From Apostichopus japonicus (taxonomy: Eukaryota; Echinodermata; Holothuroidea; Aspidochirotida; Stichopodidae): a stretch of DNA of 64,000 nt. Under the pieces are notes generated by a model. That model saw nothing but the letters and a program-made list of their open reading frames with translations. It was not told where the DNA came from and ran no database searches. The position numbers and the translations under genes were made by a program. The stretch covers positions 1,875,984 through 1,939,983 of the forward strand of contig NC_092564.1 in assembly GCF_037975245.1 (NCBI RefSeq), given 5' to 3'. This document shows positions 1 to 64,000 of this stretch, piece by piece; the stretch's first letter is position 1, and each line of letters begins with the position of its first letter.

Positions 1-388
1 AATATTTCTGAATTCAACTCTTTCATTTTCTAATACTTAATCACAAATATAAAAACAACACTGTCGCATTATTTTGTCGCAATGAGCTTGAAATATTTCA
101 TTTTGTACTTTTAGTGATAATTAATGTTTGCAACAAGTTGTCAGTTCATATCCCGATATGAGGCTATTAAAGTTGATCATAAACCGAGTAGGTACAGTAG
201 GCATAGCTGACAATGTTGGGAAAGTCATGGACAGCAGTGGTAGGCATCTCTTTGCTTGACACATTAATTCCAGGACATACTTCAAAATAAAAGTTCAAAC
301 CAAACAAAATGTGAGAATTTATTCATGAATCTGATAAAAGTAACTGGATAAAAATATTGAAAGATCTAGGCCTATCTAGTATAGGATC

Positions 389-982
389 GGTATCCAGTCA
401 AAACGTCCCTTTACCAAAACGTCCCCGCTTTTTTAAGACTAAAACATACCCGCTTTTTACCAAAACGTCCCCGCAGTCATAACATCCCCGTGAGTCAAAA
501 CGTCCCCGCTTTTATAATCAGTTGGAATGCAAGTGTGGATGTTTTTAGTTCAAATCAAATAGTAAGATTAAGTATAGCTTAGGTTGAAAACACAGTTTTT
601 AGGAGTGGGAAGTGCCGGTTATGAGGGTGGAAACATTTTTGGGTATAATTTTCTGAGGTAAGATCATATAAATAGAAAAGGGAATGCAAGAGGGCTCTAG
701 GGTAATAGGATTTTTTTTAAACACAAGTTGATTTCTGAATGAATATATACGATATTATATAGATATATATATTGTATAGTATACGCATCCAAATTCTTTT
801 TAATTCCTCTTGTATAATTTTTTTGTTTTCCTTAATTCGTTAATTCACTGAAAAACATATATTGATAGACGGAGACGTTTTGACTTACGGGGACGTTTTG
901 ACCAACGGGACGCTTTGACCAACGGGGATGTTTTGACCAAAAGCGGGGACTTTTTGGTAAAGGGACGTTTTGACTGGTAAGC
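389..982. mobile_element. Non-autonomous DNA transposon (MITE), hAT-like
   Basis: A 594-bp insertion is present here and absent from the paralogous site near 13103-13110. It is flanked by the direct repeat ATAGGATC at 381-388 and 983-990, an 8-bp target duplication. Its ends are inverted repeats of about 39 bp: CCAGTCAAAACGTCCC at 394 mirrors GGGACGTTTTGACTGG ending at 977. The phrase AAAACGTCCC recurs inside both arms. There is no transposase frame. An 8-bp duplication suggests hAT, but the outermost 5 bp on each side pair poorly, so the class is tentative. Confidence 0.8.
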
Positions 983-1225
983 ATAGGATCCCCCATTCAT
1001 TCCTTCAGTCTTTCTGTAATTGTGTATATGATCAGAACAACTTCCCAACTTCTCGCAACGAAGCTTACGTTATACATATATATGGCAGAGCCGTATATAC
1101 GGCTCTGACTCTCTGAGGTGTAGTCACCTAGACCAATTAGCCTAACGTTGAAGCTGAGGCTTAGGCCCTGACTACGGTCTAACGTTAGTTGCTGTGACTG
1201 TGTGTGAGTATCATATCATGCTTAC

Positions 1226-1285
1226 TCTTCTTTGATGGTTGTCAATCCAGAATGCATGATCCTCTCTTGATATTAGAACACCACA
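1226..1285 (-). pseudogene. EXOSC3 exon 1 fragment (duplicated, non-functional)
   Basis: On the minus strand this is a near copy of the last 60 bases of EXOSC3 exon 1, including the GTAAGC donor (1220-1225). The match stops abruptly upstream, so it lacks the start codon and most of the exon. One base differs in the visible coding part (GATATT here, GATTTT in the gene). It is a by-product of the segmental duplication, not a working exon. Confidence 0.8.
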
Positions 1286-1287
1286 TT

Positions 1288-1505
1288 ACATTGTTCACTT
1301 CATCCCAACTGAGCAATCGAACAATTTTCTGCAAAATGTTGAATTGACAACTTATCGTATCTCGTCAATTCAACTTTTTTATGCAAAATGTTTCATTGTT
1401 CACTTCATTCCAACTGAGCAATTGAAAAATGTTGAATTGGCCAGATGTGATAAATTGCCAATTCAACATTTTGCAGAAAACGGTACCAATGCTCTACAGT
1501 CAAGC
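1288..1505. repeat. Diverged direct and inverted repeats (foldback)
   Basis: CATTGTTCACTTCATCCCAA at 1289 recurs at about 1393 with one difference, a direct repeat of about 100 bp. The phrase GCAAAATGTTGAATTG near 1332 appears inverted at 1461 as CCAATTCAACATTTTGC. The segment could fold back on itself. No coding potential is seen. Confidence 0.6.
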
Positions 1506-2609
1506 TGTTACTTTACACAATAAAATACAGTGGTCGATATCAATGCATCATGTTCAAATAAGTCATGTTTGTAGTTTGCGGAGTACAACATGAATCGACC
1601 ACTGGAACCTTGTAATATCTAATTTATGTAAATGATTTAAGCTTTCGTCTCGCGCACTGCTCTGCTGATATGTAAGCCCTGGATGCTGTTACTATACTTT
1701 TCACATCTTTGGTAAGAATGCAGAGGAAATCTCAAACATAGCTAGTTGTAGATTCAATGATCACATGCAGAATATTGTAATCATTTAGAGAATACAAGTT
1801 AGCTGTTTTCTTGTCTTTTCAAGATTTTCCAGCCTAAATTTAATGAAGCCTATAATATGTCAGTTGTATGTTTCAGAGGACCGTTGTGAAGATTTAACCT
1901 GCGAACCAAGTAGCCGCTGTTTAATACAGTTTTAATTTAATAACATCATAAATATATGGTGTATGTGTATTTGTAAACAGCGAAGGAATTGTTTACTCAC
2001 TCAGCTCCTAATCGTGGTAGAACACACCTCCCTCCCTTTGCTAAACTGGCTTCTTTTGTATATCTCCTATTTATAGGTAACACAATAAAACGTTAACTGA
2101 AAGCAGAACACTTGTGTTTCGATTTTTTGAATCCTATCAAATGATTTATCGACCAACCTTTCTTCTTCAAAATATAAGCCAATCAATTTCTCTGTACCGT
2201 TAAATGGGGAGTGTATTTACTATGAAAATTGTTCCAAGAAGTTGGCAAACTGAGTTGAATATATTCTCGTTATCTGAACATGTTAATTTTATTAGCACAT
2301 TCCAACGATATCCGGTTCTTCACGATTGGAACGAAACTCTTTTTGAGTTCTCATTATCATTCAAGTAAAAGATATGTGTTAAGGGCCTATCACACTCTCC
2401 CTTTAACATCTATTATTTGAAAATACAACGTACACAATGCTGAAGTCTCACCCGGACCTCTAACCATCTTCAACATACACTCCACATTCGGACCTCATTA
2501 CAGGGTATGACACAAAAGCCAGCATACTCAGTCGCGACCATTAAACCAGTAATAATATTCTGAAAGTTAACTATACGTTAAAACAAGATCAGGGTATAAC
2601 TACAGTGCG
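1506..2609. other. Upstream region of the CTHRC1-like gene
   Basis: No gene is visible. A short inverted repeat, CAGTGGTCGAT at 1531 and ATCGACCACTG ending at 1602, bounds a 72-bp segment. The promoter and 5' UTR of the downstream gene should lie here, but no convincing TATA or initiator motif can be singled out by eye. Confidence 0.5.
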
Positions 2610-2696
2610 ATGGCCAACTATTTATTCCTTCAAGTCGTGTTATGCGGATTTCTTATAAATATGTTATTCATCTGTATAGCAGACGGTTGGGGATCG
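2610..2696 (+). CDS. CTHRC1: CTHRC1-like exon 1 (signal peptide)
   Basis: It encodes 29 residues starting [14 protein letters not shown], rich in Leu/Ile/Phe and ending ADGWGS, as expected of a cleavable signal peptide. The donor is TCG|GTAAGT at 2697, phase 0. Confidence 0.85.
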
Positions 2697-2978
2697 GTAA
2701 GTTTTCTTCAATACTAAGCTGTACGAATCACGGGATATCGATTTGTGAATATATATATATATATCAATATATCAGAACCACAGAGCGACGAATTTTGCCT
2801 CACACAAGCTATATATATGATAGGTCCGGACGGAATTTTTTTCGTAAAGCTTTCTTCGACCTCCTTGGATTTTCTATCGGGTAAGGAAGGGAGGGGTGAA
2901 TGAGTGAGTGATGTGGAGGAGTTGAGGAAGCTGGATGCAGAGGTGTGAGCATATTTTATCGTATCTTCAATATTTCAC

Positions 2979-3042
<64 letters not shown>

Positions 3043-3106
3043 GAAAATCGTAATGAGTTGGAAAATCAGGAACAGTGAAAAAACTTTCAGCCTCCACCGG
3101 GATTGG

Positions 3107-3167
<61 letters not shown>

Positions 3168-6100
3168 CTAACATGTCTACTTGTCGTTCTTGTTACCAAA
3201 GCTCACGCTGAGTTGATTAGTTCAGTAGGTTGCTGATTTTGTTTCCAAATACTTTACTAGGACTGTGTTCATATTTTGCTCATTAAGTGTGTGACGTTCG
3301 GAGGGGAGAGCTGATATAAATTCTTTGGGTCCATTCCCCTTCATCCTCCCCGACTGGATGTTCGGTGCTGACATTTAAATGTAACATCATTATTAACGTA
3401 CAGGCATATCTGTAGGCTCTACAAATGATGAAACATATGAAAAAGGCGTCCTTAAATTTACTTCAATTGTGCAAACTGCGTAAAGACAAAAGTAAACTTT
3501 TCTAAATTTGACGTTCAGTTTGATTATAGTCAAACTTATGAATAGTATAGCTATAGAATTTAATATCAAATCGTGTCAAAGAAATTCCAGTATGAGCAAA
3601 ATGGCATTGCACGAAGAAAGACAAATAAAGATAAATAATCAAATTGTGCCTTGTTTGCTCAATGGTGGATAGTGTAAACGGCCCTAATTCTAAACAGTGA
3701 TGAAAAAACCCACTTGTCTTTGAATGTTTAGAATGACAACTCTTTTCCAGAGACGCGCAATGAACTCTTTTATTATACTGGGAGGTAGGGGGACTAAGAT
3801 GATGTCGTTCAGTGGATGGGGTCTAATTGGACGGGTGTCCGTTCGCTTTTGAGAAGTTTTGGTAAAATGGAAGGTGTTTAGATCCAAAATGGTGCTATAG
3901 TTGGCAACTTTTGAGACGATTTTTCGACCGTTTAGGTTGTACCGCCGTATATAAATGTAAGACTGAACACTCTTATCAGGGAATGGCGTATGATAAATTT
4001 ATACTTTTTACAAAATCCAGTGAGCATATCCACTCGATGTAAGTTATATATGTCACTTGTCACACCTCACACACTGCAATAATTGTCCCTTTAAGTCATT
4101 ACGGTAGCCTACTTATTGTCCTCTCAATGATTGAAATCTACAGTCTTAGAAGTTATGAAAATGTAATATGTAAATTGGAAGTCAATGAATATTGCAGGGT
4201 AAATGGTTCCATTTCGTGACAATATTATCTTCTTCCAGCTGTAGTTTCACTCACTAAGTGTAACAACAACAAAAAAGCCTTGTCAGACGGTTAAACAATG
4301 TAATGCCAAAACTTGTTATTGATCCATAGGTACTGCTCGATAGTTTGGTGTTTTTGTATATGAGCGTTTGATATATTTATCACTGTGTTCGTTTCCTGAT
4401 AAAATATTAGCGTCTACAAACGATTAACTGCCGAAAATTGGATTTGACAGCAAAATATAGCCTTATTTAATCCCTTCGTTGAAACTTGGACGTTAAAATA
4501 GTTGTTTATATCGGGGATGATTTGCAAGGGGAGGGGTGGGGACTGGGAAGGATAAAGGAGAGGAAGATCCAGACGGTATATTAATCTTTGGAACGAGCTG
4601 CCTCCCGGAATTTGTATGATCACGGACTTCACCTCCTTCAAATCACACCTGAAAAATGCATCTCTTTCAAGAGCACTATACAGATGGTTTCTAGGGTTTT
4701 TTAGATTTTATGATGTTCTGTCGTGTTGGTTTTACGGTTCTAACTTCAATTGCATTTTTCACTTTTTAGCATTCAAATTGTAGATTTTGTACTCAATCTG
4801 TTTTATCGCTTTACTCTTCACCATTGCTTTTATTAGTTTTTCGATCTCATTTTCCTGTAAATATCTGTAGATGGTATATGTATTTACTGTTTTTTGTAGT
4901 TACTGTTTTATGTCATTGTATTTTCTAGATTGTTTGTAAAGCGCATAGATGCATCGCGCGTAGTGCGCTATATAAGATTTTATTTATATTACATATTATA
5001 ACTGGAATATACCATCTTATTGCGCATATTTACAGGGTTGTCAAAGAGGTGCAGTTGGACCTCAGGGAGACAAAGGGAACATCGGTCCAACTGGCGATCC
5101 GGGTGATGGAGAGTTAGTAGAGGACATAAACTGGAGACAGTGTGCTTGGTACAGTGCTAATGGGAATGACTACGATACGAACATATATGTGAGTATACAA
5201 TATTATGGTTGACAGTACAATACTATAGTTGACAGTGTGCTTGGTACACTGCTATTGGAAATGACTATATACAGACATATATGTGAGTGTACAATACTAT
5301 GGTTGACAGTACAATACTATAGTTGACAGTGTGCTTGGTACACTGCTATTGGGAATGACTATGATATACGGACATATATGTGAGTATACAAAACTATGGT
5401 TGACAGTACACTACTATATAGTTGACAGTGTGATTGGAACTGTGCTAATAGGAATGACTACGATACAGACATATATGTATGTATGTATTTTAGATCCTCC
5501 TGCAAGCAGGAACTCGCGTATGTATATGTAAGTATACAATACTCATATGTAAGTATACAATACTTATAGTTGTTTTTTATGGACTGAAAGGAACAGAACG
5601 AAAATGACAAGTTAGTAGTCTGGCCGTATGTTTTTGAGAGGCAGTAATAATTTCTTGAGGTCGGCGAGACGGGACACCGTCGTCTCAGTTTCCTCATATT
5701 CATAACTATAACATCTCTATTTACTTTCACAGGACTGTGTTTTTCAGAAACAGTACAGTGATACTGCCCTGTGGGTGTACTATGGGGGTAATTTAAGGCT
5801 CTATGGGTGCAGCGGTTGCTGTAAGAGGTGGTATATAACTTTCAATGGAAATGAATGCAGCTCACCGACTGTGATTGATGCCGTTGTTTACCAAGCAAAT
5901 ACAAACAATATGAATCTTCATCGACACAGGAGCTTTGAAGGTAAAATTCAAATAACGTGTTTCGTACTCACTGAAAAGTTCAGATGCAGAAGGCGCGGGT
6001 AGGTGGGTGTGAGGGTGCCACCCATCCCATTTTCAACCCCACACTCTCCCCCCCCCCCCTAATAAATAATGAAAGTATTTATTAGCAAAACCTTGTGTGT

Positions 6101-7100
6101 AGACCTACCTATACAACTTTTTTAGTCTATATATGCCCGGAAATGAAATATTTCAGGTATTTTTTTCTTGGCGGGGAGGGGGGGGGGATCCCATTACCCC
6201 TAACATGGGCTTTATGGTCACGCCTCTCCTTTCTTATATCCACCCGTGGGATTTAAAGTCTATGATTATTTAAAAATCTTCAAACTGAAGACTGAGGGAT
6301 AGGCGATAAACATTGTTTCCAGATGGTATGAAATCTGACAATACACCAAATAAACTTCCTCCCTGTCAAACGGTTATACTTTCCTCAAGTTCTGTGTGAG
6401 TGTGTACTCTTATTTACTAACTTTCACTGTGCAATCAGTTGCAATGAAATCATTCATTGTGTAGCATTTTCGTCATCAAATCACCATAGAGTATATGTTA
6501 GGCCTTTTTTTCTTCATTTATGGGTCACATGGATCCTAGAGAAATCACAACATGGTTAAGAAAGTAAAAACTTCAAGATAAAACGACACAAACTTTGAAG
6601 GTAGGACCTACTACATCCGAAACTACCACATTTGAATGTGTATTAAACTCAACGTCAGACATAGAGTGGGAAATTACATGGGACAAAGAAAATAATCGGC
6701 TAGAGCAGGAAGCTAACCAGTAACCGTCAGGAACAACAAACCAACTGAGCTCAATTGTTACTACACAATGTAACCTTTCATTTCTGTAAGTGGAGGGGGG
6801 GGGCAGGGGAAGGTGGTGCAGTAAAAAAGCATTATTTGCATACTGCGTAACCATGGATTACATCAGGTTCAATCGGTACCACAGAGAAATGAACAGGAAA
6901 GAGATTGCAACCGGTTTAAATGCAACTGTCTTTTCTTACATCTTATATTTTCAGGCTATTGTCATAACATTGGTTCTGGTGAGGTTCACGTACGGTTGGC
7001 CGTTGGAGACTGTTCCGGTTTCGGTAACTACGATGCCTACACGGGATGGAACAGTGCCTCAAGAATAATAATTAAAGAAGTGTCCGCCTCAACTTACTAA
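2610..7100 (+). CDS. CTHRC1: Collagen triple helix repeat-containing protein 1-like (CTHRC1), 4 exons
   Basis: This is a secreted extracellular-matrix protein of the CTHRC1 family; the vertebrate member has been linked to collagen deposition, cell migration and Wnt/PCP signalling. Coding exons 2610-2696, 5036-5188, 5733-5940 and 6955-7100 join in phase with GT..AG borders to give 197 aa. Residues 1-24 or so are a hydrophobic signal peptide, residues 34-54 are seven Gly-X-Y triplets, and from about residue 60 to the end lies the C-terminal domain with [11 protein letters not shown] and the closing [14 protein letters not shown], both hallmarks of the family. The start has G at -3 and G at +4. 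Human CTHRC1 is 243 aa, so this copy has a shorter collagenous stretch. The 3' end converges on EXOSC3. The 3' end of exon 2 is tandemly repeated in the next intron. Confidence 0.92.
2979..3164. repeat. Two (AT)n microsatellites around a SINE fragment
   Basis: Long AT alternations at 2980-3038 and 3109-3164 enclose 3045-3108, which matches the 3' part of the tRNA-derived SINE at 11216-11345 (GTAATGAGTTGGAAAATCA through GGATTGGAAC), minus strand. The apparent YIYIYIY reading frames are artefacts of the microsatellite. Confidence 0.75.
4540..4975 (+). mobile_element. Truncated non-LTR retrotransposon 3' end (CR1/L2-like)
   Basis: A short frame near 4577-4660 reads [11 protein letters not shown] followed by [12 protein letters not shown], the usual C-terminal tail of CR1/L2-type reverse-transcriptase proteins. 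It ends with AAGCGCATAGATG and GTGCGCTATATAAGA at 4937-4975, a 3' tail common to such LINEs in marine animals. No upstream RT domain remains. It lies in CTHRC1 intron 1, ending about 60 bp before exon 2. Confidence 0.65.
5036..5188 (+). CDS. CTHRC1: CTHRC1-like exon 2 (Gly-X-Y repeat)
   Basis: The acceptor is TTTACAG at 5030-5035 and the donor TAT|GTGAGT at 5189; 51 codons, phase 0 at both ends. It holds the collagen triplets and the first Cys of the C-terminal domain (NWRQCAWYS). The last 53 bases and the donor are repeated downstream. Confidence 0.9.
5136..5560 (+). repeat. Tandem duplication across the exon 2 5' splice site
   Basis: Four copies of a 94-99 bp unit begin GACAGTGTG at 5136, 5231, 5325 and 5424. 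Copy 1 is the last 53 coding bases of CTHRC1 exon 2 plus the start of the intron. Each copy repeats the exon end, ACATATATGTGAGT or close to it, giving donor-like sites at 5189 (real), 5283, 5380 and 5477. GTAAGT occurs twice more at 5528 and 5549. There is no acceptor between them, so these are extra donors, not extra exons. Confidence 0.9.
5733..5940 (+). CDS. CTHRC1: CTHRC1-like exon 3
   Basis: It opens [19 protein letters not shown] after a TTTCACAG acceptor and ends RSFEG with G|GTAAAA, phase 1. It contains the paired Cys of CCKRWY and the Cys of NGNECSS. Confidence 0.9.
6955..7100 (+). CDS. CTHRC1: CTHRC1-like exon 4 (terminal)
   Basis: The acceptor is ATTTTCAG at 6947-6954. It completes the split Gly codon, carries [19 protein letters not shown] and the family-typical [11 protein letters not shown], and stops at TAA 7098-7100. 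Confidence 0.9.
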
Positions 7101-7284
7101 TGAAGGCGCACCCCTACCATACCCCTATTATGCTTCCCCTTTATCAATTACCCTTCTTTCATAGTGGAAATTTCTGCTATCGTTGCATGGCTGATTTAAT
7201 GAGGTTTGGTCTTATTTGGGTACAAAAACCAACGTTACTATGTTAATTTTGTATCATTGCATCCAAATCATGTAATATTCACAC

Positions 7285-7515
7285 ATAATTGGACACTTAG
7301 TAAAACACGTCCAACATTGCTCGTTTTCTCAGATAATGGAATTAATTGGGAGTTTCATGAGTTCTCCAATGTTCGCCTACTGTCACTGCTCCTTCCTGCA
7401 TTGCACTAATACATATAAATAACAAACTTAGTATAACACGTCCACCTTTGCTCCTGTTTTCACAGCTAATGGAATAATTGGGAGTTTCATGAGGTCTCCA
7501 ATGCCACACCATTTA
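7285..7515. repeat. Imperfect tandem duplication downstream of CTHRC1
   Basis: ACTTAGTAAAACACGTCC near 7298 recurs as ACTTAGTATAACACGTCC near 7427, followed in both by GAGTTTCATGAG and TCTCCAATG, a period of about 130 bp. It may be transcribed as CTHRC1 3' UTR. Confidence 0.7.
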
Positions 7516-7568
7516 AAAATGTGCTTGTTAGGTTCACTTCAGATGTTCAGTTTTCACTTTGTAAGAAA

Positions 7569-7574
7569 AATAAA
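7569..7574 (+). terminator. Candidate CTHRC1 polyadenylation signal
   Basis: An AATAAA hexamer lies 469 bp after the CTHRC1 stop. Such hexamers occur by chance in AT-rich DNA and no clear GU-rich element follows, so this is only a candidate. Confidence 0.3.
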
Positions 7575-8099
7575 TAACACATCATTTATTTACAGGTTAA
7601 ACATGTAAAATACTTAAGGATTATGCAGTAAATGCAAAGGAGAAGTGGTTTTTAAATATCCCAACCGGTATGTCTTACCTATGTTGTCTTCCTGTATGTA
7701 TTCTAAAAATGAGGGAGAACAAACAATTGGAACTACTAACGATTGCCAAAATTTGATTTATCAATTATTTTTTGTTTGAAGATAAATTTAAGAAACATGA
7801 CAAAACTGTCTTTTTTGCTAATTGTTCTCATTTTTTAGTCTTCGTTGTGTTGTTTTTGCAGTTTTAACTCTTATATTATATTTAATATTTAGCTTTTCGT
7901 CTGTGTGCTACTTTTCTGTACTTTTAGATAAGTATTATTATCTCTATATTGTTTACTTCTTTTCTGTTTGTATTTGACCTTTTGTTTGTACAGCAGCTTA
8001 GAGCATTTATATTTTATTGGATAAGGCCCTTTTAAAGTTACCAATATTATTTTTGTAAGTTATTTAGCGAAAGTTTGAAATTAAAAAGCAAACAACCAA

Positions 8100-8650
8100 A
8101 GCAAACAACCAAAATATTTGTAAATTTGTGTATGTGTATTGTTTGCATATGTATATTGTTTGTATATGTATGTGCATTGTGTGTGTATGTGTATTGTTTT
8201 CATATGTGTATTGTTTGCAAGTTGTGTTTGTATGTGTATTGTTAGCATATGTGTATTGTTTGAATATGTGTATTTGTTAGTGTTTGTATGTGTATTGTGT
8301 GCGTATTGTTAGCATATGTGTATTGTTTGTGTGTTGTGTGTGTATGTGTATTGTATGTGTATTGTTTGCATATGTATATTGTTTGTATATGTATGTGCAT
8401 TGTGTGTGTATGTGCATTGTTTTCATGTGTATTGTTTGTAAGTTGTGTTTGTATGTGTACTGTTAGCATATGTGTATTGTTTGAATATGTGTATTTGTTA
8501 GTGTTTGTATGTGTATTGTGTGTGTATTGTTTGCATATGTGTATTGTTTGTGTGTGTATGTGTATTGTTTGCATATGTGTATTGTTTGTGTGTTGTGTGT
8601 GTATGTGTATTGTTAGCATATGTGTATTGTTAGCATATGTGATATGTGAT
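8100..8650. repeat. TG-rich minisatellite
   Basis: Irregular repeats of TGTGTATTGTTTGCATATG and variants fill about 550 bp, with a higher-order duplication (8120-8280 resembles 8370-8510). Long frames on both strands (Ile/Cys/Val or His/Thr/Asn only) follow from the repeat and are not genes. Confidence 0.9.
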
Positions 8651-9892
8651 ATATTGGATTCCTGCTTGTAGTCACCATCATGCCACAATGTGAAACAAGG
8701 GTAATTCGTAATGTATCATATATCACTTGAAACTCAACACATCATACCCTCCACTATGAAGCAGAGTCAACAAAGTGTGATTCATGTCCCCTCCTCAACC
8801 ATCCTCCGCCCCTTTTCCACCCCCCCCCCCACCCGCCCCCTCCTCCTGCAATAACCAAAAGTGGAAATTCAGGATGGAGAAGTTGTTTTAGAAGAGGAAA
8901 TAGCAAGATATCTCCTGTTCCAATAAACAAATAAAAAACTTATATATTTCCAATAAAAAATCTCAAAATGAGCATGTTTCTCTACAAGAGAAAGAAGGCT
9001 GACAGTGAAAGAAAAGGACAATTTTCTCATTATTTAGACATATTTAGACATTTATGTTCAAAGAACTAATTCTATGAGCACAACTTGTATTATGTAGCTT
9101 GTTCAATGTGTAATCCAATACACCTTCTAATGAAACATATGGTTCTTATATAAAGAGAAATTCACATCATCAGCTAGAGATAAACACTATGTATTTGTGA
9201 ATTCTAGTTACGATTGTCCCTTCTGGATCATCAAATACCACTAGAACCAACCACAGCAGCTATTGTCAGATATCAAGCCCCACTATGTCCAAATGTTTAG
9301 AAACGAATGGAGTCGCTAATTACTTGTACTCATTAACATCTATGAGGGTGTCTTGCTTTGATCAATTGCAAATCTTCCTTTGGAGTAAGAGCTCTGTAGA
9401 TTTGATGAGATTGCCTACCAGATGTAAATAGCTGCTTTAAATACCTTCTCTTAAGTTTTTACTAATCTCTCTTCAGGTGGTTATTTACCCACAAAGTCCT
9501 CTTAGTTTCAATTGTACAGACGTGAGTACATCATGTGACTGAGTACCTTCCATACAATGATCCGTACTTAAGCCTTTTGACACAGTATAGTAGTATACCC
9601 ACCTGACATATCAAGAAAATGTCACAGCATAGGCTACTTCAACCCTTAGATATCGCAAAATGAAAGAGAAACAAAATCTAGTCAGAGTTGTAGTCTCATT
9701 GCGTCAAAGCTATCATGCAGTGGTCCAAGGGTCACCCTCAACATGCTACAGTAAACATCTCCAGTACTGCTATCAAACAGGACCATCAAATCTCCTTCAT
9801 TCACGTCAATGCGAAGCCAAGCTGTCTGGCATCTACCTTCTTTGGAGACTTAACTTCAGCATTTGTGTTTTTATTACCGAACCTCTCCTTGT
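8651..9892. other. Intergenic region between convergent CTHRC1 and EXOSC3 ends
   Basis: No gene is seen. A poly-C tract lies at 8820-8838. The part near 9893 is the likely EXOSC3 3' UTR on the minus strand. A TTTATT (AATAAA on the minus strand) sits at 9870-9875, probably too close to the stop codon to be the main poly(A) signal. Confidence 0.5.
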
Positions 9893-10106
9893 TCAAACTG
9901 CTGCGACTCCTCCAAAGATTTTATAAACCATGGACTTCAAATTTTGCTCTGGAGTGTACTCAGCTGCCAAGATGGCATTCATTGCACAGATGGTATCGTT
10001 GACTGACCTGCACCTTAACCAGATTCTGCCATTCATGCCTACTGTCACCTCCAGTGGGATTTTCTTGCCCAGCACTCTCAGAAGAGAACAATCTGGTGAT
10101 AAGATT
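9893..10106 (-). CDS. EXOSC3: EXOSC3 exon 4 (terminal)
   Basis: It completes the split Lys codon, then reads [17 protein letters not shown] and the KH loop GMNGRIW, ending GGVAAV with TGA at 9895-9893. The acceptor is TATGTTGCAG. Confidence 0.95.
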
Positions 10107-13100
10107 CTGCAACATAAATATACGTAACTCTTTAGTGGGACACTTTGAACTGTATCGATAAGCACTATCTGAACATCTAAGAAGAGAGTACATGAATGAT
10201 AAACCACAAATGTGAATGACAGTTTAGAATGTAGGTAGAAGCCTTATAGTGTGTTCTTGATGTAGACTATGTTAAAATGGAAGCTATGTTCCCTTCTAAT
10301 ATGAAGATTACTTGCAATTCAAAAATTGTCTACAGCAAATTTTTTTATTAAACACAATGCTACACTTTGCATGAAATTTGTAATTTACTAACATTTAGTA
10401 TCAAATTCATCATGACTAAAACTGGTCTCCAAAACCACACTCAGTAAGTGTTAGTCCACCAGACCTGTACCGCAGTTGATAACGGTAGACCCATTCAGTT
10501 AACAAAAGCAAACTGAAAGATTACATTAACTTTGGTGAGAAACAAAAGTTTTCTGATGTAATAAATGGATAATGACTCTCTTACCTAAATTGAGTATTGG
10601 AAGGGAATAATATAACATGACATGTTTGGTTGGAATTTAAAATTCTATGAGTTAAAATATGGTTGCTACAATCATTTAAGTAAGGAAAGAGGGAAAAAAA
10701 ACAGAGAATAAAAGGACATATATCTCTCTACGAAAGTCACGATATTAAATTTAGGAGTGGTCATAATTCACCTTTTTACTCTCTTTGACAGACTTTAGAT
10801 ACCTGTTTTAAAAGATTATTCTTATCACAAATATGCAAACTCCTTTCTGACATAACCAAATCTGCAAGTTTTTTGTTTGTTACTCACTTTCTGCAGAGAT
10901 GAAGGGAGCACTTAAACATGAAACCCTCTCTTGACAGGACTCCCAGTCCATTGCTTTGACCAGAACCATCAATACACACCAGCTCTGGTTCCATGTCTCT
11001 GTTTGCTACGAGCAGTTTAGCATACACAAGATCTCCAATCTATAAAAAAAAGTAGTTATGGAGGTGAAGAGAGCATTCCCATAAAGTACTGTGACATATT
11101 TGAAATGGTAATGAGTCTGGCCAGAGGTTCAACACCAGTAATGAAGGTCACTATTCCACTGCAGGCTTTTGCCATCTGTATTAAACAATGCTAGTCCTGT
11201 TTCGGTGACACACACACATATATTAAACTGTAATGAGTTGGAAAATCAAGAACAGTGGAAAATTTCCAGCCTCTAATGGGATTGGAACCCGAGCTTCCCG
11301 CTTTAGATGCGGACACCCTTACCAACTAGTCTATGGACACTGATTGTCTCTCCAGAGGTTCTAAACCAGTAAGGAAGGTGTCATTCCACTCTAGGATTTT
11401 GTCACCTGTATCAAACAATGCTAGTTCTGTTTTGGTAACATATTTTGCCTTACTCTAGTGATCAAGCATGATGCTAACCAAGTCCAAATCATTTGACAAT
11501 CCTGCAGCCTGATCTTGAAAGAGATGCTTTGAAGAGAACTTTGCTGAATGAAATGGATATATACGCCCATCTTCCTAGCCTATCATGTTGCAAATTAACA
11601 GATGAATACTCATAGGGTTACATTTATGCTAATCTATTTGATAATCAATGTTTACTTTCCTCAGTTTAAGGTAAAAGAATAAACTAACCTTATTCTGTAC
11701 ATTTAGAGTCTGGCAATCTGCTTCAAACATTTCTGAGAAATTTCACATACTTGGGCATGGAATTAATTTAGACAACTCATTTCTCAAGATCACATTCTAA
11801 CTTAAGACCGACATACCTGAACATTAGGTCTATTCCTTTTTGTGGCCCCTTCAAAGGAAAGGTATGATAAAGCCGCAGGTAGGTTTGATCCAATATTCAC
11901 CCTGAATATGTCTCCAGCTTTCAAAGATACCACTCCAATTATGCTTTCTCCTTTTGCTGGTATATACTGGGAGGCAAAACAAAGGCAGTGACACAGGTTT
12001 TCAAAATTACAAAGAAACAAAAAAATTCTGTGACTGTTGATATGTAACACACTTAATATTAAGACCTAAAGAAACTTTTCTTAGTTAATTAACATGTCAA
12101 ACAGAATGTTAAACCCTTTCCAAAAGTATAGATAAGGAATAAAATGTAAAATGTGGATATCAAATCTGGTTAATTAATTAGATAACAAGGATATTATCAG
12201 GTTGAATATCCAGTAGATCTCTAACAGTAGAAATTAGAATACTGATGTCCTAGTGGTTGAAGTTTGGCCTTTAACAGTAAACACTCGACTAACGTTTACT
12301 TTTACTGTACATAGTCTGTATTGCAGAGCTGTTAGACTGTGGGTATGAACATCATGATGTAAAACAAAATATTCCCTAGGGCAGGCAACCTTTCTGAAGT
12401 TCAAAATTAGCAGTTGTTCAGGTGTTCAGAACATAACCAAATTATGACTTCCATCCTTCTCATTGTCCAATAATTTTATAGTTAAGCATAACAGTTGTGT
12501 CCCATTCCCCATATTATTCTGTTTCTGTTTATGTTCTTGTCTGTCTCTGAAGAATGAGTTGTGAGGATCAAACACCCCACCTTCTGTCTATAGCTTCACA
12601 GCATTTAATGCAGTACATTAGAAGTGCAGTTTGTTAATAGATTAATCTTTAACATACAAAGTTACTGTACTTTCATGACTTTGAGATAGGCCTAACTTTA
12701 GCAAAATTACAATATTTCTGAATTCAACTCTTTCATTTTCTAATTCTTAATGACAAATATATAAATACAACACTGTCGCATTATTTGTTCGCAATGAGCT
12801 TGAAATATTTCATTTTGTACTTTTAGTGATAATTAATGTTTGCAACAAGTTGTCAGTTCATATCCCGATATGAGGCCCATAAAGTTGATCATAAACCGAG
12901 TAGGTACTGTAGGCCTAGCTGACAATGTTGGGAAAGTCATGGACAGCAGTGGTAGGCATCTCTTTGCTTGACACATTAATTCCAGGACATAGTCACATAC
13001 TTCAAAATAAAAGTTCAAACCAAACAAAATGTGAGAATTTATTCATGAATCTGATCAAAGTAACTGGATAAAAATATTGAAAGATCTAGGCCTATCTAGT

Positions 13101-13549
13101 ATAGGATCCCCCATTCATTCCTTCAGTCTTTCAGTAATTGTGTATATGAATGATCAGAACAACTTCCCAACTTCTCGCAACGAAGCTTACGTTATAGATA
13201 TACATGACAGAGCCGTATACGGCTCTGACTCTCTGACTCTGAGGTGTAGTCACTTAGACTAATTAGCCTAACGTTGAAGCTGAGACGTAGGCCCTGTCTA
13301 AGGTCTAACGTTAGCTGCTGTGACTGTGTGTGAGTATCATATCATGCTTACTCTTCTTTGATGGTTGTCAATCCAGAATGCATGATCCTCTCTTGATTTT
13401 AGAACACCACACTTGCAGGCGACTACGTCTTTGGACTGCCATCTTAAACCTGGGCCCAATCTAACTTTTTTATTGGTGATTTCTTTGAGTCTGTCGGTTA
13501 AAACATCTCCTGGAAGGACAACATCGGCGTTTGTCATGGAGGCTGCCAT
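9893..13549 (-). CDS. EXOSC3: Exosome complex component RRP40 (EXOSC3), 4 exons
   Basis: EXOSC3/Rrp40 is one of three S1/KH cap proteins of the nine-subunit RNA exosome, which guides RNA into the core for 3'-5' processing and decay in nucleus and cytoplasm. Minus-strand exons 13549-13352, 11966-11817, 11039-10888 and 10106-9893 join in phase to 237 aa (human 275). An N-terminal beta domain (GPGLR, KCGVL) is followed by the S1 domain ([15 protein letters not shown]), the near-invariant [17 protein letters not shown], and a KH domain with [17 protein letters not shown] and GMNGRIW. The start has AAA before ATG and G after. Intron 1 holds the duplicated block that also appears at 1-1285. It is head to head with ESYT. 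Confidence 0.95.
10888..11039 (-). CDS. EXOSC3: EXOSC3 exon 3 (KH domain, first part)
   Basis: It runs from [19 protein letters not shown] to HLCRK after a TTTATAG acceptor and ends AA|GTGAGT, leaving two bases of a Lys codon. Confidence 0.93.
11112..11450. repeat. Direct repeat pair enclosing a SINE
   Basis: CCAGAGGTTCAACACCAGTA near 11120 recurs with changes near 11354, and both copies continue to AAACAATGCTAGT and a GGTRACA end. The copies are about 95 bp long with the SINE between them. They lie in EXOSC3 intron 3. Confidence 0.75.
11216..11345 (-). mobile_element. tRNA-derived SINE
   Basis: Read on the minus strand, the segment starts GTCCATAGACTAGTTGGTAA (box A-like) and has GGGTTCCAATCCC (box B-like) about 35 bp later, then a body ending TTGATTTTCCAACTCATTAC and an AT-rich tail. 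The spacing fits a Pol III tRNA-type promoter. A shorter copy is at 3045-3108. Confidence 0.75.
11817..11966 (-). CDS. EXOSC3: EXOSC3 exon 2 (S1 domain)
   Basis: Fifty codons, from [13 protein letters not shown] to RNRPNVQ, phase 0 at both ends. The acceptor CCTCCCAG precedes it and the donor is CAG|GTATGT. Confidence 0.95.
12067..12710. other. EXOSC3 intron 1, unique part
   Basis: About 640 bp of AT-rich intron sequence with no visible gene, repeat or RNA feature. Confidence 0.5.
12711..13411. repeat. Segmental duplication, copy 2 (parent locus)
   Basis: This copy matches 1-1285 without the MITE. It spans the 5' part of EXOSC3 intron 1 and the last 60 bases of exon 1. Because it is continuous with the working gene it is the likely source of the other copy. 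Confidence 0.9.
13352..13549 (-). CDS. EXOSC3: EXOSC3 exon 1
   Basis: It encodes 66 residues from [17 protein letters not shown] to FWIDNHQRR. The donor is AGA|GTAAGC (minus strand, 13351-13346), phase 0. Its last 60 bases are copied at 1226-1285. Confidence 0.92.
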
Positions 13550-14990
13550 TTTGCATTATTCACTAAGCTAGCTGGACTTAATGCTGATATATGGAACGCC
13601 ATGAATACATCGTTGTTTCGCGTTAATTTTGTAAGATATGACAAGATGAAGAAGGCCGTGACTGTATGGGCATGACACTACAAATAATCACTCATCCCGT
13701 GAAGGAGGGTAAAGTGGGCCACGAAGATCCCTGGTACGAGTTTGTCGGTGAAGAAATCTTCTCAAAATGGTACTGCCCAGGCTATGATTTGCAATGATGC
13801 AGGTGGGCAATTGTGAAAAGGAATAAAATCTATGACTGAGCCAACAACTTTTATCAAATTCGTCCAATGAAATCATGAATACAGAAAGTTAAGTTTTAGT
13901 AATAACTCTTTTCCCAACAAGTTTGGGTTAGAATATGTTCTTTACCATCGCTACTATCGCGCTATCACTCAGTGCTCGGAAACACGTCCTTGCGCAAATA
14001 CCAAGTTTGAAGTACACCAGCCCTATAGGGCACATACAGTTTAGGGGAAGCTTACCACAAAACTCGTTGGCACTGTTCTTTCGACTAGTACGCAAATACC
14101 AAAATGGCTAAACGTGTCATATCCATGCAGGAACGAGTTGGTCCTCAACATTTTAGATTGTAGTAATTAACGAAAAAATTAAAAGGTTACGTGTCACAGG
14201 TTAATGATGTTCAAGGGGTCAAAATGGTGTATCACAAATGCTACATAGACTGTATATCTCAAAATTTAAAGGGGAGTGACGATATACTGCCAGGGTGATG
14301 AAGTAATCAGTGGCATGCACAGGATTTCATAACCGTGGATCAGGAGAGGATAGTGGGTTTGGGGATTCTAAAATACCCCACGACTGTTTTAGGTAGGGAC
14401 TAAACCTATATGGAAGGGCTGCATATGAGTGGGTTATTTTTTTATATGAAGGAGGGGTGAGGCACTGTGGTCATTGAAGCCGACTCCAACGTATATTGAG
14501 TATTTGTTGGGAGGAGGAGGGGGGGGGGGGGATAACTCAGGAGACATATTGAAACACTTAACACGACGTACGAAAAGATGGTATTGGTTTCAGTGTCCAC
14601 ACTATTGAACATTGTATCTTGAGAATATATAAAAATAAAATAAAGTTAGTTTCAACCCTAGTGGCACTATGACATCACAGACTTACAAAATGACAGCAAA
14701 ACGGAATAAGATTTATTTAGCTATTTTGGGAAATTGTTCTTCAAAAAGATATCTGTCATATCAGCATGAGAGTTGTGTTTGTGTTTCATAGCAATAGCGT
14801 TGCTCTAAATTTAATCATACGCCCTCTAAATTTTCAGATCACCAGAAGACTTGGGTAAGTCGTTGCATATTTGTTGACATTCCTCTGTAACCGGACCAAT
14901 CGCATGTACAGTATACGTTTGGCACCAAACTTAGTAAAGTTCGGCTGACAGTTATTTAAACAGAAAGCAAGCAAACATTGACTGGGGAAA
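13550..14990. other. Divergent promoter region between EXOSC3 and ESYT
   Basis: The two start codons face away from each other across 1,441 bp, so both promoters and 5' UTRs should lie here. A run of 13 G is at 14519-14531. No protein-coding region is convincing, and no clear TATA or CpG-rich core can be placed by eye. Confidence 0.5.
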
Positions 14991-15287
14991 ATGGCTGATG
15001 ATGCACCGAATGCTGCTGATGCTGCGAAGGACAGTGATGCTAGTGAAAGCCGTGGTGATATTGTTTCATTGCTGAAAAAATATGGAATCCATTTGTTGCT
15101 TTTCTCCGGAGTATGGGGTTTAGGTTACTTCAGATTCAGTGGACTATGGCTCTTGCTGGTGCTAGCCATAGGATTCTGGAGGGAAAAGGCTACGACTCGA
15201 AAGAACCAGACCGTCGACCTTGCAAGAAAAGTTATGAAAAACGAAAGAGAGTCAATTGCTCATGTAGTCGGTGATCTACCTTCTTGG
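14991..15287 (+). CDS. ESYT2: ESYT exon 1 (N-terminus, membrane hairpin)
   Basis: It encodes 99 residues: an acidic N-terminus, the hairpin (IHLLLFSGVWGL, then GLWLLLVLAIGFW) and a basic stretch ending DLPSW. The donor is TGG|GTGAGC, phase 0. The open frame continues a further 12 codons into the intron to a TAG, but the homology stops at the donor. Confidence 0.92.
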
Positions 15288-18200
15288 GTGAGCAAAATTT
15301 TTAAGATTAGGTCAAAGCAAACATAGGCCTTGTCTACATGATATCGATTGAATTGTTACTGCATCCTGTTCGTGTTAATCATGCATAACATAGGCTAGGT
15401 TTGTTGAGAGCTAACCCAGACGACCGTGACGTCACATAATGGGGGTCATAATCCTACGCACTAATTAGTTAATGAAACAGTTATTGACTTCCAGCCTTTT
15501 ATTCCTTCATAGGCCTAGGTTCAATTGCTAAAATGTTTTGCCTCGCCAAGACTGACAGCGACAGTGAAGCCAACGGGTTACGTTTCATAAGGTGTTGTTC
15601 ACAAGTTGCCTGGTAATCTGCAATTAGTCCTAGCCTAGGCCTATTCAGAATTATGTCCGGTTACCTATAGACTTAAAGATCTGCTTTATTGGCTTCAATT
15701 TTAGCTCGCTGTAGCTAGAAAAGTTTCTTGAGATTACGTGATTGACATGTGTGGAAGCCTTATGTTCAGTCTCCAGTTTAGGCAATCATACAGCGTTCCC
15801 ACAAAGACCCTCATACAAGAACAAATATGTGGCAGGCCTTGCAGACTAATTGGTAATAGGCCTAGGTCATTTTACAACCAAGGCAGGTCAATTGCATAAT
15901 CTCAAGAAAATATTCCATGGTAGCGTGATATAGTTGGGGTCTATACAGAAGACCTTTAAATCAACTTAGGATTACTTAGACCTAAGTTACTGTAGGCTTA
16001 CAAACCTTAACAGAACACAAGTACTATAAAAGATCATGTTTTGTGCATGGTCATTGCTATCTCCTGCCATGCAAAAGTGCAAATGATCCACAATATATCA
16101 TGTTCATATAGATCTCAGTATACAATAGACTTTTATTTGCAATTGTATTCTTTATTGTGATTTTTGTGAAAGAAATCCTGCATTGCCTTCATTCTTTGTT
16201 TTTTACCATTCTAGGTTTACTTTCCTGACATAGAGAGAGCAGAATGGCTAAACAAGGTAATATATGAGTTGCTGCTATTGATCAGGGAGGACCACATATG
16301 GCCAGGAAAAACTTCCTGTGTGGCTTGTGACTCCTCAGTAATATAATTATGATGTTTGCTGCTGCTGGGTATGTACTGGGAATAATCTAGTTCGTACATA
16401 GCATCTGTGCATGCATTGTTCCTGCCTGTGACCTTTTTGTACAGGTCAATCGGCAAGCTGTCACTGTGCAGTGTTATACTCCTGCAAAATATTTCTAACA
16501 TTGGAACAATGAGGGTATCTATTTCACCCAAACTGTTTCTATTTAGAAATAGTTTGGATCAAATTTGATTATTGCAGCTCTAGGTTACAGCATGATTATC
16601 AGTTAAAAGTTTGAACGAGGAAAGACATCATTTCAGTTAGAACAGGATTAGAACTAGAGTCAGAGTGACTTTAGGAATGCAAAGGTTATTCTCTTGAGTT
16701 ATTCATGCCCAAAATGGAGCTGATATTTTACCACTGCCCCTTCTTGTTTTTATTTTTTTATGGTATAATTTCTAATTTACTGCAACGTAACCAATGATAA
16801 AATATGTAAGTCCCACACTGTATGTGATCTTAGAGACTAATTATGTGTCACTTCCAACCGTTTGAAATTAATGCATTCTTGGTACAGTTACCTACAATTA
16901 TAGGAAAAGGAAACTGCAGTTTAGTTCATTAGCAGTCAGTTGATGAACTTTCAACAGACATTAAAACAAGAGACTTGATCACTATGATCCACTGTAAAAT
17001 AAATTTGTACTTGAGATTTTGTGGAATAAATTAGGCCTGAAAGTGTCCCGGGAACAAAAAAACATACTGTAGAGTCTCATATCAAGGACCTACAGTGAGT
17101 CATGCTGGTATGTTATCTGAATGATGAGGTCAGATTAAAATAATCTATTAAAGAGCCTTTCTTTACCTTACTTCAATAGAGAATTACTATGATAAGTAAT
17201 GAATATATTGTATTCCTATTGTACTACAAGAACAACACTTATTGGCTAAAACTCAACAACAATTAACATTCATGTTAAACAAGAAGATGATAGCAATGTA
17301 GCAAATCAAAAGTAAACATCGCACTCGTATTGAGGACTCTGCATATATGTTTTCCTTTACACTGTAGATTCGTTTAGAGATTGCAAGAAATGTAGACTTT
17401 GTCCCTTGTCATTTTGAAAAGTAAAACATTTGAGATGAAATGAAAGTCATAACATTGGAGCATCAATAGTGTGTAGAACATACCCATGCGAAGCATGCAG
17501 TTCACTGCAAGGCCATTGAACATTGTTACTTACAGACACAATGTTAGTTTAACACCAAAAGTATTTGCGTAGAGATTCATACAATGGGTCTTTCCAGCAA
17601 ACAGGTGCGTGCTTCATTTATTCTGCTTCTATGAAAGATGGTACATGCCACACAGTTCCCTTTTTGCAGATAAAACAGAAATGAAAGGCCAAACAAACAA
17701 TTTATAATACTGTTCTATAAGAAAAGTTAAGATTGCTAATTTACATAACAAAACTATCCTGCATGTCAGCATTTTCCCGTTGTTACGTAGCCTTGGTCTC
17801 CTGTGAAGGGAATACATTTCATTTTCTTCACAATATTTTTGGTAGAGGTCAGACAAATCTTTTGGAAACCATTTCTGGAAATCCCAAAGTTCTATTCACC
17901 TGGTTCTGCTCCTCTCAGTGTCTTCCTCTGTTGTAACATTTTTCTTTCCTCTCTCCTCCCAACCTATCCCTCTTCTCTCCCTTCAGAAAATTAAGACATA
18001 AAAACCTCAAAAGATTGCATTACCAAATTGCAGAACAAAGTTGAAAGCAGTTGCATACCAAAGGTCATTTGCATAGTTGATTATATGTGTGAATGTATCT
18101 GTTTATAGGTGTAAACCTGATATTTCCTGTGTCTGCAGATTCAAAAGGTTTCATTTCCGGTGAACCATTATTTACATTAGAATCTTGTTTACTTTGCCTT

Positions 18201-21200
18201 AGAAGCATTGTCATGTATTTTGGGATCAATTATAACAAATTTACTTCCTTGTTGTTGACTTACCCAGGGCTATGTTTGGTTTTCTCTTTTGAGTGTACAA
18301 ATAATGTGAATTAGAATACTGTAGATACATGGTAGTTGACTTCAAATACAGAAGTTACATAAACTATCAGCAAAATGTTACTACAGTATCATTTGGTGGA
18401 GCTAATTCTAAACAAAGACAACATACAAATTAGTTTTCTCTCTCTGATAATCTCATTGAGAGTGCATTGGCAAGATAGCACATGTTCTAACACATATGTT
18501 TCAAAACAGTTTGTCTTTAATAGTAAATAAAGAGGGGAACACTGTCTGTCTTGGTGTCAGTTTTCGTTTGTTAATTAATCCTTCCTGAACAAGTCAGCAT
18601 TTAAATATACACACTACCGCCATGGTGATTAATGATATTTAAGACACTGAAATACATGAGCATGATAGTCATCTATTTGTGAGTGTACATCATAGAGTAT
18701 GCTTCAAGGGCCTTAGGGAATTGGTTTCTAATTTAGAAGGGTATGAGGGGGGGGGGGGTATGGCGCTACATTTGGGCACTCCACCTTTCCCCCGGCTGAA
18801 GTCAAGCTATTTTTTCACTCAAGTCTCCTGCTTTTGTTTAAGGCCTTACTGTTTCCATCTTTGTTTTGCACTATATAATTTTTGATATTTTTTATGATTT
18901 TCCCCATTCTGAAGGAGCTTGTATCATGGACACAGACATACCTACAGTATACTGTACATACTGTAGTACTTACAGGACACAGTAGCTCAGTAATCTGGTT
19001 GCCGATCAAACATTATGGTTTATACTGTACTTTACCATCCAATTAACAGCAGATATAATGTATATAGTGCTATATCTACGGTAGTCTACTGAAATTCATA
19101 AATCTAGAGGCTTAGTTGCAGACTACTGTAGTGTAAGGTGCGCACCCCAGCCAAGACATTAATTTACATCGCCCTAGGGTGGAAAATGTTTAATGCTACT
19201 GTACTTCCTTAAATTTGATGGACTTTTGACTGACAATCATAAGTTTAATTGTCTTCTTTATAAATCAATCTATGATCTGTGAAATACAAATTTGACTGAC
19301 AGAAAGTTAAATCAAGTGTCTGCATTACAGAGGAGAATGTTGATTTGGAAGGCTGCACACAGCCTCATTTACCACAGCAAATGGAGCCATGATTAGAGAT
19401 TGTATTTTAAAACGAATTGTGGTTCTTAGTACTGACTGGTACACATAATAAAGGTTTAATTTGTTTGCAAGTATTTTAATCAAAAGTACTTTGTAAACTT
19501 AGATCCCACTTAATCCTCAGATTGGTTATCTTTGAAATATGCTGGTACTTGATATTCAAGGCTGTTGGAGAACCCTATACTCTTAAGTTTGTTGTTTGTA
19601 TGTAACATAGATACACATTAATACAATAGCTTTAGTAGTACTTGAGAAATTTCTTAGACTCAGGGCAGACTGGCACATAGGGATACCAGGACATTTCTTG
19701 GAGGGGGGGGGGGGGGGCCTTTGGGGCCCCTTCATATGCTATTACCATAATATGCATACAGCACAGTTGCGAAGTCACTTGGTCAATGCACTAAGTGTAC
19801 AGTTAATTTCGATTAAACTGAATACTGAGTTAAGTAGAGGTGTTCGATGTTATCTGTCAGACGAAAACCTTTAAGTTTTCCTGCTGCTCATGAGTGAAGA
19901 AAAGAAAAGGAAATCACTGTTGAGGATGGTAACAACAACAACTATAACAATAATAATATTGCGATTTTTATTGCGATAACTTAGGAATCCACTCACTTAA
20001 AATATTAGTATTTTAGTATTTTAAAAAATTAGTATTTTCTCTCAACTACCTGACACCTCCTTAGGCTCCTTTCACCCCCACCCCCCTCCCCCCTCCAAAG
20101 ATCCTCATCTTTACCTCCAACCTTTACAGGTTTGCTCAAAACAGCTGGAGGTAAAGCAGACTGCATTAAATAATTATTCCTCTTTGGACACTTCTACCTC
20201 TCACCAGTTCATATGTTGGACTCAACACCTTTAAGTATATTCTTGTCAATTGCTGTTTCGTTCCACATTTTCTCTATTTGCAGATTGTTATTGGTGGGGT
20301 AGAGGTCCCTCTTTTCCATATATTGTGGGTGAATCATGATGACAATTCCCGGCAGACAGAAATGTTTATTCCAGTCTGCCCTCGCTGCATATATAATTAC
20401 AGTATATAATATTAGGATTTAATAGTATGATAGAAAATTACTGTAAAGCACATACTCTACATGTACTGGTTGTTCTGAATGTATTTTAAGATTTAATAGG
20501 CATATATACATTAGACTACATGATACATTAAAGAGTTTAATAGTGTGTGACAACTGACAATATACCAGGGACTCACTTTGTACATATAGTAAACACTGCA
20601 GAATCACACATAACACAGTTGTCAGCTACTGTACTGTAACTATAGAAGGCAATTATCTCTGTCACATAATTCTGTACTGTACATTCCCACAGTTAGTAAA
20701 TATTCAGAGAAAATGTTCTTCTTGTCAGCAGGCCATATGAGGAGGAAGTGTGTTCTTTGGTTTCTGGAAAGTTCTGCTTTTTATGTCTGATATATATACC
20801 CTTACAATAAAGCCCGACTGCGATTATTATTTTTCTCAGTTATTTAGTTATTTGAATATTCATATTAAAGTCCGAACTGATTTACATCTTTAACATGAAT
20901 ATACGTGCCATGCATTATTGCAGCAAGGGCTTGAACTATTTATGCAGTTGGCAAGCTGCTCAAATTGTGTTCACCAAAAATTGTGCATGCACATTTGTCT
21001 TGAGAACCATTCTGTGTCATCTTCAATTTTCACTTCTTATAATATGATATTCAGATGTCAAATAGAATATAATTTATTTGCCAATGTTGCTCTTTCTCCG
21101 GTACAGTATGTTCTGCTTGATATACTGTTATGCCTGAGGCACTAGATACAGTTCCTATAATTTTACTTTACAATACCTATAAACTTGATTTGTGAAGTTA

Positions 21201-24200
21201 AACAGAATCCTTTAAGGAAAGTTTAGCTCAGCTTTCAAACGAAGGTAAGTAAATAGGGAAGCAAAGAATTGTACGATTGAGTGTCCAGGAGAGCGTACGG
21301 CACCCTGTCACTTCCAAGTGACTTCATCATGAAAATGTTTTGTAAATATGCTCCTTCTTGATTTATGGTGCCCGCAATCCTTGTACGATTGCCCTTTATG
21401 AAAGCAAGACATCACCTCATCTTTTTCATGGCTGTAACAAGGATCTTTTCTTTTCTCCGAGTACAGATTGTCAAACAGATGTGGCCTTACGTAGAGGGAT
21501 ACGTTGTGGAAATGCTTCGCAACACTGTGGAACCAGCTGTAAGGGAAAACCTTCCAAAAGCCTTAAAGAACTTTCGCTTTGAAAAGATCAGTCTTGGTCG
21601 CTATGTAAGTTGGTTTCAATGACAGTTGTAAACAGGTCCACTTGGAAGGTAATCTGAAGTGACAGTCGGCAAACCCTAGGACATGGACCCAAATTAATAT
21701 GCAAAAACTTAAAGGTCCGTCACACGATTTTTGCAGGCGGCTGAAAATTTGTCTACAGTTTTCAGAGTTTACTGACTTCCCTCATCCAAGCTAAGTTTAG
21801 TTTGCATGTATTGTAACTTGTGAGCATCCATTCTAGGGGCAGGGGGGGGGGGAGATGTGGAGATGAGGTAGTGGCTTAGTCCTTGTGGAAGCTTCTGGGT
21901 CGTGGGCCTAAAAGATTGCGGACAGTGGGCTTAAGTATCAAAGACTAAGTTTTCATCTTGCACTCTGTTGCATTTTGCGTGTGTTACTTATTAAATCTGT
22001 CAGAAACATTGCCAATTACTTAAAATGCAGTATGAAGCGGTTGTTGTTACTACTTTATGTACATTGGAAGATGATTCTAGTATAATATAGACAAAGCTTT
22101 AATGTTTTCTTGCAACATTGTTTATAAATGGAACATTAATTTACTAGTTGAATGTTGAAATATTGCCTGGAGTATATCAACATTTGATCAACTTAATTTA
22201 AAGTAAATTAAGATTTGAATTGACTACCTGCTACAACTGTACAGTATTTAAAGTGTTTCTATAAATTAATTAATATTTATATTACAGTGCAAACCTTTAT
22301 AAACGGTAAAACCAATATAGTACACTGTCACTACTGTAGGATAGATGTAATATTAGCACATACTGTAGTGTGGCAAAGGCTTGCTCTAAACAGCTTTATC
22401 GAGTTTAATCGTAGTGCGAAGTAATGGCATCAAATCAAATCAAAAGGAGTTTAACCACTTGTCGACCTCCCGAGAGGTCCTGGGGGGGGGGGGGGGAATG
22501 GCTGCATGTCACCTGGAGATTTCTTATTATTATTTAGGTTTACAGTCTTGTACAGGGCCAAGGCCCTTTCACACGACTTTTACAACTTAACCCTGGTCAT
22601 TGGTAACTTGTCACACCTACACACCAAAGTGTGCACAATTCAAACAATCTCTCCTGGGGCACCACATTGCACCACAACCACGTGTCCCCAGTGGAACTTA
22701 CCATAGGGTGCAGCCACAAACCGGCGCACGCAACTATATTTACAAGTTACCTCGCAAGTCCCCATTTATACAACTGGGTGAAGAGAGGCAATGGAGATAA
22801 AGCGCCTTGCCCAAGGGCACAACGCGATGATCTGGCCAGGGCTTGAACCTGTAATCCTTAGATCACAAGTCCACTGCCTTAACCACTTGACCACAACGCC
22901 CTCTCCAACCTCTTATGGTTTGATTGGTGGACCTGACAGACTTAAGGCTGGTGTTTAAATTTAAGTTACCCAAAAGTGGGTGTCTTTGTGGTCTAAAACT
23001 TGACCAAGTTGCTTTTTTAAAAGGCTGTGGGCATTTAATTTACTGCCTTATGGAATAGTATAGTATAGAACATGAAACAGAATTTCTATCTAAGGATTAA
23101 AAACAAGATGTTTGAGCCCTGATTTCGTAGAAGTGTAATTCAGAGCTGGCATACAGTAGATCTACCCGTCTACTCCATAAATGTGGCTAAATCATATGGT
23201 AACCTTGCAATTAATTTATGACATCATAACAGCCCCATACAGGCAGTCAGAGCTATATGTATGCTGATGTTAACTGTTGGCTTAAAACTAAAATTTTCAC
23301 ACAAAGCTTTAGAAAGCATACAGTCTAATAATGTAGGTTACTGCACATGGTAACTTGATGGTGAACTTTGTACTAGATTACACAGTGTGTGTGTGTGTGC
23401 GTAAGTACTGCAATTACATGTAACTTGAGAAGTTTCAATTTCATTAACTTGAGGTTACTCTGTACATTAAATCTGTTTCAGAGTTAAGGTGTGGCTGCTC
23501 TCTTGATATCACCTGTTAGTAAATTGACTTTTATTAAAACGATTAGAGGTGTCGTGTTACAACAAATAAACATCTTTGTTTGCTTTCAAGATCAAATGCA
23601 ATTTCACACTCATTGATCAATTTTGTACAGTGATGAATGTGACTGCAGACATGTATGAGTGTTTCCTCCAAGATTATATATCTTACAAGATTAAGTACAC
23701 GTGCATAACGTGTACAGTAGTGTAATATTTTGTTTTTCATTCATTTCTATCATTAAGTACAAACATTGTCGTCAGTTCTACACCCCTCTCCCAACCTATA
23801 TATATCACAAGGAATCAATCTATCCTGAATAACAACTTCGGATGTCTGCACTCTACCCTAATATTGCATTTTGGAGAAATAGAAACCACTTTCCCATATT
23901 ATTTATAGTCATTTAGTCAAGGTACTGTATTGTTCCAAATCATTTGAAAATTGCTCGTGTTATGGCCAATATTTAAGAAGGGGGATCCTCTAAGGGTAGA
24001 GAATTATAGACCTATTTCCATTTTACGAAGTATCTCTAAAACTTTCGACAAAGTACAGTAGCTTGTATTGACTTTATCATTTCTCAAACAATAGCAATAT
24101 ATTATAGCATTATCAATTTGGTTTCCTACAGGGTCGGTCGATGGCACATGCACTCATACATTTTTCTACTCAGATAATTGCAGATTTTGAAAAGAGGAAG

Positions 24201-27200
24201 TTTGTTTCTGGCACATTTCGTGACCTGTCTATGGATCATAGCATTCTAATTCACAAATTATCACATTTCGGTGTGTGTGGTATTCCCTTAAAATGTTTCC
24301 CAAGTTATTTATCTTAACATACTCAATTTGTTTTACACAATAATATAAAATATGATCTCTGCCATATCTTGTGGGGTCCCACAAGGTTCGATCTTTGGAC
24401 CACTATTACTTATTATTTATAGTCATGACCAAAGGTATGTCAGCACTAAGTTATGTACTATCTGCTACAACCTTAGTATATTCTCATCCTGATCAAACAT
24501 TCCATTGTTAGTACAGTTGAAGCAGAACTAAAAAAGATTTATCTGTGGTTTTCTGTTAATAATAGGCTAGGACTAAATATGTCTGTTCTTGTCTATCTAC
24601 TAAATAAACCCATCCATCTTTCCATTCAAGACATTGCTGTTTGTAACACAAATGTCCCTCTCTCAAACAATGCTTTACGTCTCTAGGAGTCGTAATTGAT
24701 AAACATTGGACTTGAAAAGATCATATCAATTAAAGTTGCCAAATGTGTTGGTATCTTAAATTAATTTACTTTCATAACACTCTTCCAAAGCCTGCTCTGA
24801 TTTCAAATTTATAATTTTATTATACCACCTCATATATATTATTGTAACATTTTCTGGGGTAATGCTTACGCTTCTATTATTCAGCCGTTGTTTATCCTCC
24901 AGAAATGGGCTATTATACTTAACAAAGGCAGATATTCCCAAACCCCCTGACTAATTCACAACCTAAACTTGTTAACACTATATGATATTAAATACATGCA
25001 AATTGGTTGTCTTGTGCACAACTGGCCATTTTCAGATACTCCCTGTATTTTCCTGATCTAATATCAAACTCCCTTGGAGCAAATCCGCCTTTAAGAATTA
25101 GATTTAGGTTCACTCAATTAGTTAATATATTCACGATTAATGTTTTGACCTAAGGTACACACCTTTTGTGTTTATGTTCGTCTATTCTTCTTGCTTTGTT
25201 TTGTCTTGTTTTGTTTTGACAATTATACTTTATACATAATTCTGTTAGTAATGGAGGGCCTACTTTTACAAGCTTTGTAAGTTTGTATAGCTTTCTGTGG
25301 GTCCCTCATAAGCTTGTTATTCTGTATTTGATTACAAGTTGGTACAGCAAAATGAGTTTAAATAAATGTTATGAAATTGAAAACGAAACTGAAGTATGTT
25401 GTAAAGATATTTATTCAGAGAGCTATTAAAGGGCGCCAGTGTATGACTGAGCACCTTATTATCTCTTCCTATCGTAACCGGTGTTTATCTTTTGATTTTT
25501 TATTTGTCTTCAGCCTCCAAGGATTGGTGGAGTGAAGGTCTACACAGATCACATTGGAAGAGATGAAATCATAATGGACTTGGAGATCTTGTAAGACCAT
25601 TATCACATCCATAAATAGCTAAATCTGCCAGAGAGACCAAAAGATGGCCACATCTGGCAAACTTCACCTGGGGTGCTCTTTGCCTGAGCACAAATGTACA
25701 GTACTTATGTAAAAGGTGTTATCCCTCAAAATGGTCTAAGTAGTGTATTATAAGAAAATGTTTAATATTCACTGTAGACGCACAATACTCTCAAGTCAAG
25801 CTGAAAGACTTTAATCTGCAGTCACTCTAGCTTACTGTTCATTTACATGTTGAAACATAGAGAAGTTGTCAATTAAAAGCAAAGGTAGAATACCAACAGA
25901 AAGCCCATTTAGCAAGAGAAGAAATACTAGTAAGACACTTAATACAAAGATGCAATCAGGGTGGGAATTTTACGGTATGCCGGTATGCTAGCGTACTGGA
26001 ATGAAAATATGGCTTACCAAAATAAGAAAATCAAAGGGGCCTAGTACTACACACCCTTGTAATGAGCGCCGACGGCAATTGCGTAGTTCATACTGTACAT
26101 GTGCTCAGAATTTTCCCAGGTACCCTGCCAAACAACTGTGCGCTCATCCCCTGTCTAACACCTGTTTGTTAACATTTTTGGCACGTTTCCAAGAAACGTT
26201 TCATGGAGTATTCCCCATGATACACGAGGCACAGTTCATACACGCAGCACAAGATATCAAGCTATGGCCATCTTTATGAAAGTAAACCTTGTAATAAAAT
26301 ATGTTTTAGGCCACACAGCATGATTAACTAATGCTTAAAATTATTTCTATGTTCTTGTAGAAAACATCAAGTTCGCAAAATACAATTAGTTGTGTTTTTG
26401 TTGTTACGTGAGATCCGTAACAGACGAGGTGGTTAGGCTATTTGCTATACACTTAACTATGGTAGGACATTATTTTTTCCGTATTTTTGGAAATTCTAGA
26501 AAATACTTTCTTTTCCCCCCGCTTAACACCAGATGTGGTCTAATGGTTTATTCATAAATGGGTGTACAAGAGCCTTGTTTACATGACATTAGTTGCATGT
26601 AGCACGATATGCCAGTTTTGCGTGAATTTTTCGAAAGTGTTTTGCTGGATCTTTCGTAAAATTTGAAAGGACCGAACTTACTTTTCGTACACAATTGGTA
26701 ATTTCTCTACTGATTTTCAGAGTTTTTTTTACGATCTACCGTCGATACATTTCCTTTGATCATGTATTTGAATAACTAATACCAAGTCGAGTATTCGACC
26801 CGGTATTGTCGGTCGGAGAGTTAAACATGATGGACAGGGATTGTAATTATTTCGATCGAACATGCATTGACTGGATTATCTGTGCCGCCGCTGTCGGCTC
26901 GATATAAAGTACACTTGTGCCGCGAATCAGGAAGTTTTCACAAAAGGATAAAAGCGTTCAGGTCATTGTGCTGTGCTTACCGATTCATGAATTGTGCTTA
27001 CCAACTGAGAAATCTTGGCTCATGTTGGTAAGCACATTTCATCAAAAAATGAAAAAATGCTTACCAACTTTTTTTGCAAAATTCCCACCCTGGATGCAAT
27101 CCACTCTGGGTGATACTGCCCTGCTATCAGATATGATCACGATGATCTCAGATCTTGAAATATCTTTAAAGGGAGATATCGGGATGGTGCAGATGTGGGC

Positions 27201-30200
27201 AACAAGGTACTTGTTTAATCTAATGAAATTGCTTTCGAAAGTAACAAGGTTAGACACGAGGGACTGAGAAAGATTGAAGAGACAAAGGAAAATATTTGAT
27301 GGCCAATGGTTTGAATCCTCACAAGCAACTTATCAATCATTATTCAGCCTAATAGTACAGTTAATGCTTTAAGTTTTACTATCAGACTTCATTCCCCTTT
27401 CAATGCTAGTAGCAGATTAAAGTTTATTATCTGATCATTATTCAGCCTTATAGTACAGTTAATGCTTTAAGTTTTACTATCAGATTTCATTCCTGTTTTA
27501 GTGCTAGTAGCAGACTATAACTTTATGATTTGAATATTGTACAATAACGTGGAGACCTCAAACAGATATTTCCTCTTCTTTGACACAGTTATGCCGGAGA
27601 CTGTGAAATTGATCTGAGCGTGAAAGCCATTAAGAGAGTTAAAGCAGGTATTAAAGATGTACAGGTAAGGAAAAGACCTAGTTTTCATTAACTTTGTCAC
27701 TCTCTAACAGTGGTAAAAAAAGCTAGAGGTTGTTTGGATTTAATGAACCCTGGGGTAAAACCTAATGTTTATACTGTTGGTTTCCTTGGTGATCTTTTGA
27801 CTTTGTTTGTTTTGATAATGTCGTTAGAATTTTTGACACTTTCCCTCAATGTTTCCTTGACAGCTTCATGGTGTTATGAGAGTTGAGATGCGGCCTCTAG
27901 TTCCAAAAATACCGTTGGTCGGTGGACTATCCATCTACTTTCTGAAGCGTCCAGTAAGTCTACTATATACTCACGGCTGTCCTGTTTGGTCAATAGTTCA
28001 GTTCTTTATGAGAATTGTTGTAACTGAAGCAGAAAATGTTCTTTATGAAAGATGAACTGCTTTCAAAAAATTTAGTAAATCCACTTTTGATAATATTGAG
28101 GATAAAGTTGAAGATAGCCTGTGCAGTTTAATGATTATTTTGTTATGTTTTATATTTAGCTTTTGTACATTACAGTGAAGTAAGACTCACATGTGTGTCT
28201 TTCATTTAAAAAAAAGTGATTTGATTTAATCTTCATCCTCTTTTGCCCTCCTGAACTGAATGTCTTTTATCCACCCTTTAAGATGAATAGATTTTGGTCT
28301 AACCCAACATGTTCCCTTGGAACTTATCTTCCCTCTTGCCCTCCACACCCTCTCTGATGATCCTTTAACTATGATAACATCGTCACTGATATTGATATAT
28401 ACAAGAGAGGTGTTTTCTTTGTCAATAGTCTGTTCAATTTGTTTGTACTGTGCATTACAAGTTCAATGTGCCATTTTAAAAAGCTCTCGCCTCTTGCTTA
28501 TACCTGGAAAAAAACCTTCAATTTCCGGGTATCACATGATCTACGAAGTAACCAAAGCTTACTTCTTGATCTTACTTCAGTGGAAGTCACACTCACCGTG
28601 TGAAATTATTGAGTAAGCTACGAAAGACAGGTCTGGTTACTTTGTAGATCATTTGATACCCGGAAATTCACCGTGTTTTTTTGCCGGGTATATATCAAGC
28701 GAGGGCTAACTAGGTTGCTTTTGTCGTGATGAAACACTTGGAACTTGCATTTTATGTATGAAATACCCACAAAGTGTTCAACAGTTTTTTATATTTCTTA
28801 TTTTGATTAACAGGCCCTGGATTTTAATCTTACAAATCTAGCCAATGTGTTTGATGTCCCAGGACTCAGGTAAGATTCTAGGAGGTTTCATCTCAGTTAG
28901 TCAGTTTGTTATTGACTAACAGAGATATTGAGGGATTAGAGTGTTAATCAGCCCGTAATACTAGATCCATCAATTTCCATCGGTTTAGGAAGGATTTTTA
29001 GTCTTGTTTGTCATAGTCGAACAGTGACATGCAGCTTTAGAAAATATGTTAAAATGCTCCTTTAAGGCCAAATTAATGGACATGTCCTTGCTGCAGAGAT
29101 ATATGATGATGTTAATCCATATAAATACTATATAAATTCTAATAACACAACCAGATATCCGTTTTAACTCCATCTGAGAAACCTGGGTTCCTTTGGATGA
29201 CTTTGAACACCTGGAATATCAAATCCAAGGAAGTATCCACCCAGCAGCACTGTGTAGAGCAGGTGTTGAATAGGTCAAATCAGTCTGACGCCTGGTGGGG
29301 TTTTAAACTGGCAATGAAATGGTTGTGGGATGGGGGCAGGGGGGAGGGGGGTAAATACTACACCAAGCCTTTACCACTCTTAGTAATCAAGACACTTTAA
29401 TTGACGAGCTTCAGATTTACCAACTTGGGTGATTACTCAAAATAAAAGTATTTACACACACACAAAGGAGAACCTGAACCAATTGCAGTGCATCTTATCT
29501 AACAGTCTTCAACAAATCAATATTAAGTTTGTGCCTAAAGATACCCATTAATAATACCCCCAAATGTTCAAAAGTAAACTTTAAAAATCACATTGTATCA
29601 CAAGGGTACATTTCTTTTCCTGCAAAATTTAGCCATTTTGCAATAAATTTAAGCAAATCTTATCTATCACCAAAATATTCAGATCTACACACTATACATA
29701 CTTGATACAGTGAACGTACAAGTTGAAACAGGCGTGCTAGTGCAATGCTTTCGAACTGGAATTGTTTAATATTCATGACACTGCAGTTGTGCATGCATCA
29801 ATATACAGTGTAGCCCCCTATATACTGTACCAAACATACACTGTAGCCCCCTATAAACTGCACCATTTATGCAATGTAGCCCCCTATATACTGCACCATG
29901 TTTACAGTGTAGCCCCCTATATACTGCACCATGTGAACAGTGTAGCCCCCTATATTCTGCACCAAGTAAACAATGAACCCCCCATATACTGCACCATTTA
30001 TACAATGTAGCCCCTATATACTGCACCATGTGTGCAGTGTAGCCCCCTATATACTGCACCAAACATACAATGTAGCCCCCTATAAACTGCACCATTTATA
30101 CAATGTAGCCCCCTATATACTCCACCCTATATACAGTGTAGCCCCTATATACTGCACCAAGTATACAATGTAGCCCCCTATATACTGCACCATTTATATA

Positions 30201-33200
30201 ATGTAGCCCCTATATACTGCACCCTGTATACAGCATAGCCCCCTATATACTGCACCATGTGTACAGTGTAGCCCCCTATATACTGCACCAAGTATACAAT
30301 GTAGCCCCCTATATACTGTACTGCACCATTTATACAATGTAGCCCCTATATACTGCACCATTTATACAATGTAGCCCCTATATACTGCACCCTGTATACA
30401 GCATAGCCCCCTATATACTGCACCATGTGTACAGTGTAGCCCCCTATATACTGCACCAAGTATACAATGTAGCCCCCTATATACTGCACCATTTATACAA
30501 TGTAGCCCCTATATACTGCACCCTGTATACAGCGTAGCCCCCTATATACTGCACCCTGTATACAGCGTAGCCCCCTATATACTGCACCATGTATACAGCG
30601 TAGCCCCCTATATACTGCACCCTGTATACAGCGTAGCCCCCTATATACTGCACCCTGTATACAGCATAGCCCCCTATATACTGCACCATGTATACAGCGT
30701 AGCCCCTTGTATACTGCACCCTGTATACAGCACAGCCCCCTATATACTGCACCATTTATACAATGTAGCCCCTATATACTGCACCCTTTATACAGCGTAG
30801 CCCCCTATATACTGCACCCTGTATACAGCGTAGCCCCCTATATACTGCACCCTATATACAGCGTAGCCCCCTATATACTGCACCCTGTATACAGCGTAGC
30901 CCCCTATATACTGCACCCTGTATACAGCGTAGCCCCCTATATACTGCACCCTGTATACAGCGTAGCCCCCTATATACTGCACCCTGTATACAGCATAGCC
31001 CCCTATATACTGCACCCTGTATACAGCGTAGCCCCCTATATACTGCACCCTGTATACAGCGTAGCCCCCTATATACTGCACCCTGTATACAGCATAGCCC
31101 CCTATATACTGCACCATGTATACAGCGTAGCCCCTTGTATACTGCACCCTGTATACAGCACAGCCCCCTATATACTGCACCCTTTATACTGCATAGCCCC
31201 CTATATACTGCACCCTATATACAGCATAGCCCCCTGTATAGTGCACAATTGTATACAATGTTTAACATTTGTGTGTTTTCTATTTCCAGTGATTTGCTAC
31301 ATGCTGTAATTGAAGATCAACTTGCCCTGTTCCTCGTTCTTCCCAATCGCATAGCCGTACCCCTGATGGATACCACCAAACTCAGCGACCTCAAGAATCC
31401 AATGCCTTCGGTAAAATTAATTTAAACAAATCATTTTCTATCATTCGTTCCTGTTTGACCTCTTAGACCTACTTCTGAGATGAGATGATAGATCTCAAAC
31501 CAGTCAGCCTACTCACCACAACCAAGTTTTATCTCAAAATCTTTTGTTTCAATTCACAAATAATTGATTAAAATCAAACCTCATGTTAACAAGTTTAGAT
31601 CATTCAGGGCTGATTTGGAAAGCATGATCACTTTGGGTGGTTGGATGGGTGATTTCAAAGAGGAGGGGGGCGGGAGGTGTAGTACAGTAGTAACATTTTT
31701 GGAGAATTGGGTGCTGGAAAGCAAAGGAGAAGCAAAATGCACTGGTCATTCTCACTGCAGTGTTTTTTTTTTTTTTAATATTTACTTTGTTGCCAGTAGA
31801 ACTTACAGGTAGTCTGAAGTATCTTGTAAGCAAATAGGCTAAGTCACTCTTTTTTTTTTATGATAAGAGCTAATTTGTTATTATTACGCTTGCTGTTCTG
31901 TGCATGTGCAATTTAAAGTTAGCAAATTTGTAATGACTTCTTTCATTCCTCTCTTAGGGTGTTCTGCACATCAGTGTCCTTGAAGCCAAAAACTTAGTCA
32001 GGAAAGACATTGGTCTCTTGAAGAAGGGTAAATCCGATCCTTATGCTGTGGTTTCAGGTTAGTATTCAAACTGTTCAATACCATATAAAATACAAATAAA
32101 TACAAATTAATTGCAACAAAATACAATGCAATAAAATACAAAACAATAAAATACAAATAAATTACAATAAGATACAAATAAATTGCAAAAAATACAATAC
32201 AATAAAATACAAATAAATTACAATAAGATACAAATAAATTACAAAAAATACAATACAAATAAATACAAATTAATTGCAACAAAATACAATGCAATAAAAT
32301 ACAAAACAATAAAATACAAATAAATTACAATAAGATACAAATAAATTACAATAAGATACAAATAAATTACAAAAAATACAATACAAATAAAATACAAATA
32401 AATTACAACAAAATACAATGCAATAAAATATAATACAAATCAAATAACTTACAATAAAATACAAATAACTTACAATAAGATACAATACAAATAAATTACA
32501 AAAAATACAATATACAATTAAATCCCCCCCCCCCTCATAAATACAATGCAATACAATGATTTGTTACAAATGTTGCTTAATCCAACAGATGGTTACTGGA
32601 ATGTAAATAATGAAAATCCACTGTTAAATATTAATGATCTATATCTGGTTGAAATTATTGGAAAGAGCTGTAAGGCCTTGAGGAGGTTTTCACTAGGTAA
32701 AAAGTTACCCTTCACTAGATAGCTGATAAGTTCAGTTTTCCATACCGAGACCATGAAGTATTTAGCAGCGAGAGCTCAAAAGTTTTAGTCAGTAGAATCC
32801 AAAACTTTTCACTCACCGGTAAATTGATTTCATACTCAAATCTTTGAAGATATGAAGTAGTTTAAGGTTGCCTCATCTTTCCCATTTTATGTACCACATG
32901 TACTTCATAAATCCATTTAAAAATCTAAGCTACAAAAACATTATTTTGTAAAATATCTCAGTTCTCCAAATTTGGGTGGTTTTCTGGGTAAAATCCAGTG
33001 GATTTTGTTAATTACCAGTAGAAAAAAAAAGGCACTGGCAATTTTCTGTCAGTAGACAATAAGAACTCAAAATCATGGTAAAGTCTATTAACAATAGTCA
33101 GTCCAAGAGTGAGCATGATATCAGTATCTAACATAAGCCCTGTATAACTGCTTATTATCACCCAAGTATTATTAAACTACTCTCAAAAGCCTTGTACAGT

Positions 33201-36200
33201 AACTGATATACAGCATGTTGTAATTCAGTAAAATGCCAGCACTTAGAACTTGATTTGTAGCCAGTAGAGTTTTAAACACTGTCATGTTGAGCATGTGGTT
33301 AAAGTTGTCTGAAATTTCTTGGCCTGTATCTAAAGGAATGTCTCAATTCTGGAGAGTTCTTGAAAGCACTCATTCCGATTCTATTGAATGTGCATTCCAA
33401 AACGAAACACATCAGACAAGCTGTCATATAACAATCAACCTCAATAAATTACTTCAGTAGACTTTGCTGAGAGTAAACATATTAACTTTGAGTGAGCATG
33501 ATATCAGTATCTAACATAAGCCCTGTATTACTGCTTATTATCACGCAAGTATTATTAAACTACTTTCAAAAGCCTTGTACAGTAACTGATATACAGTATC
33601 TTGTAATTCAGTTAAATGCCAGCACTTGATTTGTAGCCAGTAGAGTTGTAAACACTGGCATGTTGAGCATGTGGTTAAAGTTGACTGAAATTTCTTGGCC
33701 TGTATCTAAAGGAATGTCTCAATTCTGGAGAGTTCCTGAAAACACTCACTCATTCCGATTCTATTGAATGTGCATTCCAAAGTCATGAAAATACATAAGT
33801 TAATCATTGGAAAGTTACATATATTCTTGACAATGTGAAGCCAGATATGGAGTCAAGCAGTCAGCTCAAAATGAGAACTTTCTATTCTTCTTCATAATTC
33901 CTGTCAGTACTAGATATGGTATGCACAAGAGATACAATTGTGTGAGAATCACTTCTAAGTACACACCACGAATTTGAAACAACGAAACACATCAGACAAG
34001 CTGTCACATTAACAATCAACCTCAATAAATTACTTTAGTAGACTTTGCTGAGAGTAAACATATTTACTTCGCTCCTCACTTACCTGTCTCCCCACAACAT
34101 AAGCCCTCTCATTCTACCTTGTCTAGAATGAACTAGTAACCTTTTTACACTGTGCACCCTCTATGACCGGACCCCTCCGGTCAATGCCCTTCCTTCTCAT
34201 TGTACCATCCAGAGAGTCCACATCTTTCATTTTTGCATGGATTTATATTCTAATTACTTCAATGGTAATGATTTCCTAGGATATTTGTTTGGCATTTGCT
34301 GTATTTGTATTATATTACATGTTTCACTCTTTAAGCGTTAGTGTGGGTTTGGTACACAGTTTCACCAGTCTTTGATGAGTATTAATCAAAATAAGATTGC
34401 AATATTCAAACTAAGACACTATTCAAGAGCTTTTCTCCAACTGACGGCGAACAGAGAAAGTAATTAAAAATTGATTCTCAACATATTATTGACCATACTT
34501 GCAAATGGGAGGATCTATTTATTCTAGAAAACTAAGAAAATCTTGAATAATGTTCTGGTTATTTGATATGGAAGCATGATGAGTCTTGTTGTGGGATTTT
34601 TTATAATTGCATGACTTTGATAAATATACCAAACTCAACTCAAAATCTTTCTTTAAATGAGACATTGTAATAAATTCTTTCTGGACCTTCTGTATCACTT
34701 TTGTCTATTCCCTCTCTCTAATCCCACTAATCCTACTAATCCCTGTAGTTTACCCTTTATAGATATCCCCATTTGTAGGATTGTCTTACAAGGTTGAAAC
34801 AATTCTCACTTATATATTTTATTTCACAGTTGGTCAGCAAACATTCAAGACTAAAGTTATAGATAATACTATCTCACCTACCTGGAATCAACACTTTGAG
34901 GTATTTCAATTTATCATTTTGATAAAAGCCTTTGTCAACATGCGTATCAGTTTATACTATGTAGGCAAGGTTTTGGGCTTATTTCAATTTGAAATTGTTG
35001 CCAATTCCTCTGTCAACTCAGTCTCTGTGTTTTGATTCCTTTAGATTGAGGTTGGTCGGGAAGGAAGGGGATATTGAAATCTTAGGAGGTCAAAGTTCAT
35101 TCTAGGTAGACATAAGAGATTCTATAAATTCTTGTTAATACATTAACTCTGATAGCCATACTTGGATTGACTTTTACACTTAGTGTGTGAATCCACTGTA
35201 GTGTGTGCACTTTTGCCTCAATTGGCAAGTAGCCCACTGGGAGTATTGTCACTCTGGTTTAAGGGTAGGGAACTATTGTTTGGAGTTCAAAAGTCTTTGT
35301 CATTTATAATGGACATCACCTGTTGTAAAGGGAAGTATGGGTGTGAATGATGACGAGATGGGGGCATTGTGGGAGGGGAGGGAGGGGGGGCATTGAATAT
35401 GCATTTTTAATGGCTTCAGATATGGCTTCAGAAATATTTTGATAAACTGTTTTCAAGTGAAAAATAGCTTTCAATAAGTGTGGTCTTTACTTAATCAATA
35501 TTGATGCTTATCAGTGAAACCATAATTACTTCGAAAGGAAAAAAAATGCAGATCAGTTTGAAAAAAAAATGTGAGGTTTGGAGCTCGATACACAAAAGGC
35601 TTTGAATGGACTATAGTACAATATGACTTCCTTCAAAGGTTAAGGTTATTGCTTAGTCTATGCTTCAAGTTATGATATTCATTCTACACAGGCTATAGTC
35701 TTTGAAGTATTCGGTCAATCTATCGATGTGGATTTGTTTGATGAAGATAGATCTGACAAAGACGATCCTCTCGGCAGGTAAGCGTCTAAAATATTAATTA
35801 CACCTCAAAATATTAATAATATATGAAAACTATCCTCCGTGTATTAAAGGTCAACAGTTTTATGATAAAATAATTATTTTTACTATGATTCAGATATTTT
35901 AAGAATGGAATTTTGACAGATAAGACAGTGAAAATTGAACTTTTATGAAAAAGATTTGATTTCTCAGAACTTATCCTGAACACAGAGCCAAGTTTGCCAA
36001 CAAAAGTTTGGAAAATTAAAAATAAATATGATTCTGTCAAAGATGATATACATGACAGAGAGAGAGAAGTGTTTTCAAAACATAAACCTGAAAAATAAAA
36101 ATTTAAAACAAAGATTTAAGATACAAAATAGTTGTTGTTTATTTAAACTCGAATTTATTTCTTGGTCCAACACAAAATAGGAAATTGTGCAAAAGCATAG

Positions 36201-39200
36201 TAAGTTCTTGTAAACTTATCCCACCATGCTTCAATTTTGTTGAATATAGATTTATATTTTCTGTGAAGGTGATCCAATCTATTCTTGTGATATTGCCGAA
36301 TCAAATCAACGTCACAACAATCACATCAGAAACATGTGCCATTATGAAAGGAATTCATTTATCTCTCTATACAGTATGTCCTATAAAGCTGACCTGCATT
36401 GCCTACGTCACTAAAACCCGGTGTAATTTGAAAGTATCAACTTTCCGAAATTTCGACGTTACCGTGACAGCTTTCACAGCTCTGCCTCTGTTTTGATGAA
36501 TTTGAGTGATATATTATCATATTTTTTTACTAATCCTGACCATTCATAGTGAGTTTAATCAGATTGTCAAGCAGCGATTTTTATTGGTTTCTTTCTCTAG
36601 TCTCAGTCTAGATATTTTCCACTTATCCAAGTTGGGCCAGTTGGATTCGGTGAGATACAAAACTATCGGCTCTCATTTGCAGTGTGTCTGTCTTCGTCCT
36701 ATTCTATTTTGTCTTTTCCTTCCGTCACCATTCTGTCATGCTACAATGTCCAGCACGTTAATCTAACTTGGAAACTTTTGATGGTTGCTTGCACCGGCTT
36801 TTATTTTTTAATTTCATTTTATGGTTTTTGTTTGTCTGTATGTTTATATCCTTGTTTATTTTCTTAGGTAAAACTGCAAATATTATTTTTCTTGCTCTCT
36901 TGCAAGCTTGAGTTGGATCTCTTTTCTTACTGCATGAAAAGCATGTGAATGATTTTGTTCTTACAGGAAGTTAAAATTTAATCTTTCAATGATGCCTCAA
37001 GGCATTGAATTTGAAAGACTCATTAATAGATAAAACTATCAAAAATAAAATAAAAAAGAACTTATAACTTGTTTCATTATGGTTCCTATTTAAATATCTG
37101 CCAAGGCTGTTGGATGTTTTGTTAAAACATAGTTGCCAAGACTGAAGTGAACACTAGCATCTCATCAAAACAAGATACAGTACCTGTTTCTTTTACAATT
37201 CACTGGAACTGGTTTTGTCATCATTGAGTACTTTATACTGCATGCACATACAGTCAAAGTGGGATACTTGCTTGCATATCAAAGTCAGATGAGTGGAGGA
37301 GGGTTGTGGGCTGGGGGGGGGGGGGGGGGCGGGGGGTAACAAAGTGGTTGGATGGGTGTTGTGATGGAAGTTGTGAGTTCATTAAATAGAAGAAGTGTAC
37401 AGTATCTGTGCTGCTCACCAGGATTATCCTTAATATACAATACTATACATATCAGCATGCATCATTTTATTTCAAAAAAAGTTTCAAACAAACATTTTCA
37501 TACTTGTTGTTGTTAAGCAAAGCATTCATATCTACCATTTGAACCATTAGTCTACCGTAAGAAGTAATATCGAATCAAAATGTAATATTCACTTGAAGAA
37601 AATTTCAGGAAGGAATTCATGTGAGAAACTGAAAAAGCAACTTGTATGTATGTTAAGGATGTGTGCCTTAATAATTGTTTGTTTGAATTTTGTTTCAAGT
37701 TTGAGAGGGCTTTTATCCTTTTTAAAGATATTAGTTGCATATAATACAAAGAAGTGACCAGGACTTGAAATTAATTGCTGAATAGTGTAATGTGCATTGC
37801 ATTGCTTTTTTTTACTTTAATAATAGATAGTCTTGCTAGATATGAATGTTGCAATAATAACTAGATTTGAAGAGTTTACCATTCCCTCTTCAGCCCCCTT
37901 CTACAAGAGCTGAATGAAGTGTTATCTATCTGTTGGAGGTACCTTTCACCAAACTAGCAGCTCGCGTAACGAGAAAATAAAACAGAAACTAACAGAAGCT
38001 AAAGATTTTTAGACAGCGAAGGATGCAAAGTAGAAATAGATGTCTGTTTTGCGCTCTCTAGCGTTTTAATTGGATGCTTGCTGCAGTAACTCTTAATTCA
38101 CTTTTTTCTACTTCAGTATTCTTAGTATGAAGCTGCTACTTTACCTATTATTCAGACTTATACTAACATTTATAAACTGCTAGTAGTACCCTGGAGGGAT
38201 ATCACATTCTGATAGGGCGAATGGGGCGGGGGGGGGGAGGAGGCAGGGAAGAGGCTACATTCTCAAGGAATGGGAGGGAAACTGCTGCAAGTAATTGCAT
38301 TTCACATGAAATAATTAGGCTTGAAAGATGTCTGAAATATAGACGTACAAGGCATGTTAAAAGCTAGAAGAGGTAGTGGAGATCATACCCAACATTGAGG
38401 TGGTTAAGATTAACGATGGTCGGGGAATCACTTTGCTTCCAAGAATGAGAGATGTAGACGGAGCCTTGAAACAGATGCAAGGGTTTGACACTTTATCATG
38501 TGTGAAAAAGTTTGTGTTAGATTTGTGTTGGTGGGTACATGTGCACAGTTTTCGAGCTAACAACATTTGTAAACTGAACATGGTCTCACTTTGAGAAGAA
38601 AACATGGCACATATAAATTATTAGAGGTATGATAATTGTAGAATTCCATCCAGACCCTATTGTCCAGATGCTATAGCCTGGTTTGAAGATTTATGGACAC
38701 AGTTTAATCTTTGCAAACATTTTTCATTTGACAACATTGACATCTTCAATTTTTTTTTTCAAGATATGAATATCATATTATTATTATTTCTTTTTAAATA
38801 TATCACTTGCATACACTCCTTTTAGGAGTATAGTCAACCATTCATACAAAAAGATTTTATCAGAAATGACACAAAAATTTGTAACTTCGATATGAAAGTT
38901 GTACCTTAATCATTGAAAGACACAATATGAACAATAAACAAAATGAGTTTATTCCTTGTGTTTTTTAATTGTTCTTACCTGAACACAGCAGCACAATGAC
39001 TCAGTTTAAGAATCAACATGTTTTCTTTCTATTTTTTCCTCATCTAGTGGCTGCCCCTCGAGGATATTGAACATGGCGATCTCCACCTCCATCTCAACTG
39101 GCAGGTCTTGAGTGATCAAAGAAGTGACCTCATGCAGGTAAATGACCTCACAAATGACCTCATGCAGGTAATTGACCCATGCAGGAAATGACCTCATGCA

Positions 39201-42200
39201 GGTAAATTACCTCATGCAGGTAAAAGAACTCATGCAGGTAAATTACCTCACACAGGTTAATGAACTCATGTCGGTAAACCAAACAGAAAGGAGGGTATCC
39301 ACGGGGTAGATGAAGCCATTTTATAGAATTCTGAACTTTAAATAAACAAAATCATCGACAGAAACGACTAAAAGAAAAAAAATCAGAGGATTTTTCAAAT
39401 TTAAGATGGACTATAACACTATTACAAAACACTACAAAACAACACTTGACCATTGGCATATATGTATCTGATTTATGGGTAGAGAGAAAGTAACATTTGA
39501 AACATACCAAAAATTGTTTAACAGTATACATTTAACTCAAGGGTGTAGGAACCGGGGGGGGGGGGCTGGGGGGTGCCAGCCCCCCCCAGTGAAAAATGTG
39601 AAGGGGCGGAAGTATCATTCCGCCCCCCCGCTTCGCAAGTCAGAAAACCCCTTTTTCATTTCCAAATGAGAAAAAAATCTCATTTGGAGCACCAAATTGC
39701 ATCTAAGGCCAGGTGAAAATACAAAATTAAGTTTACAAAATGGAGTGGGTATTGAAGTGTGCTATATTGCACCAAATTGCATCTGAGGCCACCTGGAAAT
39801 GCTCCAAAGGGGAGGGGGACACCCTCCCCCTTAGACCCCCCTGGCCGGCCATCAGTCTTCATCCCCCCACTCAAAAGTACCTTCCTACGCCACTGATTTA
39901 ACTAGAACATTACCTTCAGTCTCAGTCATAGCAGATATCTATGTCTTACAGTTGAAACTAAGCTGCACGTTAAACCCCCACCCCTCCAACCAGGAATTTT
40001 GTAATACATATCAAAACTTTGCAGCATTGGTGAGCAGATAAAAAGCGGTAAATTACATTTTCTACAAAACAAAACAAAATTGTATTTTAATTTTTTTATA
40101 CAACTCTCATTTTAGTTGTAAACAATAAAAACGACAACCAACATGTATCATCTTGCTTTGTAAACACAAAAATAATTCAAATACATATAATCCCATGCAA
40201 TGGGAAAGTATATCTTTTAGTAATGTTCAATGTTAATCCCCAATAAGTTAACCCAAGGCTCCCGATATCGGTCCCAATCATTTTTCATATTAGATCTAAA
40301 AACGAATTTCTGTAAGCTAAAGTAACTTTTCAAAAAGTCAAGCAACCCAAAAACAGATTTTCCACAAGTTGACGAGAAAACTACTGTACGGTCAGTATTG
40401 ATAGCAACCAATTAGATTTATGCTTCTATTTCTCCAGTGAGTTCTACTGCAGACTTAGCAGACAGGGATTCAATCTATTTTCAGGGATTTTAGTAATTGA
40501 TGTTCTTTCCTTTTTATCTCCAATCAGGAGTCCTCGGTAGATGAATGTGTAACAGAATCACCATTCTCTTCAGCTGTTTTGGTTGTCACTCTCGATTCCG
40601 CCAAGGACTTACCGGTAAGACAAAAATAACCAAAAAAACTTACTTTCCATTTCACTTAAGTGGATTTAAAAACTTGATATGTCAATGTTCACTTTTCATC
40701 TTGCTGTGGCCTCATTAAATTTATATTTTTGATGAAAATGTTATTACCGTATATTCAAATATGGGCAATTAGTGAGAAAGGTGATGTGACAAGTGTCACA
40801 AGTTGTTTATTTTGTCATTTTGTACAGCAACCTTTATGTCTTACTTTATGGCTTGTTCATGTCTTATGTCATAGATATCATGTCTTAGTCATGTTCTTAG
40901 TTGTGTACTAATGTCTTATTTATGTACTTTATGTCTTATGCTATCCTGATGAAAGCATGAATGAATGTCAGTTACTACTTAAACTACTATTATTATTGCT
41001 AAACTACAAGTAGTTTTATAACTGTCATGTTGCTTGCCCTACTGGCATTGTTGCATAGACCTTCACGTCTAGCATTGCTTGTACAACCACTGTACAAATA
41101 CAACAGGAATGTTCCTATTTGAACCCAAGGAGAGGGGGGGGGTAGGGGGTGGTCCTTCAGGGAAAATGCCTGTTAACAAAAGAACAGTAGGGAGAACAAT
41201 GTTTTGAAAAGAATGTTTATCTTTGACGAAGGGATATGGGTGCTATGGGGAGTTTATGTTGCGTTGACTGTACTTTAGCCATTTACTAATGTAATCGCTG
41301 AAAGAATACTTACCATAAATAGAGAGAAGAGGAGGAGAGGCAGAAAATGAACAAAAATGAGGGTGGGAGGGGATTGCCAGGAAGTTCTAAAGAGAGGAGA
41401 GAGGGTGAGTTTATCAGCTAGGGGGATAGGGAGGGGAAGGCTGTAAAAGTCAAAACAGAGGAGTAAGGTTATTCTTATGGTGAGGAGTGGACTTTGGTGA
41501 AGAAGAAAAGGAAAAATGACATAACATAAATGACAAGCAAGGACCCAAATGAAAAGCATTAATTTAATAAGAACAAGCAAGAACTTAATGTTTGATTTTA
41601 ATTGCTCTTTATCTTATTAGAAGACCTACTTTGAACATGTAGAGGAAATTGTAATTTCCACATGTAAAAGAAATTTCAACTTGTGCAAAAAGGAGTTGCA
41701 AATTAAAGCCTCTTCTCTAGTTGCTTTTTTTTTACCAAAAATATAATATTTAAGGTGGAAGATGAGAAGGTTATAAGGATGCATTGAGAAGTAACCTAAA
41801 TACTGTTATTGTTAACTACTTCTAGTCCTGTTGAGTTGATTTTCATATTGTACTCCTATTTCGGGAACTATTGTAATTGCTACGTCATCAAGGTCATTAC
41901 TCCAACTACTGCTATTTGTACTAGACTGTTTACTTTGACAGACACTCCTGCCAGTTACCATCCCAAATAGTTTTTAAGCAAAGATAAATACCAGTTTGTA
42001 CGTAACCATAGATAAGTACCAATTTACTTCGCTCCTCGCTTACCTGTCTCCTCACAACCTTAGCACCTCATTCTACCGTGCCTATAAAGTCCTGGTAAAT
42101 AAATAACACTGTGCGCCCTCTATGACCGGACCCCCCTTCCGGTCCCTCCTCCTTTTTCATTCTACCATTCCAAGTGCCTACACGCATATTTTTCTTGTGG

Positions 42201-45200
42201 ATAGTTTCCTTGGAAAAGTGTCTTGGTTTTCTTCGACGATCGCCGGAAGTTTTTTAGCTTCGGATCTTTAGAAGTTTGACAGTCCTTTCCTGACCGATAA
42301 GTATCCTTTTTGTCAAAGAGGGAGGGTTTTGGGGACTGTTTTCGTAGTGCGTTTCCTCCTCGGGTTGGTTTGCGGCGGGGTTAGCAGTTCCGCGAAACTG
42401 CCTAGGTTCCCGCCCTATTCCTCCCCACGCTAAAGCGTGTTGTTGTTATTGTGTTTTCTTAGCTTGTTTACTAGCTTTCTTCCCCCCCAATTAGTTTCTC
42501 TTGTCCCCCTTTTGGGGATTCATATTGCTCACTTATATTCACTCTTTTTCGTATGTATTTCTCGCTCTCTCATTTTTGTTTCAGCTCGCATTTTCATGTT
42601 AGGCCACCCCGTAGCGTTACCTTGTTTACCGTTGCTAGGTTACGCTACGCTCCACCTAAGCCTAATTCCCTCCCTAGTTCTCCCTTCTTACGTTAAGCTT
42701 CTATTGTTGTTCATTTATCACTAAGAAGTAATCTTCCTTAATCCGGTTATTCAGCATGTCACGCAATCCATTGAAGTGCATCAACTGCTCGATGTTTCGC
42801 CCAGGCAGAGCCTGGGACGAACACGACCTTTGTCCAAAATGCAGATCCTGCACTCGACGAGACCCCTGCCTGGTGTGTATTAAGTTTACACCAGCTCAGT
42901 GGCAGGACATCGACCTGTGGCTTGAGGGCTTACGTAGCAAGCTCCAGGGAAGGCTGGACTCGATCCCGAGCGCAATCGGGGCGCCGGAGGTTCCAGGAAT
43001 AACGGGAGACAGAGAGGAGGAGGGAGTAGTAGAGAGAGAGGTGGAGGAGGAGAGTGGCCAGGAGAGGGCCGAAGGAGAGAAAGAGGTAGAGAGAGAGGAA
43101 AGAGAAAGAGAAAGAATTCCCCTAACGGCCCCGGCTACGTCCGGATCAGTTACGGCCAGAGGGAAGGGCAGGAGCAAAGGCAAGGCTCCTGCCAAGAAAA
43201 GACCTCCAAAGCAGAGGCACAGCTCGGCCGGGCTGGAGACTCCGTCTCAGTCCGGGCCGCAGCTAAACAGACCCACAGAGCGCGGCCCCCCGGCCGTGGG
43301 AGGCTCGGGTCCTAAAGAGAGAGCAACCGAGGGGACGCGGAGACGGAGCCGGTCCCGTTCCAGGGAGCCGGACAGGGAGCCGGAGAGGCGGGTTCCGACG
43401 GAGATCCCGGCCCGAGAAAGTAGGGAGAGAGAGTCCTCCCGCCGACCCAGAAGGGAGAGATCGGGGTCGCATACAAGATCCCCAAGACGTAGAGAGAGGA
43501 AGAGATACTCTCCAATCTCCGACGAGTCCTCGGACTCTTCCGACGATGGATACAGAAGATCCAAGAGGAAGCGCCGGTCCATGAGACGGCGTCAGGAAGA
43601 GGAACCAGCTTGGCTTTCCAAACTCACCGGCCTGCTACGGCCCCTGCTGGAGCAAAGGACGTCCACGGTAGCCGACGTGGCACCGGGCCCTACCAGCCCC
43701 GTATCGACCATGGCCCCGCAACCGGCCCCGGACCCGGACGCTCTGGATTGCAGAGCGTCGGTGAATCTTTCCGGCTTGGAGGACGAAGGGGAGCCCATAG
43801 ATCCAGATCCTCTCGACTACGATCCTATGGAGGACAGCTTTGGTCACAATTACGAACCGGAGGAAGCACCCGTGACAGGAGGAGCCCTCCCACAGGAGCT
43901 AATAACACGGGCGGCAGACATATTCAGATGACACCTGGGGTTCGAGGAACCCGAGACGCAACCGCAGAAGGCGGGCCGGGTATCAAAATTGACGGCGACC
44001 GGCGAAGCGTCATATAAGCCCAAAACTACCATACCAGTAGACGCAACCTGTTATGACAGATTTGAGGCCATTGCCAATAAGACCAAGTGGACGGCCTTCC
44101 CGGCCAGGGCAGATAGAGCGGTCAGGGTACCTGACGAGGCCTGGAAGGATCTATTTAGATGCCCAACCATCCCCCAGGAGGCCAAGGAGAGATTAAAAGC
44201 CGAACAAGGGGCCTCATCCACACACGTGTTCAAGACCCCGGACCAGAGGAAGCTAGAAGAGCTTTTGGTAGAGGTGGACATGGCAGCCCGTTCGGGCATG
44301 AAGTTCGCATCGGTACTAATGCTATCAGCCGAAGTCCTCATGCGACACCATCAACAGCTCCCTGAGGACAGCAGCCAAGTATCCAGGGACGAAGCGGGCC
44401 AGCTCCTCCTGCTGCTGGGCCCCCTCGTCAGACTCGCGTACGATCAATTTGCAAGGGTCGCTACCAGGTCCGTAAAGGCCCGTAGACAAAACATCGTCTC
44501 CGCCATCCATTGGCCTTCGACGGAGGCGAAGGACAGAATGCTGGAACTACCAATCCTCGGGGAGGACCTTTTTGCGGGCTGCTTCCAAAAGAAACTGCAG
44601 GAAGAGGTGGCCCGAAGGGAGACTCTGGCCAAATCAGAATTCCGACCCCCACCTACCCAGAGAACCAGACCCTTCCGCCCGAGGGAGAGCAGAGCACCTA
44701 GGGGAACGAGAGCAGCACCCGCCAAATCTATGAGCAGAGGAGCTCTCAGAGGCCGAAGCCGGGGGGCAGCCTTCCGTCCGACCCGCCCCTGGGCCCCCAG
44801 AGGAGGCAGAGGCTCCACGTCGACCAGACGGGACAGTGACCGCTCCTCCAATCGACCAGCGTTCGCCGCCCAGCCCTAGGGGTGCCCACCTCACCGCGGC
44901 CATTCCGCCGGTGGGGGGGAGACTAACAAACTTCTCCCAGCAATGGGAATTTATTGGCGGGGACAAGTGGGTGTTGGACACAGTCAAACACGGGTACAAA
45001 ATAGAATTCTCCTCCAGCCCACCTTTCGGGGGCGGAGGAAGGCAGACACTCACACCCACGGACCCCGTCAAACGCTTAGCCCTAGAAGGGGAAATTCTGG
45101 CCCTGCTGGCCAAGCAGGCAATTACAAGAGTTCCGGAAGAGACGGGACCACTCTTCCGGTCCTCCTTTTTTCTGACCAAAAAACGGGACGGCACCTGGCG

Positions 45201-48200
45201 TCCCATTCTAAACCTAAAACCCCTGAACACAAAACACATCAGACCAAAACACTTCCGTATGGAGACCTTAAACTTAATATTACCCCTACTCAGAAAGGGC
45301 ATGTGGGCGGCGACCGTAGACTTACGGGACGCCTACCTGCACATCTTGATACACAAAGAACACCGACGATTCCTAGCGTTCCGGTACGCAGAACAAGACT
45401 ACCAGTTCCGGGCGCTCCCATTCGGCCTAGCCACGGCTCCCAGAACCTTCACGAGAGTCGCGGGAGCAGTAGTCGCCTACCTCAGAAAAAGAGGGGTCAC
45501 CCTCTACGTATATCTAGACGACTGGTTGGTAGTAGGGAACAGCCTATCGGAAGCAACCAACAACGTCCACAAAACGCTCCAGACCCTTCAAGAACTGGGC
45601 TGGATCGTGAACCAGAAGAAATCACGGCTATCACCCTCCCAGACGATCCAGTTCCTCGGGGCCATACTGGACTTCACCACCGGGGTAGCCCGACCCTCAG
45701 AAGAAAGAGTCGCGGCAGTCAAGGCGACCACACAACAGATCTTGGCACACCGGGGGTCACCAACGGGGACATGGCTCCGGGCCCTGGGACTCATGGCCAG
45801 CCTCGTCGATATAGTGAGACTGTGCAGGCTACACATGCGACCTCTGCAACTGCACCTGCTGAGGTCCGCAGACCCTACAGACCCAGACAAAACAACGCTC
45901 ATCTACAGGTCAGAGGAGGTCACACAACACTTTCGATGGTGGCTCGACCCAAACAACTGGAGTTCAGGGGTACCCTTTGCGATACAGCTACCAATGACAT
46001 CGATAACGACGGACGCGTCACTGTCCGGATGGGGAGCTCACTGGAGCAATCGCACAGCATGGGGGACGTGGTCCCAAACAGAAACATCTCTCCACATCAA
46101 CATCCTGGAGATGATGGCGGTCAAAAGAGCCCTGGAAGCTTTCAACGACCACGTACAGGGAACGATAACCACAATCTTCACCGACAACACGACAGTGGTG
46201 GCCTACATCAATCGGCAGGGGGGCACCCGCTCAGAGAGACTGTGCCGACTCGCGTGGGAGGTGATAACAGCGGCCGAGGACTCCGGCACGATCCTACGGG
46301 CTTCCCACATCGCAGGCAAGCTCAACGTGATGGCGGACGCCCTATACAGGGGGCATATAGACCCCAACGAATGGTCTCTGGAACAGGAGACTTGCGACAG
46401 AATCTTTTCGATCTTCGGCAGGCCCACGATAGACCTGTTCGCAACACACAAGAACAACAAACTCCAGACCTTCTGTTCCAGACGATTCCACCCCCTGGCC
46501 TACCACACGGACGCAATGTCCCTCTCCTGGGACCACATGGATGCGTACATCTTCCCGCCGCTATGTATGATCGGACAAGTCCTCAGGAAAATTCGGAACT
46601 CCAAGGGCAGGTTCACACTAATAGCCCCGTTCTGGCCTCGCAGACCCTGGTTCGCCGAGATCCCCCAACTCCTCATGGACGTCCCAGTGAGTCTACCGGA
46701 CAAGCCCCACCTACTGTCCCAGAGACAGGGAACTCTCTCGCACCCAGACATCAAGGGGTTACAATTAGTTGCCTGGAGGCTGTCCGGTCTTCCCTACGAC
46801 AGAGAGGCTTTTCAGAAGCAGCTGCCGCGATGGCAGCCGACGCTAGAAGGGGAACAACCGCAGCGACTTACGATTCCCGTCTGCGGAAGTTCGACCAATG
46901 GTGCCGACCGAGACAGATACTGCTGCCTGCTGCCTCTGTGACACAGATAGCCGAGTTCCTCCTCTCACTCTTTGGAGAAGGGAAACAAGTCTCCACTATC
47001 AGGAATTACAGGTCGGCCATCGCTGCCATCCACCAGGGCTTCCCAGATGGCTCCACACTGAGCAATAACCCGTACATTGCACAACTCATCAAAGGCATGG
47101 CGAATCGTCGCCCACAGATCAGACGGCTGGCCCCCTCCTGGGGACTCTCAGCAGTGTTACATGCCCTGGCAGGACCACCATACGAACCAATGGCTAACGC
47201 CTCCCTGGCTGCCCTCACAAAAAAGACACTCTTCCTCGTCGCAGTTGCGTCAGCAAGAAGGAGGAGTTGCCTCCACGCCCTATCCACCAAGCAGAATCAC
47301 ATCAGATTTGAGGGCCACGGGGTGAGGATGGTTCCAGACCCGTCATTTATTGCAAAGAACCAGACCTTGACCTTCTTGCCAGGAGACATTTTCATCCCGG
47401 AAATTAAGACCATGTCATCAGTAGCCGAGGACAAACGATGGTGTCCAGTCAGGGCACTGAAGTGGTACCTGAACAAGACAGAGAAGTTAAGACAATCAAC
47501 TTCTCTCTTCATCATACCACGACCACCCTACGCAGCGGCCTCCAAAGACACTCTATCCAGGTGGCTAGTAGAGATCATACGCCCGTTCACATCGGGGACC
47601 TCCCGACCAAGGGCTCACGACGTCAGAGGGGTCGCGGCCTCTACAGCCCTATTCGCCGGCATCCCGGTAGAGGACATACTCAAAGCAGCAGCGTGGAAAA
47701 CTCCAACTACGTTCGTCGCCTGCTACTTGACCGACACTTTACACGCCGAAGCGGCATTTGGTAGCGCGGTGATGCGAGGTCCGGTGGGTAACAGGTCCCA
47801 CCCCTCGGGCCTCCCACCATCGGGCAGTGCCACTCGGTGCTAAGGTTGTGAGGAGACAGGTAAGCGAGGAGCGAAGTAAATATTCCAAAACTTACTGGTT
47901 TGGATATTTACGAGTGACGAGCTTACCTGTCTCCATTCCCGCCGCCCTCCCCCGAGAGGGTGGTGGGACACAGCCGGACGGAGGAGCGGTCGCTCGACTT
48001 GACTCATGACTCCGAGCTTCACACCAGATAGACAGAACCACCATCCACCATAGAGCCATCGACTATGTCTATCGGTGAGTGTACCTATGTGTTTCCGTAT
48101 GCGTTTGCGTACATAGTCTTCCACTTACGTTCTCACCTAAGTTGATCTAAGGGTAACAAGTGGCGGACCGTAAATCTTTAGGCTCCTTGTTAGTGTAAGG

Positions 48201-51200
48201 GGTAGTTCCGCCTGCAGGGTTCAGGAGAGTGTCCCCCCTTCCCGCTGCGCCGGGGAGGGTTACACTCCCCCCTGCTTAGAAGGCGTCAGTGATTTTTTTG
48301 TTAGGGGTTCACTTTGGGAAGTTAACTCGACGGGGGTCGTTGGGGGTGGCCAGACCTTGCCACCCCCACTCCCGTGTCCGTGAGGCCACTCTTTAGGAAT
48401 GGTCTCATGAGAAAGGAGGAGGGACCGGAAGGGGGGTCCGGTCATAGAGGGCGCACAGTGTTATTTATTTACCAGGACTTTATAGGCACGGTAGAATGAG
48501 GTGCTAAGGTTGTGAGGAGACAGGTAAGCTCGTCACTCGTAAATATCCAAACCAGTAAGTTTTGGAATGTTTGTACGTAACCATGGATAAGTACCAGTTT
48601 CTACGTAACCATGGATAAGTACCAGTTTGTACGTAACCATGGATGTGCCAAACGTAACAGAAAACAACATATCCATTTACATTGTTCATTGTGTTAATAC
48701 ATAATGGAGAAACTTTTCTTTTTATGCACAGCTGGTACAGTATCAAGACATTGTCTATACTCTTGTATGTATCCCAAATTGAACATTCACCATGTCACTT
48801 ATCAAATGCAGCAAGTATGTCAATATCATGATAGGGTCAATTATTGTTAATTCATGAAGTATTCACATCTCACATACTGTATCATATCCCATATTCACAG
48901 TTCTTTGCAAACAGGAATCTGTGGAACAAAGCTTGTTTGTGTTCATAAGCTGTCATTTTGATTTAATACTGCAAACAAACACGAGAGAGCAATCCAAGGA
49001 GTTGCATATATCATCTTCTTCATGGCTTTACTCTTGTCATCCTAATTTCGCTAAACAGAATGACATCCTCTCACACAGTTTGAACTTGAACGGACTTATG
49101 GTGTGTAGCAGTTTGCGGCACAACTTGCAGACAATTTAGGCCAAGTTCACCTTTGAAATAAAAAACCAAGTTTTTGGTTTCTTTACCCTTACCTATGACA
49201 TCATCAGCCACACAGGCACAAGTTCACTTGGTCAGGCACCTACCCACCAAGTTTGATCTTGATCGGACTTACAGTGTAGGAGTTCCCAACACACTTTTTT
49301 TGTACAGTTTAGGGGAATTTTACCTTTGAGTTCAATTTACTTTTCACTCAGAACCAAAACAATTAAATCTGTCCTACTTTTAAACTCGTCTCATCATTCT
49401 CTACATGCTGACAAGCAGATTATGGCTGAAAAATGCAGGCACAATTTTACATGGTCAGGCACCTACTGTACACACCAAGTTTGAACTTGACCGGACTTAA
49501 CTGTACGGTCTAGGAGGAGTTCGCATCACACACAAACTCGCACGCTCACACACTTCCTCAAATTACTGATATGGGGTGAAGTACAATATCTCATCCCTGT
49601 ACATTACATGGAGGGAGATAAAATAATAAGCGCTGAAGATAAAGTTAGTTTTTGTGAGAAAAGATAAACAACCAGTTTCCTTTGAGGTATTTTTTCACAA
49701 CATGTTATGCAGACACAATGTCAATAATACTCAAAAATACTCTCTTATAAATGAGACATGGTTGATTAGAAGTGCTAAAACTTCAATATTCAAAGCCTTA
49801 CCTAATAAATGGCATGATCTTAACATCCTGTTTATACCATTCTTAGGTATATATAGTATAGTCATGCTTAAGTTGACATTGACAGTATTATAATGTAAAA
49901 TGTTGCATTGTTTCAAAAGCCAAAGAATCATTGAAACTCCATCATAGGTAGTAATACATTTATCAAGCTAGAACCGCAACTCAGAATCATTACACTCTGT
50001 GGTTTGAAAATATTCATCCATTATAGAAGCGTTGGAACATGTTTGTTTGCAGTCAGGGTGTGACTAAACTGCATTCTGTAGTCCAATTCAAGCAGATGTT
50101 TGTACATAAAAAGGATACAGTAAAGATGAAAACTAATAGATGTTTTATGTGGGGGAGGGGGGTGGATTTGAGTGAGTAACATGAGGTTGAAAAACTTCTT
50201 GTGAAGCAGCATTCTCCATTAGCAGATCTTATACCCCCTCTCCAGTAGTGGGGAAGAATTTTATGCCCCCTCTCCATTAGAGGGGAAGATCTTATACCCT
50301 CTCTCCATTAGAGGGGAAGATCTTATACCCCCTCTCCATTAGATGGGAGATATTATAGACTTATATCCCCTCTCCATTAAAGGGGAAGATATTATACCCC
50401 CTCTCCATTAGAGGGGAAGATCTTATAGACTTATACCCCCTCTCCATTAGAGGTGAAGATCTTGCACCCCCTCTCCATTAGAGGGGAAGATCTTATAGAT
50501 GTATTCCCCAATTTCCCCCTCTCCATTAAAGGGGAAGATCTTATCCCCCTCTCCATTAAAGGGGAAGATCTTATACCCCCTCTCCATTAAAGGGGAAGAT
50601 CTTATACCCCCTCTCCATTAAAGGGGAAGATCTTGTTCCCCCTCTCCTTCAGAGGGGAAGATCTTATAGACTTATACCCCCTCTCCATTAAAGGGGAAGA
50701 TCTTATCCCCCTCTCCATTAGAGGGGAAGATCTTATCCCCATCTCCATTAAAGGGGAAGATCTTATCCCCCTCTCCATTAAAGGGGAAGATCTTATACCC
50801 CCTCTCCATTAAAGGGGAAGATCTTATACCCCTCTCCATTAGAGGGGAAGATCTTGTTCCCCCTCTCCATTAGAGGGGAAGATCTTTTAGACTTATACCC
50901 CCTCTCCATTAAAGGGGAAGATCTTATACCCCTCTCCATTAGAGGGGAAGATCTTATAGCCCTCCAACACCAAAACCACTTTTCAAGAACAAATTCAGTT
51001 CGTTTGTGTTTGTGTGGATTTCAAATGCCTCCCGAGTAAAAGTTTGAACTTCAGGAGTTTGATTGAAACATTTAAAAAGATGCTATGTGAATCTCTTCTA
51101 GCTGGTACTCTTTGATAATCTCCTCAAGTCATAATTTGGAATATAACAATTTTTCATTGTTAAAAAAACAGGCCCATGCTTAAGCTTCTACACTAAATTG

Positions 51201-54200
51201 CTGCATTTCATGTGAATTTTAACATATCATTTGAAATTAAAATATGCATTTAGTAACTTTATATTTGTCACTGCCATTGGTGTTATTATAAATTTTGATA
51301 AATTCTGACGTACAGGTTGTATGTCCGTTCACTGCAATGGTGATATATATCGTTGCATTTTAACATCAACATATCATTTGGTACCATTTTCATATGGGGT
51401 TTTGTATCAATTGTGTAATTTTTGTTCTAAAACATCATCAATATGACAGAAAAATGGCATTTCAGTCCCTGCTTTGTTTACAAATGAAAAACATTTAAGA
51501 TGTATTTGTAAGTTTTTGCAATAGAGTTTGAGAAATTAACACCACAAATGCAGTGGATGTTAGTCAATACCTAGTTTGCTTGGTTTTACTTAAATTTGCA
51601 CAAAGCCTTAAAATCGTTAAATGTATCAACTGTCTCTATGGTAGGTTTATTCATTTCGTTTACAGATATGAATAATATATTGATGAAACGATCAGAATGG
51701 TCAGTTGGAATAGGCCACATTATATTTTAACTTTAAGATAACCAAGTTTCTTGTATTTAATAATTTTTGCTTTATCAAGATATTGTTGAGTCGAAATTGT
51801 CAGGAGGACTTCAAAACTTTAAGAGAGTGGTGGATAGTGGTTTTTAGTTGTACCATATAAATTGTAAAACATACAAATTATAAGTATACAGTAGTTATCG
51901 TATACCCAGCAGCTTGGTTATTAAACCTGGCTGTAAGCACAACTATAGTGCAGTTCAGTCACTGGAACACCGTTACAGCAAACTTCTTTTTTCTTATGAC
52001 AAAAATTCAAAATGACTTAATTAGAATTCTAGGTATAAGGTAATGTTGAGTTTTGATTCCCTAATGGTTATTGCTGCCATTTACAGTTAATAAGGAACAT
52101 TCTATCAAAGTCAGTTGTCATTGCAGATAGTTAACTACCCCAGTAGGTAGTGCTCTCAAAAACTGTCAATTGGGCTAAGACAATGCCTGAGAAAAGTAAT
52201 TTAAGAACTTCTAGAGAATTTGATGTTGCAAGTTGAAGCTTTTTCAGTTTTTTCGGACATTGTGTGTGGGTCTCACAGGGGTCTTTTCAGTTGATTATCT
52301 TTGAGACAGATATTTTCATGTTCAAATGTTGTTTGTTTCTTTCTTTTACAGATTGGCCGTAAAGCTTCGGTCATGCCCAGCCCTTATTGTAAACTCTCTG
52401 TCGGTCAGACAAATTGGAAGAGCCAGGTAAATGTAAATATTAATGTAAATTGATAATCAACATTAAATAAAATATAATGATCCTTGCATACAAGAGAAGT
52501 ACCTCCTCCACAAAGAAGAAGAAGTCCCCATGGGTAAGGATTTATGTAAAAAAAAAATTGTAATAATAAATAATAAAAATATTTTTAATTCAGTTAAAAA
52601 CTTTGCAAATGAATGTTAAAATAGGCGGAGATTCATATCGAACTATTCTTGTGTTACATGTTCTTTTTGCAGAAATAATTATGTTTCTATAGTCTTATGA
52701 TAATTTATTTGGATAGGAATCTAATATGACAAACTATGATAAGAGGAGATGCCATTAATGATCAGTAATAGCACATTGTAATCGATTTATATTTCAGTGT
52801 TCGTGACAAAGTAGCTTGTTATGTTCATATGTTTATCTCATAGCTTAATTGCATTGGAAGCCATAGTCTCTAGCAAGCCGAACTTAGGCGAAAGACTGTG
52901 TCATTAGAACTTAATAGTCCAAGAAACTTCATGTGTGACTGAGTAACTATGAGTACACTCATTGTCTAACTAGATTATCTTTTCTGATCTTGTTCTGTAT
53001 TCTCTCTTTACAGATTCAGAATGCAAATAATGCTCCAGTCTGGGAAGAGATGTTTCATTTCTTTGTTCAGAAACCACAGATACAAGCTCTAGATATAGAG
53101 GTGAAATGTTTTCCATATTCTATAGAAAGAGAAATACTTACTTCAAACCCAAATATGAATTTATATTTTGGATTAAGTTTCAGTAGCTCAGTTTATATGC
53201 TGTAAGGATGATTTGATAAATTAGGGCTCCAATTAGGGCTCCAATTTGTGAGAGTCCTGTTCCCTGTTTAGCCTCTGTATCAGTAAGACATTTTCTTCTG
53301 TGTAATACTTAACAAAGCAACAAAGGCAAAAGCCAAAATATGTTTAATCAGAACAGATACATTATTACTGAAAGCTGTTAATTATAAACCCTCATAAATT
53401 GCTATTTTGGCAAAAGCAAAGGTCAAGTTGCTTGTGGGATTCTGCACATCTCCCTGGCAGCTGGTTTGGTTTATTGACACAGTAAGACCCAACAAACAGA
53501 GCATGTGAATCTGTTAGTTTATTGGTAGGGAGTAAAGTCAACAGGTCAGGGGTCATTAAACTGCTTCACATACTCTCATTGTGTACATTAGTGACAACTG
53601 AGGAGATTATAACATTAAAACTCATTGTCATTACAAATTGGTCGACCTCGGTAATGTGCACAGGATTTCAAAGTTGACGGGGTAGGTGGTGGTGGGGGTG
53701 GCGGGCAATTCTAGATTCCCCATGGCTGATTTAGGTAGTGTCATGATACATATAAGGGCATCCTGGGACCAGGTGGGGTGGTTTAAATCTCCCCCAACCG
53801 AGTGATTTATGCCCAGCTCAAAATGGAAGTGGCGGAATGCCCTAACCACGTCCTTTGTGCATGCTGCTGGTTGACTTGACTCTCCAAACCTGTCTCACCA
53901 TTTGGTAATTTGATGACCAGAAGTGTGTGTTTAAATTGTGTCACCCCAGCAAACTGCTTGTGTGCCATTTCAACCCCAGGGTTTTCTTTATTTATCAGGT
54001 CTTTGATGGTAAGAAGGACATTGCGATTGGGAATTTGTCTGTCCCAATTAAGAGGCTGATTGACCAACCAGGAATGAACTTGGAACAACCCTTCAAGTTG
54101 AATAACTCTGGACCACACAGCCAATTGATCCTCAAACTCTGTCTCAGGGTGAGTGCATTATACTGCATATTCAGTGTATAAAGCTCATGGTGCTGCATAT

Positions 54201-57200
54201 TCAGTGTTTGAAGTAGAAACACACTGTAAGAAATCAAACTCTGTCTCAGGGTGAGTGCATTGTACTGCATATTCAGTGTATAAAGCTCAGGGTGCTGCAT
54301 ATTCAGTATTTGAAGTAGAAACACACTGTAAGAAATCAAACTCTGTCTCAGGGTGAGTGCATTGAACTGCATATTCAGTGTATAAAGCTCAGGGTGAGTG
54401 CATTTACTGCATATTCAGTGTAATAAGCTCAGGATGCTGCATATTCTGTGTATGAATTAGAACCACATATTAAGGAATCATACTGAACCCTATCTATGAT
54501 AGAACTACCTATGACACAACCTCCATGTCCATGTGTATCATGTGCTTTGATAACTGAACTGAACGGTGAGTTGAAAGTAGTGTTACTTAATCTAGTGAAA
54601 CACAGACCACCTTATATACAAGGTAAGTAATGGACTAAGGCTTGGCATAGATGCACATTCCTGTTGGCTGATGGAACCATATTACATACAGATGAATCAA
54701 GTTTAGGTATTACATCAACGTGTAACAGACAGATGAAACAAGTTGAGGTTTTACATAACCATATAATACACAGATGAAACAAGGTTAGGTATTACACAAC
54801 CATATAATAGACACATGAAACAAGCTTAGCTATTACATAACCTACAATACACAGATAAAACAAGGTTAGGCATTATCTATCCATATAATAGACAGATGAA
54901 ACAAGGTTAGGTGTTACATATCCATATAATACTCAGATGAAACAAGCTTAGCTACTACATAACCATATAACAGATAGATGAAACAAGGTTCGGTATTACA
55001 TAACCATATAACAGACAGATGGAACAATGTTAGGTATTACATAACCATATACACATGAAACAAGGTTAGGCATTATCTATCCATATAATAGACATATGAA
55101 ACAAGGTTAGGTGTTACATATCCATATAATACTCAGATGAAACAATGTTAGGTATTACATAACCATATAATAGAAGATGAAACAAGGTTCGGTATTACAT
55201 AACCATATAATACACAGATAAAACAAGGTTATGTATTACATAACCATATAACACACAGATGAAACAAGCTTAGCTACTACATAACCATATAACAGATAGA
55301 TGAAGCAAGGTTCGGTATTACATAACCATATAACAGACAGATGGAACAAGCTTAGCTATTACATAATTATAACCATACAGTGTTCTTATTCCCATCACAT
55401 ATCTATGGTATACACTGTACAACAGTTGCTATTAAGTTAAATATCCATCATGTTGCCCCATTGAAAGTGGTTTCATAGCATTTGCCAGAAAATGCTGACA
55501 AAGACCTAGCTTCTTCCCCCTATTTTCGGTCATATCAATTCTTGCTTTATTGGCATCACCACAGGGATGTAAGTCTTTCGTATTTTTACGGAAATCCGTT
55601 TTTTTTTTAATTCCAATAAAGTTCCACAAAATTGTACAAATATCAAAGACACAACGCGTCAAAAATGCCTGGCCTGTTGCAGCAAGCTAACTTCAATTTT
55701 CACTCATCGATCAACCAAAATACCATTTCGTGTTACACATCGCATTGCACTGTACAACATTGTGTGTGCCATGTGAACATATTTGCGTACGTGCGAACTT
55801 CAAATCGCTATAGCTCATTTCTGTCGTTGAAAGACCTTGCCTAATTCACGTTGATTCGTAACTGCTGGTGCTCGACATAAGTTTCGGAATTAACGCTTGT
55901 GATATTTGTGAGCGGCTAAATCTACGGGATACGCATATGATAGTCGATATTCATGATCGCTTTCAAATGAGAGACTGTTTTTTATTCCGGATTTCGCTGC
56001 GACGTATTCGTTACTTGGAGCTAGCCTAACATAACGATAGTGTGTAAGTAGTCAGAACTAGTGGTAGGATGTGTTAGCGCTAATACTTTTGAGCTAGCCT
56101 AACATAACGATAGTGCGTAAGTATTCAGAGCTAGGAGGAGGATGTGTTAAAACGGCATTCCCCCGGTTTCTCCGAATAGTTTTCCGTTTTTTGGGGGGGG
56201 CTGCACTTACATCCCTATCACCAGGAGTGTACGACTAACTGCATCTTTTCCTTTGTTATGACCTGCTCTGATTGGATTCTTGTTTCATTTTATCGACAGG
56301 CTTTGAAACCGACAACCAGTATTGTGGCAACAGAAACTGACCTAAAGGAGCTACTGGTATGGATCTTAAGATATTAATTGATTGAGATATAGAGGCTGAT
56401 AATTATCACTTTTGACTCATTCAAGCATGGAAACATCTCTGTTTCAGGCCCTATAGAAATTGAGACTGAATTATGAAGCTTGCAAAATCTGTATTTCTAT
56501 CCCAAGTTAGCTATGCAACACTTTGAAATGAGGAAACAATTTAAAATTTAAGTTCTAATTTAAAAATTTTTAATTTGTTTTTAATACTATCCCTTAATTT
56601 AGCTTTCAGAGGAACCCAGTACAGATAAAACAACGGAGACGCCTCCTGAGAAAGCTTTGATTGAAGAGGCAGGGAGTGAACACAAGGAGGAAGATGTTAC
56701 ATCATCATCATCATCTCCAGTCCGTAACACTCAGACACCCCCTGTGAATGGTATCAATTCCCCTCCCACACCAACTGGAACAGAGCTCAGGAAACGAGTA
56801 ACTGACAAATCCAACAGGTTTGATGCAACTGTTTATGCACAGAATACTTAATACTTCTCATTCTGTATAAACACAGTAACGCTGAGTAGCATCAAATATA
56901 TTAGTAGCTTGCCTGTAGAAGCATTTATACCATTGGTAGCAGTCTGTCACTCTTTGCTTTTAAGATGCGGGTCCAAAATTGTCACGGTGATGGGCTGGTA
57001 AGGCAATGCCCGCTGCTTGTGACTGTGATTTGGTTAGAAGCAATCCTTGATAGCATTGGTATTGAATACAGCACTGGCCACTGAAACGAATTTGACATAA
57101 ATGGACCAGGGATGGTCACTAAATGATCTTGTGGGCCTCACGAAAAAGTTTGTACCCACAAGACTCAAGGATGTACCTTACCCTGTAAAATGGGAATCTT

Positions 57201-60200
57201 GAATAATAAATAGAAGATCAGATACTTCTATGTGTGCATTGTCCATCTGTTGAAGTATATGCTTTATAGGCTACATTAACTCCCCAAAGAACCTCACAGG
57301 CTGCAGAAGTTTTTACACAATCCCATACATTGTACTGTATATAGTTGCAGTAATGCAACAAGTCACCATATGCTTCCATAGTAGTACTTGGTTGTCTGTC
57401 ATAATCATACTCCACCTTTCACCAGATTCATTTCTCTGGCAGTGTTTCATATGAGATATCATTCACTCTGTCATCATAAATGGCACAATTTAGCCTTTAG
57501 TAAACCTAAATACTTTGACAGACAATAATTGGCTTCATCCCAGACTCACATATGCAAAGTAGACTATTATTTGTTTTCTATTATTATTATTAAAAGTTTA
57601 TTTTAAGAGAGTACTAATTTAGCCAGAGCTAATCTCTAACAAAATGCAAACTAAATAAATAATACCAAAATATCTAATAAAACTCAAATAGATCAAAATT
57701 TAAAACTTTATTAAATACATGAAAGTTCAAGCTAAAAAAGTTGTAAATTGATTTTGCACAGTAGCTGTGAAAATGTGGTTAGGTTTAGAATCCTAGGGTT
57801 TATGTTGATTGGAATGGAAAATCTTCAGGTCCAAATTGCATCCGCAAAGCATTTTAGCCAAGGTGAAACGAATGAAGTTTTAGCTTTGCTGATATTTTGT
57901 GAATGCATCTATCACCATGACAATGGAGTTGATATTATCTTGGTGTTTTTCCTAACGATGTTTAAATCATTTGTGCACAATGGAATTCTAAATACAGAGA
58001 ACATTGACAGCAAAAGCAAGCTTTCAGAAATGTATGACATAAAGGATGGTGAATCAAAAATGATAAGAGTAGGAAAGAGCAGCTTTGAAGAACATCTGGC
58101 ATGATGACATCATAGATGACATCATAGATGACATCATTAGATGACATACATGACATCATAGATGACATTAGATGACATCATTAGATGACATCATAGATGA
58201 CATCATTAGATGACATCATTAGATGACATCATAGATGACATCATAGATGGCTTCCTGTGATCAGGTTTCTGAAGGAAAGAAGAGTTTTGCCAGCCAAAAT
58301 AGTTAACCCTTCAATTAATCCTATCTGGAATTAAGAAGAAAGTATATTGAGATGGACTTTTCAACTAACAATGTGGAATATTTTTTCTCGTCTTGCATTG
58401 CTTGCTCTCAAAACACCACTGTTTGCTGATAATCCTAAGGGTGTGTGTTAGCTGTATTCATCGTTATCATGCTATGCAACGTGATTTAAGCTGCTTTAAT
58501 TACATTTATACAACCATGCATAGAATTCTTCTGTATACAGCACCTTCTTCTATTTTGGTATTATATCATAAAAAAAATATATGATCTATATACTGGTTCT
58601 GTGTGCCTTCTTTTCTGCCTCACCAAATTCCTCACTAAATGCTCTCTTCTGCTTTGGTATGTTCAGTTCTATTAATTAACAGCCTCCTTTGTGTGTTTGA
58701 AAGCATCATTGTTCTTTGTATGTATCATTCCTGTTGCTCAGATGTCATTTTATTAATTGCTTTAACTGTCATGTACTGTATCTATGATATGCTGTCATTT
58801 TGCAATAATTCTGCTTTAAACCAACCATCGTTTCTGTTCAATGTTTGCCAAGTAGACAAGTAAAATCGAATTGATATTCAAGAAATTCAATTAAAACTGT
58901 CTATCACTTTGATCTCAATTGCTTGGGAATGTTTATCAAATAATTTTAAGACAAATTCATGAGTTTTATCACTGAGGAGTGAAAAAACAGAAGTGTTTAT
59001 AAAATAGTTATCACTGGTAGAGTGGGATTGCAGTGTTCAAGTTGGAGATATTATTGTAGGCATTTGAAACACTACATTTTTGCTTGTGCTCATGTTTTAA
59101 CAAGCACATAAATGTTTCTCGAGAGCATTTTGTTTTAGAACATTGTGTTTTATAGTATTATTCAGAAAACCATTATTGTATACTTACATGATGGAAAAGC
59201 AATAAATTTATCATCTGTTCTGATAAAATAAGTATTTTTGAGAAACCTCATTACAGTTTGTGAGATGGTGAAATTGATCATCTCTGTAGATGTCACTGAA
59301 TATTTATAAACGGATTAATTTTGTTTACTTACTAATCACGACTGTGATCAGACACTGTCAAAGCCACTGTTGCAATGACATGACCTTTACCTGACTTTTA
59401 CCTAGATGTGTCAAGATTCAAATAATCATTTTCTATCATATTCTATTCTTGTAGTAGTTGGAATCATTCCATGAACAACCAACTGGAATGATAAAACACC
59501 AAAGCATTATATATATAAAAGATTCAATCAATTAAACTCACTGCCTTCTTTCCCTTCGGTATCATGGCCAGGAAATGTTTAACGTTAATCTGATCTTTCA
59601 CTTTGTGTGACAAATCGGATACTGCAGAACAGGAAAAGATATTATAATTTATCATCGTCGGTTACAATAATTTGTCCTTAATGTTGAACTTCTGCCCTCA
59701 GGATTTTTCTTTGGATTTTCTTCATTAATTCCATTAAAATTTAAATGATTAATCCAACTTGCATTAAGCTTCAAGGTTAAATCGTGGATTGAATTGAATT
59801 ATAAACTTGAATTAAATTGAAGAAATGATACAGTGAGAGTGAGTATTCATGCTACCACATACATGCTTCAAATTTAAGTCTCCTCGGGTTCATATATGAA
59901 TCAATAAGGCCTTGAATCAAACCAGTGTGGTAAATGCCTTTTCAAGAGATGTTCAAGTTTTATATGTTGTAACCTTATAAATAATATCTTGTTGTAGTTT
60001 AGAAGCTAACAGCTTTGTATTCTCTGCTATGCTTTGCTCTTCTTCAGCTTTGTTTTTGTTTGCAATCCTTTTGTTTCATTATATTTAAATGACTATCCTC
60101 TTTCCTTAAAGTACTATTGTTTTTCTACCTGTTTACCTCTTTTGTTTAATTACTATTCTTTTTCAACCTGTTTGCCTCTTGTGTTATACTAACCATGCAT

Positions 60201-63200
60201 GTTCCCTGCCAGCTGTTCAATATACAGTCAAAGTTAACAACAAGGTCAACAGATATTTTGGTCTTCTTTTATCTCGTCATTTTTACTGCTATTGTCTTTT
60301 GTCTATTGTCTTTTGCTTTGTTATTGTACAGCTTGTGCTTGCCTTGCTTTTCATTTGATACTTCTAACATTAACATTGCTGTCATTTAATATATTATACT
60401 TTTCAAACATGCATGAAGCATCACCATATTGTTTGGTTGTCTAACATAGTAAACTGAAATAGAAAGTAAGCTTTCTCCTTGTCGCGCGATAACAAAAACA
60501 TGTGTTAGTAGCTTTTCCTATCGATCGGGGGTGTGTTTCATTGAGTAGTCAAGAAATAGTTTTGTTTGCGTTTCATATGTACACAAACAAGGAGAGTCAT
60601 ATGTATGGTTCAGTGATATTCATCTGTTTCGATATGAATTATCTCAGATTATTAAAGTGGTAGTGTCTATGAAATACCAGTGGGCATGCTTCGTGACAGT
60701 GATCCTGGAAACTGAATTGATGGAACATTTGCAAGTAATAGCAATGGGGTTGGTACAGTTTATTATGTGGGCCATTCATATTTCAGCTTTGCGAGACAGG
60801 TTGGAGTGGGGGACAGGTTGGAGTGGGAGAGGGTCTAATTATGGTCATCAAACGGTTTGGGTGGGATATGAGCCAAGAGGTGGAAGACAAGATTTAGAAG
60901 TGGAGGCTCGGCTTTCTGCTTATACAGTGATTTATTAATAAATATGTGTGTTTGTTGTTTATTAAATGTTCAGTCAATGTACAATCAAATGACATAGGTT
61001 GGTAAGGAAAAGTTTGCAAAACACGGTGTTAGATGAAGATGTCTTTGTTTTAGGAAATGTGGCTGGGGGAGGGGGGGCGGACAGGTGGGAAGGATGGATG
61101 TGTGTGACATTGAACAAAAACTGTAGCTATTCATATCAAAGAAATAAGAAATAATCACTTTGGAAGCAGCTGCCTCTGTTCATAATTTCATTTTTTTTTT
61201 TTAATTATCGTTAAAATGTTGAACCATTTATGACCAGCCAAACCGCAACAGCCTACATCTAAGATGTACTGTGTGTAGTTATGTTAGGCTTTGTGTACAT
61301 AACGTCTTCACCTTCTTCAAATCTTTGTATTTTTATTCAGTGATCCCTCTGCCAGTGGTAAAATACAGCTGACGTTAAACTTTGACGAGAAGAAGAACCA
61401 ACTATCAGTGACAGTCCATAAAGCACTGTTAGTTCATTTTGTCTCTTGGTTTGGTGTGTTGTTGTCAATGATTAGACCGCGGTCACACATACATTTTTGC
61501 AGACATATTGATGATCCAACCATGGTCAGACCACGGTATGGTTTGCGTGTGACCGCTCTCTACTATGGTCTGACGATCGTCCGACCATCGTCCACTAAAG
61601 ATGATAATAAGCATCATTAGCCCCGAATTAAGCATGGTCCGACCATCGTTAGCAGGAAGAACCATGCGTGTGACTGCAATTGCGTTATACGACTATGCAT
61701 TTTAGCATTAACACTGATCGCTGGAAATTCGGATTTCAATCCCTTGACATAGCGACGCGTGCCTAGATACATACGATGTAAACAACACAAACCTGCAATG
61801 CACTGCATACTGTACACTAATACATGCACTATACATACACACGTACGGTTTCTACCACAAAACAACACAACAGTCAACACTCCGGACAATTCGACAAGAC
61901 AACTCGCAATGGCGGCCACAGCTCCCGGTGAAGCCTGAGAGGAACAAAAAGTCCTGACACTAATTGATTTATTTTGGGGGAAGAAGAAACAGAGTATGGT
62001 GGACAACACCGTCAGGAATAAGAAGGTGTTTAGGAAGTGCTGGAGATGATGGCGAAAGATGGATCCGAACGGACGCAAACACAGATTAGGACCAAAGTCA
62101 ACAATTTAAAGAGCTGGTATCCATAATATTTCGCTGTGTTTTACGAATGAATATGCGTCTACACACTCTCCGTCGGCGAACAGCGGCTTCTTGTCTTTGC
62201 AGGAATGCTGCTTCCAATATGTGACACCTCCTTCGTAATACAAATCTCATAAGAATCAATGCGCTACGGCAAAGTGAGCTTCCATAGCCATCATTTACTA
62301 CTTACAACTAAAAACCCTGCGAAACATCGTCAAAACCGTGACCCTTGACCGACCCAACGCAACTGCGCATGATAGCTTTGCGAAAGCATAATTAACTCAC
62401 TGATGCATGTGTCCACGAAATAACTATCGTCCGAATATAGTACAATTAGTCGTGTGAGTACGCGTGACCGCTACCGTAGTTAGTTTAATATGGTCGGACT
62501 ATAGTTAAGAAACGATGGTTGGAAGATGCAATTTTATACGTGTGACCGGGGTCTTAGTTAATAAGTAATAATGTTCACACCAGCATTCATTTCTATATCA
62601 ATACATTGTGCAACCTGCTGGAGTTTGGTGTTACGTGATTCCTAATTTAACTTTACATGATTGAGAATATATAATAAAGGAGTCAATTGAAAATCTTTAA
62701 ACATGTAGTTACCCTCCTAGGTTGTTTTTCTTTCTTTTCTGTATGTGAAAAAGGAAACACAAATGAAGCTGGTTTTGTGAAATACAGCTGTACGAGCCAG
62801 CTATGATGAAAGTGTAATGTGGTTTAGTGGCAGCAGCCTACATAAATCCAACAAATCCTCCCTGTGCCTTTCTTGGAGTTTTTTATCTGGGAATGTGTAT
62901 TCAGTCATATATCTGGTATCCAACAAATTCCTCTCAAAGTGGTAATGGTATTCCTATTATTTTTATTCCTCTCCAAAGATATTAACCAAACGTTTAGGTA
63001 CGGTTAGTCTATAAATTGTATACATTGCAACTCCTGACAGGAGTTTATGATATTATGTTTGATTGCACCCTCTCTACAGAGGTCTACCGTTAGAGGACGC
63101 CCACCATCCCCCGGACCCTTACGTCAGGATCTACCTGCTCCCAGATAAGAGCAAGTCTGGCAAGAGGAAGACAGATGTGATCAAGGAGATGAGAGATGCA

Positions 63201-63214
63201 ACATATGATGAGAT
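14991..63214 (+). CDS. ESYT2: Extended synaptotagmin (ESYT2/3-like), 21 exons, 3' end outside window
   Basis: Extended synaptotagmins anchor in the ER and tether it to the plasma membrane, moving glycerolipids through the SMP domain. Twenty-one exons join with no phase conflict into 728 codons plus two bases. Residues 31-63 form a hydrophobic membrane hairpin; about 105-295 are the SMP domain (FPDIERAEWLN, GDCEIDLSV, LVLPNRIAVPL); about 300-425 are C2A with GKSDPYA and LFDEDRSDKDDPLG, so its Ca-binding Asp are present. About 445-570 are C2B, where SPY replaces DPY and loop 3 is only FDGKKDIAIG, so Ca binding is doubtful, as in ESYT2. A Ser/Thr/Pro-rich linker follows, then C2C (PPDPYVRIYLLPD, basic SKSGKRK) cut by the window. 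Three C2 domains fit ESYT2/3, not five-C2 ESYT1. The start has A at -3 and G at +4. Confidence 0.93.
15288..21466 (+). other. ESYT introns 1 and 2, no other gene seen
   Basis: AT-rich intron DNA around the tiny exon 2. A hairpin (AAACTGTTTCTA paired with TAGAAATAGTTT, one mismatch) lies at 16530-16555. Poly-G tracts occur at about 18749 and 19703-19717 and a poly-C/T tract at 20077-20094. Words such as TACTGTA and CTGTAC are frequent. No recognisable transposon or RNA gene. Confidence 0.5.
16215..16256 (+). CDS. ESYT2: ESYT exon 2
   Basis: Fourteen codons, VYFPDIERAEWLNK, the conserved lead-in to the SMP domain. Acceptor ATTCTAG, donor AAG|GTAATA, phase 0. Confidence 0.92.
21467..21604 (+). 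CDS. ESYT2: ESYT exon 3 (SMP)
   Basis: Forty-six codons beginning IVKQMWPYVEGYVVEML and ending FEKISLGRY. Acceptor GAGTACAG, donor TAT|GTAAGT, phase 0. Confidence 0.92.
21605..22499 (+). other. ESYT intron 3, 5' part
   Basis: No gene is seen. G tracts lie at 21842-21851 and 22481-22497. Confidence 0.5.
22500..22903 (-). mobile_element. tRNA-derived SINE with conserved central core
   Basis: On the minus strand the element starts near 22903 with AGGGCGTTGTGGTCAAGTGG (box A-like TGGTCAAGTGG) and has box B-like GGTTCAAGCCC about 40 bp on. The body contains TTGGGCAAGGCGCTTTATC and GTATAAATGGGGAC, a core shared by many marine animal SINEs. The 3' limit is uncertain. It lies antisense in ESYT intron 3. 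Confidence 0.75.
23930..25391 (+). mobile_element. Decayed non-LTR retrotransposon (CR1/L2-like), RT remnant
   Basis: Frameshifted and stop-filled pieces in order resemble a LINE reverse transcriptase: PIFKKGDPLRVENYRPIS near 23970, HSILIHKLSHFGVCGIPLK near 24240, the diagnostic GVPQGSIFGPL near 24375, then LGVVIDKHW near 24690 and NIFWGNAY near 24850. The 3' end has GAAATTGAAAACGAAACTGA near 25373. It is a dead, 5'-truncated copy in ESYT intron 3. Confidence 0.8.
25514..25590 (+). CDS. ESYT2: ESYT exon 4 (SMP)
   Basis: It encodes PPRIGGVKVYTDHIGRDE and ends MDLEI plus two bases. Acceptor TCTTCAG, donor TT|GTAAGA. Confidence 0.92.
25957..27092. mobile_element. Non-autonomous hAT-like DNA transposon
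   Basis: The 15-bp terminal inverted repeat CAGGGTGGGAATTTT at 25957 is mirrored exactly by AAAATTCCCACCCTG ending at 27092. The flanks are the 8-bp direct repeat GATGCAAT at 25949-25956 and 27093-27100. CA ends and 8-bp duplications are typical of hAT. GCTTACCAA-type words recur inside near the right end. No transposase is visible, and the short frames inside (26001-26279, 26917-27267) match nothing known. Confidence 0.88.
27336..27530. repeat. 98-bp tandem duplication
   Basis: ATCATTATTCAGCC at 27336 recurs at 27434, followed in both by TAGTACAGTTAATGC and GCTAGTAGCAGA. It lies in ESYT intron 4, ending about 60 bp before exon 5. Confidence 0.85.
27589..27664 (+). CDS. ESYT2: ESYT exon 5 (SMP)
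   Basis: One base completes a Phe codon, then YAGDCEIDLSVKAIKRV to KDVQ. Acceptor GACACAG, donor CAG|GTAAGG, phase 0. Confidence 0.93.
27864..27953 (+). CDS. ESYT2: ESYT exon 6 (SMP)
   Basis: Thirty codons, LHGVMRVEMRPLVPKIPLVG to FLKRP. Acceptor CTTGACAG, donor CCA|GTAAGT, phase 0. Confidence 0.93.
28482..28707. mobile_element. Foldback MITE
   Basis: Arms of about 75 bp are inverted: AATTTCCGGGTATCACATGA near 28520 mirrors TCATTTGATACCCGGAAATT near 28651, and the outer AGCTCTCGC mirrors GCGAGGGCT. The middle is about 70 bp. No clear target duplication can be defined. It lies in ESYT intron 6. Confidence 0.75.
28814..28869 (+). CDS. ESYT2: ESYT exon 7 (SMP)
   Basis: It encodes ALDFNLTNLANVFDVPGL plus two bases. 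Acceptor TTAACAG, donor AG|GTAAGA. Confidence 0.92.
28870..29799 (+). other. ESYT intron 7, 5' part
   Basis: No gene or clear element. A G-rich tract lies at 29332-29351. Confidence 0.5.
29800..31260. repeat. 33-bp tandem array (about 43 copies)
   Basis: Units of 33 bp, with some 32- and 38-bp variants, carry AGCCCCCTATATACTGCACC followed by a GTATAC-type palindrome. Because 33 is a multiple of 3, long open frames exist on both strands, for example an 11-residue repeat SVAPYILHPVY on plus. They are not genes. Units from 30480 on are more uniform than the left part. The array stops 29 bp before exon 8. Confidence 0.95.
31290..31410 (+). CDS. ESYT2: ESYT exon 8 (SMP end)
   Basis: It completes a Ser codon, then DLLHAVIEDQLALFLVLPNR to LKNPMPS. 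Acceptor TTTCCAG begins 40 bp after the end of a 1.46 kb tandem array. Donor TCG|GTAAAA, phase 0. Confidence 0.93.
31411..31957 (+). other. ESYT intron 8
   Basis: No gene seen. T tracts lie at 31765-31777 and 31852-31860. Confidence 0.5.
31958..32057 (+). CDS. ESYT2: ESYT exon 9 (C2A)
   Basis: It encodes GVLHISVLEAKNLVRKD to KGKSDPYAVVS plus one base. Acceptor CTCTTAG, donor TCAG|GTTAGT. Confidence 0.92.
32075..32530. repeat. AT-rich tandem array (AAATACAAATAAATTAC type)
   Basis: Variants of AAATACAAATAAATTACAA and GATACAAATAAATTGC fill about 450 bp, with a higher-order period (32099-32160 resembles 32262-32325). It starts 17 bp after the exon 9 donor and ends in a poly-C tract at 32524-32534. 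Minus-strand frames rich in Tyr/Cys/Phe are artefacts. Confidence 0.9.
33107..34061. repeat. 383-bp tandem duplication with a gap difference
   Basis: GAGTGAGCATGATATCAGTA occurs at 33107 and 33490, and both copies run to AGACTTTGCTGAGAGTAAAC. Copy 2 has about 200 bp (33779-33983) absent from copy 1. Copy 2 abuts the DIRS end fragment at 34062. Confidence 0.88.
34062..34245 (+). mobile_element. Decayed DIRS left-end fragment
   Basis: ATTTACTTCGCTCCTC at 34062 equals the left terminus of the DIRS element at 42022 and similarity continues through TTACCTGTCTCC, CTCATTCTACC and CCCTCTATGACCGGACCCC. Many substitutions show it is older than the full copy. No internal DIRS sequence follows, so it is a solo or truncated end in ESYT intron 9. 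Confidence 0.85.
34246..34829 (+). other. ESYT intron 9, 3' part
   Basis: AT-rich intron with nothing recognisable. Confidence 0.45.
34830..34900 (+). CDS. ESYT2: ESYT exon 10 (C2A)
   Basis: It completes a Val codon, then GQQTFKTKVIDNTISPTWN to HFE. Acceptor TTTCACAG, donor GAG|GTATTT, phase 0. Confidence 0.92.
34901..36600 (+). other. ESYT introns 10 and 11
   Basis: No gene other than exon 11. A G-rich tract (GGGAGGGGAGGGAGGGGGGG) is at about 35370-35390. Confidence 0.5.
35692..35777 (+). CDS. ESYT2: ESYT exon 11 (C2A, Ca loop 3)
   Basis: It encodes AIVFEVFGQSIDVDLFDED then RSDKDDPLG plus two bases. The Asp-rich loop is the Ca-binding loop. Acceptor CTACACAG, donor AG|GTAAGC. Confidence 0.92.
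36601..36649 (+). CDS. ESYT2: ESYT exon 12 (C2A)
   Basis: A 49-bp exon: one base completes a Ser codon, then LSLDIFHLSKLGQLDS. It was placed because it bridges exons 11 and 13 in phase and matches the C2 beta-7/8 region. Acceptor TTCTCTAG, donor TCG|GTGAGA. Confidence 0.88.
36650..39047 (+). other. ESYT intron 12
   Basis: No gene is seen. A run of about 17 G at 37313-37329 and another at 38226-38237 stand out. Confidence 0.5.
39048..39137 (+). CDS. ESYT2: ESYT exon 13 (C2A end)
   Basis: Thirty codons, WLPLEDIEHGDLHLHLNWQ to SDLMQ. Acceptor ATCTAG, donor CAG|GTAAAT at 39138, followed by an array of copies of this donor. Confidence 0.92.
39120..39280 (+). repeat. Tandem array of the exon 13 5' splice site
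   Basis: The last bases of exon 13 and its donor, CTCATGCAG|GTAAAT, are repeated downstream. Donor-type GT dinucleotides lie at 39138 (real), 39168, 39202, 39220, 39238, 39256 and 39274; the copy at 39184 has GA in place of GT. From 39184 the period is exactly 18 bp. Using 39168 would add 10 in-frame codons; later ones would shift frame and meet a TGA. Confidence 0.92.
39538..39895. mobile_element. Short hAT-like MITE
   Basis: This 358-bp element starts CAAGGGTGTAGGAACC and ends CCTTCCTACGCCACTG, an imperfect terminal inverted repeat with CA ends. It is bounded by ATTTAACT at 39530-39537 and 39896-39903, an 8-bp target duplication. Inside are G and C tracts and two copies of GCACCAAATTGCATCT. 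No coding frame. Confidence 0.85.
39904..40527 (+). other. ESYT intron 13, 3' part
   Basis: AT-rich DNA with no recognisable element. Confidence 0.45.
40528..40614 (+). CDS. ESYT2: ESYT exon 14 (C2B start)
   Basis: Twenty-nine codons, ESSVDECVTESPFSSAVLVV to SAKDLP. Acceptor AATCAG, donor CCG|GTAAGA, phase 0. The DIRS element lies in the next intron. Confidence 0.9.
40615..41987 (+). other. ESYT intron 14, 5' part
   Basis: No gene. A G tract lies at 41134-41141 and a purine-rich stretch at 41320-41470 makes an antisense frame that looks random. Confidence 0.45.
41988..42021. repeat. 28-bp repeat, left of DIRS insertion
   Basis: ACCAGTTTGTACGTAACC and GATAAGTACCA match the tandem units right of the DIRS element. 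The DIRS insertion split this repeat between ACCA and GTTT. Confidence 0.85.
42022..42171 (+). repeat. DIRS left inverted terminal repeat
   Basis: It starts ATTTACTTCGCTCCTC (16 bp unique tip) followed by GCTTACCTGTCTCC, which begins the shared inverted repeat. The first 46 bp are mirrored exactly at 47836-47881. Confidence 0.93.
42172..42755 (+). other. DIRS 5' leader
   Basis: Non-coding stretch between the left repeat and the ORF1 start, T-rich with CCCCCC tracts. A short frame at 42437-42724 has no recognisable content. Confidence 0.55.
42756..43931 (+). CDS. DIRS ORF1 (gag-like), 5' part to in-frame TGA
   Basis: It encodes 391 residues. The N-terminus is Cys-rich with repeated Cys-x-x-Cys pairs (CINCSMF, CPKCRSC, CLVC within the first 45 residues), suggesting zinc binding. 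A Glu/Arg-rich region follows, then Arg/Ser-rich tracts (RRRSRSRSREPDREP), and an acidic end. Gag-like ORF1 proteins of DIRS elements are thought to bind RNA or DNA and form particles; here the role is inferred from position. The frame ends at TGA 43929-43931, yet the same frame stays open to 44879, so this is one gene broken by a single stop. The TGA could derive from CGA by loss of a CpG, or could be read through. Confidence 0.8.
   Translation: MSRNPLKCINCSMFRPGRAWDEHDLCPKCRSCTRRDPCLVCIKFTPAQWQDIDLWLEGLRSKLQGRLDSIPSAIGAPEVPGITGDREEEGVVEREVEEESGQERAEGEKEVEREERERERIPLTAPATSGSVTARGKGRSKGKAPAKKRPPKQRHSSAGLETPSQSGPQLNRPTERGPPAVGGSGPKERATEGTRRRSRSRSREPDREPERRVPTEIPARESRERESSRRPRRERSGSHTRSPRRRERKRYSPISDESSDSSDDGYRRSKRKRRSMRRRQEEEPAWLSKLTGLLRPLLEQRTSTVADVAPGPTSPVSTMAPQPAPDPDALDCRASVNLSGLEDEGEPIDPDPLDYDPMEDSFGHNYEPEEAPVTGGALPQELITRAADIFR
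43932..44879 (+). CDS. DIRS ORF1 (gag-like), 3' part
   Basis: The same reading frame continues after the TGA for 315 codons to the TAG at 44877-44879; the first internal ATG is at 43989 (296 aa). It includes an alpha-helical-looking middle (LLLLLGPLVRLAYDQFARV) and a C-terminal Arg/Gly/Ser-rich tail (RGALRGRSRGAAFRPTRP) typical of nucleic-acid-binding tails. The last 44 bp overlap the RT frame. Alone it would lack the Cys-rich N-terminus. Confidence 0.75.
   Translation, partial: HLGFEEPETQPQKAGRVSKLTATGEASYKPKTTIPVDATCYDRFEAIANKTKWTAFPARADRAVRVPDEAWKDLFRCPTIPQEAKERLKAEQGASSTHVFKTPDQRKLEELLVEVDMAARSGMKFASVLMLSAEVLMRHHQQLPEDSSQVSRDEAGQLLLLLGPLVRLAYDQFARVATRSVKARRQNIVSAIHWPSTEAKDRMLELPILGEDLFAGCFQKKLQEEVARRETLAKSEFRPPPTQRTRPFRPRESRAPRGTRAAPAKSMSRGALRGRSRGAAFRPTRPWAPRGGRGSTSTRRDSDRSSNRPAFAAQP
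44836..46941 (+). CDS. DIRS reverse transcriptase / RNase H / methyltransferase-like protein
   Basis: An uninterrupted 701-aa polyprotein. The RT domain spans about residues 80-330, with LNLKPLN, motif A TVDLRDAYLHI, ALPFGLATAP and the catalytic YLDD at 226-229. RNase H follows at about 385-510, with its acidic residues in TTDASLSGWG, NILEMM, IFTDNTT and MADAL. About 520-620 match the DIRS methyltransferase-like region (TIDLFATHKNN, DAMSLSWDHMDAYIFPP, APFWPRRPWF). It copies element RNA into DNA. Its start overlaps ORF1 by 44 bp in the +1 frame and its end overlaps the recombinase frame. MADALYRG has Tyr where related elements usually have Ser. Confidence 0.92.
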   Translation: MTAPPIDQRSPPSPRGAHLTAAIPPVGGRLTNFSQQWEFIGGDKWVLDTVKHGYKIEFSSSPPFGGGGRQTLTPTDPVKRLALEGEILALLAKQAITRVPEETGPLFRSSFFLTKKRDGTWRPILNLKPLNTKHIRPKHFRMETLNLILPLLRKGMWAATVDLRDAYLHILIHKEHRRFLAFRYAEQDYQFRALPFGLATAPRTFTRVAGAVVAYLRKRGVTLYVYLDDWLVVGNSLSEATNNVHKTLQTLQELGWIVNQKKSRLSPSQTIQFLGAILDFTTGVARPSEERVAAVKATTQQILAHRGSPTGTWLRALGLMASLVDIVRLCRLHMRPLQLHLLRSADPTDPDKTTLIYRSEEVTQHFRWWLDPNNWSSGVPFAIQLPMTSITTDASLSGWGAHWSNRTAWGTWSQTETSLHINILEMMAVKRALEAFNDHVQGTITTIFTDNTTVVAYINRQGGTRSERLCRLAWEVITAAEDSGTILRASHIAGKLNVMADALYRGHIDPNEWSLEQETCDRIFSIFGRPTIDLFATHKNNKLQTFCSRRFHPLAYHTDAMSLSWDHMDAYIFPPLCMIGQVLRKIRNSKGRFTLIAPFWPRRPWFAEIPQLLMDVPVSLPDKPHLLSQRQGTLSHPDIKGLQLVAWRLSGLPYDREAFQKQLPRWQPTLEGEQPQRLTIPVCGSSTNGADRDRYCCLLPL
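46830..47843 (+). CDS. DIRS tyrosine recombinase
   Basis: Integrase of the lambda/XerD-like fold that inserts the element by recombination instead of a DDE integrase. From the first likely ATG (46830) it is 337 aa; the open frame reaches back to 44943 and recognisable sequence (SSLRQRGFSEAAAAM) begins upstream of this ATG, so true translation may start earlier or by frameshift from the RT frame, which it overlaps by at least 112 bp. A SAM-like N-terminal core-binding segment (TYDSRLRKFDQWC) precedes the catalytic part: Arg in SARRRSCLHAL, His and Arg in RAHDVRG, and Trp/Tyr in AAWKTPTTFVACYL. All expected catalytic residues are present. The stop TAA (47841-47843) lies within the internal complementary region. 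Confidence 0.9.
   Translation: MAADARRGTTAATYDSRLRKFDQWCRPRQILLPAASVTQIAEFLLSLFGEGKQVSTIRNYRSAIAAIHQGFPDGSTLSNNPYIAQLIKGMANRRPQIRRLAPSWGLSAVLHALAGPPYEPMANASLAALTKKTLFLVAVASARRRSCLHALSTKQNHIRFEGHGVRMVPDPSFIAKNQTLTFLPGDIFIPEIKTMSSVAEDKRWCPVRALKWYLNKTEKLRQSTSLFIIPRPPYAAASKDTLSRWLVEIIRPFTSGTSRPRAHDVRGVAASTALFAGIPVEDILKAAAWKTPTTFVACYLTDTLHAEAAFGSAVMRGPVGNRSHPSGLPPSGSATRC
47836..47934 (+). repeat. DIRS internal complementary region (ICR)
   Basis: Bases 47836-47881 are the exact reverse complement of the first 46 bp of the element (42022-42067), and 47882-47934 of the last 53 bp (48516-48568). The junction GTAAAT|ATTCC is therefore the reverse complement of right end joined to left end. In the DIRS1 model this region templates completion of the terminal repeats and formation of a circular DNA. 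Confidence 0.95.
47935..48396 (+). other. DIRS 3' non-coding region
   Basis: Between the ICR and the right repeat no frame is convincing. It contains GGGAGG-type tracts and CCCCCCTTCCCGC. It may carry the 3' end of the transcript. Confidence 0.5.
48397..48568 (+). repeat. DIRS right inverted terminal repeat
   Basis: It is inverted relative to the left repeat (GGTCATAGAGGGCGCACAG here mirrors CTGTGCGCCCTCTATGACC on the left). The outer 39 bp, ending AGTAAGTTTTGGAAT, are unique to this end. Confidence 0.93.
48569..48650. repeat. 28-bp tandem repeat, right of DIRS insertion
   Basis: About three copies of GTACGTAACCATGGATAAGT with ACCAGTTT spacers, continuing the unit found at 41988-42021. Confidence 0.85.
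48651..49215 (+). other. ESYT intron 14, after DIRS
   Basis: AT-rich, no gene. A weaker copy of the following repeat (TTTGAACTTGAACGGACTTA) occurs at about 49079. Confidence 0.45.
49076..49525. repeat. Diverged repeat with AAGTTTGAACTTGA..GGACTT motif
   Basis: Three related passages, near 49079, 49250 and 49478, share AAGTTTGAACTTGAYCGGACTT and a following GGAGTT; the last two also share GGTCAGGCACCTAC. Spacing is about 170-230 bp. It is probably an old duplicated transposon piece of unknown class. Confidence 0.6.
49526..50224 (+). other. ESYT intron 14, unique part
   Basis: No recognisable gene or repeat. Confidence 0.45.
50225..50960. repeat. Tandem array of hairpin-forming units
   Basis: About 24 units of 27-31 bp, with some longer variants. 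The core CCCCTCTCCATTAGAGGGG is an inverted repeat with a 7-bp stem and 5-base loop, followed by the palindrome AGATCT within GAAGATCTTAT. Many units read ATTAAAGGGG, which weakens one stem pair. No unique spacers separate units, so it is not a CRISPR array. Confidence 0.95.
50961..52351 (+). other. ESYT intron 14, 3' part
   Basis: AT-rich intron DNA with no recognisable element. Confidence 0.45.
52352..52426 (+). CDS. ESYT2: ESYT exon 15 (C2B)
   Basis: Twenty-five codons, IGRKASVMPSPYCKLSVGQT to WKSQ; Ser stands where Ca-binding C2 domains have Asp before Pro-Tyr. Acceptor TTTTACAG, donor CAG|GTAAAT, phase 0. Confidence 0.9.
52427..53998 (+). other. ESYT introns 15 and 16
   Basis: No gene apart from exon 16. 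The exon 15 donor GTAAAT is directly followed by further GTAAAT words (52433, 52445). Confidence 0.45.
53014..53100 (+). CDS. ESYT2: ESYT exon 16 (C2B)
   Basis: Twenty-nine codons, IQNANNAPVWEEMFHFFV to ALDIE. Acceptor TTTACAG, donor GAG|GTGAAA, phase 0. Confidence 0.92.
53999..54148 (+). CDS. ESYT2: ESYT exon 17 (C2B end)
   Basis: Fifty codons, VFDGKKDIAIGNLSVPIK to LILKLCLR. Acceptor TTATCAG, donor AGG|GTGAGT at 54149; the exon end and donor are repeated downstream. Confidence 0.92.
54129..54405 (+). repeat. Tandem duplication across the exon 17 5' splice site
   Basis: The exon 17 end AAACTCTGTCTCAGG plus its donor GTGAGT (54149) recurs at 54251 and 54353, a period of exactly 102 bp. A shorter copy CTCAGG|GTGAGT follows at 54394. 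The intervening intron piece GCATATTCAGTGTATAAAGC is repeated as well. There is no acceptor-like polypyrimidine-AG between copies. Confidence 0.92.
54640..55370. repeat. About 43-bp tandem array
   Basis: Roughly 17 copies of ACAGATGAAACAAGGTTAGG followed by TATTACATAACCATATAA. Units vary (AAGCTTAGC for AAGGTTAGG). A higher-order duplication is visible: about 54850-54960 resembles 55055-55150. Confidence 0.9.
55371..56299 (+). other. ESYT intron 17, 3' part
   Basis: No gene. GAGCTAGCCTAACATAACGA occurs twice (56019 and 56091) as a 72-bp tandem repeat. A G tract lies at 56194-56200. Confidence 0.5.
56300..56356 (+). CDS. ESYT2: ESYT exon 18 (linker)
   Basis: Nineteen codons, ALKPTTSIVATETDLKELL. 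Acceptor TCGACAG, donor CTG|GTATGG, phase 0. Confidence 0.85.
56603..56817 (+). CDS. ESYT2: ESYT exon 19 (low-complexity linker)
   Basis: It encodes a polar linker rich in Glu, Thr, Ser and Pro (SEEPSTDKTTETPPEKALIE; a run of four TCA codons; NSPPTPTGTELRKRV), probably disordered. It ends with two bases before GTTTGA, a weak donor. Confidence 0.82.
56818..58098 (+). other. ESYT intron 19, 5' part
   Basis: A 118-codon frame at 57748-58104 resembles no known family, lacks splice or homology support and is judged random. Otherwise nothing recognisable. Confidence 0.45.
58099..58250. repeat. GATGACATCA minisatellite
   Basis: Twelve or so units of 12-14 bp (GATGACATCATA or GATGACATCATTA). Ten contain TGACATCA, one base from the cAMP-response element TGACGTCA. 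Confidence 0.92.
58251..61340 (+). other. ESYT intron 19, 3' part
   Basis: AT-rich DNA without recognisable genes. A G tract lies at 61066-61078 and a T tract at 61192-61202. Frames at 58393-58863 and 60657-60938 show no known features. Confidence 0.45.
61341..61427 (+). CDS. ESYT2: ESYT exon 20 (C2C start)
   Basis: It completes a Ser codon, then DPSASGKIQLTLNFDEKKNQ to VTVHKA plus two bases. Acceptor TTATTCAG, donor CT|GTTAGT. A Harbinger-like MITE begins 47 bp after it. Confidence 0.9.
61475..62553. mobile_element. Non-autonomous PIF/Harbinger-like transposon
   Basis: It starts GACCGCGGTCACACATA and ends with the inverse TACGTGTGACCGGGGTC, a terminal inverted repeat with few mismatches. 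TTA flanks both sides (61472-61474 and 62554-62556), the 3-bp target duplication expected of Harbinger. Subterminal GGTCNGACCATNGT-type words recur at both ends. A minus-strand frame at 61617-62078 has no recognised domain. It begins 47 bp after ESYT exon 20. Confidence 0.82.
62557..63079 (+). other. ESYT intron 20, 3' part
   Basis: No recognisable feature. Confidence 0.45.
63080..63214 (+). CDS. ESYT2: ESYT exon 21 (C2C), last exon in window
   Basis: It completes a Leu codon, then GLPLEDAHHPPDPYVRIYLL and the basic SKSGKRK, to DATYDE plus two bases. Acceptor CTCTACAG, donor AT|GTGAGA at 63215. The rest of C2C is beyond 64000. Confidence 0.9.
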
Positions 63215-64000
63215 GTGAGAATCAAATATTTTTACACCCCCCCCCCCCAAAAAAAGAAACATGCCATATTAAGATCTGCAAGCAGAATTCAAACATATAA
63301 ATGTGGTATTACATGTTTGAAAGGGTTCATATAGGCCCCTTGACCTCGGGGCCCCTTGACCTTGGGGGCCCCTTGACCATATAGGCCCCTTGACCTTGGC
63401 CCAGGCATCATTTCTCTATTGGGTAATCCAGCAATGATTGTACCCACACGGTATCCTGCCCTACTAAATATGTTATGTAGGTATTTAGAAAAGTAATTTG
63501 ATTTGAATTGTAATATGTTCTCGTTTTCCTCTGTGTTTGTTCGCGGTCATTAGAAAACGTTTGCCCGGAAGAAGTCTCATACATTTATGTTACTGTGTTA
63601 AAAGTTGATAACATTGATTCGATTACTCAACAATGCTTACATGACAAGTGGCTCTATAACAGATATTTAATCAGGCAATCTAGCCCCCACCTCCTACCAC
63701 CCATCAACATTGATTATATCACCCCTGACCCCTCTCCCATCATCTCCACCCCCCCCCCTTACCATCAAGGCATGAACTGTGGATAAAGTTAAGTGTTGAT
63801 CCTGTTAGTGCTAATCTTCTTAGAATTATGGAATGTTCATCCCATTGACAGTTATGTTCAAAGTACGGACAACAAAACAATGAAAGTGCTAGTTTATGTC
63901 AGTATGGCTTTTTTCTTTAATATACCGGTATCTGTGCTTTGTCATCTCATTCAGTTCAATGTTACAGTAAACCCACGTCAGTGACCTCTAGACAGAGAAT
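63215..64000 (+). other. ESYT intron 21, to window end
   Basis: No further C2C exon is found. C tracts lie at 63235-63248 and 63750-63758. A short tandem repeat (ATAGGCCCCTTGACCT and variants) lies at 63330-63400. Confidence 0.5.

Follow-up and report, generated by a model that had tools for sequence, protein, structure and literature searches.

Tandem arrays spanning exon-intron borders recur across the Apostichopus japonicus genome and are not specific to donor sites

The window analysed here, a 64,000-nt stretch of the A. japonicus genome (contig NC_092564.1, positions 1,875,984 to 1,939,983, forward strand), carries exons of a gene that we take to be CTHRC1-like and of an E-Syt-like gene, all on the plus strand. 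The original prediction described three tandem duplications with one edge in an exon and the other in the following intron, and TRF recovers all three, at the donors at 5189, 39138 and 54149, with units that do differ in size (94, 18 and 102 nt). The CTHRC1-like exon at 5036..5188, called from its open frame and splice scores, ends at a GTGAGT donor at 5189 and is followed by an exon at 5733..5940 whose phase agrees with it. The array at this border (5136..5478; unit of about 94 nt, 3.6 copies, 88% matches) holds the 53 terminal exonic nucleotides plus donor 5189 in its first copy, and copies of the donor lie at +94, +191 and +288, with weaker ones at +339 and +360, every one of them preceded by an in-frame stop.

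The exons of the E-Syt-like gene are colinear with extended synaptotagmin-2 in PDB (4p42). One of them (WLPLEDIEHGDLHLHLNWQVLSDQRSDLMQ, 39048..39137) matches this protein weakly when taken alone (7.8 bits), in an order consistent with the remaining exons of the gene, and ends at a GTAAAT donor at 39138, which is spanned by an array at 39125..39278 (unit of 18 nt, 9 copies, 75% matches). Six near-copies of the donor are found here between +30 and +136; that at +30 is open and in frame, and the other five come with a stop. A C2 exon of the same gene (...GPHSQLILKLCLR, 53999..54148), which together with its neighbour matches extended synaptotagmin-2 strongly (54.9 bits), ends at a GTGAGT donor at 54149 within an array at 54132..54396 (unit of 102 nt, 2.6 copies, 97% matches), adjoined by an array of a 40-nt subunit that reaches 54433. 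Copied donors at +102, +204 and +245 all entail a stop.

Annotation of the window is partial: some exons of the E-Syt-like gene were not found, and the 26 internal borders originally counted could not be reproduced, 16 donors and 17 acceptors being supportable. A codon model was also tried and set aside, the short exons being beyond its power and transposon frames topping its ranking. Among the supportable exons, border-spanning arrays are present at 3/16 donors and 0/17 acceptors, and random non-exonic positions of the window fall within arrays, any copy counting, in 108/1500 cases (7.2%). At the donor rate of 5.0-5.8% found in the genome sample described below, the probability of at least 3 hits among 16 donors is 0.04-0.06, a figure uncorrected for the choice of a window that shows the pattern. 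The donor-only distribution seen here is most likely a small-sample effect.

The window contains further repeats. A 33-nt tandem array of 44 copies (29802-31257; TRF), in which several frames are open on both strands, stops about 33 nt upstream of the E-Syt-like exon at 31290. A 30-31-nt array lies at 50224-50962, with a 221-nt higher-order repeat in two copies (96%) at 50514-50957. At 42400-48000, a GC-rich insertion (55-57%) inside an E-Syt-like intron carries long frames that resemble reverse transcriptase and recombinase, presumably those of a DIRS-type retrotransposon.

We sampled exon borders elsewhere in the A. japonicus genome using 271 exon matches from four protein families: myosin head (at least 70 matches), kinesin (at least 126), SNF2 (at least 59) and ABC_membrane (at least 52). 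For myosin and kinesin all 196 matches were fetched (set 1); for SNF2 and ABC_membrane, 60 of 81 regions were drawn at random, leaving out 34 exon matches and retaining 75 of the 109 kept ones (set 2), two SNF2 matches having been removed for their many stops. P450 matches (96 among the matches listed), the best of which are long single frames, were not used. Flanks of 500 and 400 nt were taken and splice sites inferred from score and reading frame; 11 donors and 8 acceptors of set 1 were removed for poor splice scores, and 5/75 acceptors of set 2 were unusable. A border hit was defined as a local alignment with a score of at least 16 to a copy on the intron side, covering at least 8 exonic and at least 3 intronic nucleotides, and this gapped test searched the intron side only. 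Control positions share loci with the tested borders and lack independence.

Border copies were found in these unrelated genes too, which bears out the predicted recurrence as a habit of the genome. Under equal geometry, border-spanning copies occur at 15/260 donors (5.8%), 6/258 acceptors (2.3%) and 28/481 matched intron positions (5.8%), whilst a control with reversed targets gave 0/260 donors and 0/258 acceptors (0/518 in all). Donors are thus not above the overall intron background (p = 1.0), contrary to the original view that chance placement at donors is improbable; acceptors lie below it (p = 0.041), and donors and acceptors differ with p = 0.072, the difference of 3.5 points having a 95% interval of 0.05-6.9 by cluster bootstrap. 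The donor-acceptor difference comes from set 1 (11/185 donors, 3/188 acceptors and 94/1566 intron pseudo-edges in the gapped test; donors versus acceptors p = 0.031) and was not repeated in set 2 (4/75, 3/70 and 28/559, respectively; p = 1.0). The duplication test originally proposed, run on the sample with 30-nt words searched in both directions and at least 22/30 identical positions, detected copies at 10/185 donors and 3/188 acceptors, versus 148/1920 random intron positions and 14/588 positions in exon interiors. At a threshold of at least 20/30, the best copy lay on the intron side in 14 of the 16 printed border hits and on the other side in two (donor L032 and acceptor L008, both 21/30).

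Curation, made with the result known, involved reading the sequences of 8/15 donor and 6/6 acceptor hits and judging the other 7 donor hits from alignments. Donors L082 and L156 were removed because the HMM match overran a stop into the intron, and acceptor L173 because it is the distal end of the array at donor L172; the donor picker misplaced the site in one or more of the hits retained (L096), where the array still spans the exon end. This left 13/260 donors and 5/258 acceptors (p = 0.09). A contiguous TRF array crosses the border in 7/13 curated donors and 5/5 curated acceptors (12/18), so that most of the donor-acceptor contrast is gone when contiguous arrays are counted. The other 6/13 donors (L012, L073, L104, L140, L093 and L151) have spaced copies with no TRF array over the border, and two of these, L073 and L104, are weak hits; not every case is therefore a simple minisatellite. 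Acceptors bear the same arrays as donors: five were read directly (L041, L112, L088, L145 and L189), including three 124-nt copies at the acceptor of a myosin exon and five 42-nt copies at that of a kinesin exon. The claim that these duplications never touch a 3' splice site thus holds for the 17 supportable acceptors of the window and fails elsewhere. In all 18 curated hits the copied exonic part, by ungapped extension, amounts to 11-89 nt and is always shorter than the exon match (89 nt from a 219-nt match at the largest); these partial copies rule out whole-exon duplication and mutually exclusive exons.

An array cannot grow inside an exon, so that a donor can sit only in its first copy, and we therefore also used a stricter null that counts a position only if it belongs to an array's first copy. 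First-copy rates are 36/1138 for introns (3.2%) and 83/2741 for non-exonic window positions (3.0%), against which the 15/260 donors are 1.8-1.9-fold enriched (p = 0.064 and 0.026, respectively); for the 13/260 curated donors, p = 0.19 and 0.095. Depending on curation and control, the excess is 1.6-1.9-fold with p between 0.03 and 0.19. This is the only test that leaves an excess, and it provides the best remaining, if weak, support for a donor-linked reading. The excess could stem from the exonic copy decaying more slowly, since coding constraint would keep border pairs recognisable for longer than intron pairs, raising donors and acceptors alike; the figures above are uncorrected for this. 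Tandem-repeat cover (period of at least 10) is about 0.09 at 200-395 nt within introns and has no peak at donors in the sampled introns; it drops towards both borders, from 0.083 (60-100 nt) to 0.044 (0-10 nt) beside donors, and from 0.057 to 0.023 over the same distances beside acceptors. The splice signal is longer at acceptors, where it includes the branch point and pyrimidine tract, consistent with the wider trough there.

Near-copies of the donor itself are present in 13/15 sampled donor hits, 38 in all (5/38 from the misplaced L096). The full donor motif is intact in many of them, and a stretch of 14 nt is identical in some, yet 37/38 would add an in-frame stop and 1/38 a frame shift if used. 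The five kept acceptor arrays hold 13 near-copies: 9 entail a stop, and the remaining 4, which all belong to L145, are open and in frame. Given these stops in the extensions, a donor array depends on its exon-proximal donor for a normal mRNA, and four of the acceptor arrays depend on their last acceptor. The working site is thus probably the exon-proximal one, with normal splicing kept, judging from reading frames. Exon definition would predict use of both the first donor and the last acceptor, whereas a simple first-come rule would predict the donor case only.

The most extreme array lies in an SNF2-family gene, presumably BTAF1-like, at C19:21,631,012-21,634,653 (its ends being L172 and L173). 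A pattern search located 81 occurrences of a 44-nt donor unit here, the working donor included, and none elsewhere in the genome; a reversed control pattern had none. The unit consists of the last 31 exonic nucleotides of the exon ending SGTPIQ and the first 13 intronic ones, and the next exon (NNVLELWSLFDFLMPG) begins about 20 nt beyond the array. The two ends were read as sequence and the middle is known from pattern matches alone. An intron of about 3.6 kb is thus made up almost entirely of repeats of the 5' splice site with which it begins.

The original prediction knew of no description of the pattern in this animal group; as a kind, it has been described. In Ebner and others (PMC3087553), minisatellite-like duplications of intron-exon borders are reported from amphioxus globin genes and called mirages after work on Adh3; they occur at 5' and 3' borders, seemingly without disturbing regular splicing. 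This paper and PMC3902484, which adds PGBD5 and troponin C, give as amphioxus mirage loci Adh3, the globins BflGb6 and BflGb9, PGBD5 and troponin C, with reported length polymorphism and undisturbed mRNA. The amphioxus mirages and the sea cucumber arrays have in common tandem copies with one exonic and one intronic edge, varied unit lengths, copied AG/GT signals and the involvement of both border types. In our genome sample, too, arrays of at least two copies have a unit lying across the exon-intron border, and both border types carry them. The sea cucumber arrays differ in belonging to another phylum, in including one array with 81 unit occurrences, and in having a frequency figure, about 5% of donors and 2% of acceptors among the 271 exon matches. 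Intronic minisatellites in general resemble them in the length of the unit, in copy number and in being arranged head to tail; what sets the border arrays apart is an outermost copy that carries coding sequence and the working splice site. A literature search limited to open papers found, among the papers listed, no description of border minisatellites in echinoderms or in A. japonicus.

Taken together, this analysis indicates that border arrays recur across the genome and are neither donor-specific nor new in kind. We consider it probable that they are mirages, that is, ordinary intronic minisatellites that overlap a border and are tolerated through exon-proximal splice choice. A founding tandem duplication would happen to include an exon-intron border, copy number would then grow into the intron, and the array would persist because the site nearest the exon, be it the first donor or the last acceptor, remains the one that is spliced, as under exon definition. 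Acceptor hits may be fewer because the adjacent intron sequence, with its branch point and pyrimidine tract, is more needed. In these introns tandem repeats are abundant, covering about 9% of positions, and neither kind of sampled border exceeds the rate for introns as a whole.

The original prediction had offered two causes, a repair or R-loop-linked process and selection for back-up donors. A duplication-prone process acting at transcribed 5' splice sites, at a rate exceeding that of introns, would fit the donor rate over the first-copy intron rates of 3.0-3.2%, the lead of donors over acceptors, whose interval just excludes zero, and the 3/16 donors of the window; a mild donor excess may indeed exist. 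We nevertheless regard such a process as unlikely, given that donors show no excess over all intron positions, that repeat cover falls rather than peaks near them, that acceptors carry the same arrays (7 donors against 5 acceptors when these are contiguous), that set 2 did not repeat the difference of set 1, and that curation leaves p = 0.09 versus acceptors and 0.095-0.19 versus first-copy introns. Retention of copied donors by selection as back-up or alternative 5' splice sites appears very improbable: the intact motifs and the open, in-frame first copy (+30) of the 39138 array are what it would predict, but 37/38 sampled copies lead into a stop, several copies are recent (96-100% identity), so that motif conservation is expected without selection, and acceptor arrays exist as well.

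Tandem repeats are a common cause of assembly errors, which could make the arrays an assembly or haplotype artefact. This is scarcely credible, as the copies have diverged (75-97% matches in the window arrays, down to 83% in sampled pairs) and the A. japonicus assembly was built from PacBio HiFi reads (PMC10344927). That copied borders are intermediates of intron gain or exon duplication seems to us distinctly improbable. A role in intron gain is proposed for mirages in amphioxus globins (PMC3087553), and in a potato RdRp gene a cross-border tandem duplication provides splice signals, as here, and yields a new intron (PMC4974935); the sea cucumber copies sit within an existing intron and comprise only part of an exon, and no new exon or intron was seen in this one genome. 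Intron gain would in any case be a consequence of the arrays and not compete with their minisatellite origin.

The mirage reading thus puts a simpler account in place of a donor-specific process. Mirages, reported from a few genes of amphioxus, thereby become a feature that recurs in an echinoderm genome, where its frequency has been estimated. Such series of near-identical splice sites constitute a natural test of site choice: the first copy is required in a donor array and the last in an acceptor array. They also show exon sequence leaking into introns, which has been proposed as material from which new introns arise. As a tentative and more doubtful extension, about 1/20 donors and 1/50 acceptors might carry nearby copies of their own border, mostly minisatellites, with the spliceosome choosing among up to 81 near-identical sites; the 1.6-1.9-fold donor excess might be real, through exon-definition tolerance or a mild donor-linked duplication bias; and the habit might be shared by echinoderms and cephalochordates. 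The mitochondrial cox1 of this genome reads AAA as asparagine at positions judged to be conserved, as in the genetic code shared by echinoderms and flatworms. As a separate observation, a 31-kb unplaced contig (C29:14745-31219) holds five cox1 matches with TGA codons, perhaps joined or misassembled mitochondrial copies.
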